DNA of 64,000 bases, from positions 1 through 64,000 of the forward strand of contig CANRSX010000022.1 in assembly GCA_947642555.1 (NCBI GenBank), read 5' to 3'. Within the stretch, counting starts at the first letter, position 1. Every line of letters starts with the position of its first letter. Source of the DNA: an uncultured Roseburia sp. Its GTDB lineage: Bacteria; Bacillota; Clostridia; Lachnospirales; Lachnospiraceae. The position numbers and the translations under genes were made by a program. The notes below the pieces were generated by a model. It was given only the letters and a program-made list of their open reading frames with translations. It had not been told where the DNA came from and did not search any database. Positions 1 to 64,000 of the stretch are shown here, in pieces.

Positions 1-211
1 ACTCAACGTGAGCGGTAGAAATCGTGATACCACGCTCTCTCTCTTCCGGAGCCTTATCGATGTTCTCGAAATCGGTAGCCGTATTACCGGCAACTCTCTC
101 GGAAAGCACCTTCGTGATCGCTGCTGTCAGCGTCGTCTTACCATGGTCAACGTGGCCAATGGTACCGATATTACAATGCGGTTTTGTTCTTTCAAACTTA
201 GCTTTTGCCAT
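1..211 (-). CDS. tuf: Elongation factor Tu, 5' part
   Basis: GTPase that brings aminoacyl-tRNA to the ribosomal A site. Only the first 70 codons are present; the gene leaves the window at the left edge. The start [14 protein letters not shown] is the family N-terminus. The P-loop GHVDHGKT lies at residues 19-26 and the switch I sequence ERERGITI near residue 60. A GGAGG ribosome binding site (221-225) precedes the ATG. It follows fusA with a 185-base spacer that carries its own promoter, so tuf can be made independently of the str operon. Confidence 0.97.
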
Positions 212-286
212 TTGAATAATCCTCCTTAAAATGCTGCCCCCTCACGGGCAAAATACGTTTTTCGTTATACAACCCGGCTAACTCTG

Positions 287-315
287 ATTATATAAAATTA
301 TCCGGTTTTTTTCAA
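287..315 (-). promoter_or_regulatory. Sigma-A promoter for tuf
   Basis: Read on the minus strand: TTGAAA (310-315), a 17-base spacer, then TATAAT (287-292). It lies about 75 bases upstream of the tuf start, in the fusA-tuf spacer. An internal tuf promoter fits the high demand for EF-Tu. Confidence 0.75.
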
Positions 316-325
316 GCTATTTCTG

Positions 326-355
326 CCGGATTCCCATAAAATATGGGAATTCCGG
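326..355. other. Perfect hairpin after fusA
   Basis: CCGGA-TTCCCATA and its complement form a near-perfect stem with a four-base loop, 40 bases past the fusA stop and just upstream of the tuf promoter. No T-run follows on either strand, so it is not a standard intrinsic terminator. It may protect the 3' end of the str mRNA or act as a processing site (inference). Confidence 0.5.
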
Positions 356-396
356 TAAAAATAATCTCTTTTACAGTCCAAAAGACCTGTTTTGTC

Positions 397-2514
397 TTAT
401 TTGGATTTATCTGCAAGCACCTTCTCCTGTACGTTCTTCGGCACCTGCTCGTATTTTTCAAAGAACATGGAGTAGTTTCCACGTCCCTGCGTCCTGGAAC
501 GCAGATCGGTTGAATATCCGAACATCTCGGCAAGCGGAACAAATGCGCGTACAATCTTGCCGCCGCCCAGATCATCCATACCCTCGATACGTCCGCGGCG
601 GGAATTGATATCGCCGATGACATCTCCCATATATTCCTCCGGCATGGTAACCTCAACCTTCATGATCGGCTCAAGCAGCACCGGATTTGCCTTCTTCATC
701 GCCTCTTTAAAGGCCATGGAACCGGCAATGTGGAACGCCATCTCCGAGGAGTCAACCTCGTGATACGATCCATCATATACGTTCGCATAGACGCCGAGTA
801 CCGGGAATCCGCCGAGAACGCCTGCCTGAGCAGCCTCCTCGATACCTTCCCCGACAGCCGGGATATATTCCTTCGGGATCGCTCCGCCGACGACGGAAGA
901 CTCAAACTTAAAGGTCTCCTCCGCATTCGGATCCATCGGCTCAAACTTCACCTTACAATGTCCGTACTGTCCACGACCGCCGGACTGCTTTGCATACTTG
1001 TATTCCACGTCCGCGGGCTTCGTAAAGGTCTCCTTATACGCAACCTGCGGTGCGCCTACGTTTGCCTCAACCTTGAACTCACGAAGCAGACGATCTACGA
1101 TAATCTCCAGATGGAGCTCGCCCATACCTGCGATAATCGTCTGGCCGGTCTCCTGATCGGTGTGTGCACGGAAGGTCGGATCCTCCTCCGCAAGCTTCGC
1201 AAGCGCCTCGCCCATCTTGCCCTGTCCGGCTTTTGTCTTCGGCTCGATTGCAAGCTCAATAACCGGCTCCGGGAACTCCATGGACTCTAAGATTACCGGA
1301 TGCTGGTCATCGCAGATCGTATCACCGGTCGCGGTGAACTTAAATCCGACTGCCGCCGCGATATCACCGGAATACACCTTATCCAGCTCGGCTCTCTTAT
1401 TTGCATGCATCTGAAGGATACGTCCCACACGTTCCTTCTTGTCTTTTGTTGCATTCAGTACATAGGAACCGGAGTTCATCGTACCGGAATACACCCTGAA
1501 GAATGCCAGCTTACCGACAAACGGGTCAGCCATAATCTTAAATGCCAGCGCAGAGAACGGCTCTTCGTCAGAAGAATGTCTCTCCACTTCATTGCCCTCC
1601 AGGTCGACACCCTTAATTGCAGGTACGTCTACCGGAGACGGCATATACTCGATCACAGCATCGAGAAGCTTCTGCACGCCCTTATTTCTGTATGCGGTAC
1701 CGCAGCAAACCGGCACTGCACGGCATTCGCAGGTAGCGATTCTCAACGCTTTCTTCATTTCCTCAACAGACGGTTCCTCGCCCTCAAGGTACATCATCGT
1801 CAGGTCGTCATCCAGCTCGCAGACCTTCTCGATCAGCTCGCTGCGGTAAAGCTCCGCATCCTCCGCCATATCGCCAAGGTCATCGGTGACCGTGATATCA
1901 TCACCCTTTTCGTCATTGTAGATATACGCCTTCATCTCAAAGAGATCGATGATTCCCTTAAACTCATCCTCCTTGCCGATCGGCAGCTGGATGATAATTG
2001 CGTTTTTCCCTAAACGGGAACGGATCTGGTCTACACATCCGTAAAAATTTGCACCTAAAATATCCATCTTGTTGACGAATGCCATTCTAGGTACGTTGTA
2101 GGTATCAGCCTGGCGCCATACATTCTCGGACTGAGGCTCCACACCACCCTTTGCGCAGAAGACGCCGACAGCGCCGTCAAGCACACGGAGTGAACGCTCT
2201 ACCTCAACCGTGAAGTCAACGTGTCCCGGAGTATCAATGATGTTGATACGATGCTCTAAAGCACCCTCCTTTGGCTTTGTAAATTCCTGTAAGGTCCAGT
2301 GACAGGTTGTAGCGGCTGATGTGATTGTGATACCTCTTTCCTGCTCCTGCTCCATCCAGTCCATGGTCGCAGTACCCTCATGAGTATCACCAATTTTGTA
2401 ATTCACACCGGTATAATAAAGAATACGCTCTGTCGTTGTGGTCTTACCCGCATCGATATGAGCCATAATACCAATGTTTCTGGTTCTCTCTAATGGATAT
2501 TCTCTTCCAGCCAA
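397..2514 (-). CDS. fusA: Elongation factor G
   Basis: Ribosomal translocase GTPase, also used in ribosome recycling. At 705 aa it is full length for the family. Visible motifs are the P-loop AHIDAGKT (residues 18-25), DTPGHVDF (G3) and NKMD (G4); domain IV and V sequence runs to the C-terminus. The start is TTG: an AAGGAGG site sits seven bases upstream and the protein begins [16 protein letters not shown], the expected N-terminus, with no better ATG. Third gene of the str operon rpsL-rpsG-fusA, 77 bases after rpsG. Confidence 0.98.
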
Positions 2515-2591
2515 GGTATTTCCTCCTTAAAAACTCCAACCCGGAGTCTGCAGTGCGCGAAAGCAGAAGCTTCGCTGCAGCGCAGCCCCTC

Positions 2592-3089
<498 letters not shown>

Positions 3090-3294
3090 TTAATTCAACG
3101 GTACTCACAATGTGTAAAGCTTCCGTTATAAAAACTTCAGCTCTCTTAGTGTTCGTGCGGAAATATATCTCATTGTGAAACAAATCCCAACACTTACCTC
3201 TAGTTCATGCTGACCGGATCCCGGTCAGATACACGCATGTGATACTATTGGTCATCAAATCATCAGACGGCAGAGACTGCCGCTTGACAATTCC

Positions 3295-3714
3295 TTACTT
3301 TCCGGCCTTCGGTCTCTTCGCGCCGTACTTGGAACGAGCCTGCTTTCTGTTAGCAACGCCTGCTGTATCAAGGGTACCGCGGATGATATGATATCTTGTA
3401 CCCGGTAAATCCTTAACACGGCCGCCACGGATAAGAACAACACTATGCTCCTGTAAGTTGTGCCCCTCGCCCGGAATATAGCTTGTCACTTCGATTCCGT
3501 TGGAAAGACGTACTCTGGCAATCTTTCTTAAAGCCGAGTTCGGCTTCTTCGGGGTTGCCGTCTTCACAGCTGTACATACACCTCTCTTCTGCGGGGAAGA
3601 AGTATTGGTAGCCTTCTTCTGCAGGGAGTTGTAGCCTCTCTGAAGTGCCGGTGCTGTGGACTTCTTAACAGTCGTCTGGCGTCCTTTTCTCACTAACTGG
3701 TTAAATGTTGGCAT
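3295..3714 (-). CDS. rpsL: 30S ribosomal protein S12
   Basis: Decoding-centre protein of the small subunit, 139 aa, the usual length. The start ATG gives [13 protein letters not shown]. An AGGAGGTG site lies just upstream, and an in-frame GTG three codons earlier overlaps that site and is rejected. The two lysine regions tied to streptomycin response, [11 protein letters not shown] and [12 protein letters not shown], are both wild type, so target-site resistance is not predicted. First gene of the str operon, behind a consensus promoter. Confidence 0.98.
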
Positions 3715-3785
3715 CAGTTTCACCTCCTGTTTTGATAAATAGTTTTGTACATCAAATGCAACGTGCTAATTTCACACGCCAAATC

Positions 3786-3814
3786 ATTATACAAATCAGC
3801 GTTTGCTTTGTCAA
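3786..3814 (-). promoter_or_regulatory. Consensus sigma-A promoter of the str operon
   Basis: On the minus strand: TTGACA (3809-3814), exactly 17 bases, TATAAT (3786-3791). Both hexamers are perfect. It lies about 72 bases upstream of rpsL and drives rpsL-rpsG-fusA, showing that the str operon is transcribed independently of rpoBC. Confidence 0.9.
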
Positions 3815-3935
3815 GCCTTTTGTATGATTTTCCCCTGATTTTCCCGCAATCCGCAGGCTTCGTCCGCACTTCCCATATATGTTTCCACATTTTAGCAGTT
3901 TTATACCTGCTGTGCCATTTTCCGCAGACAATTCA

Positions 3936-3970
3936 GGGCCGCCATGCGAAACACCCCCGCACGGCAGCCC
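3936..3970 (-). terminator. Strong hairpin just after rpoC
   Basis: A 13-base-pair GC-rich stem (arms 3936-3948 and 3958-3970) begins eight bases beyond the rpoC stop. No T-run follows (the next minus-strand bases are TGAATTGTC), so intrinsic termination is uncertain. It may be an mRNA 3'-end stabiliser or a factor-aided terminator. Confidence 0.5.
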
Positions 3971-3977
3971 CGTTTTT

Positions 3978-6900
3978 CTATTCGACAACCTCAGGAATCA
4001 TCTCTTCCAACGTGTAATCCTCATCCATCACACCGTTGTCCTCATAGTCATCATAATCCTCATAGTCCTCGAGCATGATCTCCTCGTCCTCTTCCTCCAC
4101 CAGGTCAGAGTCCAGACGAATGCTGCGGTATCTCTTCATACCGGTTCCCGCAGGGATCAGCTTACCGATAATAACGTTCTCCTTCATTCCGATCAGCGGG
4201 TCTACCTTGCCCTTGATCGCCGCCTCGGTCAGAACCTTCGTCGTCTCCTGGAAGGAGGCCGCGGACAGGAAGGAATTGGTCGCCAGGGACGCCTTCGTGA
4301 TACCGAGCAGCACCTGCTTGCCCTCCGCCGGCTCCTGACCGTTCTGAATGAGCATCTCGTTCGTATCCTCAAAATCAAGCGTATCCACGAGTGTCCCCGG
4401 CAGCATCGTCGAATCGCCGTTGGATTCGATGCGGATCTTCTGAAGCATCTGGCGTACGATCACCTCAATATGCTTATCGTTGATCTCCACACCCTGCAGG
4501 CGGTATACACGCTGTACCTCGCGCAGCATATAATCCTGCACCGCGCGAACACCCTTGATCTTTAAAATATCATGCGGGTTTACCGATCCTTCGGTCAGCT
4601 CGTCGCCGGCCTCCAGGCTGGCCCCGTCCATGATCTTGATCCGCGAGCCGTACGGGATCAGGTAGGCTTTCGTCTCCCCTGTCTCGCTGTTTGTCACGAC
4701 AATCTCACGCTTTCTCTTTGTATCCTTGATCGTCGCAACCCCGGCAAACTCCGTGATAATCGCAAGTCCCTTCGGCTTTCTCGCCTCAAAAATCTCCTCC
4801 ACACGGGGAAGACCCTGTGTGATATCGTTTCCGGCAACGCCTCCGGTGTGGAACGTACGCATCGTCAGCTGCGTACCCGGCTCGCCGATCGACTGGGCCG
4901 CAATGATACCGATCGCCTCGCCGACCTGCACGGCCTGCCCGGTCGCCATATTCGCGCCGTAGCATTTCGCACATACTCCCATATGAGAGCGGCAGGAGAG
5001 CACCGTACGGATCTTCACCCTTGTCAGCGGCTCACCCTTGTCATTGACGCCTTTGCTCATGATAAGAGCCGCGCGTCTCGGAGTAATCATATGGTTCGCC
5101 TTCACGAGTACATTTCCCTCGGCATCACAGATCGTATTGCACGAAAAACGTCCTGTGATACGCTCCTGAAGGCTTTCGATCTCTTCTTTTCCATCCATAA
5201 AGTCCGTCACCCACATGCCGGGGATCTCACGGTCCGTCCCCTCGCAGCAGTCGGACTCACGGACAATCATGTGCTGCGACACATCCACCAGACGCCTGGT
5301 CAGATAACCGGAGTCCGCGGTACGCAGCGCCGTATCGGAAAGTCCCTTCCGGGCACCGTGCGCGGACATGAAGTACTCCAGTACGTCAAGACCTTCACGG
5401 AAATTCGACTTGATCGGCAGCTCGATCGTCTTACCGGTCGTATCCGCCATCAGCCCGCGCATACCGGCCAGCTGCTTGATCTGCTTGTCAGAACCTCGCG
5501 CCCCGGAATCCGCCATCATGAAGATATTATTATATTTATCCAGGCCGGAGAGCAGCGCCTCCGTCAGATCCTCGTCCGTCTCCTTCCAGGTCCCTACAAC
5601 CTGCTTGTAGCGCTCCTCTTCGGTGATCAGACCTCTCTTGTACTGCCTGGTGATCTCGTCCACCGTGTCCTGCGCTCTCCTGATCATATCCGGCTTCTCC
5701 GGCGGCACCGTCATATCGGAGATCGAAACGGTCATGGCCGCCTTGGTGGAATACTTATATCCCATCGCCTTAACCGCGTCAAGAACCTCGGCCGTCTTTG
5801 TCGCGCCGTGAATGTTGATGACCTTCTCAAGGATCTGCTTGTTCTGCTTTTTCGCCACAAGGAAATCCACCTCGAGCTTTAACTCATTTCCCGGTATGCT
5901 CCGGTCCACAAATCCGAGATCCTGCGGAATGATCTCGTTAAAAATAAAACGTCCTACCGTCGACTCGATCACCTCAGACAGCTCTCTGCCGTCCGGCATG
6001 GTCTTTGTCATCCGCACCTTAATCTTTGAATGCAGCGTCACCGCGCCGTTCTCATATGCCAGGATCGCCTCGTTGACATTTTTAAAGAACTTGCCCTCTC
6101 CCTTCACGCCGGGTCTCTCCTGCGTCAGGTAATAAATGCCAAGCACCATATCCTGGGACGGCACTGCCACCAGTCCGCCGTCGGACGGCTTTAACAGGTT
6201 ATTCGGTGAGAGCAGCATAAAACGGCACTCCGCCTGCGCTTCCACGGAAAGCGGAAGATGCACTGCCATCTGGTCGCCGTCAAAGTCCGCGTTAAACGCC
6301 GTACACACCAGCGGATGAAGCTTGATCGCCTTCCCTTCGACCAGAATCGGCTCAAACGCCTGAATTCCCAGACGATGCAGCGTAGGCGCGCGGTTTAACA
6401 TCACCGGATGCTCCTTGATGACATCCTCCAGGACATCCCAGACCTCGGTCTGAAGACGCTCCACCATCTTTTTTGCGCTCTTGATATTGTGCGCCTTATT
6501 ATTTGCCACCAGCTCCTTCATCACAAAGGGCTTAAACAGCTCGATTGCCATCTCCTTCGGGAGACCGCACTGATAAATCTTTAATACCGGCTCCACACAG
6601 ATTACGGAACGGCCGGAATAATCCACACGTTTTCCGAGCAGATTCTGACGGAAACGGCCGGACTTTCCCTTTAACATATCCGACAGCGACTTTAATGCAC
6701 GGTTGCCCGGGCCTGTGACCGGACGGCCGCGGCGGCCGTTGTCAATCAGCGCGTCCACCGCCTCCTGGAGCATGCGCTTCTCATTGCGGACAATGATATC
6801 CGGAGCGCCCAGCTCCAGCAGTCTGCGAAGACGATTGTTTCGGTTGATAATTCTTCTATATAAATCATTTAAATCGGATGTCGCAAAACGTCCTCCGTCC

Positions 6901-7658
6901 AGCTGTACCATGGGGCGCAGATCCGGCGGGATCACGGGGATCACCGTCATAATCATCCACTCCGGCTTATTTCCTGACTCGCGGAACGCCTCCACCACCT
7001 CCAGGCGCTTGATGATCCGCGCGCGCTTCTGGCCGGTCGCTCCCGCAAGCTCCGCCTGGAGCTCCGCGGAATCCTTCTCCAGGTCGATCGCCTGTAACAG
7101 CTCCTGGATCGCCTCTGCTCCCATGCCGACACGGAATCCGTTGCCGTACTGCTCTCTGGCATCCTGATATTCGCTCTCGGAAAGCACCTGTTTGTACTGA
7201 AGCGCCGTATTCCCGCCGTCCAGCACAATATAGGAAGCGAAATACAGCACCTTCTCCAGCACCCTCGGAGAGAGATCAAGGATCAGTCCCATGCGGGACG
7301 GGATTCCCTTAAAATACCAGATATGGGAAACCGGAGCCGCAAGCTCGATATGTCCCATACGCTCTCTTCTGACGCTGGCTTTGGTAATCTCAACGCCGCA
7401 TCGGTCACAAACGACACCTTTGTAGCGTATTTTTTTATATTTTCCGCAATGGCATTCCCAGTCCTTGCTCGGACCAAAAATTTTCTCACAGAAAAGTCCG
7501 TCTTTTTCCGGCTTTAAGGTTCTGTAATTGATTGTCTCGGGCTTTTTCACCTCGCCTCTGGACCACTCGTGAATCTTCTCCGGCGACGCCAGTCCGATCT
7601 TGATCGCATCAAAGGAGATCGACTGTCCTGTGGTCTCTTTGTTCATTATCTCTGGCAT
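3978..7658 (-). CDS. rpoC: RNA polymerase beta' subunit
   Basis: Catalytic large subunit of RNA polymerase, 1226 aa. An N-terminal zinc ribbon with paired CxC and CxxC cysteines lies near residues 67-87. The active-site loop [13 protein letters not shown], whose three aspartates hold catalytic magnesium, is near residue 460. A second zinc site ([13 protein letters not shown]) lies in the C-terminal third. The last ~50 residues are strongly acidic. The ATG at 7656-7658 is chosen because GGGAG sits eight bases upstream; an in-frame GTG three codons earlier overlaps that site. It follows rpoB after 47 bases. Confidence 0.98.
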
Positions 7659-7705
7659 TTGTGACACTCCCTTCTCATTCTCGCGGCATACGTTTACACA
7701 TGCAT

Positions 7706-10700
7706 TTATTCATAGTCAGAAACATCGTCCACTGATTCGTCGTCGTCCAGGAATTCAAGATCATCCTCTTCGTCCTCGTCAGGCTCCTCGTCCTCATCCT
7801 CAATGTCGATCAGTTCCTCATTCTCTGCATCAAATTCCTTCTGGGAGAATCCCATTCTGGCAAAGGATTCACTGTCCTCAAACGCAAAATCCTTATCCCC
7901 GGAAATAATGGAATTCAGATCGGTATTGCCGTATTCACTCGTCTCCATCAGCTCAACTTCATTCCGTTCCTCATCGAGCACCTTCACATCAAGCCCCAGT
8001 GACTGGAGCTCTTTTAAGAGCACCTTAAAGGACTCGGGAATTCCCGGCTCAGGGATATTGTCGCCCTTGATGATCGCCTCGTAGGTCTTCACACGGCCCA
8101 CCACGTCATCGGACTTCACAGTCAGGATCTCCTGCAGCGTGTAGGACGCCCCGTACGCCTCAAGCGCCCATACCTCCATCTCTCCGAAACGCTGTCCGCC
8201 GAACTGCGCCTTACCTCCCAGCGGCTGCTGGGTGACAAGCGAGTACGGGCCGGTGGAACGGGCATGGATCTTATCGTCCACCAGGTGATGCAGCTTCAGG
8301 TAATGCATGTGTCCGATCGTAACAGGGGAGTCAAACGGCTCGCCTGTCCGTCCGTCGCGGAGCTGTACCTTCCCGTCGCGCGAAATCGGAACTCCCTTCC
8401 AGATCTCCCGGTGCTCCCGGTTGTCGTAAAGGTATTTCATCACCTTTGAATCCAGCGTATCTTTATATTTCTTCTCAAACTCCTCCCACTCGGAGTTGAC
8501 ATAATCATTCGCAAGCTCTAAGGTGTCCTGGATATCGATCTCCTTTGCGCCGTCAAACACAGGGGTCTCAATGTTAAACCCAAGCGCTCTTGCAGCCAGG
8601 CTCAGATGAATCTCAAGCACCTGCCCGATATTCATACGGGACGGCACGCCCAGCGGGTTTAACACAATGTCAAGCGGACGTCCGTTCGGCAGGAACGGCA
8701 TATCCTCCACCGGAAGCACACGGGAAACCACACCCTTGTTCCCATGGCGGCCTGCCATCTTATCTCCGACGGAAATCTTTCTCTTCTGCGCAATATAGAT
8801 GCGGACAGCCTGATTCACCCCCGGGGAAAGCTCGTCGCCGTTCTCCCTGGTAAATACCTTTGCGTCCACCACGATACCATACTCGCCGTGCGGCACTTTT
8901 AAGGAAGTATCGCGTACCTCGCGCGCCTTCTCTCCAAAAATCGCGCGGAGCAGACGCTCCTCCGCAGTCAGCTCAGTCTCACCCTTCGGTGTCACTTTAC
9001 CGACCAGGATATCGCCGGCACGCACTTCCGCACCGATCCGGATGATGCCTCTCTCGTCCAGATCCTTTAACGCATCGTCGCCGACGCCCGGAACATCTCT
9101 TGTAATCTCCTCCGGTCCCAGTTTGGTATCGCGCGCCTCCGCCTCATATTCCTCAATGTGAATCGACGTATATACATCGTCCTGCACCAGTCTCTCGCTA
9201 AGCAGGACGGCGTCCTCATAATTGTAGCCCTCCCAGGTCATAAATCCGATCAGCGGGTTCTTTCCGAGCGCCAGCTCGCCATTCTGCGTGGACGGACCAT
9301 CCGCAATCACCTCATCCGCCTCCACGCGGTCTCCCTTCAGCACGATCGGCCGCTGGTTATAACAGTTGGACTGGTTACTTCTGGAAAACTTTGTCAGCCT
9401 GTATACATCTCGCGTCCCCTCGTCGCTCTTAATCACGATCTGATTGGACTCCGAGCTCTCCACAACGCCGGCCCGCTTTGCCACCACACACACGCCGGAG
9501 TCAACCGCAGCCTTCGTCTCCATACCGGTTCCAACTACAGGAGTCTCTGTTGTCAGAAGCGGAACGGCCTGGCGCTGCATGTTCGATCCCATCAGCGCAC
9601 GGTTCGCATCGTCGTTCTGCAGAAACGGAATCAGCGCCGTAGCGACGGAAAATACCATCTTCGGGGAAACATCCATGTAGTCAAACATGGTTTTCTCGTA
9701 TTCCTGCGTCTCATCCAGGTAACGGCCAGACACGGAATTACGCACAAAATGTCCCTCCGCGTCCAGGGCCTCGTTCGCCTGCGCCACGTGGTAATTGTCC
9801 TCTTCATCCGCCGTCATATAGACAACCTCGTCCGTCACACGCGGATTCTTCGGATCTGATTTATCGATCTTGCGGTACGGAGCCTCAATAAATCCGTACT
9901 CGTTAATTCTCGCATAGCTTGCCAGGGAGTTGATCAGTCCGATATTCGGACCCTCCGGCGTCTCAATCGGGCACATTCTCCCGTAATGGGAATAGTGCAC
10001 GTCACGCACCTCAAATCCCGCACGGTCCCTGGAAAGACCGCCCGGTCCGAGCGCCGACAGACGGCGTTTGTGCGTCAGCTCGCCCAGCGGGTTATTCTGA
10101 TCCATAAACTGCGACAGCTGGGAGGACCCGAAGAATTCCTTCACCGCTGCCGTCACCGGCTTGATATTGATCAGGCTCTGCGGTGAAATTCCGTCCAGAT
10201 CCAGCGTCGTCATACGCTCGCGCACCACGCGCTCCAGTCTGGAAAGTCCGATCCGGTACTGGTTCTGCAGCAGCTCGCCGACCGCACGGATACGGCGGTT
10301 CCCCAAATGATCGATATCGTCATCATGACCGATTCCGTATTCCAGATGCATATTATAATTAATAGAAGCAAAAATATCATCCTTGGTAATGTGCTTGGGA
10401 ATCAGATCATGCACATTCCTGCGGATCGCTTCTTTCAGATCGTCCTCATCCGGATATTCCTCCATCAGCTGCGCGAGGATCGGGTAATACACAAGCTCCG
10501 TGATCCCGAGATCCCTCGGATTGCAGTCCACATAGTGCGTCAGGTCGACCATCATGGAGGATAATACCTTGACATTTCTCGTCTCCGCCTGAATCCACAC
10601 ATACGGAACGGCAGCGTTCTGAATATCGTCCGCAAGGGAACGCGTCACTTCCATCCCGGCCTCGGCGATCACCTCGCCCGTCGTGACGTCCACGACATCC

Positions 10701-11587
10701 TCGGCCAGCACCTGCCCGTTGATCCGGTTGCGCAGCGCAAGCTTTTTGTTGAACTTGTACCGCCCGACCTTTGCAAGATCATACCGTCTCGGGTCAAAAA
10801 ACATCGCAGTAATCAGGCTCTCCGCACTCTCTACTGTCAGCGGCTCGCCTGGTCTGATCTTTTTATATAATTCAAGAAGTCCTTCTTCGTAATTAGTCGC
10901 AACATCCTTGCCGAAGCTTGCAAGAATCTTCGGCTCCTCGCCGAACATATCGACGATTTCCTGATTGCTTCCGATTCCGAGCGCACGGATTAACACCGTG
11001 ATCGGCACCTTTCTTGTCCGGTCTACGCGGACATAAAACACATCGTTGGAGTCCGTCTCATACTCTAACCAGGCACCACGGTTAGGGATGACCGTACAGG
11101 AAAATAAGCGTTTTCCGACTTTATCATGCGCAATTCCGTAATAAATGCCAGGAGAACGGACCAGCTGGCTGACGATGACACGCTCTGCGCCATTGATCAC
11201 GAAAGTACCCGTCTCTGTCATCAGCGGAAGATCGCCCATGAAGATTTCATGCTCATTGATATCGCCTGTCTCTTTGTTGTGAAGTCTTACTTTAACCTTC
11301 AAAGGCGCCGCATAAGTCGCATCCCGCTCCTTGCACTCCGGAATCGTGTACTTCACATCATTCTCACACAATGCAAAGTCAACAAACTCCAGACTCAGGT
11401 GACCACTGTAGTCAGCGATCGGAGAGATATCGTCGAAGACCTCTTTTAAGCCCTCTTTCAGGAACCACTGGTAGGAGTCTTTCTGGACTTCTATCAGATT
11501 CGGCATCTCTAATACCTCTTTCTGTCGCGAATAACTCATACGCATGCCTTTTCCAGCTTTCACCGGACGTATTCTGTTTTTCTCCAT
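7706..11587 (-). CDS. rpoB: RNA polymerase beta subunit
   Basis: Beta subunit of RNA polymerase, 1293 aa, forming the catalytic cleft with RpoC. The rifampicin-binding segment ([17 protein letters not shown] followed by [14 protein letters not shown]) is wild type at the usual resistance positions. The C-terminus has a long Asp/Glu-rich tail of about 50 residues. The ATG at 11585-11587 has GAGGTGG seven bases upstream; an ATG nine codons earlier lies ahead of that site and is rejected. Unusually, a flagellin gene rather than rplL is its upstream neighbour, and rpoB has its own promoter. Confidence 0.98.
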
Positions 11588-11766
11588 TGACGTTCCACCT
11601 CTCGTTTCATACACAAAGGACGACAGTCCGTTGTTTTCCTATTAGCATCTGCCGCTGTTTCTGTCCGAAAAAGGGCTTTACCACAAGATACTGTGGCGGT
11701 ACACCTCTCTCTCCACAAGGCAAAAAGCGCATAATAAGCCTACTGCACCACAATAGTGCATCCTAT

Positions 11767-11796
11767 ATACTAGCACAAGAGCCAGTACCACGTCAA
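11767..11796 (-). promoter_or_regulatory. Sigma-A promoter of rpoBC
   Basis: Minus strand: TTGACG (11791-11796), an 18-base spacer, TAGTAT (11767-11772). It leaves a leader of about 170 bases before rpoB, with a small hairpin (TGCAC/GTGCA) near its 5' end. Because the flagellin terminator lies directly upstream, this promoter is probably the main source of rpoBC mRNA. Confidence 0.7.
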
Positions 11797-11814
11797 GGAA
11801 AATTTTTCTTTTTG

Positions 11815-11846
11815 AAATAAAAAAGGGAGAGGACCGCTCCTCTCCC
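11815..11846 (-). terminator. Intrinsic terminator of the flagellin gene
   Basis: On the minus strand GGGAGAGG, a six-base loop and CCTCTCCC form a perfect 8-bp stem (11825-11846) followed directly by a T-run. It starts ten bases past the flagellin stop and insulates flagellin from rpoB. Confidence 0.9.
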
Positions 11847-11855
11847 AGATTATCG

Positions 11856-12629
11856 CTAATGCATAAAGATATTTCTCATCCGGATGACCTCGTCATCCTG
11901 CAACCGCTTCTGCATAAACAGCCGGTACTCCCGCAGCACTTCCTTTTTCTTCTGCTCGGAAATCGCCTCCGGGTAGTCAAGATCCTCAAGCCTGCTCTTT
12001 GACGCCGTCAGATTCAGCCTCGTACCCGTACTGTAATTGTATGCGTAATCCAGCGCGTTCGTCTGTGCGCCGATGCCGCTCCTGCCCGTGCTCACCTTCG
12101 CGAGGGCTTTGTCGATGTCACCCAGGTCAAAATCCCCGGTCACATCGAAGTCCTCAATCCCCAGCATCTGCAGCGTGGAATCCGGCATCTTTATGCTCAT
12201 CCCGCCGCCGTTGGCATCCGTCGCGATCTGGTAGGTATCCTTACTCCCGTCAAGCAGGTTCCTGGTGTTGTAATTCGTCTGGGATGCGATATCCTCGATG
12301 CCCTTCTTGTACTGGTCGATCTGCTTCTGGATCGCCGCCCGGTCGGAATCCGTCATCACCGCCGTATTCGACGCCTGCACGCCCAGCTCGCGGATCCGCT
12401 GCAGATAGTCGGTGATCCCCGCCATCCCGCCGTCCGCGATATTTAACATATCCTTCGCCGCGCCGATATTGTTCTCCCCGGCCTTATATCCGCGGATCTG
12501 TGCGTCCTGCTTCTCTATAATGGCAAGCTCAGCCGCGCCGTCCGCTGCGCTCTGGATCTTCTTCCCGCTCGCAAATCTCCCGTAATCTGTATAAAATGAT
12601 GAACCCTGAACTGATGAAATCCCGCTCAT
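11856..12629 (-). CDS. Short flagellin, D0/D1 only
   Basis: Filament protein of the flagellin family, 257 aa, much shorter than a standard flagellin because the surface-exposed D2/D3 region is absent. The N-terminal half has the hallmark pattern: SGKKIQSAADGAAELAI, then the LQRIRELGVQASN block, then NYNTRNLLDG. The C-terminal half keeps the coiled-coil element VSTGRSGIGAQTNAL, then departs from the usual ending with a charged tail (QKRLQDDEVIRMRNIFMH). About 15 residues of the usual extreme N-terminus are missing. The GGGGG-rich site before the ATG is acceptable. It is a self-contained unit between rplL and rpoB with its own sigma-A-like promoter and terminator. It may be a minor flagellin or a flagellin-like accessory protein. 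Confidence 0.85.
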   Translation of the reverse strand: MSGISSVQGSSFYTDYGRFASGKKIQSAADGAAELAIIEKQDAQIRGYKAGENNIGAAKDMLNIADGGMAGITDYLQRIRELGVQASNTAVMTDSDRAAIQKQIDQYKKGIEDIASQTNYNTRNLLDGSKDTYQIATDANGGGMSIKMPDSTLQMLGIEDFDVTGDFDLGDIDKALAKVSTGRSGIGAQTNALDYAYNYSTGTRLNLTASKSRLEDLDYPEAISEQKKKEVLREYRLFMQKRLQDDEVIRMRNIFMH

Positions 12630-12698
12630 AACCGATTCCCCCTTTTCATCCCGTCAATCATAAGCACCCGCCACACCGGCAGATAATTTTACAGATAT

Positions 12699-12727
12699 AT
12701 TGTACCGCAAAACAACGGAGACGGCAA
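12699..12727 (-). promoter_or_regulatory. Sigma-A promoter of the flagellin gene
   Basis: Minus strand: TTGCCG (12722-12727), exactly 17 bases, TACAAT (12699-12704), about 70 bases before the start codon. No sigma-28 match (TAAA-N15-GCCGATAA) is visible here, so this flagellin is probably expressed by the housekeeping sigma factor. Confidence 0.7.
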
Positions 12728-12814
12728 GCAGAATTTTCCTGATTTTCCAAAATGCCGCACCGGCCTGCGGACAGCCGCGGACCGTCAGGGAATGCCGGGC
12801 CCCGTCGGACCTTC

Positions 12815-12853
12815 CAAAAGAAAAGCCCGGACAGAACTTTCGCTCCGCCCGGG
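12815..12853 (-). terminator. Intrinsic terminator after rplL
   Basis: On the minus strand CCCGG...CCGGG arms (12849-12853 and 12826-12830) extend through wobble pairs around a CGAAAG loop and are followed by TTTTCTTTT. It ends the rplJ-rplL transcript 34 bases after rplL. Confidence 0.8.
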
Positions 12854-12886
12854 ACTCTCTTTTCATAATTATAACTGTCTGCCTGA

Positions 12887-13264
12887 TTACTTTAAGGTAA
12901 CCTTAGCGCCCTCAGCCTCAAGCTTCGCCTTGATGTCGTCCGCCGTAGCCTTGTCAGCCGCCTCTTTCACTACCTTCGGCGCTCCGTCAACCACGTCCTT
13001 TGCTTCCTTTAAGCCTAATCCGGTTACCTCGCGGACAACCTTGATTACCTTAACCTTGTTCGGGCCAACCTCGGTCAGCTCTACGTCGAACTCGGTCTTC
13101 TCCTCAGCTGCAGCTGCCTCGCCGCCGCCTGCTGCCGCAACCACAACGCCCGCCGCTGCGGATACGCCAAACTCCTCCTCGCATGCCTTTACCAGGTCAT
13201 TTAACTCCAGTACGCTTAACTCTTTGATCGCATCAATAAATTCTGCTGTCGTCAGCTTTGCCAT
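12887..13264 (-). CDS. rplL: 50S ribosomal protein L7/L12
   Basis: Stalk protein that recruits translational GTPases to the ribosome, 125 aa as expected. It has an N-terminal dimerisation segment ([19 protein letters not shown]), an alanine-rich hinge near residues 37-55, and the conserved C-terminal GTPase-contact fold containing [24 protein letters not shown] sits ten bases before the ATG. It follows rplJ by about 135 bases and is closed by an intrinsic terminator. Confidence 0.97.
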
Positions 13265-13400
13265 GATTATTCTCCTCCATTTCGCTCATTCTGTCTCCCC
13301 GCATCACGCAGACACAGGGGCTGTTTTGCTGCATCCCGCGGCGTGCCGCCGTCGCGCAGCCGTATCTGCATCGGATTCCTTCCGGTAATCCTTGCGAAAA

Positions 13401-13988
13401 TTATTCCGCCGGGGTCTCCGCCGCTTCCTCTGCAGGAGCCTCCGCTGCTTCCTCTGCCGGAGCCTCTGTACTCTCCGCTGCCGCTTCTACCGCCGCGTCT
13501 GCCGCGCCGCCCTTCTCCGCGATCTGATTCAGAACGCGTGCCAGGTTCGCCACCGGAGACTGCAGGCTTCCAAGCAGTCTGGAAAGAAGCTCGTCTCTTG
13601 ACGGGATGGATGCAATCGCCTTCATCCCTTCCTCATCGTAGTAGTTCCCCTCGATCACGCCGGCTCTGATCTCGAGCGCCGGAGCAGTCTTGGCAAACTT
13701 CGCAATCACTCTTGCCGGAGCGGTCGCATCTGTCGTAGAAATCGCAAATGCATTCGGTCCCTCAAGGATATCCTTCAGGCTCTCGAACTCCGTTCCCTCG
13801 ATCGCGCGTCTCACCAGCGTATTCTTATATACCTTATAAGTTACGCCTGCTTCCCTTAACGTCCTGCGCAGCTGTGTGTCTTCTGCTACGGTGAGTCCGC
13901 GGTAATCAACTACCACAACGGCCTGTGCGCCTTTCATGTTGTCGGAAATTTCCTGAACTACAGGCTGTTTCAGTTCTACCTTTGCCAC
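13401..13988 (-). CDS. rplJ: 50S ribosomal protein L10
   Basis: Anchor of the L7/L12 stalk on 23S rRNA, and in bacteria the autoregulator of its own leader. The GTG at 13986-13988 gives 195 aa starting (V/M)AKVELKQPVVQEI, the family N-terminus, with AAGGAGG seven bases upstream; longer versions run back through the attenuator. Residues 1-165 are a normal L10. The last ~30 residues are a low-complexity acidic tail built from AEEAAEAP-like units, encoded by an imperfect DNA repeat at about 13405-13475. Such a tail is longer than usual for L10. Confidence 0.96.
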   Translation of the reverse strand: MAKVELKQPVVQEISDNMKGAQAVVVVDYRGLTVAEDTQLRRTLREAGVTYKVYKNTLVRRAIEGTEFESLKDILEGPNAFAISTTDATAPARVIAKFAKTAPALEIRAGVIEGNYYDEEGMKAIASIPSRDELLSRLLGSLQSPVANLARVLNQIAEKGGAADAAVEAAAESTEAPAEEAAEAPAEEAAETPAE

Positions 13989-14221
13989 GTCGTGCACCTC
14001 CTTTTTAAATATTTGTGCATATTCCGAAATAAAAAGAACCTCTTCGTCCGAAAACAAAGAGGTTCTGTCATCAGGCTGTTTCTGCCTTACATACTAATTA
14101 AGATTCCTCGGCAGGCCATACCGGTTACGCCTCATCGGGCACCTGCTGTCTTCGGCATATATGCAGTTTGTTCACACCGGGTCTGACGATGCGAACCGTC
14201 CGCCGTGTAATCTCACGGCGC
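13989..14221 (-). ncRNA. L10 (rplJ) leader RNA
   Basis: The 5' untranslated leader of rplJL. It starts at the perfect promoter at 14228-14256 and ends at the rplJ GTG. A CTGCCGAGGAATCTTAATTA-type segment near 14092-14115 resembles the conserved core of the L10 leader family, whose L10-(L12)4 complex represses expression when stalk protein is in excess. An intrinsic terminator lies near its 3' end. Assignment rests on position and the conserved-looking core, not on a covariance search. Confidence 0.65.
14031..14066 (-). terminator. Attenuator in the rplJ leader
   Basis: A perfect 10-bp stem AGAACCTCTT / AAGAGGTTCT (arms 14057-14066 and 14035-14044) with a 12-base loop is followed on the minus strand by TTTTTATTT. 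It sits between promoter and gene, 43 bases before the rplJ start, so it must be controlled by read-through; L10-(L12)4 binding is the known means in Firmicutes. Confidence 0.85.
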
Positions 14222-14227
14222 TTTCGC

Positions 14228-14256
14228 ATTATAACATTGTATATTGCGGCTGTCAA
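14228..14256 (-). promoter_or_regulatory. Perfect-consensus promoter of rplJL
   Basis: Minus strand: TTGACA (14251-14256), 17 bases, TATAAT (14228-14233). It begins four bases beyond the rplA stop. A promoter this strong upstream of an attenuator suggests that rplJL output is set mainly by read-through rather than initiation. Confidence 0.92.
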
Positions 14257-14260
14257 CAGA

Positions 14261-14956
14261 TTAATTCATAATCTTTGTCACGTTCAGCTTAACGCCCGGG
14301 CCCATCGTCGACGCAAGCGTCGCGCTGCGGATGAACTGACCCTTTAAGCTGGCCGGCTTCGCCTTGTTGATCGCCGCCATAACGGTCTGGAAGTTGTCGC
14401 TTAACTGGTCTTCTGTAAAAGAAGCTTTTCCTAATGGCACATGAATAATGTTTGTCTTGTCCAATCTGTACTCAATCTTACCAGCCTTGATATCGTTGAT
14501 CGCCTTCGTCACATCCATGGTAACCGTTCCGGCCTTCGGGTTCGGCATCAGGCCCTTCGGTCCGAGCACACGTCCCAGACGGCCGACAACGCCCATCATA
14601 TCCGGCGTCGCAACGACAACGTCGAAATCCAGCCATCCTTCGTTCTGGATCTTCGGGATCAGCTCCTCGCCGCCGACATGGTCTGCGCCCGCTGCCTGCG
14701 CTTCATCCAGCTTTGTTCCCTTTGCAAATACCAGAACCTTCACCGTCTTGCCGGTTCCGTGTGGCAGAACCACCGCGCCGCGGATCTGCTGCTCCGCATG
14801 ACGTCCGTCACAGCCTGTTCTAAGATGAAGTTCGATTGTCTCGTCAAACTTTGCCGTAGCGTTCTTTTTAACCAGGTCGATCGCCTCAGCCACATCGTAC
14901 TGAGCCGCCTTGTCAAAAGATTTTACGGAATTTAAATATTTTTTTCCTCTTTTCAT
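14261..14956 (-). CDS. rplA: 50S ribosomal protein L1
   Basis: Binds 23S rRNA at the E-site stalk and in many bacteria represses the rplKA mRNA. 231 aa, the usual length. Conserved blocks include [16 protein letters not shown] at the start, [20 protein letters not shown] in the centre and the C-terminal [18 protein letters not shown] lies eight bases before the ATG. It follows rplK by 68 bases; the rplJL promoter begins right after its stop codon. Confidence 0.98.
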
Positions 14957-15024
14957 TCTATAAACCTCCTGGTGGTGTTATCGGGAGAGGCCCCTCCCAC
15001 TTTACTGCTTCTGATGTCCTGTTA

Positions 15025-15450
15025 TTACTCTTCCACGGTCACGCCCATGCTTCTCGCCGTACCGGCGATCATGCTCATGGCTGCCTCAAGGGACGCCGCA
15101 TTTAAATCCGGCATCTTTAACTCTGCGATCTCCTGCAGCTTTGCTTTGGAGAGCGTCGCCACCTTGTCCTTGTTCGGCGCTGCGGAACCGGACTTGATGT
15201 TGCATGCCTTCTTGATCAGCACCGGAGCCGGCGGGGTCTTTGTGATGAAGCTGAAGCTTCTGTCCGCATACACGGTGATCACAACCGGGATAATCAGGTC
15301 GCCCTGGTCTGCCGTTCTCGCATTAAACTGCTTGGTGAACTCCACGATATTCACTCCGTGCTGTCCAAGTGCAGGGCCAACCGGAGGAGCCGGTGTCGCC
15401 TTGCCGGCCGGAATCTGCAGTTTGATATATCCTTCTACTTTCTTTGCCAT
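15025..15450 (-). CDS. rplK: 50S ribosomal protein L11
   Basis: Part of the GTPase-associated centre and target of thiopeptide antibiotics. 141 aa, exactly the family length. The N-terminal proline-rich segment [20 protein letters not shown] and the C-terminal rRNA-binding domain ending in [15 protein letters not shown] are intact. An AAGGAGG site is ten bases upstream. It lies 19 bases after nusG. Confidence 0.98.
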
Positions 15451-15469
15451 TTTGGAATTGCCTCCTTCA

Positions 15470-15988
15470 TTATTTACTAAGCCTTACATCTGCGAAACTT
15501 ATCTCTACCGGCGTTTCGCGGCCGAATAGCTCGACGTTGATCGTCACGCTCTGTTTGCTCTGGTTCATCGACTGAATCACACCGACGGTATCCTTCCACA
15601 CGCCGCCTGTCACGACGACCGCGTCGCCCTCCGCAAAGTCAACCTGAACGCTCTCTGCGCGGATTCCGAGCGGACGCATCTCCTGTTCGGTAAGGGGTAC
15701 CGGCTTGGATCCCGGACCGACAAATCCGGTAACGCCACGGGTATTTCTGACCACATACCAGGTATCGTCGTTCATAATCATGTTGATCAGCACGTATCCC
15801 GGAAACATCTTTTTGGACACGGTCTTTTTCGCGCCGTTTTTGAGTTCGACAACATCCTGCATCGGCACGCGGACCTCTAAAATCTGATCCTCCAGGTGCC
15901 GGTTCTCAATGGTCTTGTCGATGTTTGCCTTTACCTTATTCTCATAACCCGAATAGGTATGAACCACATACCAGTGTGCCTCTGCCAT
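15470..15988 (-). CDS. nusG: Transcription factor NusG
   Basis: Elongation factor that binds RNA polymerase and affects pausing and termination. 172 aa with an N-terminal NGN domain ([19 protein letters not shown] at the start) and a C-terminal KOW domain ([19 protein letters not shown]). This is the housekeeping copy in its normal place between secE and rplK. It is not a specialised paralogue such as LoaP or RfaH, although the glycan operons in this window begin with terminators. Confidence 0.97.
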
Positions 15989-16006
15989 ATATCGCCTATG
16001 CCTCCA

Positions 16007-16216
16007 TTACAAACCCAGACCAACAAGGAAATCAACGCCATACTGAATGATAAAATCCAAAAGCGCGATAACAAGACCCATTACAACGGAAACAGCGATA
16101 ACCGCCGTCGTCTGTCTTGCAAGTGATTTTTTCTCCGGCCAGATAATCTTTTTAAACTCCGCTGAAAGCCCGCTAAAAAAGCTCTCCTTTGAAGCCTTGT
16201 CCTCGGTTTTTCCCAT
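16007..16216 (-). CDS. secE: Preprotein translocase subunit SecE
   Basis: Small membrane subunit of the Sec channel, 69 aa, typical of the short Gram-positive form. The amphipathic segment EFKKIIWPEKKSLARQT carries the conserved WP motif and is followed by one transmembrane helix (VIAVSVVMGLVIALLDFII). AAAGGAG precedes the ATG. It sits between rpmG and nusG with short gaps. Confidence 0.95.
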   Translation of the reverse strand: MGKTEDKASKESFFSGLSAEFKKIIWPEKKSLARQTTAVIAVSVVMGLVIALLDFIIQYGVDFLVGLGL

Positions 16217-16240
16217 TTTCTCACTCCTTTGCCATCCGTC

Positions 16241-16390
16241 TTACTTCGTTTCCTTGTGCAACGTGTGGGTCCTGCAGAATCTGCAGTACTTTTTGATTTC
16301 CATTCTGTCCGGATGCGTTTTCTTGTCCTTCGTCGTGTTGTAATTCCGGTTCTTGCATTCCGTACATGCCAGTGTTATTCTTGTGCGCAC
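16241..16390 (-). CDS. rpmG: 50S ribosomal protein L33 (zinc-binding type)
   Basis: Large-subunit protein of 49 aa. The GTG at 16388-16390 gives (V/M)[23 protein letters not shown] lies about six bases upstream, and longer in-frame ATGs would place that site within the gene. Two cysteine pairs (CTEC and CRFC) mark the zinc-containing form, so this is not the zinc-independent paralogue used in starvation. First gene of the rpmG-secE-nusG-rplK-rplA run. Confidence 0.95.
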
Positions 16391-16487
16391 AACTTCCACC
16401 TCCATTAACATTCTTGCTGCTTTTTCCATCCCTCCAGACAGGGCCAGAAAAAGGCATAAAAAAAAGACCTGATTCTATCGCCTGCTA

Positions 16488-16516
16488 ACTATAACACAAT
16501 CCGTCACGAACGTCAA
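16488..16516 (-). promoter_or_regulatory. Sigma-A promoter of rpmG-secE-nusG
   Basis: Minus strand: TTGACG (16511-16516), 17 bases, TATAGT (16488-16493), about 97 bases before rpmG. Confidence 0.85.
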
Positions 16517-16630
16517 CTGTTTTCCTCTGTCTTTTTGCAGCCCCGTTCTGCAGCCCGTTCTGGGCTACTATATATAGTAGATATCCTTTCTCCTCCCCAC
16601 AATTTTTCTTGCGGAATTATAAAAATTTGC

Positions 16631-16657
16631 TAAATTTTTCATGCTTTCTTCCGATAA
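16631..16657 (+). promoter_or_regulatory. Sigma-28 (SigD)-type promoter of the cap gene
   Basis: Plus strand: TAAA (16631-16634), exactly 15 bases, TCCGATAA (16650-16657). The known flagellar sigma consensus is TAAA-N15-GCCGATAA, so one base differs. It lies about 145 bases before the FliD-like start codon and supports late-class flagellar control. Confidence 0.8.
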
Positions 16658-16802
16658 ATATAAAAAGGGTATGTTGCTTCTGTTTTTCACGGATGATAAC
16701 AGTGCAGCACAATATGATGACATACGATTCAGATCCCTGCGTATACGCTGCCGCGTCTGCGGTCCGGTATACAATTTCACGGAAGAAAGGAGGGGATAGG
16801 GC

Positions 16803-18098
16803 ATGACACCCATTGGAAGTGCATATCAGTATTATCTCAACACTTACAGCGATTATGGTATGAACCGCTACGACACGCACAAGAAGAGCCAGCTGCGTGC
16901 GGTTTATAATGATATTGTCAAAACAAATAAAGAAGCTCCCCTTTACAAAATCAGGTATTCAGGCGATGTCGGCCGTTTTGCGATTGACATCAAGGAAAAG
17001 ACGCGTTCCATTCAGAATGTGGTCGCTTCTCTTTCCGAATCAGGCAGCGGTATCGAGAATACCTTTTCCAAAAAAATCGCCCAGTCCTCCGACGAGGATA
17101 CGATCGCAGCGGAATACATCGGTCAGCGGCAGGACGTCGATGATTCTTTGTATTTTGACGTCGAGGTCAGACACTTAGCGACGCCGCAGATCAATCTCGG
17201 CAACTATCTGACGCCGGACTGGCATGATATCAGACCCGGCTCCTACAGCTTTGACCTCTCGACAAACTTAAGCTCCTATGAATTTCAGTACAGCGTCAGC
17301 GAGAGGGACACCAATCAGAGCGTCCAGGATAAGCTGATCCGCCTGATCAACAACGCGGGCGTCGGCCTTCACGCGGAGCTTCTCGGGAACGCCAAAGGAG
17401 AGCAGGCGATTCAGATCACCTCCCTGCAGACCGGTTTAAGTGAAAACGAGCAGTATTTATTTGAAGTGCTCCCGTCGCCGGATCCCGCCTCGATGAAGGC
17501 GATGCAGGTGCTCGGCATCAGCCATGTGGAGCATATGGCCTCCAATTCTTCGTTTCTGCTGAATGGAACGGAGCATTCGTCGCTGTCCAATACCTTTACG
17601 GTCAACAACGCGTTTGAGCTGACCTTAAAGAAAGAAAACACAGGCTCCGCCACCCAGATCGGCTTTAAGCCGAATGCGGATGCGATCGCGGACAATGTCC
17701 AGTCCCTGGTGGACGCTTACAACAATATTATTCAGCTGAGCCACAATTATTCCGATACCCAGCAGTCGAGCCGGCTGCTCCGGGATATGTCAGGGGTTGC
17801 GCGCAACTATTACAGTGAGCTCGAGTCCGTCGGCCTGGAGTTAAAGGAGGACGGCTATCTGGCCGTGGACCGCAGTCTTCTGACGGATGCGGTGACCGCC
17901 CCGGATTCCGACAGCTGTTTTTCACTGCTGAACGAATTCAAAAACGACCTGAACCGAAGAGCTGCCCATGCGTCCATCGATCCGATGAATTATGTGGATA
18001 AACTTCTTGTCGCTTACAAGAATCCGCAGGGCCATAATTTTGCAACGCCGTATATCACCTCGATCTACTCAGGAATGATGTTAGATCAGATTTGTTAA
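16803..18098 (+). CDS. FliD-like flagellar cap protein
   Basis: Probable filament cap (HAP2) protein, 431 aa, the only clear plus-strand gene in the window. Central features match the family: a FliD_N-like part with VRHLATPQINLGNYL, and a C-terminal part with DNVQSLVDAYNNIIQLS, where FliD proteins have an F(V)xAYN motif, followed by LGLELKEDGYLAVD and a final NFATPYITSIYSGMMLDQIC. The N-terminal ~60 residues (Tyr-rich, MTPIGSAYQYYLN) do not look like standard FliD. GGAGGGG precedes the ATG. A sigma-28-type promoter lies upstream and an intrinsic terminator follows. It could also be a FliD-related accessory cap for the short flagellin. Confidence 0.75.
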   Translation: MTPIGSAYQYYLNTYSDYGMNRYDTHKKSQLRAVYNDIVKTNKEAPLYKIRYSGDVGRFAIDIKEKTRSIQNVVASLSESGSGIENTFSKKIAQSSDEDTIAAEYIGQRQDVDDSLYFDVEVRHLATPQINLGNYLTPDWHDIRPGSYSFDLSTNLSSYEFQYSVSERDTNQSVQDKLIRLINNAGVGLHAELLGNAKGEQAIQITSLQTGLSENEQYLFEVLPSPDPASMKAMQVLGISHVEHMASNSSFLLNGTEHSSLSNTFTVNNAFELTLKKENTGSATQIGFKPNADAIADNVQSLVDAYNNIIQLSHNYSDTQQSSRLLRDMSGVARNYYSELESVGLELKEDGYLAVDRSLLTDAVTAPDSDSCFSLLNEFKNDLNRRAAHASIDPMNYVDKLLVAYKNPQGHNFATPYITSIYSGMMLDQIC

Positions 18099-18121
18099 AT
18101 AATGATTTTTTGATAAAAGAG

Positions 18122-18169
18122 ACCGCCGCGGTAAGGATTGTGCTATCCTTACTACGGCGGTTTCTTTTT
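18122..18169 (+). terminator. Intrinsic terminator after the cap gene
   Basis: Arms 18122-18138 and 18145-18161 pair over 17 positions with one mismatch, loop of six, then TTTCTTTTT. The minus strand also has a T-rich stretch after the stem, so it may end both the cap gene and the converging glycosyltransferase operon. Confidence 0.9.
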
Positions 18170-18180
18170 AAAGAAAAAGT

Positions 18181-19353
18181 TCAGCCATCATCCTTCGGAA
18201 ACGCCTGCGTGAGCATATACGTGATACGTCTGACGTAGTCATGCTGTCCCTTTACTTTGCGGTAACCGTTCGCGGCGATTTCCCGGCGCTCCTGTTCGTG
18301 CGACAGATAATACGCCGCCTTTTCCCGCAGGTCATCGATCCCGTCAAAGCACACCAGATCCTGCCCTTCCTTAAAATAATACGGAATCTCCGCCTGGTAA
18401 TTCGTGAGCAGAAATCCGCCTGAGCCCAGCACGTCCCAGATCCGCAGCGGGATCCCGCTTTTGATATTGGGAATCGTGAAATTTAAGTTGATTTTTGACA
18501 TGTGAAACACCTTCGGCATCTGACTCCAGTAGTCGACGGACCCGCAGTACTGTATCCGCAGCAGATCGCTCACGTCGCTGTTGCTGTAGACATTGACCTT
18601 AAACCGGCGGGACAGCTCAATCAGCGCCCGCCGGCGCGTGATCTCCGCAATTTTAAACCCGAGCACCGTCGTCTCAAAAATCAGGCCCAGGTCCGAAAAG
18701 GACCCTTCTGATTTTTCCAGGCGGAAATATTCCTGCAGCTGCTCTAAAATGTCCGCGGTCAGCATCGGCTCTATGATATTCGCGCCGCTGATGTTCATCT
18801 GCGCCTCCATCACGGCATCAAAATAGCCCCGCAGATATTCCGGCAGCCTGTGTTTTAATTTATCGTAGGAATTCCTCTCATAGAGGCTCCCGACAAACGC
18901 GATGTCCCCCTGATACTTCTGTAAATCCTCCGCATCCTCCATCAGCGCGTCGAGCCGTTTTACGTCAACCGCCAGCGGCAGATGCCAGATATTCCGGACG
19001 CCCATCCCTTTAAATTCAAGATAGCTTGTCTGGTCAAAGGTAAAAATGTAATTGCAGCTGTTGAACACTGATTCGTGGTACATGCTGATCAGCGGATTGT
19101 CACAGGTCCAGGAGACATATTTCGTCTGCATTCTCTGGCAGGCGTTGGAAATCAGCGGGAAATAATTTACCGTAAACACCATATCATAGTGATTCTCCCG
19201 GATTTTTTCTTCGATGACACGCTCAAATTCCGGCTCGACGTCGTAGCTGCCCAGCTTCTGCTGAATGTTGTCCACCGTATGCCCGAGCAGCAGAAAGGTC
19301 TGTTCGATATCCCTGTAATTGTATGCTTTCCAGCGGTACATTAGTATGTGCAT
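18181..19353 (-). CDS. CgeB-like glycosyltransferase (DUF3880 type)
   Basis: Predicted GT-B glycosyltransferase of 390 aa. The N-terminal part (MHILMYRWKAYNYRDIEQTF, then an HYDMVFTVNYFPLIS strand) fits DUF3880. The C-terminal half has the CgeB / Glyco_trans_1_2 signature: SKINLNFTIPNIKSGIPLRI, then a GSGGFLLTNYQAEIPYYF acceptor-domain loop and LREKAAYYLSHEQERREIA. This family is common beside flagellin genes and in spore-coat glycan loci; donor and acceptor are unknown. Last gene of the six-gene GC-rich operon, with GAGG before its ATG. Confidence 0.8.
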   Translation of the reverse strand: MHILMYRWKAYNYRDIEQTFLLLGHTVDNIQQKLGSYDVEPEFERVIEEKIRENHYDMVFTVNYFPLISNACQRMQTKYVSWTCDNPLISMYHESVFNSCNYIFTFDQTSYLEFKGMGVRNIWHLPLAVDVKRLDALMEDAEDLQKYQGDIAFVGSLYERNSYDKLKHRLPEYLRGYFDAVMEAQMNISGANIIEPMLTADILEQLQEYFRLEKSEGSFSDLGLIFETTVLGFKIAEITRRRALIELSRRFKVNVYSNSDVSDLLRIQYCGSVDYWSQMPKVFHMSKINLNFTIPNIKSGIPLRIWDVLGSGGFLLTNYQAEIPYYFKEGQDLVCFDGIDDLREKAAYYLSHEQERREIAANGYRKVKGQHDYVRRITYMLTQAFPKDDG

Positions 19354-19445
19354 AATAAAACCTCATCTATCGTTCCGGGCACCGGCACAAAGACATCTGC
19401 CGCCCGGCAGTCAAATCACGGATCCTGGGTTCGGCTCCGGCAGAA

Positions 19446-20681
19446 TTAAACCCACCCGCACTCTGTGAGATATTCCACCCGGCTCTTCCAGGTATGGCGC
19501 TCCTTTGCAGCGTGGTAACCGCATTCCGCCATCTCCTGTGTCCGATCCAGGTGCCCGAAGAGTTCAAAAACCCGCTCCGGCAGGCTTCCAATCTCCTCCA
19601 GGGAAAACAGGGAAAGCTCTCTGCCATCCGTAAATTCCCGTTTCAGATACGACGACTCGTCTGTCACGACCGCCGCTCCCGCGAGCATCCCGTTAAAAAT
19701 GCGGTCGTGCGCCCCGGCCTTAAACCAGGTCATGGTATTTAAGACAAGCTTCGCGTCGTTCATCAGAGGCAGAATCTGCGACGCGTCCACTTTTCCGCCG
19801 TACGCAAGATACGGATTATCGCTCCAGTCGCACTGATCCCATCCCGTGCCGTAAGCCGTCACCTTAATCCCGCTCTCCACCAGAAGACGCACTGCCTGCT
19901 CCCGGAAAAAGGATACCGCATAGGAATCGAGAAACCGCACCTGCACGGTCAGCTCATGGATCCGCTCTTCGGAAAGGTCATTTCTCTGTGCCTGAAGATA
20001 TGCCCTGATCACCGCCTCGGTCGTCCGCCCGGGATGACGGATCAGCTCTCCGAGCACCTCCTGCGCCATCGCCTCCCCGTCCACCTCCGGGATCGAGGAG
20101 AGATCCGGAATCATCTTCCCGACGGTATAAATCGGAAGCGCCCCGGCGTACAGCACGTCGATGCCGCGCTCCTTTAGCGGCTTGTGTCTGCTGCCAAGCT
20201 CCACGCCGGCGTGCGGGAGAAAATCAATCTGCCGGATATTCTCAAAATATTTACGAATATAGAGGACATGATTGCGGTCCGTGCAGAAAATTACTGCGGT
20301 CTGCGGCATACCGCGCAGCGGCTTCTCATAGTGGAACGGATGATCCATCAGGATGTTCAGATAGGGGATACCGTATGCGTCCCACAGATTCCGCCCGTCC
20401 GGAAGAGAGAGACTGTAGCCGAGGTTGTTGAAGGTGATGCAGGTGAATGGGCACAGGCCGGGCTGGCCGGCATGACCCGCATGTGCTGCGGTGCCGGCCA
20501 GCCCGGCATGACCCGCGGCATCCTCCAGCAACCCGAACAGGGCCTGCTCACTCTGCTTCCGGAACCGCGCGTCATAGACAAAAGAGGCATATCCCATCCC
20601 CTCAAACGCCTCCCGTAAATTTTCAGTAAAAAGATCCAGGGTGTCGTAGACACCGGTAAAATAGATGATCGTTTTTTTCAT
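19446..20681 (-). CDS. CgeB-like glycosyltransferase with palindromic insert
   Basis: Predicted GT-B glycosyltransferase, 411 aa, starting MKKTIIYFTGVYDTLDLF at 20679-20681 with AGGGAG six bases upstream; a longer frame reads back into the neighbour. Its C-terminal end (MNDAKLVLNTMTWFKAG, then DRIFNGMLAGAAVVTDESS) matches the CgeB type of the next gene, though overall similarity is low. Residues ~57-76 are a low-complexity stretch rich in Ala, Gly and His that coincides with a perfect DNA inverted repeat, apparently inserted in frame. Middle of the operon; substrate unknown. Confidence 0.75.
   Translation of the reverse strand: MKKTIIYFTGVYDTLDLFTENLREAFEGMGYASFVYDARFRKQSEQALFGLLEDAAGHAGLAGTAAHAGHAGQPGLCPFTCITFNNLGYSLSLPDGRNLWDAYGIPYLNILMDHPFHYEKPLRGMPQTAVIFCTDRNHVLYIRKYFENIRQIDFLPHAGVELGSRHKPLKERGIDVLYAGALPIYTVGKMIPDLSSIPEVDGEAMAQEVLGELIRHPGRTTEAVIRAYLQAQRNDLSEERIHELTVQVRFLDSYAVSFFREQAVRLLVESGIKVTAYGTGWDQCDWSDNPYLAYGGKVDASQILPLMNDAKLVLNTMTWFKAGAHDRIFNGMLAGAAVVTDESSYLKREFTDGRELSLFSLEEIGSLPERVFELFGHLDRTQEMAECGYHAAKERHTWKSRVEYLTECGWV
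20457..20507. repeat. 16-bp perfect inverted repeat inside a gene
   Basis: Arms 20457-20472 (GCCGGGCTGGCCGGCA) and 20492-20507 are exact reverse complements separated by 19 bases. A 14-base direct repeat (CCGGCATGACCCGC) is also present at 20467 and 20503. The element is in frame within the CgeB-like gene and encodes the Ala/Gly/His-rich stretch. Confidence 0.85.
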
Positions 20682-20707
20682 GTGCTCTCCCTGCGCCCCA
20701 AAACAAT

Positions 20708-21841
20708 TCAGAGCATTTTCCGCAACACCTGCAATCTCGCTTCTGCCGGCGCGTAGTCCCCGCTTTTCCTGTAAAATTCCTTCGCCTGCGCAAGATCGCC
20801 CAGGCATTCGTAAATCACGCCGATGTTGTAAAATGCCGCGTAGGAATTGACGCCCTGGTTCCGGCATTCCCTGTATGACGTCGCCTTTAGAAATTCCTGC
20901 ACCGCATCCGAAAAACGCGCATTTTTCATATAAATCAGCCCCATCAGGAATAAAAAATCCGCGTTTTTCCCGAATTCGTGGTAAATATTTTCAAAGAATA
21001 ACGCTTCCTGCGTCTGACCGCTGTTTAACAGCGCATAGCCGTATGTCTCGACCATGTCGATCACGTACTCCAGCCGGGGATCCAGATCGTAGGATAATCC
21101 CCTGGAAAAGTAATCGCAGGCCGCGGCATAATCCTGTGCCATGTAGTGACTCTTGCCGAGCTGATAAAGAATATAGGGGATCTGCTCACCGGCTGCTGCC
21201 TGCCGCTCTGTCTGTCCGCCGCAGGATGCAGCGCCGTCCGGCGAGGCTGCTGCCTGCCGCTCCAGCTCTTCCAGCTCGCGCTCAAGCAGGATGATATTCC
21301 GCTCTGTCTTCCTCTTCCGCTCCTCGCCGGTCAGGTCGTAGCCAGTGTGCAGGATCACCACCGGCGCCTCGTACGTGTCATATGCCCCGCCGTCCCGCGC
21401 CGTCACCTGCTCGTGGATCCTGCCCTCATAGCAGAAGCTCTCCTTTGCGAAAATCCGGTTGATCCACTCCCGGTTTTCCTGCCCGAGCCCGTTTCTCGTG
21501 AATACGTTTCTCCGGCGGATGCGCCCCACCTCTTCCGGGTGTGACGCGATCAGCTCCGCAAGCCGCCCGTCGTCCAGTTCCTCCACAAATTCATCCGCAT
21601 CCAGCACCAGCACATATGGGTGCGACGCTTTGGAAACCGCAAAATTTTTTGCCGCTGCAAAATCATCACACCAGGCAAAAGAATACACGTTTGCCTGATA
21701 GTCCCGCGCAATTTCCACGGTCCGGTCATCTGAGCCGGTATCCGCCACGACCACCTCAAAACCGTACGGCGCGAGGCACTTTAAACAGCGGCCGATATTG
21801 TTTTCTTCGTTTTTTGCTATGATACAGACGGATAAATCCAT
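20708..21841 (-). CDS. GT2 glycosyltransferase with TPR tail
   Basis: 377 aa. The N-terminal GT-A domain starts MDLSVCIIAKNEENNIGRCL and has VVVADTGSDDRTVEIA and the metal-binding VLVLDADEF, the SunS-like subgroup of GT2. Residues ~230-370 form TPR-like helical repeats (LGKSHYMAQDYAAACDYF, LMGLIYMKNARFSDAVQEF, NIGVIYECLGDLAQAKEFY). This architecture is common in Clostridia for transfer of a sugar to protein or peptide, with the TPR part contacting acceptor or partner. AAAGGA precedes the ATG; 27 bases separate it from the next downstream gene. Confidence 0.85.
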   Translation of the reverse strand: MDLSVCIIAKNEENNIGRCLKCLAPYGFEVVVADTGSDDRTVEIARDYQANVYSFAWCDDFAAAKNFAVSKASHPYVLVLDADEFVEELDDGRLAELIASHPEEVGRIRRRNVFTRNGLGQENREWINRIFAKESFCYEGRIHEQVTARDGGAYDTYEAPVVILHTGYDLTGEERKRKTERNIILLERELEELERQAAASPDGAASCGGQTERQAAAGEQIPYILYQLGKSHYMAQDYAAACDYFSRGLSYDLDPRLEYVIDMVETYGYALLNSGQTQEALFFENIYHEFGKNADFLFLMGLIYMKNARFSDAVQEFLKATSYRECRNQGVNSYAAFYNIGVIYECLGDLAQAKEFYRKSGDYAPAEARLQVLRKML

Positions 21842-21869
21842 GCGATCCTCTTTTCCTTTCCCCTGCGTT

Positions 21870-23000
21870 TCAGCCGCATCCGCCGAAGATCATAATTTTA
21901 TTAAAATACTCCGTATGCTCTCTTTCGATCGCAAGCCCCCGCAGAAGCCCGTCAAACGGCAGTCGATGCGTGATCAGTTCCGACAGGTGAAGTTCCCCGT
22001 CCGCAACCGCATCCGCCACACAGTGCCAGTCATCTCCGTTATTGTGATGAAACATGGAATTCCAGGTGCCGGTGACGCGGATCTGATGGCGCAGGATCTT
22101 CCAGTAGGACGCCTGATCGAACGCCATCTCCCCCTTCGGGTTTCCGACCAGCAGCAGCTGACCACCAGGCCTGACGCTGTTGAGACAGTTTGTGACGGAT
22201 TCTGTCGTGCCGGCGCAGTCGATCGCAACGGATACGCCCTTTCCGCCGGTCTGCTCCATGATCCAGGCCACCGGATCCGCATCAGATTCGCTGACAGCGG
22301 AAACGCTTAAAGCCCCCGCAGCTGATACGCGATCTGGAGAAACAGAATTCTGATAGCGGTATCCCGGCCACGCCGTCCGCTTCATGCATTCCCCGTGTCC
22401 CGGATTATGGCCGACCGCATATACCTCCGTGATTCCGCGGATCCGCAGCCACTGCGTGATGATCAGTCCGATCGTCCCAAGCCCGAAAAGCGCAACCGTA
22501 TCCGACGGATGAAGCGTCAGCCTGCGGACCGCGTGGAGCGCGACCGACGCCGGCTCAAGCATCGCGGCCTCCTCCATCGTCATCCGATCCGGCAGTTCCA
22601 TCAGATTCCACACCGGAACCGCCGCGTATTCCGCGAATCCCCCGTCCCGGCGCGATCCGAGATAGTCGTAGTCGCGGCACATTTCATACTGTCCTTCCCG
22701 GCAGGTAAAGCATTTCTGGCACGGAATCAGCGGAAAAATCCCGACCCGCTTTCCGATCCAGCTCCTTCCCTCCTCATCGCAGGCATCCACAACCGTGCCG
22801 GCAAATTCGTGGCCGGGAATCGTCGGGAAATGATAGGTTCCCGTCTCAAAAATCCGCGGAAGGTCGGAGCCGCAGATCCCCGCCGCCCCCACTTTTACCA
22901 GCACCCAGCCGGGAAGGAGCTCTGGCAGCGGAACATCCTCATATTCCAGGCAGCCGATTCCTTTTAATCGGTATGCTTTCATCGTCTTCCCCTGTCTCAT
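21870..23000 (-). CDS. Zinc polyol-phosphate dehydrogenase (GatD/TarJ type)
   Basis: Medium-chain zinc dehydrogenase, 376 aa. Catalytic zinc ligands are visible (C in GICGSDLPRIF, H-E in GHEFAG, E in LEPASVALH), as are four structural-zinc cysteines (CQKCFTCREGQYEMC). The cofactor site is LFGLGTIG. The GSRRDGGFAEY and CGSDLPRIF blocks are those of galactitol-1-phosphate 5-dehydrogenase relatives. Its pairing with an IspD/TarI-family gene instead suggests reduction of a ketopentose phosphate to a polyol phosphate. It overlaps the upstream gene by ATGA, so translation is coupled; a second ATG six codons in (MKAYRLKGIG) is an equally possible start. Residues ~190-235 diverge from the family. Confidence 0.8.
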   Translation of the reverse strand: MRQGKTMKAYRLKGIGCLEYEDVPLPELLPGWVLVKVGAAGICGSDLPRIFETGTYHFPTIPGHEFAGTVVDACDEEGRSWIGKRVGIFPLIPCQKCFTCREGQYEMCRDYDYLGSRRDGGFAEYAAVPVWNLMELPDRMTMEEAAMLEPASVALHAVRRLTLHPSDTVALFGLGTIGLIITQWLRIRGITEVYAVGHNPGHGECMKRTAWPGYRYQNSVSPDRVSAAGALSVSAVSESDADPVAWIMEQTGGKGVSVAIDCAGTTESVTNCLNSVRPGGQLLLVGNPKGEMAFDQASYWKILRHQIRVTGTWNSMFHHNNGDDWHCVADAVADGELHLSELITHRLPFDGLLRGLAIEREHTEYFNKIMIFGGCG

Positions 23001-23764
23001 ATGCCTCCTCCATCATGGCAGGAGAGACTCATGTCCTCCTGCGCGCCGGATTCTCCTGTCAGCCGGAGGAATTCCTTCAGATCCGCCGCTGTCGTAATCT
23101 TAATGTTTCCCTCGTCGCCCGGCACCAGCGCAATCCGCATCCCGGCCATCACGGCCGGCTCGCTGCTGCCGTTGATCTTTAACAGCTCTTCCCTGGACAG
23201 CCGTTCAATCGCCCGCAGGTATTTCCCATAGACAAATGCCTCCGGCGCCTGGCCGGCCAGTATTTTCTCGCGCTCTAAGAGCGAATCAATCCTCGTCCCG
23301 TCCGCGCTGTAATATACCGTGTCCTTCATCGGAAGCACCGGCATCGCTCCGTCCGCATCCTGCGCGCCCGCCGCCGTAAGGCAGCGTTCGATCAGCTCCC
23401 CTGACGTAAGCGGTCTGGCCGCATCCTGAATCAGAACTACATCCGACTCTTCCGTCCTGTCGCGCAGCGCATACAGCCCGTGCAGAACAGATTCCTGCCG
23501 GTTTTCACCCGGGTCCGCAAATCCGTACAGCTTTTCCCGGATCGCAGGACATTGCGCCGCCAGATCCGCAAACTCATCCAGAATCGCATCCCGCCAGGTC
23601 TCCGCCGCCACGATCACATACCCTGCCATCGCGTTCAGGCAGCTGACATGTTCCGCGCAATAGCTTAAAATACTCCTGCCGCCGACCTGATAATACTGCT
23701 TCGGGACGTCAAGCCCCGACATCCTGCTTCCGGTTCCCCCGGAAAGAATGACCGCGTAATTCAC
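22997..23764 (-). CDS. IspD/TarI-family cytidylyltransferase
   Basis: Transfers CMP from CTP to a polyol phosphate or to methylerythritol phosphate. 255 aa, starting from GTG (23762-23764) behind a G-rich site. It keeps the nucleotide-binding loop AVILSGGTGSRM, the QESVLHGL segment, DAARPLTS, and the C-terminal NIKITTAADL. The sequence alone cannot separate IspD from TarI. The gene order (epimerase, this gene, dehydrogenase) argues for a TarI-like role making a CDP-polyol such as CDP-ribitol. The last ~20 residues are a variable tail. Confidence 0.75.
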   Translation of the reverse strand: MNYAVILSGGTGSRMSGLDVPKQYYQVGGRSILSYCAEHVSCLNAMAGYVIVAAETWRDAILDEFADLAAQCPAIREKLYGFADPGENRQESVLHGLYALRDRTEESDVVLIQDAARPLTSGELIERCLTAAGAQDADGAMPVLPMKDTVYYSADGTRIDSLLEREKILAGQAPEAFVYGKYLRAIERLSREELLKINGSSEPAVMAGMRIALVPGDEGNIKITTAADLKEFLRLTGESGAQEDMSLSCHDGGGI

Positions 23765-23777
23765 CCCGCACCCCCTA

Positions 23778-24437
23778 TCAGTCGAAGCAGTAGCTTCTCA
23801 CTTCGTCTAACAGTTCCTCATAGGGGCGGTCCTTGCCAAACAGCACGGTCGTGCCCAGCACGAAGCCTTTCACGCCCTTTGGCGCATAGGTTTTGATTTT
23901 ATCAGCGGAGCAGGCTCCGTCCCAGTAGACTTCAATATCGCGTGACTCGCGCGCATCGAGAAACTTTTCCAGCTTCTGGCCGATGTAGGGCAGAAAAACC
24001 TGTCCGGCATTTCCGGGATTTACGCTCATCACAAGCACGCGCTTTGCCAGGTAGAGCAGCTCATTTACCGTCTCAAACGACGTCCCGGGATTTACCGCAA
24101 TCCCCGGCGTGATGCCCGCGCTGATGATCGCCTGTAAGGTCGTCGCCGGGTGGTAGTCCGCCTCCGGGTGCACGTAGATCACATCCACACCCGCGTCGAT
24201 AAACACCTTCAGGTAGCTTAAGGGGCGCTTGATCATTAGGTGCACTTCCACCGGCTTGTCCGTCAGCCTCCGGATGCATTTTAAATCCTGAATCCCCATA
24301 CAGAAGTTGGGGACAAACTGCCCGTCCATAATATCAATATGAAACGAATCGATCCCGCCCTGTTCCAGCGAACGGACCTCCCGCTCAAGATTCGCGTAAT
24401 CCGCGCACATCATGGATGCCGATAATTCTGTGTACAT
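23778..24437 (-). CDS. Ribulose-phosphate 3-epimerase family protein
   Basis: TIM-barrel epimerase of 219 aa, interconverting ketose phosphates such as ribulose-5-P and xylulose-5-P. The start MYTELSASMMCADYANL has GGAGG seven bases upstream; the frame stays open further back only through pseudogene DNA. Active-site elements: HIDIMDGQFVPN (metal-binding His and Asp), VHLMI, and a final WDGACS. That last motif replaces the usual VDGG-type phosphate loop, so the natural substrate may differ from ribulose-5-P. First gene of the operon leading to the cytidylyltransferase and dehydrogenase, so it probably supplies or isomerises the precursor. Confidence 0.85.
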   Translation of the reverse strand: MYTELSASMMCADYANLEREVRSLEQGGIDSFHIDIMDGQFVPNFCMGIQDLKCIRRLTDKPVEVHLMIKRPLSYLKVFIDAGVDVIYVHPEADYHPATTLQAIISAGITPGIAVNPGTSFETVNELLYLAKRVLVMSVNPGNAGQVFLPYIGQKLEKFLDARESRDIEVYWDGACSADKIKTYAPKGVKGFVLGTTVLFGKDRPYEELLDEVRSYCFD

Positions 24438-24499
24438 CTGTAATCCTCCGTGATTGTAAAGCTGCCGCCATGCAGCCTGTCTGTTTTTTGTCTGTGATC

Positions 24500-25340
24500 T
24501 TTTTATCTGTGCGATCGCGCCGCCGGCCGCCTGGTTCCTTTTCAGCTCCACAAGCAGCGCCGGTTTCTCTGCATACTTTTTTTCGGAAGAAATACCAGAT
24601 CCGCAAACCCCTTCCCGGTCGGTAATTCTCTCACGATCGTATAATAACTACGGGCTGCATAAAGTGCAAGCGATATCGTATAGCTGAGCGCATTTTCATC
24701 ATTGTATTGTAAATGGGATGTTTCCAAATGGGATTCTTCGATCCCTCGCGCCACAACATTCTCAAATTCATTGCGAATCTCCTGGTTCGGGATAAATACC
24801 TGCTGATTTTGGGAATCATATCCGAGGTATCCGAGGTGAATCAGCAACGTCATGACATCGTCTTTTGTCTCAAGCGACGTCATGTCATTTGCAAATGTTC
24901 CTATGTTAATATCGACACGATCTCCCTGCATCATTGCTATAACATCATCGCGCAGACCATCCATATTCATATCGATATAAAACCGCAAAGCCTCATAGCT
25001 TTCTGTCTGATTCCAGTAGTCGCCAAATTCATGAAACTGCATACAGCTCACAATCGAACGCGGATTGTAAATCTCACCAACGCCTTTTAATTCATATCCG
25101 TTATACCATCCCGCCGTCTCCTCAAAATCCATTCCGTACCGTTCACACAGCGCCTTTACCTCCGTAGTTGCAAATCCTGCAAACTCTGCCAGCAGACTGG
25201 CAAATGTCATGGAAAATTCATCAAACATGTTCAGCGCCGAATGCAAATCCAAACATGATCAGCTCTGATTTATCGACATAAATCTCTGCATTCCGGTCAA
25301 TCTGAAATTTTTCCGCAGACGGATTCAGATAAATTCCCAT
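24500..25340 (-). pseudogene. Decayed AAA-ATPase/PD-(D/E)XK protein, copy 1
   Basis: Remnant of the clostridial family with an N-terminal AAA-ATPase-like region and a C-terminal PDDEXK_9 nuclease-like domain. The normal start MGIYLNPSAEKFQIDRNAEIY with a good ribosome binding site is at 25340, but after about 30 codons the frame jumps directly to the middle of the family (SALNMFDEFSMTF at ~25235). The Walker-motif region is thus deleted. A second lesion is a frameshift at an A7 tract (24577-24583), after which KYAEKPALLVELK continues in another frame. The final part abuts the epimerase gene. Not functional as read. Confidence 0.8.
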
Positions 25341-25512
25341 ATGGCACCTCCCCTGACCTCTCTGTATGCCGCCAAAACAAAAGCCACAGAAAGAGTATAG
25401 CACAGTCGCAGCATCCATTCAATCCGTCTGCGGGCTTTGTGCAGCCTTTTATCAACCTTTTATCGACCGATGGAGCAAAAAAAGAAGGAACCCCGGCAGC
25501 GCCTTCTTTCAA

Positions 25513-25905
25513 TCACGCAGCTGTGCACTTTTTCTCTGTATCATAACTGATCCCCACCAGCACAATCCCGCCTCCATAATCCTCCAGTACCGCCGGATAA
25601 TTTCGTTCCTTAATCTGCCGGATGGCTCCTTCCGATGACTTATTCCATTTCAGTTCGATCACCAGCGCCGGAAGCATTGATCTGCGCTTCGGCAGATACA
25701 CCACATCCGCAATTCTTCATTGGGAATATGCGCCATCCCGTCCTCCTCATGCCAGGTAAGATACCCCAGGTGGATCAGCAACGTCAGCACATCGTCACAG
25801 CTTTTAAACGATTACACTGCCTGACTTCCTCAAAATCCATCCTGTATTCCCCGCACAGCAACCGGACGTCACGCTCTGTAAATCCTGTATATTCCACAAT
25901 TCGTC
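25513..25905 (-). pseudogene. Decayed AAA-ATPase/PD-(D/E)XK protein, copy 2
   Basis: A second, more degraded copy. Its pieces, in order on the minus strand, are EYTGFTERDVRLLCGEYRMD (~25890-25830), DDVLTLLIHLGYLTW then IPNEEL (~25800-25720), and ADVVYLPKRR with ALVIELKWNKSSEGAIRQIK and a complete C-terminus (25704-25513). At least two internal deletions and frame changes lie between the pieces. The 172 bases between the two copies (25341-25512) hold no gene I can recognise. Confidence 0.75.
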
Positions 25906-26075
25906 AATGCCCTCTTCCTCATTCCACTCTTCATCGAAATAGCCATATATCAAAAGACGAAAAAAGAAAAAACTCACCAGCGATTTATCTTTTGTAAAAG
26001 AATGGTTTATCCACCTACGCTGAATGAGTTCCTTCTTAATTTGTAGTATATCATGTCTGTAGTCAGAATGCAAGA

Positions 26076-26104
26076 GAAAAATTTTACAAATTTTAAAATT
26101 TTTC
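26076..26104 (-). terminator. AT-rich hairpin at the end of operon A
   Basis: GAAAAATTTTA and its exact complement (arms 26094-26104 and 26076-26086) form a perfect 11-bp stem with a seven-base loop. It overlaps the stop codon of the last gene of operon A, and the 3' arm itself is T-rich. Likely the operon end, although the stem is weak. Confidence 0.55.
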
Positions 26105-28381
26105 GACAGTAGTATTATCCTGTACCAGCATCTTTCTTCCAGTATGCGCAATCCGAAGTTCTTTACTGTGATACATAAAATACAGAGTCAGAAGATTTTC
26201 CCCAAGGTAGCCAATATAGCGATCCGAACGTTCCTTACCTCTCGGGACACTGAGTTCTTCCGTCCTCTCCAAAATCGGGAACAGCCATTCACAATACCGA
26301 TCCAGCACATCTGCCTTTGCGATCAGCATATTATAATTATAAAAATACGGTTGCGACAGAATGGCCGGAAACGCATCCGCATACTCCGGATACAGTTCAT
26401 TCAGCGCCTGGCACATAGCATTCCAGTCTGTTTCTTTCAGATATCTGGTATGATGTTCAAAAATATCAGGCTCATGAATCATCGGAAACGGAAGTACCAC
26501 ATCAATCTCATCTGCCGCAAACCGGCAGAGATCCTCTTCCCTGATTTCCAGCGTCCTCCTGTAGTGAAACAGCCCATAATACACATCCGCATTGTCCGGA
26601 TCCCGTTTTATTTTATTTTTCCACATCCAGTAAAGCGCTGTCAGCTCACAATAATTCCTGTTTTTCTGCGAGATATTCTCTCCCCTGTCATCCCGCTCCC
26701 CTGCCTCACAGCTGCCTCCCAGCGCCGCACCGACCCATATCGTCTGCACCCAGTCAGGCAGCCTTTCCTGAATCTGGCTGGCTTTATCCCGGGACGATTT
26801 TGCCGCATATACACACAGCCGCGGTTCTGTCGTCCTTTTTCGTGAAACCCCATGAAGGGACGGGAACCGATGGATTTCCTTAAAATACTGTTCCATCCAA
26901 AGGGACTCCCGCTCCGAATCAAGGCAGGTAACATGATAAATCCCATGTGCGTGCAAATCGGATATGATATCCTCGTGCAGATCCTCCGGCGTCGCGATCA
27001 GAATATGGATCTCTTTATCCTCCACATCAGAAAGCTTTCGCACGGGAAGTCCTGCCAGTGTAGTGGGATTGTCCTCCAGGGATTTTACGATAAATCCGCA
27101 TACCTGCTGTCCCGGATATAGCTGCCTTATCGCAAGACAGGCACCCAAAGCAATGGATTTGGCACCATACAGATACAAAGGATATTCTTTCAGTCCGAAT
27201 GCAGACGCTGTCTCACCGCTTTTTACCAGTTCTTCATCCATAATCTGAACCTTTTCCTTTTGGTACTGTCGCGTCAGATCCTGGTATATTGCCTGTCGCG
27301 TTTTTGCAAATGAGCTTGCCGCCACAATAAAATCATATTCACATTTTGCGATTTCATCTGGTGCAATCACCGAAAATCCCTGCCGCTGCAATTCCACATA
27401 ATTCCTGTCCACCTGTGCTGCCAGCTCACAAAACCCTGTTTTTTGAATATAACGTGACAATCGCTGCCCATACGTTCCCATTCCGTACAGCACAATCCGG
27501 CTTCCCTTCCTTACTTTTGGAAACGGAAACAGATACTCCAGATTTCCGATTCCCTCATACAGCGTATCCGCTCTCGGCGTCATCAGAAATAACATATATT
27601 CTTTCCACTGTTTTCTCATATCTGAAGCATTTGGAAAACGGCCAAAACTCCGGTATACCGTTTCATAAAGAATATGAAACCGCCTGCGTTCTGTCTCCAC
27701 TGACTCCACCTGTTTTACCATAGACGAAGGCGTCTGTCTGTAATGATACAGACATTCATGTAAAATATAGATACTCTCCGCATTCAGTATATAGGGAAAT
27801 ACACATGCGAGATCCTCGCCCATTGTAAGCCTGTCGTCGACATCCATCTGATAAAATTCAAGCTCTTTCCTGTGAAACAATTTGCCACACAGTCCTGGCC
27901 AGATTCCCCACTCAAAGAAAAGCTCATTCACAATCATTTTGGGATAAATTTCCCGATTCAGCGCCGCTTTGTCGTACTTCCCTTCTCCAAAACCATGATA
28001 CACTTCTCTGCTCACCGCGCCGGTATCCTCAAAGTGACCGCACATCACAAGATCCGTCTGCTCCTGTTCCAGCAGAAGATAAAGCTGTTCCAGCATCGTC
28101 GGTTCGATCCAGTCATCTCCGTCGACATATGTAACATATTCGCCTGTCGAAAGTCTGAAGCCATCCTTTCTGGCTCTGACCAGACCGCCGTTTGGTTTGT
28201 GAAGAATCCTGATACGGGAATCCTGTCTTCCATATTCTTCGCAGATTACATCACATCCGTCTGTCGATCCGTCATCCACCACAATGATCTCAATATCGCG
28301 GAATGTCTGCCCGATAATACTTTCCAGGCATTCCGCAAGATAGCGGCTTACATTATATACCGGCACAATCACACTGATCAT
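26093..28381 (-). CDS. GT2 - Rossmann x2 - DUF4422 fusion glycosyltransferase
   Basis: 762 aa, three kinds of domain in one chain. Residues 1-230: GT2 (MISVIVPVYNVSRYL, VVDDGSTDG, YVDGDDW). Residues ~310-400 and ~420-510: two copies of the locus-wide Rossmann-like domain (IVLYGMGTYGQRL; LYLYGAKSIALG). Residues ~550-762: DUF4422, a putative glycosyltransferase domain (CVYAAKSSRDKAS, then NYCELTALYWMWKN and YYGLFHYRR). Two transferase domains suggest two successive transfers. The start is taken at MISVIVPVYN, with TGAGGGAAC upstream and ATGA overlap with the previous gene. Last gene of operon A. Confidence 0.85.
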   Translation of the reverse strand: MISVIVPVYNVSRYLAECLESIIGQTFRDIEIIVVDDGSTDGCDVICEEYGRQDSRIRILHKPNGGLVRARKDGFRLSTGEYVTYVDGDDWIEPTMLEQLYLLLEQEQTDLVMCGHFEDTGAVSREVYHGFGEGKYDKAALNREIYPKMIVNELFFEWGIWPGLCGKLFHRKELEFYQMDVDDRLTMGEDLACVFPYILNAESIYILHECLYHYRQTPSSMVKQVESVETERRRFHILYETVYRSFGRFPNASDMRKQWKEYMLFLMTPRADTLYEGIGNLEYLFPFPKVRKGSRIVLYGMGTYGQRLSRYIQKTGFCELAAQVDRNYVELQRQGFSVIAPDEIAKCEYDFIVAASSFAKTRQAIYQDLTRQYQKEKVQIMDEELVKSGETASAFGLKEYPLYLYGAKSIALGACLAIRQLYPGQQVCGFIVKSLEDNPTTLAGLPVRKLSDVEDKEIHILIATPEDLHEDIISDLHAHGIYHVTCLDSERESLWMEQYFKEIHRFPSLHGVSRKRTTEPRLCVYAAKSSRDKASQIQERLPDWVQTIWVGAALGGSCEAGERDDRGENISQKNRNYCELTALYWMWKNKIKRDPDNADVYYGLFHYRRTLEIREEDLCRFAADEIDVVLPFPMIHEPDIFEHHTRYLKETDWNAMCQALNELYPEYADAFPAILSQPYFYNYNMLIAKADVLDRYCEWLFPILERTEELSVPRGKERSDRYIGYLGENLLTLYFMYHSKELRIAHTGRKMLVQDNTTVEKF

Positions 28382-29487
28382 AGCTGTTCCCTCATTTTTC
28401 TTCTGCAGTATGCCTGATACATCCCTCTGGTCTTTTCCCTTTCTTCCTCTGTTTTCCACGAAGCTCCAAAATGATGTATTGAACATGACCGATCCGTAAT
28501 CTCACCTTCACCCCATCCCGACAAAGGCGAGAACATTTCTGTCGGATAAACGGTTATCCCTTCCTTCCTCTGAAATGTATTATCATCCCGGATTCCGAAT
28601 TCCTTTAACACTGCGGTCTGATAAGATGGACAGGGAACCTGATTCAGTGATCCGTCCGGATTCACGAACTCCAGCGACTCATAATATTCCATCAGGCGTT
28701 TCAGGTATGGATGCCCACTGACCGCACCGTATCCAAGTCCCAGATTAATGTGATTCTGATCCTCAAACCCGCAAAACATGGTCTCTCCAAGAAAATCATC
28801 CAGATTTCTGATCAGCTCCACATCACAGTCCAGATAGATGCCGCCATTTTCAAAGATAATCTGCAGGCGGGCGTAATCTGATACAAACGCCCAGCTTTTT
28901 CGCTGATAAGCCTGATCCATATATCGATTCACCGTGACATCATAATTCGATTCGTCCCAGCGTTTTATCTCGTAATCCGGACAAAATATTTTCCAGGATT
29001 CCATATAACGCTGATATTCCTGCGGAATTTCACCGCCCCCAAACCAGCAGTAATGAATGATTTTTGGTATTTGTTGCGCGCCGGATGCCTTCACCTCATA
29101 ATCCGACTCAAAACGAACGGTTTCAGATAAAAAAGTCCCGATATACACGGATATTCCATTCAGCTCAGGTCTTTGATCCAGCTGCTCCACAATCTCCATT
29201 GCATGCAGATGATTTGTAACTAATAATACCACCTGTTCTGGCTGTTCCTGACGGATAAACTGATCCAAAGACATGATCCTGTATTCCTTTGGGCCAAACC
29301 GTTTTATCGCACCCCAAAGCTGCGGATTATTATCCAGCAGGTATTCCACATGATCTTGCAGTGAATATACCGTATAAAGATTCATCACTGTATCGAAGTG
29401 ATTCCCTGCCCCGAAACAGATCAGTTTTTTCTTTTCCAGTTCTACCAAAAGTCCCCGGATCCCATCTGTTTTCATTCTGATCATCAT
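28378..29487 (-). CDS. Rossmann-fused GT32-type glycosyltransferase
   Basis: 369 aa. The N-terminal ~110 residues are the Rossmann-like domain (KLICFGAGNHFDTVMN, YLLDNNPQLWG, VVLLVTNHL). The rest is a GT32 / Gly_transf_sug domain: IPKIIHYCWFGGGEIP, SDYARLQIIFENGGIYLD followed by the DXD-type CDVEL metal site, and SGHPYLKRLMEYY. Such enzymes usually add hexoses in capsule or surface glycans. The start is one of two adjacent ATGs (29487 or 29484) behind GGGG, overlapping the upstream stop. Confidence 0.85.
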   Translation of the reverse strand: MMIRMKTDGIRGLLVELEKKKLICFGAGNHFDTVMNLYTVYSLQDHVEYLLDNNPQLWGAIKRFGPKEYRIMSLDQFIRQEQPEQVVLLVTNHLHAMEIVEQLDQRPELNGISVYIGTFLSETVRFESDYEVKASGAQQIPKIIHYCWFGGGEIPQEYQRYMESWKIFCPDYEIKRWDESNYDVTVNRYMDQAYQRKSWAFVSDYARLQIIFENGGIYLDCDVELIRNLDDFLGETMFCGFEDQNHINLGLGYGAVSGHPYLKRLMEYYESLEFVNPDGSLNQVPCPSYQTAVLKEFGIRDDNTFQRKEGITVYPTEMFSPLSGWGEGEITDRSCSIHHFGASWKTEEEREKTRGMYQAYCRRKMREQL

Positions 29488-30746
29488 CAAACCCCGTCTG
29501 TTCTTTCACCGCCAGATCGGATTACCCGCACTGGATATCCGAATTCTATAAATGCCCTGACCAGTATTTTTTCTATGACATTTGGTTTGGCTTCCCCTGT
29601 TCTGGAGATCAGATTCTGATACCTCAGTTCCTGTGCCACTCTCCATAAAACCGGATTTTGAGCATGAACGTTTATATAATACAAGCTCAGTCCCTCTTTC
29701 TCTAAAAGCACCAGCTGTTCCGTAGCAACATCGCCCATACCTTCCTTTGTGTCATAAAAAAAACAGCTTCCGCCATACTGATACAGCTTTTCTAACTGTT
29801 CCAGATACTTCCTCAGTCTCTGCTCCCGTCGCATCCCCACCTGCTGTACAAACGGATAATCCCCCAAAAAGCTCACCCCGATATCATCCGTCTCTTTCTC
29901 ATCTCCGACCTTCTCCTCCTGCATCAGTACCGTTTCATACCACTCCAGGTATTCCTTTGCATAAGCTGTCCGAAAAAAGACGAATTCCACAACTGACTTC
30001 CTCACTGCCGTTAACATAGCACGCTTTTCTTCCTCTGACAAATCCGGCAAACACAAAATTCTATCCCATGCCTTTATCACATCCAAATTCCGGTCATCCG
30101 TCTGCTGATGCGTAATCGCTCCCGCATGCTGACGGTAATAAAACAGCGGCACCTTATAATATCCAATCTTCTTCGCCGCAAGGACCAGCCGCGGAAAACA
30201 TGCCATGTCCTCATACCACATATGTTCAAAGTTCACATCCCGAAACAATTCTCTTTTATAGATCCGGGACCAGATATGCGCCGGCTGCAGACAATATTCC
30301 AAAGCAGCTGTCTTTTCTATCCGCGTGTGCATAAACGGATACGTCGGATTGATATAACGGATCTTAAGCATTTCATCACAGACAAGCTCGTCTGTATATA
30401 CAAGATCTGCTCCTGACTTCTCTATATATCCGCACAGCATCCCCAGACAATTTCTCTCTAATGCATCGTCGGCATCCAAAAACAGGAGATATCTTCCCTC
30501 TGCATGTCTGATTCCGGTATTTCTCGCCGCCCCCAGACCAGAATTGTTTTGATAAATATACCGGAATACCGGACTGATTCTGGAATACTTCAGACATATC
30601 TCTTTTGACGCATCCGTCGATCCGTCATCTATCATCAACACCTGATAGTCTTCTATATCCTGATGCAGCACGGACTGCAGACATTCTTCCACATACTTTT
30701 CCTGATTATATACAGGAATAATAATACTAATCATTATCTCTCTCAT
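29487..30746 (-). CDS. GT2 glycosyltransferase
   Basis: 419 aa. The GT-A domain starts near residue 5 (ISIIIPVYNQEKYVEECLQS), with MIDDGSTDASKE, LGAARNTGIRHAEGRYLLF and the metal site LDADD. The C-terminal ~170 residues are helical and lack the GxG turn seen in neighbours; that part is not recognised. It starts inside the upstream stop codon (ATGA), so the genes are translationally coupled. Donor unknown. Confidence 0.85.
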   Translation of the reverse strand: MREIMISIIIPVYNQEKYVEECLQSVLHQDIEDYQVLMIDDGSTDASKEICLKYSRISPVFRYIYQNNSGLGAARNTGIRHAEGRYLLFLDADDALERNCLGMLCGYIEKSGADLVYTDELVCDEMLKIRYINPTYPFMHTRIEKTAALEYCLQPAHIWSRIYKRELFRDVNFEHMWYEDMACFPRLVLAAKKIGYYKVPLFYYRQHAGAITHQQTDDRNLDVIKAWDRILCLPDLSEEEKRAMLTAVRKSVVEFVFFRTAYAKEYLEWYETVLMQEEKVGDEKETDDIGVSFLGDYPFVQQVGMRREQRLRKYLEQLEKLYQYGGSCFFYDTKEGMGDVATEQLVLLEKEGLSLYYINVHAQNPVLWRVAQELRYQNLISRTGEAKPNVIEKILVRAFIEFGYPVRVIRSGGERTDGV

Positions 30747-32020
30747 CGCCAATTCCCCGCCACAGACCAAATCAGCTTTTCCTTAGGCACACCCATACCA
30801 AGCAGAACATCATACACTTCCAGCGCAATATCAGGATCCGCCAGTGCAATCACCAGATAATCCCACTGTATGCTGTATAATTCCGGCATCCCTTTCACCT
30901 CATAATCCTCTCTGTAGATATGATCTGCATTTTTATCGATCCAAAGCACCAGCTCATATTCTCCCGAACACACAAGCTGGTCATAATACTCTTTTCCCAC
31001 AAGCCCCGCCCCGTACAAAGCAATTCTGCTTTGGGTTTTCACTTTTTGAAATGGAAACAGAAACGTTCTGTTCGTGAGTCCCGAAGTCAGACTCTCCGAA
31101 CAGATACCCTTCATCAGAATCTCCAAAGGCTTTATCAGACGAGACTGCACAGCCTCCTTTTCCTCAATCCAATCCCACCTTACCACTGTATTCAGATTCA
31201 AAAGTCTCTGTAAAATCCCGACATCATTCTTCATCCCACACAAAATATCGGAAACATACATTTCATTAATCCGGCAGTAGGTCCTCCAATGCAGCTTTTT
31301 CAGCTCCTGTTCCGCTGAAAACTTCATGTTTTCAATCAGTCCATCCAGCAAATCCGCCGCTTTTGCCGGCGTAAAAATACATTTGTCATGTGACCAGCGA
31401 TAACAGTAAAACGGTTCCTTTGCGATGCAGAATTCTTTTGCCAGTGTCATTGCCCGCACCATAAAAGGCGGATCCTCATAAAACCGACGCAATGGAAACT
31501 GAAGGTTATTTTCGTTCAAAAATCTGCGGTTAAACAAAAAGTTATACTGATAAAAATCATACTGATAATGTATATAAGGTATCTTCTCCCCTTCTCTGAC
31601 CTGATCTGCCAGATTTCCATAAATATTCTGCGGGCTGACGTTTCCCTCATCATCATGATAAAACAGCCCCCCCATTATTTGGACCGACGCCTTCACTGCC
31701 GCCTGATACAGATGCTCCAACGACGTTTTGCTCATATAATAATCATCCGCATCCATAAAATGCACGTACTCGCCTGCTGCGGCCTCAAGCCCCCGGTTCC
31801 TCGCCGCACCCGGTCCCTGGTTTTTCTGCCGTATCAGGCGGATCCGAGGATCTGCTCTTCCAAACTCCTCCAGAATCTCTGTTGATCCATCTGTAGATTC
31901 ATCATCCACACAGATGATCTCCAGCTCTTTTAGCGACTGCTCCTGTATGGACTGCATACAATTCCTGATATATACACTCTTATTATAAACCGGAATAACA
32001 ATGGAAACCTTACTCTTCAT
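30743..32020 (-). CDS. GT2 glycosyltransferase with C-terminal Rossmann domain
   Basis: 425 aa. GT2 domain: KVSIVIPVYNKSVYIRNCMQS, VDDESTDGSTEIL, GPGAARNRGLEAAAGEYVHF, MDADDYYM. At about residue 330 the Rossmann-like domain begins (RIALYGAGLVGKEYYDQL, VLWIDKNADH, DYLVIALADPD). The ATG at 32018-32020 has AGAGGA upstream and lies within the end of the sulfotransferase gene. Confidence 0.87.
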   Translation of the reverse strand: MKSKVSIVIPVYNKSVYIRNCMQSIQEQSLKELEIICVDDESTDGSTEILEEFGRADPRIRLIRQKNQGPGAARNRGLEAAAGEYVHFMDADDYYMSKTSLEHLYQAAVKASVQIMGGLFYHDDEGNVSPQNIYGNLADQVREGEKIPYIHYQYDFYQYNFLFNRRFLNENNLQFPLRRFYEDPPFMVRAMTLAKEFCIAKEPFYCYRWSHDKCIFTPAKAADLLDGLIENMKFSAEQELKKLHWRTYCRINEMYVSDILCGMKNDVGILQRLLNLNTVVRWDWIEEKEAVQSRLIKPLEILMKGICSESLTSGLTNRTFLFPFQKVKTQSRIALYGAGLVGKEYYDQLVCSGEYELVLWIDKNADHIYREDYEVKGMPELYSIQWDYLVIALADPDIALEVYDVLLGMGVPKEKLIWSVAGNWR

Positions 32021-33236
32021 ACCATATTCCTCTGAGACTTCTTCCAAGAAATGATTCCATTTCCCGTATGCTGTCCATATAAAACCGGGTTAGTTCCTCT
32101 TTCGTCTTCCCAAGCATCGGTTCAGAATAATTTTCATTTGTAATCAGCCAGATCTGATCTCTCACATGCTGCATGGAAGCAAATAATTCCACGTCTTTTT
32201 CCTCTGTCTCTCTCATCAGATCCATAATGCTCCGGTTAATGTATGCACATGCCAGATTTTTCGGAACCCGTTCCCCTTCATTGACATGAGGCAGCACATC
32301 ATATCTGATCCTTTGCTCCCGGTCAAGCCCTATATATTCCTGAACCTCCTCCATAACGATATCCGGACACTTTATCATATCCTCAAAAAGTACGATCTTA
32401 ATCTGATCCTTCGGATAATAATTCAGATATTCTCTGATATAATTTATATAACAGAATATATCTTTCTCATTTTCCCGCCGGATCCATTCGTCAAATACTT
32501 CCGGCGTCAGTTTCCTGTATTTCTGCAGATAATAAAAGATCCGATCGCGAAAACCATCACGCATCTGCATCCGAAAAAGAGAATATGCCGCTTTTACAGG
32601 GTTTCTGATACAAAATAACAGCTTCAGATCTTTCCCAAAATAATGATAAACCGTCTTTGCAGACTTCAGATACACCGGTTCAATCCCGCCTGCCACTTTC
32701 CCAGCAGTAAGAACGGCGGGATAACTCTGATGAAAATTCTTATGCGCAGATGACAGCCAGATATTTTCTATGAATGCCGTTTCTTTTGTTTCCGGAAGGT
32801 AAACTGCCGGATTCTGCTTTAATGCCACATGCAGAGATGTCGTACCACACTTAGCAAAACCACAGCAGAGAAAATCCAGGTAAATCTTTCCATATTCATT
32901 AATCCATTTCTGAATCAGATCATCCGAAAACAATTCTTCTATCTGTGTATGATCAACATATTGTTCCAGCTGTGTTCTGATATCTCTTCGTACCTGCTCA
33001 TTTGCCGCCGCGATCAGATACCTTGCATTTGTAAACCAGTGAGCTCCACCTTCAGCCGGAAATACAGTGCAATTATCATAAGCATGATTATCCAGACACA
33101 GCAGCTCACATTTTCCCATGCTCTCCAAAATCTCCCTGCATGTCCTGCCCCATTTTCCCATCGGGATAATCACAATCTTCTCTGTCTTCTCCGCAAGCAC
33201 CCCAAGTCTCTCTTCTATCCAGTTCTGATCCATCAT
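32010..33236 (-). CDS. Rossmann-fused sulfotransferase
   Basis: 408 aa. Residues 1-110 are a divergent form of the Rossmann-like domain (KIVIIPMGKWGRTCREIL, ARYLIAAANEQ). From residue ~120 the chain is a PAPS-dependent sulfotransferase: CCGFAKCGTTSLHVAL is the 5'-phosphosulfate loop and FCIRNPVKAAYSLFRM the 3'-phosphate-binding segment. It would move sulfate from PAPS to a sugar hydroxyl. A second such enzyme is at 54308-55228. Two adjacent ATGs follow GGGGGAG; 33233 is the alternative start. Confidence 0.87.
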   Translation of the reverse strand: MMDQNWIEERLGVLAEKTEKIVIIPMGKWGRTCREILESMGKCELLCLDNHAYDNCTVFPAEGGAHWFTNARYLIAAANEQVRRDIRTQLEQYVDHTQIEELFSDDLIQKWINEYGKIYLDFLCCGFAKCGTTSLHVALKQNPAVYLPETKETAFIENIWLSSAHKNFHQSYPAVLTAGKVAGGIEPVYLKSAKTVYHYFGKDLKLLFCIRNPVKAAYSLFRMQMRDGFRDRIFYYLQKYRKLTPEVFDEWIRRENEKDIFCYINYIREYLNYYPKDQIKIVLFEDMIKCPDIVMEEVQEYIGLDREQRIRYDVLPHVNEGERVPKNLACAYINRSIMDLMRETEEKDVELFASMQHVRDQIWLITNENYSEPMLGKTKEELTRFYMDSIREMESFLGRSLRGIWYEE

Positions 33237-33260
33237 ACTCCCCCAAAGATCCCGCTTTCT

Positions 33261-34352
33261 CTATTCCGCTGTTGCAAAATCTGTGACAGACGGATGAACG
33301 CCGCACTGCTCCCACTCTGTCTCACAGAGAACACAGTGTCTGCAGAGTGGCACATCTTTTTGTAATGCGTCCAGCAAATCAAATCCTTTCGGGCAATCGC
33401 TCAGCTGCAGCGCACCCTCCTCAGGCAGATTCTGCTCAAATACCTGGTTAAACTGCCGTATATACATTAAGGTCGGACATCTTGTAATCCTGCCATTCCA
33501 TATATTGACGCACCGTTCAGAGATACATGCATGCGGGTATCTGCTCGCTTCAGATAAAGACAGCGGCTTCACAAACTTCTGCTTCTCCTGATATGGCTGA
33601 ATGTAATATGTAATCCCATATCGATCAAGCGTATCCGTAATTCGGTCTATCATCTGATGTGTCGGTTTGTATTCTGATATCTGAACAACAATCTTATTCT
33701 CCCTGATACATTCCAGAATCCCAGCGCTTAACCGCGGAATCAGTAATCCGTTGGTCACAATCTGTATATATGTATCCGGTAACATCTTCCGAATCTCTGC
33801 CGCATACCGGTCTATCTGCGGATTGAGGAACGGCTCCCCTCCCAAAATAGAAAAAATAACGATATGCGGTATCTTTTCTTTGAGCATTTGCACATCGCGG
33901 ATTACCGTCTCAAAATCCGGCTGTTTCTTTTCAAAAAGTGGCGAAAAATGTGTGCAGCCTTTACAGTTCAGATTACAGCTGTCCATAATATGCATCTCAA
34001 CCTTCGGCAAGACGCAATCGCCCCAGTTACAGACTGTACATTCATCCCGAATAAAATCTCCGGTCTCCCCACACCTGCTCTCTCTGTTTTCAAAACGGTA
34101 AATATCATGAAACCCGGCTCTTTTCAGCGTATTATATGCTTCCGCCACAATCAGTGAATCCGCAATGGTAATCACGATACGAATATCTTTTTTTTCAATT
34201 TCAGAGACAGGATATACAGAATACCCACAAAATTCACCTGTCTTTTCCCTGTCGACAAAACCCTCAAGAATATCACCGTGATGTTCCTTCCGATTATAGA
34301 TCTTCAGTGCGGCTTTGCCCCAGTTACCTGCTCCGTAAAACAACATACTCAT
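33261..34352 (-). CDS. Rossmann-fused radical SAM protein
   Basis: 363 aa. Residues 1-95 are the Rossmann-like domain (SMLFYGAGNWGKAALKIY, GFVDREKTGE, IRIVITIADSL). A radical SAM core follows, with CNLNCKGCTHF supplying the CxxxCxxC cluster ligands and SILGGEPFLNPQ as the GGE motif. The C-terminal region has further cysteines (CISERCVNIWNGRITRCPT; CRHCVLCETEWEQC), as in SPASM/Twitch auxiliary-cluster domains. The reaction is unknown; radical sugar modification such as dehydration, epimerisation or C-methylation is possible. ATGA overlap with the preceding GT2. Confidence 0.85.
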   Translation of the reverse strand: MSMLFYGAGNWGKAALKIYNRKEHHGDILEGFVDREKTGEFCGYSVYPVSEIEKKDIRIVITIADSLIVAEAYNTLKRAGFHDIYRFENRESRCGETGDFIRDECTVCNWGDCVLPKVEMHIMDSCNLNCKGCTHFSPLFEKKQPDFETVIRDVQMLKEKIPHIVIFSILGGEPFLNPQIDRYAAEIRKMLPDTYIQIVTNGLLIPRLSAGILECIRENKIVVQISEYKPTHQMIDRITDTLDRYGITYYIQPYQEKQKFVKPLSLSEASRYPHACISERCVNIWNGRITRCPTLMYIRQFNQVFEQNLPEEGALQLSDCPKGFDLLDALQKDVPLCRHCVLCETEWEQCGVHPSVTDFATAE

Positions 34353-35191
34353 AGATCCTGCCCCTCATTCCTTCCCAGATACCTCTTTATGCTCTCCCAC
34401 AGAACATACTTATATGATGTCAGCATATACTTCAAAAATGATTTTCTCTGATTGCCATGCAGTAATTTTGATGACTGTCCATGCTTGTGAAAAATGCATG
34501 TCTCATCATTTAATTTTTCTTCCAGCCCCGTCTTTTTACACCTGAGGTACAAAAGCTCTTCCTCGCAGTATAAAAAGGTTCTCGGATCCAGTCCGTCATA
34601 ATACTGAAAATATGCCGGTGTCAGCATTAAAACACACCCCTGAAGCACCGGCACAGATTTGATCTGTTTTAGTCTCTGTTCCCAAAAATTCAGGCTCACC
34701 GGATGATCCCGATATTCCGCCCTCGCTGCAGAATAATAAAACAGTGTACCCGGAAATGTAACATATCTGGGAATCATCCTCACCTTCACATTGTCCCGCT
34801 CCACAATCCTGCTTCCGATCACGCCGATCCTGTCTGCATCCGCAGCCAGCATTTTCTTAAGATATGCGCGATCCTCCATCAGCGTATCGCTGTTCAGCAG
34901 CATCACATAGTCCGCTAAAAGACGTTCTCTTGCATAACGGATCCCAATATTGTTTCCTTTTGCAAATCCGTAATTTTTTCGGGCACGAATCACTGTTACA
35001 GATTTTTTTCTTTTATATCTGTCATACAGATAACGGTAAGATTCATTATCAGAGCCATTATCAACAATCAGAATATGATAATCCGCATATTCCTGCTGCA
35101 GTACACTTTGCACGCATTCTTCTGTCTCTCTGTAATTCAGATAATTTAATATCACGATCACGATTCTCGGATCTTTTCTATTCTCCGCCAT
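34349..35191 (-). CDS. GT2 glycosyltransferase (rhamnosyltransferase-like)
   Basis: 280 aa. IVIVILNYLNYRETEECVQS, IVDNGSDNES, RKNYGFAKGNNIGIRYARE and MLLNSDTLM are the pattern of the GT2 subgroup that includes rhamnosyltransferases. Its start overlaps the stop of the small anchored gene by one base (TAATG), with GAGGTATA upstream. Second gene of operon A. Confidence 0.85.
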   Translation of the reverse strand: MAENRKDPRIVIVILNYLNYRETEECVQSVLQQEYADYHILIVDNGSDNESYRYLYDRYKRKKSVTVIRARKNYGFAKGNNIGIRYARERLLADYVMLLNSDTLMEDRAYLKKMLAADADRIGVIGSRIVERDNVKVRMIPRYVTFPGTLFYYSAARAEYRDHPVSLNFWEQRLKQIKSVPVLQGCVLMLTPAYFQYYDGLDPRTFLYCEEELLYLRCKKTGLEEKLNDETCIFHKHGQSSKLLHGNQRKSFLKYMLTSYKYVLWESIKRYLGRNEGQDL

Positions 35192-35667
35192 TATACCTCA
35201 TACAAAATATCTTCCAGTGAAAGAATCGGGCAGTTTGTCTTCTGACACAGCTGATCTTCAATTTCGTCAAAGAAAGTAATCGCCGTCACCACAATTGCAT
35301 CGACTTCGTCCAGCGGATCATCCATTGTCACAATCTCCACATCCGCATACATGGTATCCGCCTTTTTATCAATGCCATATGCAACCTGAACGTCCGAATG
35401 CTTCAGCTCTTCTATAAGCGTCTCCCCCGCATAACTCATCCCATAGATTGCGATCTTCTTATATCCGTTTTCTTCAAAATAGGATGCGAGGTTTTTCCCC
35501 TCCTGCTTCACCTTTACCCACTGGTTCATCATAAGAAACAGCGCCAGGTGCTTGTTCGCGTACTGCTGCTCCGTATTGATCTTTTTCTTCGCAAGCCTTC
35601 CTGTGGCAGCCGCACCTCCTGCAGCACCTGCCAGTAATGATAACACTCCGATGATTCCTTTTTTCAT
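35191..35667 (-). CDS. Membrane-anchored stand-alone Rossmann protein, paralogue 1
   Basis: 158 aa. The N-terminal segment MKKGIIGVLSLLAGAAGGAA is hydrophobic (anchor or uncleaved signal), then a short basic helix, then the Rossmann-like domain from residue ~70: KIAIYGMSYAGETLIEEL, YGIDKKADTMYADVE, DAIVVTAITFFDEIE, NCPILSLEDI. No enzymatic domain is attached. A homologue of similar length is at 58077-58562. AAAGGAGG lies eight bases before the ATG. First gene of operon A, directly behind a promoter-dyad-terminator module. Function unknown; a membrane docking role for the fused enzymes is my inference. Confidence 0.8.
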   Translation of the reverse strand: MKKGIIGVLSLLAGAAGGAAATGRLAKKKINTEQQYANKHLALFLMMNQWVKVKQEGKNLASYFEENGYKKIAIYGMSYAGETLIEELKHSDVQVAYGIDKKADTMYADVEIVTMDDPLDEVDAIVVTAITFFDEIEDQLCQKTNCPILSLEDILYEV

Positions 35668-35715
35668 GATAATTTCCTCCTTTTCTTTACATGTTTCATG
35701 TTCATACTCCATGAT

Positions 35716-35752
35716 AAAAAGGATCCATGATACCAGCAGCTCTCATGAATCC
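35716..35752 (-). terminator. Leader terminator, module A
   Basis: Arms GGATTCATGA (35743-35752) and TCATGGATCC (35721-35730) pair over ten positions with one wobble, 12-base loop, followed by TTTTTATC on the minus strand. It lies between promoter and first gene of operon A, so it should attenuate the operon unless read through. An equivalent hairpin is in module B. Confidence 0.8.
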
Positions 35753-35766
35753 TCTCTCTGTCATAT

Positions 35767-35807
35767 ATTATATACATCCTTGTATCTAAATATATCATCC
35801 ATGATAT
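35767..35807 (-). promoter_or_regulatory. Tandem-dyad promoter, module A
   Basis: Minus strand: dyad 1 ATATCATGGATGATAT (35792-35807, perfect), dyad 2 ATACAAGGATGTAT (35772-35785, one mismatch), then a TATAAT box (35767-35772) touching dyad 2. Dyad centres are 21 bp apart. There is no good -35 hexamer at 17 bases; dyad 1 occupies that position. Looks like a regulated promoter with two operator sites on the same helix face. Confidence 0.65.
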
Positions 35808-35822
35808 CAATCGCTACGTTGT

Positions 35823-35849
35823 ATATCGGCTGTTTGGCATGAGTTCATA
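35823..35849 (-). promoter_or_regulatory. Sigma-28-like promoter, module A
   Basis: Minus strand: TATG (35846-35849), 15 bases, GCCGATAT (35823-35830). The -10 element is a perfect flagellar sigma match; the -35 differs from TAAA at two positions. The same arrangement with the same spacing is in module B. Confidence 0.55.
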
Positions 35850-35853
35850 ACCC

Positions 35854-36972
35854 TCACGCTTTTCTGCTGTCACGATACACAGCATTCCGGATCGCATTCA
35901 GATATGCGTACCCATACCGCTTATCCGGCTCTACATAAGCGCCCTCCGACCACTCATTCCAGGCATTCAGGAAAATATATTTTTTTTCATGCCGTGCAGA
36001 CAACTCCAGCATTTTTTCCAAGTGTCTTTCAAACTTCTGCGGTGTACTTCCTCTGACGACAACCCCGTCTGCATCCTTCCTTGGCGTATTATCCCACCCT
36101 GCAAACACTCCCGGATAAATCGCTCCTGCACCTGTTTTTACCTTTTTTTCGATTCGATGGCACAGGTAGGAATAGGAAAATGTATTTTGTGTATACAAAC
36201 TGTTGCGCAGAATCTTTTTATCTTCCAGGATCGAATCTGTATGTCCTGCTTTCCAGTTTTGCAGATACTGTCTCCAGGACGAATCCGTCCACAAAAGGCT
36301 CAATGGTTCAAAATCCATAAACGCATCATATAACGCCGTATTCTGGTCTTTACCATAAGACGTATTCATCGCAATCAGATAGATTCCCGAAAATCCATTT
36401 TTTTTCGCCAGTTTCTGCCACAAAGCAAACATCTGCTTTCTGCATCGAATGTCCTGCGGCAGATAAATCACATATACAGGTTTTTCGTCTATCTTTATAT
36501 AACGCTCATCTTTAAAAAAATCGAGCAGATAATAAAAATGTTTTTCCCAATCCGCTTCACTGCCATAATTCTGTTGCTGAAGCACCATTTTTTTTGTGCC
36601 CGCCCGATACCAGGTGCGCATCCAGGACTGGTTCGCCCAAATCAGGCAGTAGGGAAATGACTCCTTTGAATGGTCTCTGTAAGCTTCAATTGGTTTTTCC
36701 AGTAATTTCTTTCCGCAAAAATAATAATGATAAAAGCAGAATCCTGCAAGGCCCGCTTTTCTTGCCATTCTCGTATGCTTTTCCAACACCTTCATATCCG
36801 ATAGGTCATAATAATTATCACGAAAAGGTTCTCTCGGCTGATAATGTCCCGGATAAAATGGCCGGCCGCGTCTTACATTTGTCCATTCCGTAAATCCCTT
36901 CCCCCACCACTGATCATTTTCTGGAATCGCATGAAACTGCGGCAGATAAATGGATAGTACTTTGCTTTTCAT
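35854..36972 (-). CDS. WbsX-like (GH99-related) glycan protein
   Basis: 372 aa, whole length matching the WbsX family found in O-antigen and surface-glycan clusters. The signature is the start LSIYLPQFHAIPENDQWWG, GKGFTEWTNVRRGRPFY, then YCLIWANQSWMRTW, and the ending FLNAWNEWSEGAYVEP. The fold relates to GH99 endo-mannosidases, but members in biosynthetic loci are thought to act in glycan assembly. It lacks the Rossmann module. Last gene of operon B; module A follows its stop. Confidence 0.85.
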   Translation of the reverse strand: MKSKVLSIYLPQFHAIPENDQWWGKGFTEWTNVRRGRPFYPGHYQPREPFRDNYYDLSDMKVLEKHTRMARKAGLAGFCFYHYYFCGKKLLEKPIEAYRDHSKESFPYCLIWANQSWMRTWYRAGTKKMVLQQQNYGSEADWEKHFYYLLDFFKDERYIKIDEKPVYVIYLPQDIRCRKQMFALWQKLAKKNGFSGIYLIAMNTSYGKDQNTALYDAFMDFEPLSLLWTDSSWRQYLQNWKAGHTDSILEDKKILRNSLYTQNTFSYSYLCHRIEKKVKTGAGAIYPGVFAGWDNTPRKDADGVVVRGSTPQKFERHLEKMLELSARHEKKYIFLNAWNEWSEGAYVEPDKRYGYAYLNAIRNAVYRDSRKA

Positions 36973-36977
36973 TCCAG

Positions 36978-38198
36978 TTATTCCTTTTCTTTCTCCTGAT
37001 ATGCGGGATTCTTTTCCATCCAGTAATCAATCCCCAGCTGTCTGCAACGCTGACAACTCACACTTTTTAGCATTTTCTGCCGGATTTTTTTCATTTCCTC
37101 AAAAGAATGTATCTCAAAAACACTGTCCCAGATATAACTTTCACAGGCATCATCGCTTGCACAGCAAAGCACCAGCCGCCCGTTGCAGTCAATCGAAATA
37201 ATGTTCTCCAAAAAACAGTGGTACCCCTGTGGTCTTTCCTTCAAAAGCCCCTCTACATGAGATAAAAATAGCTCCTGCTCCGCTATTGCTCTTGTTTCAG
37301 GCTCCATACTGCCTTCTATATACTCCTGTGCCATACTATTTCCGTTAAAGTACGGATAATATGGATGAAACTGTAAGTTCTGCGATATCGCAAATTCTTT
37401 TGCGGCTTCCAGTTCCTGTGTATTAAACCGGTATACATGAAACGAAATGCTTCCCTCTCCGTTAAATCCGTTTTCCTTCAGATCCTGATTAATTTCTGTA
37501 ATATTTTTCTTTATCTGTTCAAAAGAAAACCCATGAATCCGGTTATAGGAATCCTGTGAAAATCCCGGCATTGAAAAAATAAATGCACAGCAATTTTTAT
37601 AGGCGTCTCTACGTTTCACGAGCCTTACAACAGACGCGTTTGTACTGACAGAAAACATTTGTCCCTGCTCCGCAAGATAATCCACAATTGAACTATAGTC
37701 CTGATTCAGAAAAGGCTCTCCCCAGTTATATAGCATGATTTCTGTACACTTTTCAATAATTCCACTCTCATACAAGTGCTCATACAGCTGTATGAACGCT
37801 TCATATGACATAGTCTGCATTTTAAATTCACACTGCCTGTTTTTCACCCCCGTAACACAATATTTACATTTTGCATTACAACAACCCGATATATCTATGG
37901 AAATCCTCTGCCAAAGCAGCTGATCCACGCCGTCGTATATCGGTATCGATACAATCTTTTCCAGCTGTGTCCGGATTTCCGACCGTTTCGACGATGCAAT
38001 TACAATACTGTCAGGCACTTCATACCCGCGCAGCTCATCCGCACCGATTATCGGTATCCCATATTTTTTCCTGCCACACAGTTCCCTGTTATTATCCCCA
38101 AAAGCAACGATCTCATATCTTCTGTGACCTTTTAACAGTTCATATGTCTGTTCTCCACGTGCAGCGGTTCCCCATATTAATATTCTTTGTTTTTTCAT
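36978..38198 (-). CDS. Rossmann-fused radical SAM/SPASM protein
   Basis: 406 aa. Residues 1-85: Rossmann-like domain (RILIWGTAARGEQTYELL, AFGDNNRELCG, DSIVIASSKRS). Residues ~95-300: radical SAM core with SGCCNAKCKYCVTG (CxxxCxxC) and YNWGEPFLNQ in place of the common GGEP. C-terminal cysteines in LVLCCASDDAC and VSCQRCRQLG suggest a SPASM auxiliary cluster. It shares architecture, but little obvious sequence, with the enzyme at 33261-34352. GGGAGGG precedes the ATG, and only three bases separate it from the upstream gene. Confidence 0.85.
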   Translation of the reverse strand: MKKQRILIWGTAARGEQTYELLKGHRRYEIVAFGDNNRELCGRKKYGIPIIGADELRGYEVPDSIVIASSKRSEIRTQLEKIVSIPIYDGVDQLLWQRISIDISGCCNAKCKYCVTGVKNRQCEFKMQTMSYEAFIQLYEHLYESGIIEKCTEIMLYNWGEPFLNQDYSSIVDYLAEQGQMFSVSTNASVVRLVKRRDAYKNCCAFIFSMPGFSQDSYNRIHGFSFEQIKKNITEINQDLKENGFNGEGSISFHVYRFNTQELEAAKEFAISQNLQFHPYYPYFNGNSMAQEYIEGSMEPETRAIAEQELFLSHVEGLLKERPQGYHCFLENIISIDCNGRLVLCCASDDACESYIWDSVFEIHSFEEMKKIRQKMLKSVSCQRCRQLGIDYWMEKNPAYQEKEKE

Positions 38199-38201
38199 CC
38201 A

Positions 38202-39806
38202 TCAGCCCTCCCAATAGCAGGCATTCTCGATCCCACCCGCATTCTTTACCGGCTGCTCTTTCGGGAAACTCCAGTGTTCATTCCAAAAAGGGTTGACAAA
38301 TATATTTGTCGCATGCCGTTTTATTTTAATGCCAAACAACGGCATCAGATAACTGCTTAGCTGAATCGAAATTTTTCCCATTTTTTTTATATCATGTGCC
38401 AAAAGATAGCCATATGCACCGCCTGCAATCAAGGCAACCTCAAATTCAATCTGCCTGATCTGATTGATCATGTAATCATAAGCATCAAAAAAGCTGTCAA
38501 ATCCGCAGGTAATACCATTTTGTGTTTCCAGCATTTGAAACGTTTTCAATTCAAAGTCCGGCAGACATTTATTACCCGAATAGATGTCCTTCCTTTTTTC
38601 ATATTGCTGTCTGACCGTATCCTCGAAAGGCGAGATTACAAGCACTTTTTTACCCGCCAGTCCTGCAATCCAGGAAACACTGTCATCACAGGCAACATTA
38701 TCGTGTAGTAAAAGCCCAAACCCACTGACAATAGATCCCTCCTTCGCAAAACGATTAATCACACTCACAGCATGCTGCTCCAGATAAATATGCAGATCCG
38801 TATCCTTTACTGCTTCAAGCTCCCGCTCCGCAAAATGATCAACATCTTCTATACTGATCGCCCCGTCTTTGGAGAAAAAACCACTTGTACGATATAACCA
38901 CTGCAGAATTCCGGCAGGATACCTCTCCCCACGTATATATGCATCCGTAATTTTTCCTTCTGTCACTCCCAGTCGACCTGCCATAAAGGGTTCTCCTGAC
39001 ACAAGCGCATCATAGATATTCTGACGTGCCTGATCAAAGTATCTCCATCGGGCACCAAACAGACTGGCACCATTTATAATGTTACACAGACGGATATTAA
39101 AATCATCACTAAACACACCTCCCGGAAATTCGAAGCGCCATTTCCCCATTTCTGACAATGGAAGCGCCCTGTTTCCTTCCACACAAAGGTTATATCCGTC
39201 TTCAATACATTCATGATTTGTAAATCCCAGCAGATCCCAGTATTCTCCAATCACCGCGAATGGGATCCCACCCCGCTCCCGAAGCAATTCTGCCAAACGA
39301 AACCCGATTTCATTTAATCCCCAGATATTAATGCCCTGATATGCCCCTTCTTCCGGATAGCGGGCCGTAACGGCTCCTGTCACATTTCCATACTTTTTAT
39401 CAAGCAGCTCCTGCGCGATTTCCTTCGCATACCCTACCACATGCAACAGAGCTAGCGTATCCTCTCCCGCTCCGTCAAAGTATGCAAAAAACTCAATCTC
39501 TCTTTTCTCATTCAGCACCGGGCAGTATTTATTTTTTGCATTTCTCTCATAATAAGAGTTTGCTTCATCAAACATCCGCGAGGTTAAGGTGATATATTCC
39601 CTGTCTATAAACTTCTCTGCATTTTTATGTTTTAACAGATTTACCACCTCTGAAATCGTAATCAGCCCGACATGCCCGCCCTGATCATCAATCACCTGTA
39701 CAATGGCACGCTCATGATCACTCTGTTCAAAAAAGGATACCAGTTCTCTTAAATCCAGGCTTTCTTCCATGCACTGAAAAACCTCTCCATGACAAATCCG
39801 TATCAT
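38202..39806 (-). CDS. CBS-pair / GT-D-like fusion protein
   Basis: 534 aa. Residues 1-120 resemble a CBS-domain pair (RAIVQVIDDQGGHVGLITIS; KYCPVLNEKREIEFFAYF). Residues ~165-215 contain a Rossmann-like GINIWGLNEIGFRLAELL strand-turn-helix. Residues ~265-500 match the DUF1792/GT-D glycosyltransferase pattern: GEPFMAGRLGVTEGKI, KKVLVISPFEDTVRQQ, ALIAGGAYGYLLAHDIKKMG and PLFGIK. A CBS regulatory unit on such an enzyme suggests nucleotide control of activity. AGGAGG precedes the ATG. Confidence 0.7.
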   Translation of the reverse strand: MIRICHGEVFQCMEESLDLRELVSFFEQSDHERAIVQVIDDQGGHVGLITISEVVNLLKHKNAEKFIDREYITLTSRMFDEANSYYERNAKNKYCPVLNEKREIEFFAYFDGAGEDTLALLHVVGYAKEIAQELLDKKYGNVTGAVTARYPEEGAYQGINIWGLNEIGFRLAELLRERGGIPFAVIGEYWDLLGFTNHECIEDGYNLCVEGNRALPLSEMGKWRFEFPGGVFSDDFNIRLCNIINGASLFGARWRYFDQARQNIYDALVSGEPFMAGRLGVTEGKITDAYIRGERYPAGILQWLYRTSGFFSKDGAISIEDVDHFAERELEAVKDTDLHIYLEQHAVSVINRFAKEGSIVSGFGLLLHDNVACDDSVSWIAGLAGKKVLVISPFEDTVRQQYEKRKDIYSGNKCLPDFELKTFQMLETQNGITCGFDSFFDAYDYMINQIRQIEFEVALIAGGAYGYLLAHDIKKMGKISIQLSSYLMPLFGIKIKRHATNIFVNPFWNEHWSFPKEQPVKNAGGIENACYWEG

Positions 39807-39836
39807 AATCCTGCCTCCTGAGTGTAGTTATCCTGT

Positions 39837-40748
39837 TTACAATCTGATCCACTGTTTTGCGGCAATATTCTTTCTCTGAGGATCCACAAACCATTTTTGT
39901 GGTGCAATTACTATTTTATCCTTATGCGTATTCAGCCATGCTCCCCACCAGCTGTAGGTTGAATTTGAAATAATATTATGATTACAACAACTCATCAGAA
40001 GAAGCTCCTGTGCATCCGTCAGCTCAAACGTTTCACTGACAATCATCATTGGCAGATCAGAATGAAAATTTTTCCTCACCCACTCCACATCATTTGTAAA
40101 TACCAAAAGATATGGATGATCCAGACGCTTCCTGATATATTCCACTGCCTTTCTATAGTATTCCTGATCACAGATATGCATAATTTTTCTTACTGTGGGA
40201 TTCGTTATATAATCGCCCCGTCTGATATGAAGTGAAATCACCTCGTTTTCTTTCAGAATCTGTTTTAACGGTACAGGAATTTTCCATGCCTTTTTCAGTG
40301 AAAATTCTTTTAACAGCGCCTGTCTGTATGTCGCAAAATACTCCTCATGCTGATACCAGCCAGTAATGTAGGTATTATCCCTGATTCTGAAATGATCTTT
40401 TGTATAATTGTAATGATACTGATGCTGATACCTATATTCTTCATGAATACCATATCTGTATAGCCTGTGTTCCGCCAAACGGCAGGCAGCTCTATGAAAT
40501 GCCGTTTCCCGGGACAAATAATCCCAGTGAGAAAGAATCTGTGGCGGTGCTACCGGCAGTCTGATATCAAACTGCTTTATATCCAATGTTCGTGCAAATC
40601 TCGCCCTGTCGGATACCGTCTCCGCGGTATCTCTCAGATCGAGGTATACCTTTATCCCCTGCCGCTTCGCCCTCTCATTAAGCGCATATGCATATGCATA
40701 CTCAAACATCTGGTTGCCCAGGCCTTCGTAAATCCGTACAACAATCAT
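39837..40748 (-). CDS. GT11 fucosyltransferase family protein
   Basis: 303 aa, matching family GT11 (alpha-1,2-fucosyltransferases). It starts MIVVRIYEGLGNQMFEYAYA; the donor-binding HIRRGDYITNP is near residue 180, and the C-terminal SNSTYSWWGAWLN block is diagnostic. No GDP-fucose genes are in the window, so the donor would come from elsewhere or be another GDP/UDP sugar. The start is placed at ATG 40748 with CAGGAGG upstream. Confidence 0.88.
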   Translation of the reverse strand: MIVVRIYEGLGNQMFEYAYAYALNERAKRQGIKVYLDLRDTAETVSDRARFARTLDIKQFDIRLPVAPPQILSHWDYLSRETAFHRAACRLAEHRLYRYGIHEEYRYQHQYHYNYTKDHFRIRDNTYITGWYQHEEYFATYRQALLKEFSLKKAWKIPVPLKQILKENEVISLHIRRGDYITNPTVRKIMHICDQEYYRKAVEYIRKRLDHPYLLVFTNDVEWVRKNFHSDLPMMIVSETFELTDAQELLLMSCCNHNIISNSTYSWWGAWLNTHKDKIVIAPQKWFVDPQRKNIAAKQWIRL

Positions 40749-40792
40749 ACGTTTTCCTCCTGCCATCTTCCGCAGTCAGGTAGATTATACCA

Positions 40793-41848
40793 TCATATTT
40801 TTTCAAAATAAAATAACCCGTACCGGTATTCTCCGTTGTGACCATCCTGGTCGTATTTATGCAGATCAACATGATATTCTATCTTCCCTTCCGCTGCACA
40901 GGAAAATTCCTTTAATTCAAGCCCAGCAAAATTTTCTATGATAGTACCTGCATAAAACACCCTGTGGGCATTGAATTCCACCCGTTCCCTGCCGACCGGA
41001 ACCGTCAGATATAGTTTCCCTCCGTACGCCAGCTTCTTTTTTATCTGCGAAAAACACTTAAAACATGCCTCCGGATCCACCGTATCCCCATATCGTCCCA
41101 GTCCAAAATGTTCCAGTGAGCAGAGCGCCGACAAACTTCCGATGCTCTCATCTTCGATATGCTCCAGCAGCGTCGCGTCATCAATCACCATAGAAAGCCC
41201 TTCCACCTCCACCGGAAGCGGTCGGATATCAATTGCATTTACCCGAATCCCGGCAGAAAGCAGATGCGCCAAAAAACCGTCGACACGGCTTCCGATATCA
41301 TAATGCTCTCTTACTCCGCTCTGAATCACAAGCTTTGCCGCCCACAGATCCTGCCAAAAATAATTCCCCATAGTCCCGTTACTGGCAAACCGGTCCATAA
41401 GCACCGGCCATAGATACTCATCCTGAATCTCAAAACTCTTTCTATGATTGAGCTTTTTATACTGTTTTAAATCTTCTTCAAAAAAGGTATGTGTAGTAAG
41501 ACCATACTCCGCCTGATAATTTGTATAATTTTTTTCTCCCAGGAATTTTCTTAAATCTGACGGCATTTCTGTATGCTTCGTCGATCTGCCGCGGACAAGA
41601 AACACGATCTTCTCCATCTCCAATCCGTTTGCCGCACACCATTCAGATATCTCGTCTCCGAAACGGTTCGCAACCAGTATGTAGTCGAACGTATGCGGAA
41701 TCTCCTCTGCACTGACCACAGGGAAACCGCAGAAACTATCCTTTGTTTTTTTCGTCTCTATAAATCCTGCGATTTCCCTTCCAAGACCATTATCCATTAT
41801 TCGTGCTGCAATCTCACCGGTTCCCCATATCCAGATTTCCATACTCAT
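40793..41848 (-). CDS. Rossmann-fused DUF268 protein
   Basis: 351 aa. Residues 1-95: Rossmann-like domain (EIWIWGTGEIAARIMD, GFIETKKTKDSFCG, DYILVANRFGDE). Residues ~150-345: DUF268, with HYDIGSRVDGFLAHLLSAG, NAIDIRPLPVEVEGL, LCSLEHFGLGRYGD and FNAHRVF. DIGSRVDG followed by an acidic strand resembles a SAM-methyltransferase nucleotide site, so methyl transfer to a sugar is possible, but the family has no established activity I can cite. Confidence 0.75.
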   Translation of the reverse strand: MSMEIWIWGTGEIAARIMDNGLGREIAGFIETKKTKDSFCGFPVVSAEEIPHTFDYILVANRFGDEISEWCAANGLEMEKIVFLVRGRSTKHTEMPSDLRKFLGEKNYTNYQAEYGLTTHTFFEEDLKQYKKLNHRKSFEIQDEYLWPVLMDRFASNGTMGNYFWQDLWAAKLVIQSGVREHYDIGSRVDGFLAHLLSAGIRVNAIDIRPLPVEVEGLSMVIDDATLLEHIEDESIGSLSALCSLEHFGLGRYGDTVDPEACFKCFSQIKKKLAYGGKLYLTVPVGRERVEFNAHRVFYAGTIIENFAGLELKEFSCAAEGKIEYHVDLHKYDQDGHNGEYRYGLFYFEKI

Positions 41849-41875
41849 ATTTTACCTCAGCCTCCGGCTATCCTG

Positions 41876-43444
41876 TCATATTATAAAATGATTACATATA
41901 CGAAAATAATCTCTGTTTCGAACTTTTCCATTTTTCTCAAGTTCAGCTATTATCTCTCGCTCACTTCCCGGATCCGCAACAGCAATCAGTATCGTTCCAC
42001 AAGTTGTAGTCAGGGAATCTTCCTTACAAAAAATGGGATATCCGAGATATTCGCCCTGCTTTCTGGTATCAATAAAGCCCTTTATCATATGACCCCTTCC
42101 AGACAGCTGAAGCCATTCTGATACACGTCCTCCCCAATAGCCAGCTCCCCAGATCAGAATCTCTGTATTCTCTTTTCCTGACAACACCTCACATACATGC
42201 AGAAAAAACCACAGCTTGTCCTTTAAGATTTCCGTTATCTCCTCCACCGGTTTTGTCCCTGCAAATATGCCAAGCTTTTGCATAACATTCTCCGCCTTTA
42301 TGCGAAAAGCCCAGTTCCCATTCCTGCTGTAATCCTGCAGGATCCATGTATAATACTGCTCCAGCTGGTCTCCCGCCACTGCATAAGTGTGATTCTCAAG
42401 ATATGTCTGATACGCGTGCTCTACAAGGGATGGGAGCCGTCCGGATTCCCGGTATTCCAAATAATTCAGAAACGCATGATACAAATTGTCTTCCTGATAT
42501 CCATCCGAGAGAAATCCATTCTCCCCGTCTTTTAATAATTCGGGCACTCCGGCAACCGGCGTGGATAAAACCGGGACTCTGTTTGCCATGCTTTCCACAA
42601 TAACACCCGGATACGATTCTTCCACACTCGCCTGAATCAGCAGATCAGCTGACTGCAGATAATGTTCTACATTTGAAACAAAACCGGCAAATGTCACGAT
42701 CTCAGAAAGTCCGTTTTCTGCAACAAACTTCCTGCATAACTCGCCATAAGGATTCTCGTCATTTCCAAGAATAACCAGACGCACAGGAATCCCTTTCTCC
42801 CTGCACTTTAAAGCAAACCGGATTACCTTCAGCTGTTGTTTTCTCTCACACAATACCCCGACAGACACGAGCGATACCGGCAGAGAATCCCTATTCAACC
42901 GCTCTTCTTCCATTCCTTTTTTTTCATATGCAACCCGGATGCATCTTGAGGGAATCCCAAGCCCCTCCCCCCAGCACCGGGAAAACAACAACGAATCTGC
43001 ACTGTGATACTGTGGGTATATATTCATCCAGTTTATACGGAAAGACTGCCTGTCCACCTGATAAATATTCATCAGATGCGGTATCTTAAGTTCACGTGCC
43101 GCCATCTCCACTGCAATATTCAGCTGTGCGCTGTGAATCAGATCCGGCTTCTGCGCTTCGATCAGGCAAACCAGCGGCTGATATTCCTCCAATGCCGCAA
43201 CGATATCAATATCCTCCATGCATACTGCAACAGAATATCGGGCTGTTAGCGTATCCAGTCCATACTCTTTGCATATCCTGTCGTATTCCGCTGCATGACA
43301 GCCATCTGCATCATTCGGTATCACCACCTTTACCCGGAATCCCCTCCGCCGCATCAGAAATGCCTGTGTTAATAGTACTTTATTGGAACCGCCTACAAAA
43401 AAAGGGAAATCCAAAAAGTAAAGAATATTAATAGCCCAACTCAT
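41876..43444 (-). CDS. GT4 glycosyltransferase with C-terminal Rossmann domain
   Basis: 522 aa. GT-B glycosyltransferase: N-terminal domain FPFFVGGSNKVLLTQAFLMR; C-terminal donor domain VSVGVLCERKQQLKVIRF, ADLLIQASVEESYPGVIVES (E-x7-E) and VPELLKDGENGFL. From residue ~430 the Rossmann-like domain follows (EILIWGAGYWGGRVSEWL, GFIDTRKQGEYLG, GTILIAVADPGSE). ATGA overlap with the preceding GT2. Confidence 0.87.
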   Translation of the reverse strand: MSWAINILYFLDFPFFVGGSNKVLLTQAFLMRRRGFRVKVVIPNDADGCHAAEYDRICKEYGLDTLTARYSVAVCMEDIDIVAALEEYQPLVCLIEAQKPDLIHSAQLNIAVEMAARELKIPHLMNIYQVDRQSFRINWMNIYPQYHSADSLLFSRCWGEGLGIPSRCIRVAYEKKGMEEERLNRDSLPVSLVSVGVLCERKQQLKVIRFALKCREKGIPVRLVILGNDENPYGELCRKFVAENGLSEIVTFAGFVSNVEHYLQSADLLIQASVEESYPGVIVESMANRVPVLSTPVAGVPELLKDGENGFLSDGYQEDNLYHAFLNYLEYRESGRLPSLVEHAYQTYLENHTYAVAGDQLEQYYTWILQDYSRNGNWAFRIKAENVMQKLGIFAGTKPVEEITEILKDKLWFFLHVCEVLSGKENTEILIWGAGYWGGRVSEWLQLSGRGHMIKGFIDTRKQGEYLGYPIFCKEDSLTTTCGTILIAVADPGSEREIIAELEKNGKVRNRDYFRICNHFII

Positions 43445-44415
43445 ATCTGTTTCTTTCTATTTTTTATCATAACTTTGCATAAGTCTATTTTTTCTACTAA
43501 GGTTATATATGAATTTAACATATACCGCACGAAAGAACGTATTATCAATCTTTGCAATTTCTTTTCCAGGCAAATATAATGTGCCTTCTTTTTATTTTCC
43601 ATTCTCACACTTTTCCACATAGTAAGAACTGCGCGATACAGCATCGCTTCTGCTTCCCTCGCAGCAGCCGGATTATATCTCATGATATCGCTATATATAT
43701 CACGGATAAAAAAGAAATAATCCATCCGCCGAAAATAAAATCCGCTTCCTGTAGAACTGCCTTTTCTGTGACAATAAAAATATTTTGCAGAACCGATATG
43801 CACTACCCCTGCCGCTTTTTTATAAACCTCATAGACAACAGGAATATCCTCTGACGATCTCCCAGGCGGAAATCTCACTCCATCAAACAGATCTTTTACA
43901 TACAATTTGTCACACGGAGAAAAATCCATTCCATCATACAGGCAGAGTGCTTTTATCGCCTGTTCACGGTTCATATAAACCACGCTTTTCTTCACAAAAC
44001 TTTTGTGCGCTTTTACATGAAAACTCTCCTCATAAAGATCTGTTCTTCCGCAGCAGGCAATATCGTATGTTCCTGCCATCATTTTCACATAGAGACATTC
44101 GTACATATCTTCTGCAATGTAATCATCACCATCTACAAAACCGATATATTTCCCATCCGCCGCTTCCAGCCCGCGATTCCTTGCATCTGCCGCACCGCCG
44201 TTTTTTTTATGTATCACTTCTATACGGACATCCCGGGCAGCATAATAGTCGCAGAGTTCTCCGCTTCCATCCGTCGAACCGTCATCTACTAAAATGATCT
44301 GCAAATTACGATATGTCTGATTAATGACAGATGATATGCAGCGGTCAAGATATCCACTCACATTATATACAGGTATAATAACACTAATAAGATCCTTATA
44401 CATTTCTGATCTCAT
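43441..44415 (-). CDS. GT2 glycosyltransferase
   Basis: 324 aa. ISVIIPVYNVSGYLDRCISS, VDDGSTDGSGELCDYY, GGAADARNRGLEAADGKYIGF and VDGDDYI mark a WcaA-type GT2 domain. The C-terminal third is basic and helical. It starts at 44415 within the upstream stop (ATGA); MYKDLISVII, four codons later, is an alternative. No Rossmann module. Confidence 0.87.
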   Translation of the reverse strand: MRSEMYKDLISVIIPVYNVSGYLDRCISSVINQTYRNLQIILVDDGSTDGSGELCDYYAARDVRIEVIHKKNGGAADARNRGLEAADGKYIGFVDGDDYIAEDMYECLYVKMMAGTYDIACCGRTDLYEESFHVKAHKSFVKKSVVYMNREQAIKALCLYDGMDFSPCDKLYVKDLFDGVRFPPGRSSEDIPVVYEVYKKAAGVVHIGSAKYFYCHRKGSSTGSGFYFRRMDYFFFIRDIYSDIMRYNPAAAREAEAMLYRAVLTMWKSVRMENKKKAHYICLEKKLQRLIIRSFVRYMLNSYITLVEKIDLCKVMIKNRKKQI

Positions 44416-45656
44416 CTTTCATTCTTTCTTATAATATCGCGATATATATCTAATAATATTTGTGCGTTTTTCTTCTTATCATGCGTCTTTTCCGCTCTTA
44501 TCTTTGCATTCCGTGACAGCTCTTCCACAGCAGACTGTCTCTCAAAAATTTCTTCTAAATAATATGCCAGCATATATTCCGCATCTGCCTGATACAGATA
44601 TCCCTCCACACCATGTAAAAGCATATTATTATTTCCGCCAACATTTGATGCCACACATGGTACGCCCATTATCATTGCCTCTCCCAGCGAATTCGGAGAG
44701 TTTTCGATCAGCGATGGCAACACAAAAACATTTGTCTTCAAATACTGTTCACACATCTCACGCTCATCCAAAAGACCTGTAAAATGAATCATCCCTTCCA
44801 AATGATAGCGGCGAATCTGTTCCCGAATATATGCATCATATGTTCCCTTTGGCGGATCTGACAGATTCAGCTGTCTTCCAGCTACTGTAACCTCAATGTC
44901 AGAATATTTTTTTCGGAGCAGATGCAGCGCTTTCAGAAAAATATGAAACCCTTTAACCGGATAATCTGCCTGACTGATCAAAATGGAATGCTTTCTGACA
45001 TTATTATATTTCCATTCGTGTCCATAAAAGCTTTCTCTTAATATTCTGTTACATGCGTAATATTCTGCTTTGGGATTTATGTATCTCATACATGCAAGAT
45101 CCCATTCGGTACGGCCTGTCACATATCTTGCCCTCTTCAGTGCAGATTTTTCATATACACCTCTTTTTTTCAACGCAAGCATATTCTCGTAAATAGGGCT
45201 GATATGCTTTCCCGTCAGCCTGTTCACACCCGGCACTGTCAGGGACGCCGGAATTCTTAAAAAATAATGTTCTGCATATACTCCGATCAGTCCCTGTATA
45301 TCTACGAGTGTTCTGTCCGGATCCAGTTTTAACGCCTCCAAAGAGTGTGGAAATTCCGTACCAAACACATGAATAAGATCCGGTTTAAATCTTTTTTCAA
45401 TATCCTTTAGTGCAGGATAGACAGTTTTATCCGACTGGCAGCGATCCGGCACATAAAAACCATAAAATATGATCTCATTGCGATTTTCTTTTTCCGTACG
45501 CTTAGTCCAGTTCTGCGGATAACAAATTGCAAGCTTTACATCTGACTGTTTGCACAGCACCCCCGCCAGCGATGTCATCCAGCCGCCAAATGCCTTTCCC
45601 TCTTTTGATTTGTCCGTTCTCATTACCGGAATATTACATACCCACATTACTCTCAT
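44412..45656 (-). CDS. GT4 glycosyltransferase
   Basis: 414 aa. GT-B fold: N-terminus MRVMWVCNIPVMR with KAFGGWMTSLAGVLCK, central ILISQADYPVKGFHIFLKAL, then VTVAGRQLN, and the donor-site block VFVLPSLIENSPNSLGEAMI with GVPCVASNVGGN. The form is typical of capsule and exopolysaccharide GT4 enzymes. 18 bases after the upstream gene. Confidence 0.87.
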   Translation of the reverse strand: MRVMWVCNIPVMRTDKSKEGKAFGGWMTSLAGVLCKQSDVKLAICYPQNWTKRTEKENRNEIIFYGFYVPDRCQSDKTVYPALKDIEKRFKPDLIHVFGTEFPHSLEALKLDPDRTLVDIQGLIGVYAEHYFLRIPASLTVPGVNRLTGKHISPIYENMLALKKRGVYEKSALKRARYVTGRTEWDLACMRYINPKAEYYACNRILRESFYGHEWKYNNVRKHSILISQADYPVKGFHIFLKALHLLRKKYSDIEVTVAGRQLNLSDPPKGTYDAYIREQIRRYHLEGMIHFTGLLDEREMCEQYLKTNVFVLPSLIENSPNSLGEAMIMGVPCVASNVGGNNNMLLHGVEGYLYQADAEYMLAYYLEEIFERQSAVEELSRNAKIRAEKTHDKKKNAQILLDIYRDIIRKNER

Positions 45657-45674
45657 TTCCTGTATCCCCTGTCT

Positions 45675-46835
45675 TTATCTGCTTTCCAAAAACTTTTTCA
45701 ACGGCTCTTCATATGATCTGAAATCAAAAAATCTTTCTGCCGTTCTGTATGCATTCTTTCTCATTTTTTTTCGCTCAGCCTCACTCAGCCTAAGTATCCG
45801 CTGCAATGCGCAGGCCACTGCCCTTTTAGACATTTCTTCAATTATGATCCCATTAAATCCGTCTTTTATATAATATCCGATATCGCTTGTCTCATTTGTA
45901 AACATTGGAACACCAGCTGCCATACTTTCTCCTATCTTCGTGGAAAATACGACATTATTCGTCCATTTATCCTCTCGCAGCAGAAAAGAAAAATCAGCCC
46001 TCTTTAGCTCAGCTATTGCCTTCTCTCTCGTCACTTCCCCTGCAAACTCTATAATCCCCCGATTGTTTCGCAAAATCCTGTCCAGTTCCGGAATATGGGC
46101 CCTTAACTCATCCTTGGGTGTTGCATAAGAAAAGACCTTTAGAAAAACCCGCCTCTTTTCATTATCCGAAAGTTCATCTATCGTCTCGACCAGCGTCCTC
46201 AGATCATCACGGTTTCCCGGCCATCCGGCATACATAATCACGATTTTGTCATTCAGGGTATCATCCTCCCTCTCCCATACAGTATCTTTTACATCCACAA
46301 CCGTAGGGAGCAAAAGACAGTTATCTTTTCTATAAAATTTTTTCAGTGCACGACTAATCACAATTTTTTTATTTATTTCAGGCGCAGTCAGATATTCCGA
46401 CAAACGGATACACAGACTCCTGGCTAACCGGTCAGACAGCTTTGCCGCTCCCGTTTTGCCCCATTCATACCATTCATCAAAATATGCAATCACTTCAAAT
46501 CCATTTTGAGATGCCAGCTTTATAAGATCTCTGGTCTGAAACAGTATCTCCTGATACAAAATAACATACTTCAGATGTTTTCTAACCCTGACTGCTTCTG
46601 TCAGTTGCTTCTGACTTTTAAAATATCGTACCGCACCAGTACTGTCATTTGGGAACCATCTGCATTCTATGTTTTCTTCTGCCAAATGAAAACGCCTCTT
46701 ATCTTTTACGTTTATGATATAAACTATAGTTTTAAAATTCAATGCCTGGAATAATCGGCATATCATAAATACTCTGGTTGTCGCCGCATAAGATACTGGA
46801 AAACGATTATCAGCAATAATAATTACTTCTTCCAT
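45675..46835 (-). CDS. GT4-like glycosyltransferase
   Basis: 386 aa. N-terminal domain MEEVIIIADNRFPVSYAATT; linker DNCLLLPTVVDV (a TVVD motif often starts the C-terminal domain); IVIMYAGWPGNRDDLRTLVE; ADFSFLLREDKWTNNVVFSTKIGE and GVPMFTNETSDIGYYI. The donor-site ExxxxxxxE motif is altered (STKIGESMAAG), so it is a divergent member. AAGGAG ten bases before the ATG. Confidence 0.8.
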   Translation of the reverse strand: MEEVIIIADNRFPVSYAATTRVFMICRLFQALNFKTIVYIINVKDKRRFHLAEENIECRWFPNDSTGAVRYFKSQKQLTEAVRVRKHLKYVILYQEILFQTRDLIKLASQNGFEVIAYFDEWYEWGKTGAAKLSDRLARSLCIRLSEYLTAPEINKKIVISRALKKFYRKDNCLLLPTVVDVKDTVWEREDDTLNDKIVIMYAGWPGNRDDLRTLVETIDELSDNEKRRVFLKVFSYATPKDELRAHIPELDRILRNNRGIIEFAGEVTREKAIAELKRADFSFLLREDKWTNNVVFSTKIGESMAAGVPMFTNETSDIGYYIKDGFNGIIIEEMSKRAVACALQRILRLSEAERKKMRKNAYRTAERFFDFRSYEEPLKKFLESR

Positions 46836-46854
46836 TCAGACCTGACTCCTTTTA

Positions 46855-48045
46855 TTAAAATGTGATTACTGCCGGACATTCTTTTCCTGCTGTTTTTAAT
46901 TCTTTCAGGCATTCTTCCAGTTCCTGCATCATTCTCTTATGAGGCACCAGAACAAAAATAAATCTGCACTCAGGTATCATTTCCATAAGACATTGATCTG
47001 TATCAATTTCACTGTCATACGCAGATACATGATATCCCTCATTTTTCAGAATATTATAAATCTCCATTGCGGGGCTTTCCCTTACATCTGTTGTCTCCGG
47101 TTTGTATGTCTTTCCCAGCAGCATAAACTTTTGCGAGATATCAGACGCTGCATATTGTCTGATCACAGCAGCAATCTTTCCCGGCCGGCTGTCATTGATA
47201 TGTCGGGCAGCATTAATTAATGTACTATTATATGGCGACACTTCGTGAATAAACCAGGGATCTATCGGCAGACAATGCCCGCCTACTCCAATCCCCGGCT
47301 TGAGCATATTTACTCTTGGATGAAAATTGGCCAGATCGATTGCCTTATTCACATCAATATCCAGTGCTCTGCAAACCTCTCCCAGTTCATTTACCAATGC
47401 GATATTAACATCCCGGTATGTATTCTCCATCAGCTTGCACATCTCAGCTGTCTTATCATCTGTAAGGCTGATTTCCCCTTTTACAAATGTACGATACATA
47501 TCTGCCGCAAGCTCTGCACTCTCTTTTGTATATCCGCCGATAATCCGGTTATTACAGACAATTTCCTGAACAATATTTCCTGGCAGCAGCCGCTCTGGAC
47601 AATGCGCCAAAAAAATTTTGCTGATATCCACCCCATGGCGTTCAAGAATCGGAATGATTGTATTTCTCATTGTGATCGGCGGCACAGTAGATTCAACAAT
47701 CACCAGATTCCCCTCTTCCAGCACAGCTGCCACTTCTGAAACCGCCTGTTTTAACGCTGTCAGGTCTGCTGTTTTCTTATCGTGGTTAATCGGAGTCGGA
47801 ACTGCTATCACAAAAATATCTGCCCTGCTCATCATAGTGGACGCATAAAAATTTTTCTGTACCTCCTCGGTTTCAAAAATATCCCGTAGTTCTTTTTCAA
47901 GCTTTATTTCCCTGGCGTTTAAATCTGATACACGTGTTTCGTCAATATCATATCCGCAGACGCTGCAGCCACTCTGTGCCAGCAGAAGCGCACAGGGTAA
48001 TCCAATATATCCTATTCCGACAACACAGATTCTCTTATTGTACAT
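46855..48045 (-). CDS. wecC: UDP-ManNAc dehydrogenase
   Basis: NAD-dependent four-electron oxidation of UDP-ManNAc to UDP-ManNAc uronate. 396 aa. NAD site CVVGIGYIGLPCALLLA; catalytic region GVGGHCLPIDPWF with the active-site Cys; C-terminal LLGKTYKPETTDVRESPAMEI. The HCLPIDPWF form with IHEVSPYN fits the WecC group rather than UDP-glucose dehydrogenase, and the neighbour WecB supplies UDP-ManNAc. It overlaps the upstream epimerase by 11 bases, and its start has GGAGAG upstream. Confidence 0.88.
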   Translation of the reverse strand: MYNKRICVVGIGYIGLPCALLLAQSGCSVCGYDIDETRVSDLNAREIKLEKELRDIFETEEVQKNFYASTMMSRADIFVIAVPTPINHDKKTADLTALKQAVSEVAAVLEEGNLVIVESTVPPITMRNTIIPILERHGVDISKIFLAHCPERLLPGNIVQEIVCNNRIIGGYTKESAELAADMYRTFVKGEISLTDDKTAEMCKLMENTYRDVNIALVNELGEVCRALDIDVNKAIDLANFHPRVNMLKPGIGVGGHCLPIDPWFIHEVSPYNSTLINAARHINDSRPGKIAAVIRQYAASDISQKFMLLGKTYKPETTDVRESPAMEIYNILKNEGYHVSAYDSEIDTDQCLMEMIPECRFIFVLVPHKRMMQELEECLKELKTAGKECPAVITF

Positions 48046-48952
48046 CGTACACTCTCCTCATCCATTCTACAGTTTTCGCAATTCCCTGTTCCAAATCAAC
48101 CGTAGTTTTCATTCCCAAATCACGAACAGCCTTTGTATTATCAACTTTTTTATCAATCGTCGTCTGCTTCTCATGCTCCTTATATGAAACCAGGGCATCT
48201 GTTTTGTTCGCCGCCTTGAGTACATAGTCAGAAATCGTCCTGATATCATAATACTCGGACGATGCAATATTATATACCTCACCTGGTTTAAAATTCGTGC
48301 AAATATTTGCAAGTGCATTAATACAATCATCTATATAAGTATTCGTTCTGTGATGCCCGGTATAAACCGTATATGGCATATTATGTAATGCACGATAGCA
48401 GAACATACAGATTACGCTTCGGTATGGGCTGTAATATTCGCCCGGTCCATATGTATTAAACAATCGTACCCTTACGGTCTTTGTGTCAAACATCAGCTCA
48501 GAATTATGAATCTGCATTTCATTCACCCACTTGGAAATCGCATAATCATTCATCTGCTTTATCGGCTTTTCATCCAAAATACGCTCATACATAATATCAT
48601 CATAATCTCCATATACCTCGGAGCTTGAAAAATGAATCAGTCTGAATCCATATTTTTCCTGAAAACGCAGAATATTTTTCGTCCCAATCGCGTTTGACAT
48701 CCACACTTTTTCATAAAAATCTTCACCATTCCATCTGCCAAACTCCGCTGCCAGATTATACACATAATCAAACTGATGCATTTCGAATATCCGCTCTAAC
48801 TGCCGGTACTGGCTGATATCGCAACGAATATAATTGGGGTGATGATTGTGCGGCAAATCACACACCCAGACTTCATTCCCACAACTTCTCAGTTTCTCCA
48901 CCAGGGGCGTTCCTACAACTCCAAGTCCGCCAGTCACTAATATTTTACTCAT
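48035..48952 (-). CDS. NAD-dependent sugar epimerase/dehydratase
   Basis: Extended short-chain dehydrogenase, 305 aa. NAD loop TGGLGVVGTPLVEKL; active site HFSSSEVYGDYDD with a later YAISKW (Tyr-x3-Lys); VRVRLFNTYGPGEYYSPYR. The GLGVVGTP loop varies from the usual GGAGFIG. Placed between wecB and wecC, it probably alters a UDP-HexNAc or its uronate; the exact reaction is not deducible. Start at ATG 48952 with AAGAGG upstream. Confidence 0.82.
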   Translation of the reverse strand: MSKILVTGGLGVVGTPLVEKLRSCGNEVWVCDLPHNHHPNYIRCDISQYRQLERIFEMHQFDYVYNLAAEFGRWNGEDFYEKVWMSNAIGTKNILRFQEKYGFRLIHFSSSEVYGDYDDIMYERILDEKPIKQMNDYAISKWVNEMQIHNSELMFDTKTVRVRLFNTYGPGEYYSPYRSVICMFCYRALHNMPYTVYTGHHRTNTYIDDCINALANICTNFKPGEVYNIASSEYYDIRTISDYVLKAANKTDALVSYKEHEKQTTIDKKVDNTKAVRDLGMKTTVDLEQGIAKTVEWMRRVYDVQ

Positions 48953-48980
48953 CCTTTTCCACCTCTTCTTTAAAATATAT

Positions 48981-50084
48981 TTATAATTCTCTTTCCAGAA
49001 TATCTGCAATCTGCCTGCTGGCTGTTCCGTCCCCATAAGGACTCACTGCCCTGCTCATCCTTTGATAGCATTCCTCATTCTCCAAAAGTTCCTTCAAATT
49101 TGCATATACCTCCTCCTCCTCTGTTCCGATCAGCTTCAGCACCCCGGCTTCCACTCCCTCGGGGCGTTCTGTTACATTTCTGGCAACCAGCACCGGCTTC
49201 CCAAAATAAGGCGCTTCCTCCTGAATGCCGCCACTATCTGTCAGGACAAAATAAGATTCTGCCATGATGTTATGACAGTTCACAACATCAAGCGGCTCTG
49301 TCAGTCTGATATTTTTACATTCTCCCAATATCCTCATTGCATTCTCTCTGATCATCGGATTTCTGTGCAGTGGAAATAATGCAAATACCTGATCTTCATA
49401 TTCCTCTAAAAATCTTCGCAGCGCGTGAAAAACATGGCGCATCGGATCCTGCCAGTTTTCACGTCGGTGCAGTGTAACCAGGATCAGTTTTCTTCCGTTT
49501 AACTCCTGAAGGCAGGGGTTGGAATAATTCTCTTTTACTGTATAGCGTAATGCGTCAATCGCTGTATTTCCAGTAATATAAACGTGCTCTTTTTTTCCTT
49601 CCCGAAATAAATTCTGCTGCGCCCCCTTTGTCGGAGCAAAGTGATACTTTGCTATCACACTGATTGACTGTCGGTTAAATTCTTCTGGAAACGGTTCATT
49701 CAGATTATGTGTACGCAATCCCGCCTCCACATGGCCAACTGCATAACCTTTCATAAAACATGCCACAGCCGTTGCATATGCTGTCAGAGTATCTCCATGA
49801 ACCAGTGTCAGTTCCGGTCTTTCCTGATCCAGCACATGATCCATTCCCTCTGTAACCGCCGTCATCATGCGAATCAGTGATTGATTCGTCTTCATAATAT
49901 TAAGATCATACTTCGGGCATACCTCAAACAGTTCCAGTACCTGATCCAGCATCTCCCGGTGCTGCCCTGTCACTGCAACAACCACATCAAACACACTTCT
50001 TTTTTTCAATTCTAAAACCAAGGGACACATTTTTATCGCTTCAGGCCTTGTTCCAAATACGACTAAAATCTTTTTCCTGGACAT
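48981..50084 (-). CDS. wecB: UDP-GlcNAc 2-epimerase (non-hydrolysing)
   Basis: Converts UDP-GlcNAc to UDP-ManNAc. 367 aa, the usual length. VVFGTRPEAIKMCPLVLEL, VTGQHREMLDQVLELF, VHGDTLTAYATAVACF, HVEAGLRTHNLNEPFPEE, ITGNTAIDAL and TDSGGIQEEAP are all family hallmarks. It overlaps the end of the upstream Maf-like gene by 44 bases. Together with wecC it forms the UDP-ManNAcA pathway. Confidence 0.95.
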   Translation of the reverse strand: MSRKKILVVFGTRPEAIKMCPLVLELKKRSVFDVVVAVTGQHREMLDQVLELFEVCPKYDLNIMKTNQSLIRMMTAVTEGMDHVLDQERPELTLVHGDTLTAYATAVACFMKGYAVGHVEAGLRTHNLNEPFPEEFNRQSISVIAKYHFAPTKGAQQNLFREGKKEHVYITGNTAIDALRYTVKENYSNPCLQELNGRKLILVTLHRRENWQDPMRHVFHALRRFLEEYEDQVFALFPLHRNPMIRENAMRILGECKNIRLTEPLDVVNCHNIMAESYFVLTDSGGIQEEAPYFGKPVLVARNVTERPEGVEAGVLKLIGTEEEEVYANLKELLENEECYQRMSRAVSPYGDGTASRQIADILEREL

Positions 50085-51021
50085 GATCCGTCAAACCTTT
50101 TATATACCTTTCAATTTTATCCCCAAACTTTTCATTTGCCCTGACATATAAGAAGGAAGCCATTCTTTCCGCCTTTAAATTGCGCAGTATTTCTTCCACC
50201 ACAGCTGTATTTCCAAGACAGGCTCTCAATTCCTTTTTATCAATAAAAAACCCTTTTTTCGCCATCTTATCTGATTTTTCATAAAGTTCAGAAAGAAATC
50301 CAATACATGTAGTATCTGCATGAAGTTCCACCTCTTTCCGACAAAGAATATCGCTTACAGCCATATGATTTGTTACCATGCCAAAAAGTTCTTTATTGGG
50401 CAGAAATATTTTTAGTTTCGTCCCTGGAAACCTGCGCAAAAGTTCTCTGATTACATGGCCTCCCCCAAAACCAAGTACATCTATCTCATCATACGCATTA
50501 CCTCTCAGCTGATTTGCCAGCATTGCACCTTCCCGCCACGGGTTGACACTGCTGAACAACTGAAAGCGTTGTGTTCCCTCTGATATGAAAATACAGATAT
50601 TTTCTGTTCCTGTATAGGAACAGCTGACATGCGGCGTACAATACTGGCCTCGAATCCATTCCAGCAGACGCTCATCTGCCTTTTGAAGGGCAAGCTCATT
50701 TTCCACTCGAAATGATTCTGCCAAATGCATTCTCTCCTTGTCTGTAATGTCAGAAAGCTGGTCAGCAACACAGGAATCCATCTGATCACATAACAGGTCA
50801 TACAGTCTCAGTACATTCCCTTTTCTAATACACTCTTCGACCTCCTGTATGATTCTGTCGTATTCCGCTGAAATCTCGTTCAGCCCGGCCGTCTCGAACA
50901 TCATTCTGTTCCAATGTCCAACAACCACTGACCACTGCTGTCTGTATATAGCCTCACAGATTTCGATAATCCCGAATCTGACCTTTCTTAATAATAACAC
51001 ACTTTGACTGTTTTGTGCCAT
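50041..51021 (-). CDS. Maf N-terminal-like protein, tandem copy 2
   Basis: 326 aa, not a known enzyme family that I can name with confidence. Residues ~140-260 (ENICIFISEGTQRFQLFSS, NPWREGAMLANQL, IDVLGFGGGHVIRELLRRF, then KIFLPNKELFGMV) resemble the N-terminal region of motility-associated factors (Maf): a Y-x-L-x-S then [DN]P-x-x-E-A pattern followed by a glycine-rich LGFGxGxx loop. The large Maf core (DUF115) is absent. The N-terminal ~130 residues are helical. It shares layout and scattered identity with the next gene upstream. Possibly a flagellin-modification factor. Confidence 0.55.
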   Translation of the reverse strand: MAQNSQSVLLLRKVRFGIIEICEAIYRQQWSVVVGHWNRMMFETAGLNEISAEYDRIIQEVEECIRKGNVLRLYDLLCDQMDSCVADQLSDITDKERMHLAESFRVENELALQKADERLLEWIRGQYCTPHVSCSYTGTENICIFISEGTQRFQLFSSVNPWREGAMLANQLRGNAYDEIDVLGFGGGHVIRELLRRFPGTKLKIFLPNKELFGMVTNHMAVSDILCRKEVELHADTTCIGFLSELYEKSDKMAKKGFFIDKKELRACLGNTAVVEEILRNLKAERMASFLYVRANEKFGDKIERYIKGLTDHVQEKDFSRIWNKA

Positions 51022-51038
51022 TTTCCCGTACCCGTTTC

Positions 51039-51938
51039 TTAACCAAATCTTTCCTTTATGTTACTATTTATCGGATAATTCCTGATCCACTTCCTTAAGA
51101 ACTCAACCCCGTTTCTATCATGCCAGTTCACATAAACAAATACATCCCTACCATTTTGTGCAGAGATACTCTCAGTCAGTCTTCGTATATCTGCCTCGAA
51201 GATCCAGTTAAAATCCGGACGAACCAGCAATCCGTTTCGATGCGTACTCATAAATACCTGTTTCATAACAGCCAGATCCGTAATATACAGTTCCACCTCA
51301 CTGCTTTCATTTTTTAACATAGCGATTCCTTCTGCTTCTGGACCGCCCTCATACCCCCACACGCATATTTTTTTGTAACGCTCAATTGGGAACTGCTCCA
51401 TCATCCGAACCGCAATCTCTGTCGGACTATAAGAAGCATACAGATCATATTCTTCTGTTTTCTGAGCCACAAAGACAACTCGTCCCCGCAATCCATAAGG
51501 GCGTACACCTGCCGTTTCCTGTTCGTTACCAGGTTCCTTCATCCACTCTGCTATCTCTGGGTATCTTTCCTGCAGCGCTTCATAATTTGTTTTCCAAAAT
51601 TGTTTTCGAAGTTCTGCTCCATCTTTTTGAAAAAGCGTTTCTGTAATCCTGTCCATCTGCCTCTTTAATCTGCCATTAAGTATATCAGACAGTCCAGAAT
51701 CATCCTCCTCTGCCACTGCTCTTTTTATCCCGTTTCCCATTTCACGCAAATCCTCAAAATCAATCTTATCATCCTTCCAGTAGGATATATCAGCAGTTCC
51801 CGTCTGATACAATAATTCCAAATGTGTAATCAGCAGATCTACGTTAACCCTTGAAGGCTCTGTATAATAAAACACGTTAAAACAGCAGATACAGTCTCGA
51901 ATCCAGTTTGCATAGATATACATTTTCAGAACATCCAA
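51039..51938 (-). CDS. Maf N-terminal-like protein, tandem copy 1
   Basis: 299 aa. Same layout as its neighbour: a helical N-terminal half (VDLLITHLELLYQTG; SDILNGRLKRQMDRI), then VVFVAQKTEEYDLYASYSP, TEIAVRMMEQF, KICVWGYEGGPEAEGIAML and LYITDLAVMKQV. These align in order with the Maf-like blocks of 50041-51021, so the two are tandem paralogues. The start is TTG, six bases after GGGGAG and only three bases from the preceding stop; the first ATG (51923) has no ribosome binding site. Function unknown. Confidence 0.55.
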   Translation of the reverse strand: MDVLKMYIYANWIRDCICCFNVFYYTEPSRVNVDLLITHLELLYQTGTADISYWKDDKIDFEDLREMGNGIKRAVAEEDDSGLSDILNGRLKRQMDRITETLFQKDGAELRKQFWKTNYEALQERYPEIAEWMKEPGNEQETAGVRPYGLRGRVVFVAQKTEEYDLYASYSPTEIAVRMMEQFPIERYKKICVWGYEGGPEAEGIAMLKNESSEVELYITDLAVMKQVFMSTHRNGLLVRPDFNWIFEADIRRLTESISAQNGRDVFVYVNWHDRNGVEFLRKWIRNYPINSNIKERFG

Positions 51939-51940
51939 CT

Positions 51941-52996
51941 TTATCTCCCCATCCTTATTGTCTGTTTATCTCCAGCCAGTTTTGATATTCTTTTTATCTG
52001 TTTTATCTTCTTTATACTCTCAGGCCCCTCATATTTTTCAGATCCTTCATAATAAAACTCCGTATTTTTCAGCCGATACTGCTTTAAATAGCATTTATAT
52101 TCAAAACTATGGTTCACATGATTTCCTTCATTCACATACATTTTAACTTTTCGAAGATCTGTCTTTGTCAGGAACTTATAGTGTAACAATCCAAAAATAA
52201 ACGGATTCTCGCAAAAACGATGCCGTGGATACCAGTAATGGGCCGAGATCAGTACTTCTCCCTCCCTCACATAAGCCAATGGATATTTTGATAAATAACT
52301 GTCCATCTGATAAACTCTTTTCCTGGGTCCGCCAATATAGAAACAATTCCTGCCATCTCTGATTTTTGTATAAGTATCTCTGTCAAAATAAAAGTTTTGG
52401 AATAAATCCCCATTCAGTTCATTCTCAAACATTTTATGACGTGTATACATATCAATCATCAGTGCGCCAGCCCGCGTTATCTTTTTCGCTTCCAGGCATC
52501 TGATCACCCAATCCAGCGAATAATCATTTCGTTCTGGCCACTCCAGGAATTCATCTGCATCTACAACCAGGTACCATTTCTGACAGCCATATAAATAGAT
52601 AAGCCTATTGATCCACCCCTCTTTGCGTCCCACCTTAAATTTGTCCCTGACCGTATATACATCAACATCTGGTTGTTTTTTCAGATATTCCAGCGTTCCA
52701 TCTTCCGATCCGTTATCTGCGATCACAAAATGGCGAATTCCCAGCTGACGGTAATAATTCAGAAAATATCCGATGCGCTCCATTTCATCTCTGACAACAG
52801 AAATCAGAATCGGCATCCTGCCCTTTGGAGCACAATATGTCCGTTTTACAAGCTTTATGGTTGAAAAATATAAACCATAAATCAACTGCATGTTCTCCAT
52901 CAGCTCCTGTTTATTATGCCTCTCCCTTTCTGTCAGGATCTGCAAAAAGACACTTTTTAAAAGCCGGATTTTCTCTGTGTATTTTCTCTCTATCAA
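51941..52996 (-). CDS. GT2-type glycosyltransferase
   Basis: 351 aa, of the glycosyl transferase family 2 subgroup (PF13704-like) with long insertions. RMPILISVVRDEMERIGYFL, FVIADNGSEDGTLEYL, KVGRKEGWINRLIYLYG, LVVDADEFLEWP (metal site), GGPRKRVYQ and ISAHYWYPRHRF. The start is TTG (52994-52996), six bases after GGGAGG, with no competing ATG. Three bases before the next gene. Confidence 0.82.
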   Translation of the reverse strand: MIERKYTEKIRLLKSVFLQILTERERHNKQELMENMQLIYGLYFSTIKLVKRTYCAPKGRMPILISVVRDEMERIGYFLNYYRQLGIRHFVIADNGSEDGTLEYLKKQPDVDVYTVRDKFKVGRKEGWINRLIYLYGCQKWYLVVDADEFLEWPERNDYSLDWVIRCLEAKKITRAGALMIDMYTRHKMFENELNGDLFQNFYFDRDTYTKIRDGRNCFYIGGPRKRVYQMDSYLSKYPLAYVREGEVLISAHYWYPRHRFCENPFIFGLLHYKFLTKTDLRKVKMYVNEGNHVNHSFEYKCYLKQYRLKNTEFYYEGSEKYEGPESIKKIKQIKRISKLAGDKQTIRMGR

Positions 52997-53021
52997 ACGA
53001 AACCTCCCTTTGGATTCCGAT

Positions 53022-54308
53022 TTACCAGCCGGTATGGATTCTGGACTCCAAATACGATTGATTTATCGTCGTCTGTCCCTTTAAAAGGTTGTTCATATGA
53101 TGCAGCCAGATTTGATTATCTGCCATAAATTTCTTATCATGTTTCAGCCGGTATGGCTCATCCTGCGCAATATCCACAATCGTATCATGCCATTCTTTCA
53201 CAATTTTCTCTTTGTCAAATTCTGATCTGACAAATTTTTCTGCCTGTTTGCCCAGTATATGATTATAAGCGCTATCGGTCAGCAAACGAATAATATATTC
53301 AGGAAAATCACTCTCCTTTTTATAAAGCAAACCTGTCTTTCCGTGTTTTATGATATCAGGCGCCGAGTTTTTATATATTGAGACAACCGGTATCCCCATT
53401 GCTTCAAATTCTACACCCGACAGTCCGAATGTTTCTGTTACTCCGGATGGATTGAAGATTCCCACCGTCGCCTGAGAAACAATCTGTTCCTTTTCGTTTC
53501 CACCAACACTGCCAAAAAACCTCACTCTGCTGTCAATCTGTCCGTTTGCATCCACCAAATACGGCATAAACTGCTTTTCATAGTCTTCTTCAGCTATTTT
53601 ATATTTTCCAAGTACAACATTGTCGCGATACAGATTTGCACTTCCGAGTACCCAAAGCTCGGCATCCTTTACCCTCGCTCTGATCTCTTTCCAGTGCTTT
53701 GCCAGGATATGAAACCCTTTGAATGGATACATCGCCCCTACATATACGACTATTTTCCTCTCCTGATTCCGACGCGGCATATGAACTGGCGGAAGTACAT
53801 AATTGATATAGGTCGCTTTTTTATATATCTTAAGCCCTCGAAGCATCTCAAGCTGCTGTTTTCCAAGACAGACATACAATCTGATATATTTACAGGATCC
53901 AATAAATACATACTGTTCATAATTCATAAAAAGATGCGCCCAGATAATGGTGCGGATCTTATGCCGTTCAATCAGACGTAGCGTTTCCGTTCCATCTCCT
54001 GTATCTTCATACCAGTTGCTCAGAATAAAGACCCTGCAGCGGTCCTGTTTCATACTGACAAGTGCTTCCTTCAGACCAGATACCTGTTTTACTGTTATCC
54101 CCTTTGGGAACTGCTGCTTTGCTGTTGTATACATAACAATCTCAAGATCTTTATAGCATTCCGCCAGACAGTGTGCAACCAGTAACTGCATATACTGGCT
54201 TCCGCCGATTCCCGGATTGCCGTCCTCTACATTATCCAGATTTCTTTTGACAATGTTCTGATTATCCAGGTAAAACGCGACCTTTATTTTTTCATTCCTG
54301 TAATTCAT
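53022..54308 (-). CDS. GT4 glycosyltransferase
   Basis: 428 aa. KVAFYLDNQNIVKRNLDN at the N-terminus with PGIGGSQYMQLLVAHCLA; donor domain KIVVYVGAMYPFKGFHILAK, VGIFNPSGVTETFGLSGVEF (E-x7-E) and GIPVVSIYKNSAP. The start overlaps the sulfotransferase stop (TAATG); an ATG five codons upstream is possible. 25 bases before the next gene. Confidence 0.85.
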   Translation of the reverse strand: MNYRNEKIKVAFYLDNQNIVKRNLDNVEDGNPGIGGSQYMQLLVAHCLAECYKDLEIVMYTTAKQQFPKGITVKQVSGLKEALVSMKQDRCRVFILSNWYEDTGDGTETLRLIERHKIRTIIWAHLFMNYEQYVFIGSCKYIRLYVCLGKQQLEMLRGLKIYKKATYINYVLPPVHMPRRNQERKIVVYVGAMYPFKGFHILAKHWKEIRARVKDAELWVLGSANLYRDNVVLGKYKIAEEDYEKQFMPYLVDANGQIDSRVRFFGSVGGNEKEQIVSQATVGIFNPSGVTETFGLSGVEFEAMGIPVVSIYKNSAPDIIKHGKTGLLYKKESDFPEYIIRLLTDSAYNHILGKQAEKFVRSEFDKEKIVKEWHDTIVDIAQDEPYRLKHDKKFMADNQIWLHHMNNLLKGQTTINQSYLESRIHTGW

Positions 54309-55228
54309 TACTTCAGTCCCCATGCTTCCATCAGATTCCTTCCCATCCATTTTTCAAGTTCACTTACGCTGTCCTCATAATATCCTCTCAGTAGTTTTTC
54401 TGCTGAAAGGTCTATCCTGTCGCTGATCTTCTCTGCTGCTACTCCTGGAATATATTTATAATAAAGACTGCACAGCGCCATTCCTGTTTTGCTTATTTTC
54501 TTTCGATGTTCCATATAAGTATGATGCAGATACTCTCTGTCCGCCAACAGTACTCTGCCTCTCTCATTTCTCGGCATAATTGACTCACTCGTATTTTTTC
54601 CGACGTCTGCCCTGATCTCACAGCTTTCCACGCCGATCAGTTGAAATATTTTCTCCGCTGTCTTTTTCTCGTCTTTGATAAAATCTTCAAAAAGAAATAT
54701 TGTAATATTGTCCTTTCCAACAATATCTTCGTATTCTTTTACATACCGAATATATTCCCCGCCCAAAATTGCAGACCTGATATCTGTATCCCTGTCTTTT
54801 AACCAGAATCCTCTGGTTCCGCGCCTCACATATTCCCTTATTATCCCTGAAAACCCGCCATATACTCCATACGCCTCATACCATTCCTTTGCTCCAAAGG
54901 ACATACACATTTTATAGTAGGAAAACAGATAAGAGAGCGGATTTCTCACAAGGAAAATGACTTTTGTATCATCCCGCAAATACGTCTTTACTCTTTGGGC
55001 ATATCTGGAAAAAGATGGCTCCACGCCTCCGATCATCTGTTCGGGCAACACATTACCATAGAAATGCTTTTCCAAATAATTTTTTCCTTTCTTATATATG
55101 TTCAGATCAGAAAAGAAAAATGTCTCCTTACTATCCGGCAGACAGATATACGGATTCTGCTGCAGAAGATTATGCAGTGTCGTCGTTCCGCACTTTGGAA
55201 AGCCAGCTACCAGAAAATCATATTTCAT
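54308..55228 (-). CDS. Sulfotransferase
   Basis: 306 aa PAPS-dependent sulfotransferase without a fused Rossmann module. MKYDFLVAGFPKCGTTTLHN holds the 5'-phosphosulfate loop; VIFLVRNPLSYLFSYYKMC is the 3'-phosphate site; FLFEDFIKDEKKTAEKIFQL follows. The ATG at 55226-55228 has AAGGAG seven bases upstream and overlaps the end of the epimerase gene. Its loop is close to the one in 32010-33236 (GFAKCGTTSLH), so the two may be related. Confidence 0.9.
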   Translation of the reverse strand: MKYDFLVAGFPKCGTTTLHNLLQQNPYICLPDSKETFFFSDLNIYKKGKNYLEKHFYGNVLPEQMIGGVEPSFSRYAQRVKTYLRDDTKVIFLVRNPLSYLFSYYKMCMSFGAKEWYEAYGVYGGFSGIIREYVRRGTRGFWLKDRDTDIRSAILGGEYIRYVKEYEDIVGKDNITIFLFEDFIKDEKKTAEKIFQLIGVESCEIRADVGKNTSESIMPRNERGRVLLADREYLHHTYMEHRKKISKTGMALCSLYYKYIPGVAAEKISDRIDLSAEKLLRGYYEDSVSELEKWMGRNLMEAWGLK

Positions 55229-56309
55229 CGTTGTCTCCTTCCCTTTTCTCCCCGTAATACGCAGCATACCATTCTGCAAATTTACAAATTCCTTCCTCCA
55301 GTGATGTCTGTGGCCGGAATCCCAGATCATTCTCTGCCGCACTGATATCCGCATATGTCATCTCTACGTCTCCAGGCTGCATGGGAACATACTCCATATG
55401 GCTTTCAAAGTCAAAATCTTTTGGTAGGATTCCTGCATGTACCAGCTCTCTCTGTAGAATTTTCACAAAGTCCATCAGGTTTTCCGGTCGGTTATTTCCC
55501 AAATTATATATCTTATAACGCACGCCGTTTTCATCAGGAACGGGTCTTACCTGTGCTGCTGCAAGTATCCCGCTTATAATATCATCAATATATGTGAAAT
55601 CTCTTTTACACCTGCCATAATTATATATCTGAATCGTCCCATTATTTTTTAATTTATTTGTGAAGGAGTAATATGCCATATCCGGTCTGCCGCATGGACC
55701 GTACACCGTAAAAAATCTCAGACCGGTAGACGCTATTCCAAACAGCCTGGCATAAGAATATGCCAGCAGTTCTGACGACTTCTTGGTAGCGGCATAAAGC
55801 GAAACCGGACAATCCGTCTTATCTTCCTCGCTATAGGGCACCTTTTTATTATTGCCATACACTGAACTTGATCCCGCATACAGAAAATGCTCAGGGTGTT
55901 TCCCTTCCTCCGCCTTTTTTCTGCATGCCTCCAGCATATTCCAAAATCCTACTATATTGGACTGAATATAGGATTCCGGCTGCTCCAGCGAATACCGCAC
56001 CCCCGCCTGTGCTGCCAGATGAATAACAATCTGCGGCTCATACCGGTCAAATATTTCTGTCACAAAATTACGGTCACTGATATCCCCCTTCACAAATTCA
56101 AATCCGGATTCTGTTTCTACAGAACAGATCTCCCGAAGCCGATACTCTTTCAGCCCAATATCGTAATATCCGTTCATGTTATCAATTCCTATAATTTTCA
56201 TTTTCTCATGCCGCTGCAAAAGCTCTTTTGTCAGATGCGCACCAATAAATCCAGCTACGCCTGTAATTAATATGCATTTTCCATCAAAAGAAATCGTTCT
56301 TTTTAACAC
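55218..56309 (-). CDS. UDP-glucuronate 4-epimerase-like protein
   Basis: 363 aa extended SDR. ITGVAGFIGAHLTKELL, IGIDNMNGYYDIGLKEYRL, HLAAQAGVRYSLEQPE, AGSSSVYGNNKKVPYSEED and YAATKKSSELLAYSY are the UDP-GlcA 4-epimerase (CapI/GalE-type) signature. The product would be UDP-galacturonate. The start is GTG 56309; the ribosome binding site is weak. About 36 bases after the asparagine synthetase-like gene. Confidence 0.85.
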   Translation of the reverse strand: MLKRTISFDGKCILITGVAGFIGAHLTKELLQRHEKMKIIGIDNMNGYYDIGLKEYRLREICSVETESGFEFVKGDISDRNFVTEIFDRYEPQIVIHLAAQAGVRYSLEQPESYIQSNIVGFWNMLEACRKKAEEGKHPEHFLYAGSSSVYGNNKKVPYSEEDKTDCPVSLYAATKKSSELLAYSYARLFGIASTGLRFFTVYGPCGRPDMAYYSFTNKLKNNGTIQIYNYGRCKRDFTYIDDIISGILAAAQVRPVPDENGVRYKIYNLGNNRPENLMDFVKILQRELVHAGILPKDFDFESHMEYVPMQPGDVEMTYADISAAENDLGFRPQTSLEEGICKFAEWYAAYYGEKREGDNDEI

Positions 56310-56345
56310 GATAATATATACTCTCTTTCTATCCCAGCTGCCGCT

Positions 56346-58049
56346 TTATTTCCGCAATACTTCTGTCCACATCTCATGCAGAATTGTCTCACAAGGCGTT
56401 CCCCGGGTACTGATATACTCATATGGTATACTAAACCCCTGTTTCTTCCGGTATCTGATGCTATATGGAATTTCAGGATATGCCCGTTTTAGCAGTTCTT
56501 TTTTCATATGGCCTGGACATCGCACCTCCTGTGGCAGAGAAAAAGAATACTCAATCACATCCCGATCCAGCAGAGGCACCCGAACTTCCAAAGATAATGC
56601 CATACTGGTGCGATCCACTTTATTCAAAACAGCCGGCAAAAACGTATGGAAATCTATGATCTGTGCTCTGGTAACAGGTGGCAGTTCTTTATGATAATGT
56701 TTCCGTATAAACCAGTAATCATCGTAATCTTTTGGTATACCAAGAAGTTCTGCATATCTTTTTTTCTCACTATGCATCATGCGATGACGTTTCCACGCAA
56801 AAAAGGCAGCTCCATCCAAACATACCGAATCACAGACTGATCTGTACATAACATGATTCCGAACAACATCTTCATACATATCAGATACCGCCCGCAGATT
56901 TATTCCCCTCTTTTTATATAATACGTCAGCAACATCATATCCTCCGAATACTTCATCGCCTCCGTCTCCGGTCAGAAGGACTGTCACTCCGTTCTTTTTC
57001 GCCAGCCGCAAAACCTCATATGTCGGAAAAGCAGAATCATCAGCAAATGGTTCATCAAACCACAGCTTCATATTTTCCAAAAGCTGCCGGTATGTCTGCC
57101 TTTTAAATCTGCCCTCATAATTCTTTAAATCCCACTCTTTTACCAGTCTGCGTGCATATTTTAACTCATCATAAGCAGGATCTTCAAATCCCATCGAAAA
57201 TGTCCCGATCTGTGCATTCATCCTGTGACATTCAAATGTCACAATCCCCGAATCGACGCCTCCGCTTAGCAGCGTACCAACCGTGACATCAGCGATCAGC
57301 TGCGCTTCCACTGCATCCTTTATTCTTTTTCGCAATTCATATTTTGCTGTATCGCTGTTTTTCTTTTTTCCCTCACGCGTACTGACCTTCAGGTGCCAGT
57401 ATGCGCCTTTCCTTTCAATCCGGCTTTTCCTGACATCATAAGTCAGATAATAGCCCGGTTCCAGCTTATATATTCTTTTATATAAAGATTTCGGCTCTGG
57501 AATATAGATATATGTCAGGAAGTCATAAATCGCAGTCTTATCAATTTCCAGTTTCTGATCCCCCAGCATATTTATCAGCCCTTTTAGTTCAGATGAAAAT
57601 CCAAACTCCCGGCCCTGAACATAATAATACAATGGCTTGATCCCGACCCTGTCACGAAACAGTTTGATTTTTTCACGCCGCCTGTCGTAAATTGCAATAG
57701 CAAACATGCCGTCAATTTTATCAATAAAACTGTCGCCATATTCCATATAAGCGTACAAAAGCACCTCTGTATCTGTTTTAGATCGAAAACAATATTTTTT
57801 CTCCAGCTCTTTTTTCAGATTCTCATATTTGTAGATTTCCCCATTAAATACGATACAGACATTTTTATCATCCGAAAACATTGGCTGCATTCCATTACTG
57901 GAAAGATCAATAATGGCCAGACGCGCAAATGCAAACGTAATATCCTGCATTGTTTCAATACAAATACCATCCGGCCCTCTGTGTTTCATACTTTCTATTC
58001 CTGCACGATAATTCCACGTCCTCTTATTGCCACCAAGTATTCCGCACAT
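56346..58049 (-). CDS. asnB: Glutamine-dependent asparagine synthetase-like protein
   Basis: 567 aa. The N-terminal glutaminase domain has catalytic Cys2 (MCGILGG), KHRGPDGI, RLAIIDLSSNGMQP and FNGEIYKYENL. The C-terminal synthetase domain has the ATP pyrophosphatase loop LLSGGVDSGIV and LLTGDGGDEVFGGYDV. In glycan loci such proteins are believed to amidate sugar acids or their derivatives, which fits the uronic-acid genes nearby. Plain asparagine synthesis is the alternative. GAGGTG lies before the ATG. Confidence 0.88.
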   Translation of the reverse strand: MCGILGGNKRTWNYRAGIESMKHRGPDGICIETMQDITFAFARLAIIDLSSNGMQPMFSDDKNVCIVFNGEIYKYENLKKELEKKYCFRSKTDTEVLLYAYMEYGDSFIDKIDGMFAIAIYDRRREKIKLFRDRVGIKPLYYYVQGREFGFSSELKGLINMLGDQKLEIDKTAIYDFLTYIYIPEPKSLYKRIYKLEPGYYLTYDVRKSRIERKGAYWHLKVSTREGKKKNSDTAKYELRKRIKDAVEAQLIADVTVGTLLSGGVDSGIVTFECHRMNAQIGTFSMGFEDPAYDELKYARRLVKEWDLKNYEGRFKRQTYRQLLENMKLWFDEPFADDSAFPTYEVLRLAKKNGVTVLLTGDGGDEVFGGYDVADVLYKKRGINLRAVSDMYEDVVRNHVMYRSVCDSVCLDGAAFFAWKRHRMMHSEKKRYAELLGIPKDYDDYWFIRKHYHKELPPVTRAQIIDFHTFLPAVLNKVDRTSMALSLEVRVPLLDRDVIEYSFSLPQEVRCPGHMKKELLKRAYPEIPYSIRYRKKQGFSIPYEYISTRGTPCETILHEMWTEVLRK

Positions 58050-58076
58050 TTTACAAGCACCTCTCTTCTGCCCGTT

Positions 58077-58562
58077 CTACGCTTCATGCTCCATTTCAGA
58101 CAGGATATCCTCAAATGAAATAACCGGACAGTCCGTGACCTCCATCAGCGTACGTTCTATCTCATTAAAATAAAAGAAAGCTGTAATGATAATTGCATCC
58201 GCCACAGGCAGTTGATCTCCTGGATCCATAACCTCAACCCCTGCATTCACCGCTTTCGCATTCCGATCAATTGCATACTTCACCTCAACGCCCCCGGTTT
58301 GCAGTTCCTTTAACAGACATTTCCCAAGATAATGCATTCCATAAATCGCAACGGAACGATAACCATTCTTCTTAAGGTGTTCTGCAACCGATCTGCCGTT
58401 TTGTCTCAAAATCATCCAGCGTTCGAAAACGTTCAGAATCGCATCATTTTTCTGATCCAGTTCTTTTTCTTTTTTTAACTTATCATTCATTGCCCTAAAG
58501 ACACCAATGCCACCCAGGCCCATTCCGCACAATCCCAAAACCAGCGCTGTCATTTTTTTCAC
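58077..58562 (-). CDS. Membrane-anchored stand-alone Rossmann protein, paralogue 2
   Basis: 161 aa, paralogue of 35191-35667. N-terminal hydrophobic segment (MTALVLGLCGMGLGGIGVF), short charged helix, ILNVFERWMILRQNGRSVAE, then SVAIYGMHYLGKCLLKEL, YAIDRNAKAVNAGVEV, DAIIITAFFYFNEIE and DCPVISFEDI. The YGMxYxG turn and the final CP(I/V)(L/I)S(L/F)EDI are shared with paralogue 1. The start is GTG with AGGGA seven bases upstream. No catalytic residues are recognised. Confidence 0.8.
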   Translation of the reverse strand: MKKMTALVLGLCGMGLGGIGVFRAMNDKLKKEKELDQKNDAILNVFERWMILRQNGRSVAEHLKKNGYRSVAIYGMHYLGKCLLKELQTGGVEVKYAIDRNAKAVNAGVEVMDPGDQLPVADAIIITAFFYFNEIERTLMEVTDCPVISFEDILSEMEHEA

Positions 58563-58636
58563 TGTTTATTCCCTCTCACCTGCAAACTTTATTGCTGTTA
58601 TTCTCCTTTTTCCCGGCCATATAAATCAGGCACATC

Positions 58637-59578
58637 TCAAAAAAGTGCAGACCTGAAATAATTAATCGTTTTTTGCAATCCATCATTCAGTGCTGTCACA
58701 GGCTCCCAATCCAGCTCCTTTTGGGCAAGATCTATCACAGGTTTTCTCTGTACAGGGTCATCCTGCGGTAGTGGAAAATGAACAATCTTTGACATGCTGC
58801 CTGTCAGACGGATCACAGTCTCTGCCAGAGAGAGCATGGTACATTCCACCGGATTTCCCAAATTTACCGGTCCGGTAAAGCCTTCCCTGCTTTCCATCAT
58901 CCGTATCATCCCATCAATCAAATCATCAACATAACAAAAACTTCGTGTCTGCTTCCCGTCGCCATATATCGTAATATCATCGCCCTTTAATGCCTGTACA
59001 ATAAAATTTGACACAACTCTGCCGTCATCCGAGCGCATTCTAGGCCCATATGTATTAAAAATGCGTATTACCTTAATATCCACTCCGTGTTGTCTGTGGT
59101 AATCAAAAAACAACGTCTCCGCCATGCGCTTGCCCTCGTCGTAGCAGGAACGGACGCCGATCGGATTCACACTGCCGCAATAGCTCTCTGGCTGCGGATG
59201 CACCTGCGGGTTTCCATATACCTCACTGGTACTCGCCTGTAGTATTCTGGCATGACAGCGTTTTGCCAGACCCAAAGTATGCAGTGCGCCAATTACGCTC
59301 GTCTTTCCTGTCTTTATCGGATCATACTGATAATGAATCGGGCTTGCCGGACACGCCAAATTATAGATCTCATCGCATTCTACATATACATCTTCTAATA
59401 TATCATGACGAATAAACTCAAAATACGGATTATCCATCAGATGTCGGATATTGTCTTTCTGTCCGGTAAACAGATTATCCATGCAGACTACATCGTTTCC
59501 CTTTTCCAACAATCTTTCGCACAAATGCGATCCGATAAATCCGGCTCCCCCCGTCACTAAGACTCGCTTTCGCTTCAT
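58637..59578 (-). CDS. UDP-glucuronate decarboxylase (UDP-xylose synthase)
   Basis: 313 aa. Oxidises and decarboxylates UDP-GlcA to UDP-xylose. [46 protein letters not shown] (diagnostic), [26 protein letters not shown] (Tyr-x3-Lys) and [10 protein letters not shown] are all present. GGAGG nine bases before the ATG, one base after the upstream stop. No UDP-glucose dehydrogenase is in the window to make its substrate. Confidence 0.93.
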
Positions 59579-60487
59579 TTATATTACCTCCAAATGCTTA
59601 TTGATACAGTCTGCTGCCCAGGCTTCCGGCTGACCTTCTATCTGCACACGTATCAGAACGATTTCTTTTCCGTCTCCACACATTACCTTTACGCCGCCTT
59701 CTGATCCCTGCTCTGACAATGATGCTTTCCATACATAAATTTTGGTCTTTTTCCCTTCTACATCCGTATAAAAATATGCTCCGGGATATGGCTTCGTCTG
59801 CCCTCTGACCTGATTATAGATATCCAAAGCATTCTGCGTAAAATCGAATTCACCATCTGACGGTCTGCGCCTGGGATAGTGCGTTGCTTTTGAATCGTCC
59901 TGCCTTTTCCCATCCAGAATACCATTTGACCAGTCCTCCAAATGTTTGCTTATCGTCTTTACCGAAGCAGACGCGACTTTGTCATACACGGTTTTGACAT
60001 CATCATATGGTTCGATCATAAATTTTTCCTGTGCATAGATCTCTCCCGTATCATACTGCATTTCCATGCCAAAAAAGCTGTCTCCCCATTCCCTCTCTCC
60101 CGTAATAATCGCCCAGTTGATGCACGCCGCACCACGCCCCTTCGGCAAAGGCGCCGGGTGTTCCCCTATACAGGCATATAAAGGAATCTCCAGGATCTCC
60201 TGCTTAAATTTCTGTGACCAGCCCGACTGAATGATAACATCCGGCCTGCATGACCTCAGAAACTGAATGCATTCTGGTTCATTTACACTATCGCAGTAAT
60301 AAATATTCAGCTTATATTTTTTTACCAGATCCATATATGAATCATAATTTGCCTTTCCCACTGCGGCTTCTGGATTCAGGTTGACAATTCCAGTCAGTTC
60401 AACTCCTTTTATCACATCCCTGCTGCATATAGCCTCGATCATAGCTCTTCCAACGCTTGTACAGGCAACTAAAACAACCTTTCCCAT
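59579..60487 (-). CDS. Formyltransferase family protein
   Basis: 302 aa, related to methionyl-tRNA and sugar N-formyltransferases using 10-formyl-THF. HPAPLPKGRGAACINWAI is the active-site region, and YDTGEIYAQ contains the conserved Asp. A C-terminal Fmt_C-like part is seen (DGEFDFTQNALDIYNQV, RGQTKPYPGAYFY). The usual Asn-x-His triad reads Gly-Glu-His here, so catalysis may differ. It lies next to a PIG-L deacetylase, which suggests deacetylation followed by N-formylation of an amino sugar. AGGAGAG before the ATG. Confidence 0.8.
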   Translation of the reverse strand: MGKVVLVACTSVGRAMIEAICSRDVIKGVELTGIVNLNPEAAVGKANYDSYMDLVKKYKLNIYYCDSVNEPECIQFLRSCRPDVIIQSGWSQKFKQEILEIPLYACIGEHPAPLPKGRGAACINWAIITGEREWGDSFFGMEMQYDTGEIYAQEKFMIEPYDDVKTVYDKVASASVKTISKHLEDWSNGILDGKRQDDSKATHYPRRRPSDGEFDFTQNALDIYNQVRGQTKPYPGAYFYTDVEGKKTKIYVWKASLSEQGSEGGVKVMCGDGKEIVLIRVQIEGQPEAWAADCINKHLEVI

Positions 60488-60496
60488 TGTTCTCTC

Positions 60497-61132
60497 CTAT
60501 TTCAGCAAGTATTTTTGTACAACAAACCCTTCTGCATATTTCACTTTATTTGCAAATCCCCAGACACTGTTGCGTTCTATATTCGTCTCGAAAAGTGAAT
60601 TAAATCTATTGTGATCCCCTGTATACTGATACAGGGCTTCTTTCTTCTTCTCCACATAATCGGATATGTCAACAAAAAACGTCGGTGAAAAAGGACTCGG
60701 CAAAATATACAAGTTACTTTGATAAAAAAATATGTTCTCACAATGTCTCGCAGCCGTGACGCAGATTTTTGAAGCAGCAATATGATCCTGATTCAAATCA
60801 TCCGTGTAATGCATAAATACCGTATCAATATTATATTTGAAAATAATATCTTCTACTTTCTGCATTATCTCCGTCGTATAAAATAAATGCCCACAGCTGA
60901 CCGGCTCAAACTCCGTAATTTCATGAACTCCCAGCACCCTGCATGCCTGTGCGCTTTCTTCTACGCTTGTCTCATAAAAAACATGAATATTCATTTGCGA
61001 AAACTGTGTCACATTATCCGTAAGCGTCAGCTTATATACCTTTTTCCCCTCTGCTGCCAATCTGGCTGATGTTCCACCGCACCCCAGTTCCGCATCATCG
61101 TAATGCGCACCTATCACTAATATATTTTCCAT
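60497..61132 (-). CDS. PIG-L family deacetylase
   Basis: 211 aa zinc deacetylase of the LmbE/PIG-L family, removing N-acetyl from an amino sugar. ILVIGAHYDDAELGCGGT carries the metal-binding A-H-x-D-D motif; FMHYTDDLNQDHIAASKI has the second histidine. The start is MENILVIGAHYDD with AGAGGAAAG upstream. First gene of operon B, directly behind the promoter-dyad-terminator module, and nine bases from the formyltransferase. Confidence 0.9.
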   Translation of the reverse strand: MENILVIGAHYDDAELGCGGTSARLAAEGKKVYKLTLTDNVTQFSQMNIHVFYETSVEESAQACRVLGVHEITEFEPVSCGHLFYTTEIMQKVEDIIFKYNIDTVFMHYTDDLNQDHIAASKICVTAARHCENIFFYQSNLYILPSPFSPTFFVDISDYVEKKKEALYQYTGDHNRFNSLFETNIERNSVWGFANKVKYAEGFVVQKYLLK

Positions 61133-61163
61133 ATCTTTCCTCTCTGTTTTATTTCTTTTCCTC

Positions 61164-61206
61164 AAAATAAAAAGGAATTCATGGCGATACTATCCCTCAT
61201 GAATCC
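61164..61206 (-). terminator. Leader terminator, module B
   Basis: GGATTCATG (61198-61206 complement) and CATGAATTCC (61174-61183) pair with one bulge and a 14-base loop, followed by TTTTTATTTTG on the minus strand. It is 32 bases before the first gene of operon B, in the same place as the module A terminator. Confidence 0.75.
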
Positions 61207-61223
61207 CAACTCTGATCTCATAT

Positions 61224-61263
61224 ATTGTATACATCCATGTATCTAATATATCATCCATGATAT
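61224..61263 (-). promoter_or_regulatory. Tandem-dyad promoter, module B
   Basis: Minus strand: dyad 1 ATATCATGGATGATAT (61248-61263, identical to module A), dyad 2 ATACATGGATGTAT (61229-61242, perfect), then TACAAT (61224-61229). Dyad centres are 20 bp apart. As in module A, dyad 1 covers the -35 position and no good -35 hexamer exists. Confidence 0.65.
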
Positions 61264-61277
61264 AACCGCTGTCCTAT

Positions 61278-61304
61278 ATATCGACCACTTCAAACCGATA
61301 CATA
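61278..61304 (-). promoter_or_regulatory. Sigma-28-like promoter, module B
   Basis: Minus strand: TATG (61301-61304), 15 bases, GTCGATAT (61278-61285). Same spacing and similar elements as in module A; flanking GGGTTATG is identical in both. Confidence 0.5.
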
Positions 61305-61362
61305 ACCCCTGCATCTATACTCCATTATATGACAAAAAGGGATCTGTATCCTCCAAACTCCA

Positions 61363-62526
61363 TTAAATCCTAATATGCCCCTTATCATCCCTTCCATAAC
61401 ACCACCACAAATACTCTTCTATGTATTCCCTGAAATCCATTTTTTCACACGCTTTTTTCGCCACCCTGCCATTCCTAATAAACTGATCACTCCATTTCAA
61501 TCCCAAAATGTCTTTTACAACCGGGTACACCGGTTCCTCATGCATATCAAGACTAAATTCAGCAACAATATTTTTATCTTCAATATGAAGCATGTCTAAT
61601 ATATCCAAACATATTTTTTCAAAAATATCATTTGTCGGATGACCCATGTCAAAAAATAATTTTTTCTCTTTATAATTATTTAGGATATAATCTAATATTT
61701 TAATGTCCCAGCAGGTTTCCCTCTCTCTGATTTTATGCAGATATGTTTCAAAGTTTTCTTTCACACTTTCGACATCCAGGCACTTTCCGTTGCAAAAAGC
61801 GATAATCTCTTCTTTTTTCATCTTCTGTTCTACGCATCTGTCAATCACTTTATCCGCATATGGAAACATACCGTTTGCATCTTTTCCATTCGCTATTTTA
61901 TCATTTCGCTTGTTCCAGTCAGATTGCGGAAACAATAATTTCCCTAAACCAAACAAATGTGGGATAATAATTTCAACCACGCTCTCTTTCATCTGATTTC
62001 TCATATATTCATCTGACAGATAATAGCCATACTCATTATCCAGTCTTATATCTTCATGAATCCAGACATCGCTATGATATAATACTTCTTTTTCTATTTT
62101 CCTGTCACTATTATTACAAATCTCAGGATTGGGATAAACAGAATATCGTCCGCGAAATGTTTCAGAAGACAACAGAAAAGACCTGATTATCGCCATATGA
62201 CAGTTTCCATGCAGAAGTACAATTTTCTTATATAACCATTCATAATATATATAATCTTGAAACTCCCGCAAGCCACTCCCACAAAGTTGTTTTGAAATCG
62301 ACAGATACACTTCTATACTTGTCGCCACGAGTATAAACATTCCCTGCGGCAGTTCATCAATCTCATAAACCGGACAATCACAAAAACAACCCACCTCACG
62401 GTTATTATTGATATAACATGCTATCTTAATTCCCTTCTCCTTCAAATAATAGGTACACCGAACACTATTGAGCGCCGTTCCAAATATCGCAATCTTTCTA
62501 TTACCAATCCAGTGCAAACTATACAT
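61363..62526 (-). CDS. Rossmann-fused WcbI-like protein
   Basis: 387 aa. Residues 1-105: Rossmann-like domain (KIAIFGTALNSVRCTYYL, CYINNNREVGCFC, MFILVATSIEV). From residue ~107: IVLLHGNCHMAIIRSFLL, the GNC-x motif of WcbI-type capsule proteins (putative acyltransferase/esterase fold), with a late FDMGHPTNDIFEKI block that supplies an Asp-x-x-His. The start is ATG 62524-62526, seven bases from AAGGAG; a GTG two codons earlier is too close to that site. Its stop is about 60 bases before module B. Confidence 0.78.
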   Translation of the reverse strand: MYSLHWIGNRKIAIFGTALNSVRCTYYLKEKGIKIACYINNNREVGCFCDCPVYEIDELPQGMFILVATSIEVYLSISKQLCGSGLREFQDYIYYEWLYKKIVLLHGNCHMAIIRSFLLSSETFRGRYSVYPNPEICNNSDRKIEKEVLYHSDVWIHEDIRLDNEYGYYLSDEYMRNQMKESVVEIIIPHLFGLGKLLFPQSDWNKRNDKIANGKDANGMFPYADKVIDRCVEQKMKKEEIIAFCNGKCLDVESVKENFETYLHKIRERETCWDIKILDYILNNYKEKKLFFDMGHPTNDIFEKICLDILDMLHIEDKNIVAEFSLDMHEEPVYPVVKDILGLKWSDQFIRNGRVAKKACEKMDFREYIEEYLWWCYGRDDKGHIRI

Positions 62527-62538
62527 ATTCACGCTCCT

Positions 62539-62661
62539 TTATATCTCTGCACAAATTTTTGATCGTTTTCGCAATCTATAACTTGTGCCATCCGTAAAGG
62601 TATATTGCGACAATACTTTCACATCCTTCAGTTTTTGATAAATCTGTGCAAGCGTCTCCAC
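62539..62661 (-). CDS. Possible 40-residue ORF or gene remnant
   Basis: An open frame from GTG (62659-62661) to TAA, with GGAGG about ten bases upstream, encoding a basic peptide that includes LSQYTFTDGTSYRLRKRSK. It fills most of the 187-base gap between two genes. It could be a small protein, a leader peptide or the tail of a deleted gene; I recognise no family. Confidence 0.25.
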   Translation of the reverse strand: METLAQIYQKLKDVKVLSQYTFTDGTSYRLRKRSKICAEI

Positions 62662-62713
62662 CTAACCCCTTCCTCCAGACCCCATTATATACCATTGCAA
62701 TTTACATATTGTT

Positions 62714-64000
62714 TCAAATCCCGGTACTGATAATCTGATAAACTGCTTCCGCGATCAGCTGATTTCCTTTTTCAAACACATGGCATTCGTCAATGTATAT
62801 ATCCTGTTTATTGTCAAAAATATCTGACAGGTCATAAATATATCTGTATTGTTCTGAAATTTCCTCAAACCTTTTCTTAAACTCCTCCGCCTTTTCATAT
62901 GTTCTGATATTAGTAACAGAAGACCACAACAATCCTCTTTCTTCTTTTGATATTTTCTTTTTATAAAACAGCGTCGGTTGAAAAAAGGAATAAAACCTAA
63001 TCTGCTCACTTTCACAAATTGCCTTCATTTTCTTTATATTTCCCAGCCATATATTAAACAGATCCGTTGAAACCTCAAGACCTGAATACGGCGGAACAAT
63101 TTCCGAAAAATGATCCAGCCATATTTCACTTCTATATTTATATGCGAAATCCATTGCTCTTTTCAGCTCGTCAAACGCAAACGGATTTTCCGTCCCAAAC
63201 TGACTCAGCATGTCCAAAGCTCCATCGTAGGCAATAACCAGATCCGGCTTTAAAAACATGACATCTCTGATCAGTTTTATCAGTTCATGCGCAGAGGTAT
63301 ATGTGGCCACGCTTCCATTATAAATCGTTACGTCCTTACGGTTTATCTGTTTATACAGAAACTCAGGCCAGGATTTAAATGAATACAGCTCCCCCTCTGT
63401 CGTTGACGCCCCTAGGACAACGATTCTTTTACCAGGTGAAACCTGATTCCCTATCACGGAAAATCCGCACACACCCTGCTTTCCCACAAAGGAATGGCCC
63501 AAATTAATATCCAGAATCTCATCCCGCATCCCCACATACGAAACCTGAAACGGATTATCCAGCCCGACGTCCCGCAGCATAACCAAATCCAGATCTTCTA
63601 ATACCCCTGACAGTCTCTGGTAATCTTTCCGGCTGATCAGGACAAAAAAATCACTCTCATAAAGTACCTCTTCAATCGAAATTGTATTATCTTCACACGT
63701 CCCGTCATCTATAAGACCCTTCACGCAAAAATCCAGCAGTTCATAAATCCGCGCAATTTTTCTGCTTCTCTCCGAAGTGCCATAGACAAACACTTTTTTA
63801 TTTCGAATGACCTCTCTTGCCCTTCCAATATAGTTTGTACAGAATATTTCTTTTCCTTCAAGCAGGATTCTTTTCTCTGTAAAATCATTCAATGTCCTGT
63901 AATTATAGCGATATCTCGTCAGATCAGGCGCCTGATCCGATATTGTCTGATCAATCTCATCATACGCATCCCGGACAGCGATCACCACAGACATGTCTAC
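62714..64000 (-). CDS. Rossmann-fused SGNH-hydrolase-like protein, possibly partial
   Basis: At least 426 aa. The first visible ATG is at 63994, but the frame is open to the right edge and no ribosome binding site is visible, so the true start may lie outside. Residues ~60-145: Rossmann-like domain (KVFVYGTSERSRKIARIY, GLIDDGTCED, DFFVLISRKDY). From residue ~185: RIVVLGASTTEGELYSF, a GxSxT nucleophile motif like SGNH/GDSL esterases, then LVIAYDGALDM and a late YIDECHVFEKGNQLIAEA with the Asp-x-x-His pair. Likely adds or removes an acyl group on a glycan. Confidence 0.75.
   Translation of the reverse strand, partial: VDMSVVIAVRDAYDEIDQTISDQAPDLTRYRYNYRTLNDFTEKRILLEGKEIFCTNYIGRAREVIRNKKVFVYGTSERSRKIARIYELLDFCVKGLIDDGTCEDNTISIEEVLYESDFFVLISRKDYQRLSGVLEDLDLVMLRDVGLDNPFQVSYVGMRDEILDINLGHSFVGKQGVCGFSVIGNQVSPGKRIVVLGASTTEGELYSFKSWPEFLYKQINRKDVTIYNGSVATYTSAHELIKLIRDVMFLKPDLVIAYDGALDMLSQFGTENPFAFDELKRAMDFAYKYRSEIWLDHFSEIVPPYSGLEVSTDLFNIWLGNIKKMKAICESEQIRFYSFFQPTLFYKKKISKEERGLLWSSVTNIRTYEKAEEFKKRFEEISEQYRYIYDLSDIFDNKQDIYIDECHVFEKGNQLIAEAVYQIISTGI

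Follow-up and report, generated by a model that had tools for sequence, protein, structure and literature searches.

A Rossmann-like module carried by many enzymes of likely flagellin glycosylation loci in Lachnospirales

The domain described here, which we call R, is a Rossmann-like module of the PglD_N, CoA_binding_3 (WbaP–PglF) and C2185-like_N kind. PglD_N (PF17836; PglD, NeuD and VioB) resembles R in its Rossmann-like fold, its GxGxxG turn and the aspartate after strand 2, and R gives profile matches to the entries 4m9c, 7txp, 7l7z and 3bss; however, PglD_N is the fixed part of one acetyltransferase, whereas R is a free module on many enzymes, and no hexapeptide-type acetyltransferase partner was found among 42 R proteins scanned against Pfam. 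R also has the same fold as the N-terminal domain of WbaP and PglF-type enzymes (CoA_binding_3, PF13727; PDB entry 3nkl), although the latter is joined to a four-helix membrane bundle and to one of two enzyme types. According to a study of WbaP (PMC10942596), this domain is both a dimer contact and a uridine-nucleotide binder: UMP, UDP and UTP stabilize it in a thermal-shift screen, and UMP inhibits WbaP with an apparent IC50 of 4.1 µM. The authors describe the domain as ‘one-size-fits-all’, speculate that it could reach to another enzyme of the pathway and term its presence in unrelated WbaP-type transferases and PglF-type dehydratases puzzling. With C2185-like_N (PF22674), R shares the fold of residues 1–98 of the Clostridium acetobutylicum entry 2g6t. 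Rex, a DNA-binding redox sensor, combines an NADH domain with a winged helix; the R proteins of the window have no such DNA-binding part, its place being taken by glycan enzymes or, in the anchored proteins, by a membrane-type helix. As regards genomic setting, the nearest described systems are the Maf-type flagellin glycosylation islands. No published flagellin island with one module on many enzymes was found among the matches listed in the open-licence PMC literature.

In the window (the whole stretch of 64,000 nucleotides that was analysed), 13 copies of the approximately 85-residue R domain lie between positions 26909 and 63811. They are carried by 12 of the roughly 40 ORFs of the locus, several GTs being without R. 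The features are as follows, with bit scores for R from a profile built on relatives only.

11856..12629, minus strand: flagellin gene, 257 aa (Flagellin_N 7.4e-23, Flagellin_C 6.7e-9)
16803..18098, plus strand: FliD-type gene adjoining the glycan locus (FliD_C 1e-10)
18181..24551, minus strand: R-less start of the island, with two Glyco_trans_1_2 (CgeB-like) GTs, a GT2-TPR protein, a zinc alcohol dehydrogenase, an IspD-type cytidylyltransferase and the product of 23778, which judging by its sequence we take to be a ribulose-phosphate 3-epimerase
26909..27187, minus strand: R, second copy in 26093, adjoining DUF4422 (36.2 bits)
27239..27511, minus strand: R, first copy in 26093, after GT2 (38.1 bits; GT2 and DUF4422 by Pfam)
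29143..29442, minus strand: R, N-terminal in 28378 (Gly_transf_sug, GT32-type, by Pfam; 31.0 bits)
30758..31039, minus strand: R, C-terminal in 30743 (GT2; 42.0 bits); a separate domain beyond a low-confidence linker in the AlphaFold2 model
32928..33194, minus strand: R, N-terminal in 32010 (sulfotransferase; 15.5 bits, the lowest of the 13)
34083..34352, minus strand: R, N-terminal in 33261 (radical SAM; 36.3 bits)
35191..35712, minus strand: stand-alone R protein with an N-terminal membrane-type helix (AlphaFold2), R at 35209–35472 (62.1 bits)
37926..38198, minus strand: R, N-terminal in 36978 (radical SAM; 53.2 bits)
41594..41848, minus strand: R, N-terminal in 40793 (DUF268; 36.9 bits)
41897..42175, minus strand: R, C-terminal in 41876 (GT4; 39.1 bits)
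58077..58562, minus strand: the other anchored protein in which R stands alone, R at 58110–58367 (53.8 bits), with a TM-like segment close to its N-terminus
62242..62511, minus strand: R, N-terminal in 61363 (WcbI, 6e-23; 43.0 bits)
63560..63811, minus strand: R in 62714 (GDSL-type; 31.4 bits), the next copy lying at contig positions 63932–64174

The original prediction of 13 segments of a single domain was borne out for all of them, each in the gene it had named: a profile of 75 segments from other genomes, which had themselves been recruited from the window's R copies as starting point, finds 13 of 13 (15.5–62 bits, iE ≤ 5.8e-5; top decoy 7.2). Leave-one-out HMMs retrieve ten at 17.5–57 bits, well above 2,040 shuffled decoys (top decoy in any run, 9.9), and leave the second copy of 26093 and the copies of 28378 and 62714 at 5.9–6.7 bits, within the decoy range; these three reach 31–36 bits with the relatives-only profile. 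A weaker match had also been proposed in 38202, which the profile rejects (3.5 bits leave-one-out, 2.3 bits relatives-only). The copy in 62714 is present but is not N-terminal as had been thought, since the ORF runs to contig position 64477 and encodes 587 aa with two internal copies, the second spanning the right edge of the window. Beyond this edge, 64493–66010 holds a further, weaker copy (20 bits). The doubled domain of 26093 was recovered in both its copies and looks like the fusion of a GT2-R protein with an R-DUF4422 protein: homologues of the first half (398 aa, 55–56% identity) occur in loci L104 and L119, and the other half has a counterpart of 365 aa (L057:7179-8276). The UDP-glucose dehydrogenase 46855 was considered as a carrier and excluded from the counts, its 8.7–8.9 bits reflecting generic Rossmann similarity. 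Elsewhere in the same genome, only one Rex-size and one PglD-type protein match R at E ≤ 0.01.

Profile matches place flagellin and FliD-type genes on the flanks of the R locus, as in Maf-type islands, and a homologue of the FliD-type gene 16803 (9e-190) lies 5 kb from R genes in genome G015. The original prediction had missed these flanking genes. R is statistically linked to flagellin: in the order sample, with genome kinship ignored, flagellin is present in 41 of 41 R-rich genomes versus 122 of 204 others. An R cluster lies within 20 kb of flagellin in at least 14 of 36 genomes, against 3.1 expected from a rough random-placement estimate; these 36 were chosen as R-rich rather than at random, and their flagellin rows are incomplete, so that the linkage may be understated (for G000, flagellin was taken from a separate Flagellin_N/Flagellin_C/FliD_C profile scan). 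MptE-like (Maf-type) genes lie between the R cluster and flagellin in four genomes (G459, G363, G113 and G250), and R-MptE-like fusions occur in G012 and G023. MptE-like matches were obtained in ten of 14 genomes tested, some beside R clusters. No MptE-like match lies on the window's contig (C22); those of this genome accompany other flagellins, on C2 and C30.

A lipid-linked Wzx/Wzy capsule locus was considered and found improbable, as no multi-TM flippase or polymerase gene was detected in the locus itself, although such genes may lie elsewhere: by simple hydropathy, none of 51 selected window ORFs has four or more TM-like segments, and among relatives this number is reached by five of 840 ORFs and none of 71 anchored ones (56 loci), and by three of 193 ORFs in other stretches. 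The window locus is probably not a capsule locus, and the R-bearing loci of Lachnospirales are most likely flagellin glycosylation islands. Counting against this reading, the other 22 of the 36 genomes have flagellin more than 20 kb away or not among the same-contig matches listed, four of the 14 genomes gave no MptE-like match, and both R-fused MptE-like proteins are short and match weakly.

The expectation of a PglD_N-like fold agrees with profile matches of R to PglD/VioB/Pcryo-type acetyltransferases, the WbpM/PglF-type entry 3nkl, Rex and WbaP, and with structure comparisons, in which R resembles 3nkl, Rex and 2g6t. Scores against the Pfam families themselves fall around or below the cut-offs. 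For PF17836 (gathering score 23.4 bits), protein scans place five of 12 window R proteins at E ≤ 1, the best at 21.5 bits and none above the cut-off; a genome scan brings 41876 (24.9 bits) and 30743 (24.2 bits) above it, and 26093 only when the frame includes its neighbours. In relatives, E ≤ 0.001 is reached by three of 30 R proteins, of which the one from L055 scores slightly above the cut-off, at 23.6 bits. PF13727 gives five rows at E ≤ 1 in this genome (C9, C38, C35 and C15), none of them on C22, and the only match to PF22674 (cut-off 27 bits) is 40793, below the cut-off at 14.7 bits (E 0.15–0.16).

Relatives hold 376 R proteins in 56 Lachnospiraceae loci, which were found via the anchored R protein and are biased to Lachnospiraceae having it; the copy numbers given by whole-genome scans are minimum values, since no more than 15–21 candidates per genome were scored, from truncated match lists. 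With the window and four more genomes, the partners of R form 92 sequence clusters (single linkage at E 1e-12, so not every cluster is a separate family), and they span about twenty Pfam families in one locus type, as read for 12 R proteins in the window and for 30 of 70 from relatives. In 305 enzyme-type proteins with 306 copies, R is N-terminal in 154, C-terminal in 132 and internal in 20. Five clusters contain proteins with R at the N-terminus as well as proteins with it at the C-terminus; these include a chained GT cluster of 152 members. Homologues without detected R occur in 36 of 55 multi-member clusters, some being truncated or sub-threshold. Homologues of GT and tailoring enzymes carry R in 103 of 153 cases, versus one of 64 for precursor (nucleotide-sugar) enzymes, as counted from 19 window GT/tailoring queries, ten of them R-bearing, and eight hand-picked precursor queries. 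R is one domain family, placed at either end of glycan-building rather than precursor enzymes, and it has apparently been joined to enzymes many separate times. Its carriers look soluble, because few have a TM-like segment (9/305, versus 55/535 R-less ORFs). That R might be a structural or solubility appendage inherited inside each enzyme family, with no shared function, would fit the GT2 carriers, in which it is C-terminal in 69 of 70; yet this is very unlikely, given that R has 92 partner clusters, that its copies in this genome are restricted to a single locus and that its glycine turn is retained at about 20% mean identity.

Indeed, the enzyme copies keep the GxGxx[GA] turn and the aspartate (Gly10 96–97%, Gly12 91–93%, Asp34 78–81%), and Asp34 is followed by Asn or Ser in 67% of the enzyme copies that are N-terminal and in 43% of the others (residues equated by position). 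This phosphate-binding-type turn and acidic residue suggest, at the level of sequence, that R may bind a nucleotide or nucleotide sugar. We may wonder whether R is then a nucleotide sensor, through which UMP, UDP or another by-product turns down each enzyme in a pathway-wide feedback, as proposed for the WbaP domain. The nucleotide-binding folds of its closest solved relatives, the retained motif and the effects of uridine nucleotides on WbaP (PMC10942596) all speak for it. We nevertheless consider it unlikely: R is virtually absent from precursor-making enzymes (the 1/64 above), and a conserved allosteric contact is hard to picture with R at either end and behind a linker of about 30 residues (301–330, pLDDT 49–54) in the AlphaFold2 model of the GT2-R protein 30743, in which R (pLDDT 83–97) is predicted to be a separately folded unit. 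Precursor-making enzymes are the usual target of feedback. The same loose tether and variable placement weigh on a second possibility, namely that R, like the PglD-type N-domain of an acetyltransferase, grips a shared NDP-linked intermediate by its nucleotide, the attached enzyme acting on the sugar. Such a handle would explain how a single intermediate could undergo methylation, sulfation and radical SAM chemistry, and would fit the retained Asp34, often followed by Asn or Ser; but a fixed position over the active site would be expected, and 36978 has an R-less homologue in L086, which makes this reading quite unlikely.

As originally predicted, the two anchored paralogues, 35191 and 58077, each have an N-terminal hydrophobic segment, and AlphaFold2 models the product of 35191 as an unbroken helix (17–70) followed by a Rossmann-like domain (pLDDT 92). 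The proposal that such proteins form a membrane hub on which all the enzymes dock fares less well as a general rule and appears highly unlikely. Anchored R is conserved between loci (mean pairwise identity 0.44, versus 0.20 for enzyme copies, partly by construction as these ORFs were collected by similarity), with 71 anchored-type ORFs in the 56 loci selected for them, although only 41 of the 71 pass the TM-like threshold. On the other hand, only five of the order sample's 41 R-rich genomes yielded an anchored protein, at a threshold (E 1e-12, with 15 scored candidates) that could miss divergent ones, a stand-alone one was not found in G004, whose locus has 20 R proteins, nor in G012, G017 or G024, and no universal hub protein emerged among the R-rich genomes scanned. 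Enzyme and anchored copies show no matched code either, their identity being 0.208 both within and between loci; among R copies in general it is 0.205 within and 0.202 between, and sequence-coded pairing is unlikely because there is no within-locus excess.

We tentatively favour R as an autonomous assembly module for flagellin glycosylation, perhaps responsive to nucleotides. The R modules of soluble enzymes would bind one another or a shared partner, and the enzymes thus gathered would act jointly on the nascent flagellin glycan; anchored R proteins, where present, could also keep the complex at the membrane. A bound nucleotide or nucleotide sugar may switch the association, which would be compatible with the WbaP domain as reported, a binder of uridine nucleotides that also forms a dimer contact (PMC10942596). 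Against assembly, the conserved turn of R points, as a sequence feature, to a putative small ligand, for which a domain that serves docking alone would have no use; the lack of within-locus similarity and of a universal hub, and the several window GTs without R, also count against it. The broader reading, in which one nucleotide-binding-type module, independently acquired, gathers soluble enzymes as an adaptor for the whole flagellin glycan pathway of Lachnospirales, with one nucleotide signal opening or closing the line, is somewhat unlikely.

The repeated joining of one module to differing enzymes suggests a common way to gather or control an assembly line, and extends to about twenty Pfam families a puzzle that PMC10942596 raises for two enzyme types with the same kind of fold. 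R would also serve as a sequence handle to spot flagellin glycosylation genes without a known flagellar name. In motile gut bacteria, flagellins meet the immune system. Finally, natural pairs with and without R make the function of the shared domain directly testable, the cleanest being 36978 and its L086 homologue, which are 64% identical.

Within the window, R, the Rossmann-like domain of about 85 residues, was found at the genes named in the original prediction, as 13 copies in 12 proteins of a glycan island. This island occupies the minus strand of contig C22, of which the window covers positions 1-64000, from about 18 kb to 69 kb, in a genome of 4.99 Mb (88 contigs). Only these 12 of the approximately 40 locus ORFs in the window carry R, and it is absent from 29487, 34349, 35854, 43441, 44412, 45675 and 53022 (window genes by start coordinate). 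The proposal that the 13 segments recover one another held for ten of them, which scored far above shuffled decoys with leave-one-out profiles, whereas three stayed at decoy level. A profile built only from other genomes' segments, and partly dependent in that these were recruited starting from the window copies, recovered 13/13, the lowest being 32010 at 15.5 bits compared with 7.2 bits for the best decoy. With this profile the weaker match suggested in 38202 falls away (2.3 bits). Outside the locus, the next R-profile matches in the same genome are a 217-aa frame (7.5e-5), which matches Rex in size, and a 210-aa PglD_N protein (0.005), with three further rows at E values of 0.6-0.9.

R matches at E <= 1e-7 occur in 38 of 45 same-family genomes, this one included, and in 90 of the 245 genomes of an order-level sample. 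At the phylum level 55/249 genomes have a match, many being single hits in frames of about 210-250 or 620-640 aa, sizes suggestive of Rex and CapD-like proteins, respectively. Fetched stretches of same-genus genomes hold 20 (G004), 9 (G011), 7 (G012), 7 (G015), 9 (G017) and 16 (G023) R proteins, one dehydrogenase being excluded from the counts. A further set of 56 named Lachnospiraceae loci, collected through the anchored protein (a stand-alone R with an N-terminal membrane-type helix), holds 376.

Once R is masked, sequence clustering of its partners from these 56 loci, the window and four additional genomes gives 92 clusters, of which 37 are singletons. Among the Pfam families of R proteins are GT2, GT4, Gly_transf_sug, GT61, WbsX, RgpF, CDP-glycerol glycerophosphotransferase, cytidylyltransferase, sulfotransferase, radical SAM, B12-binding, FkbM and class I methyltransferases, DUF268, DUF1919, DUF4422, DUF5672, WcbI, NKWYS, MptE-like and GDSL. 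R is present on 103/153 homologues of glycan-building or tailoring enzymes compared with 1/64 of nucleotide-sugar makers, the one being a 918-aa multi-domain protein (Fisher 5e-22; the queries were window proteins, and 10 of the 19 GT/tailoring queries bear R). From their sequences the R-carrying enzymes look soluble, a TM-like segment being found in 9/305 carriers versus 55/535 R-less ORFs.

Across enzymes R is N-terminal in 154 cases, C-terminal in 132 and internal in 20; with GT2 it is C-terminal in 69/70. A protein of another locus (L086) shares 64% identity with the radical SAM part of 36978, and its likely start codon directly precedes the catalytic domain, indicating that this enzyme type exists without R. 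Three related proteins of about 830 aa have internal R copies (L060 and L061; G023 77717-80212, 89238-91706 and 91690-94188), and a Pfam scan of the first gave no match at E <= 0.001. The L077:10895-11719 product matches an R-bearing twin from another MAG (L076:2775-3893) without a difference across 274 aa and stops before R, which sits in a separate short ORF; this reflects either gene splitting or misassembly.

Since R occupies either end, is joined by short or low-confidence linkers and accompanies chemically unrelated enzymes, its function is most likely independent of the catalytic domain, namely assembly, possibly nucleotide-gated. The closest studied relative is a domain in WbaP, described in PMC10942596 as noncatalytic and as supplying most of the dimer contact; uridine nucleotides stabilize it in a thermal screen and UMP inhibits the enzyme, and a wider role in pathway flux is the authors' speculation. 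Two further papers report that the EpsZ counterpart is part of a dimer interface in a model (PMC12802240) and that the PglD-type domain of Pcryo_0637 binds UDP (PMC8040287). On this reading, some lineages would have acquired the anchored proteins as an extra component. These proteins were detected in 5/41 R-rich genomes (at least four R copies; G000, the genome studied here, G103, G156, G221 and G265), as well as in several genomes that have a lower number of R copies (G059, G100 and G209). Enzyme copies, with a mean identity of about 20%, keep Gly10 (96-97%), Gly12 (91-93%) and Asp34 (78-81%); Gly12 is present in only 35% of anchored copies. Sequence comparison found no locus-specific code among R copies. 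The fold is already known from solved structures, 2g6t probably being a family member. The system-level use looks undescribed so far: no paper among those listed in searches of the open-licence literature describes such reuse on many enzymes.

Two flagellar genes precede the island:
11856-12629, flagellin gene, ahead of the island
16803-18098, FliD_C gene, directly ahead of the island

The flagellin gene is short and lies among genes that look by eye like rpoB/rpoC and ribosomal-protein genes; flagellin matches across this genome total 11. Flagellin is found in 163/245 genomes of the order sample and in 41/41 R-rich ones (Fisher 9e-9, genomes counted irrespective of relatedness). Among the matches listed, an R cluster and a flagellin gene are no more than 20 kb apart in 14/36 R-rich genomes, against an expectation of 3.1, and no more than 50 kb apart in 20/36, against 6.1; for 12/36 no same-contig flagellin is listed. 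MptE-like (Maf-type) genes separate flagellin from the R cluster in G459, G363, G113 and G250. In G012 and G023 an MptE-like protein that is shorter and a weaker match carries a fused R; 4 of 14 genomes tested gave no MptE-like match. Maf enzymes O-glycosylate flagellins, according to PMC11339370. Because of this linkage, and because multi-TM genes are scarce in the window and in relatives' loci, a cytoplasmic pathway for flagellin glycan is a better fit than a capsule made through lipid-linked intermediates.

The 534-aa product of 38202-39806 resembles CBS at its N-terminus and GT-D at its C-terminus, both weakly and under Pfam cut-offs. The adjacent island proteins 50041-51021 and 51039-51938 each show by eye a glycine-rich strand-turn like that of nucleotide-binding folds; a Pfam scan at E <= 1 gave zero matches for either. 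Two ORF pairs further along C22 (L124; 69764-71261 and 72047-75272) each consist of neighbours whose starts are near-identical and are perhaps mobile-element-type genes, and the ORF at 24542-25252, inside the island, resembles by eye a fragment related to them.
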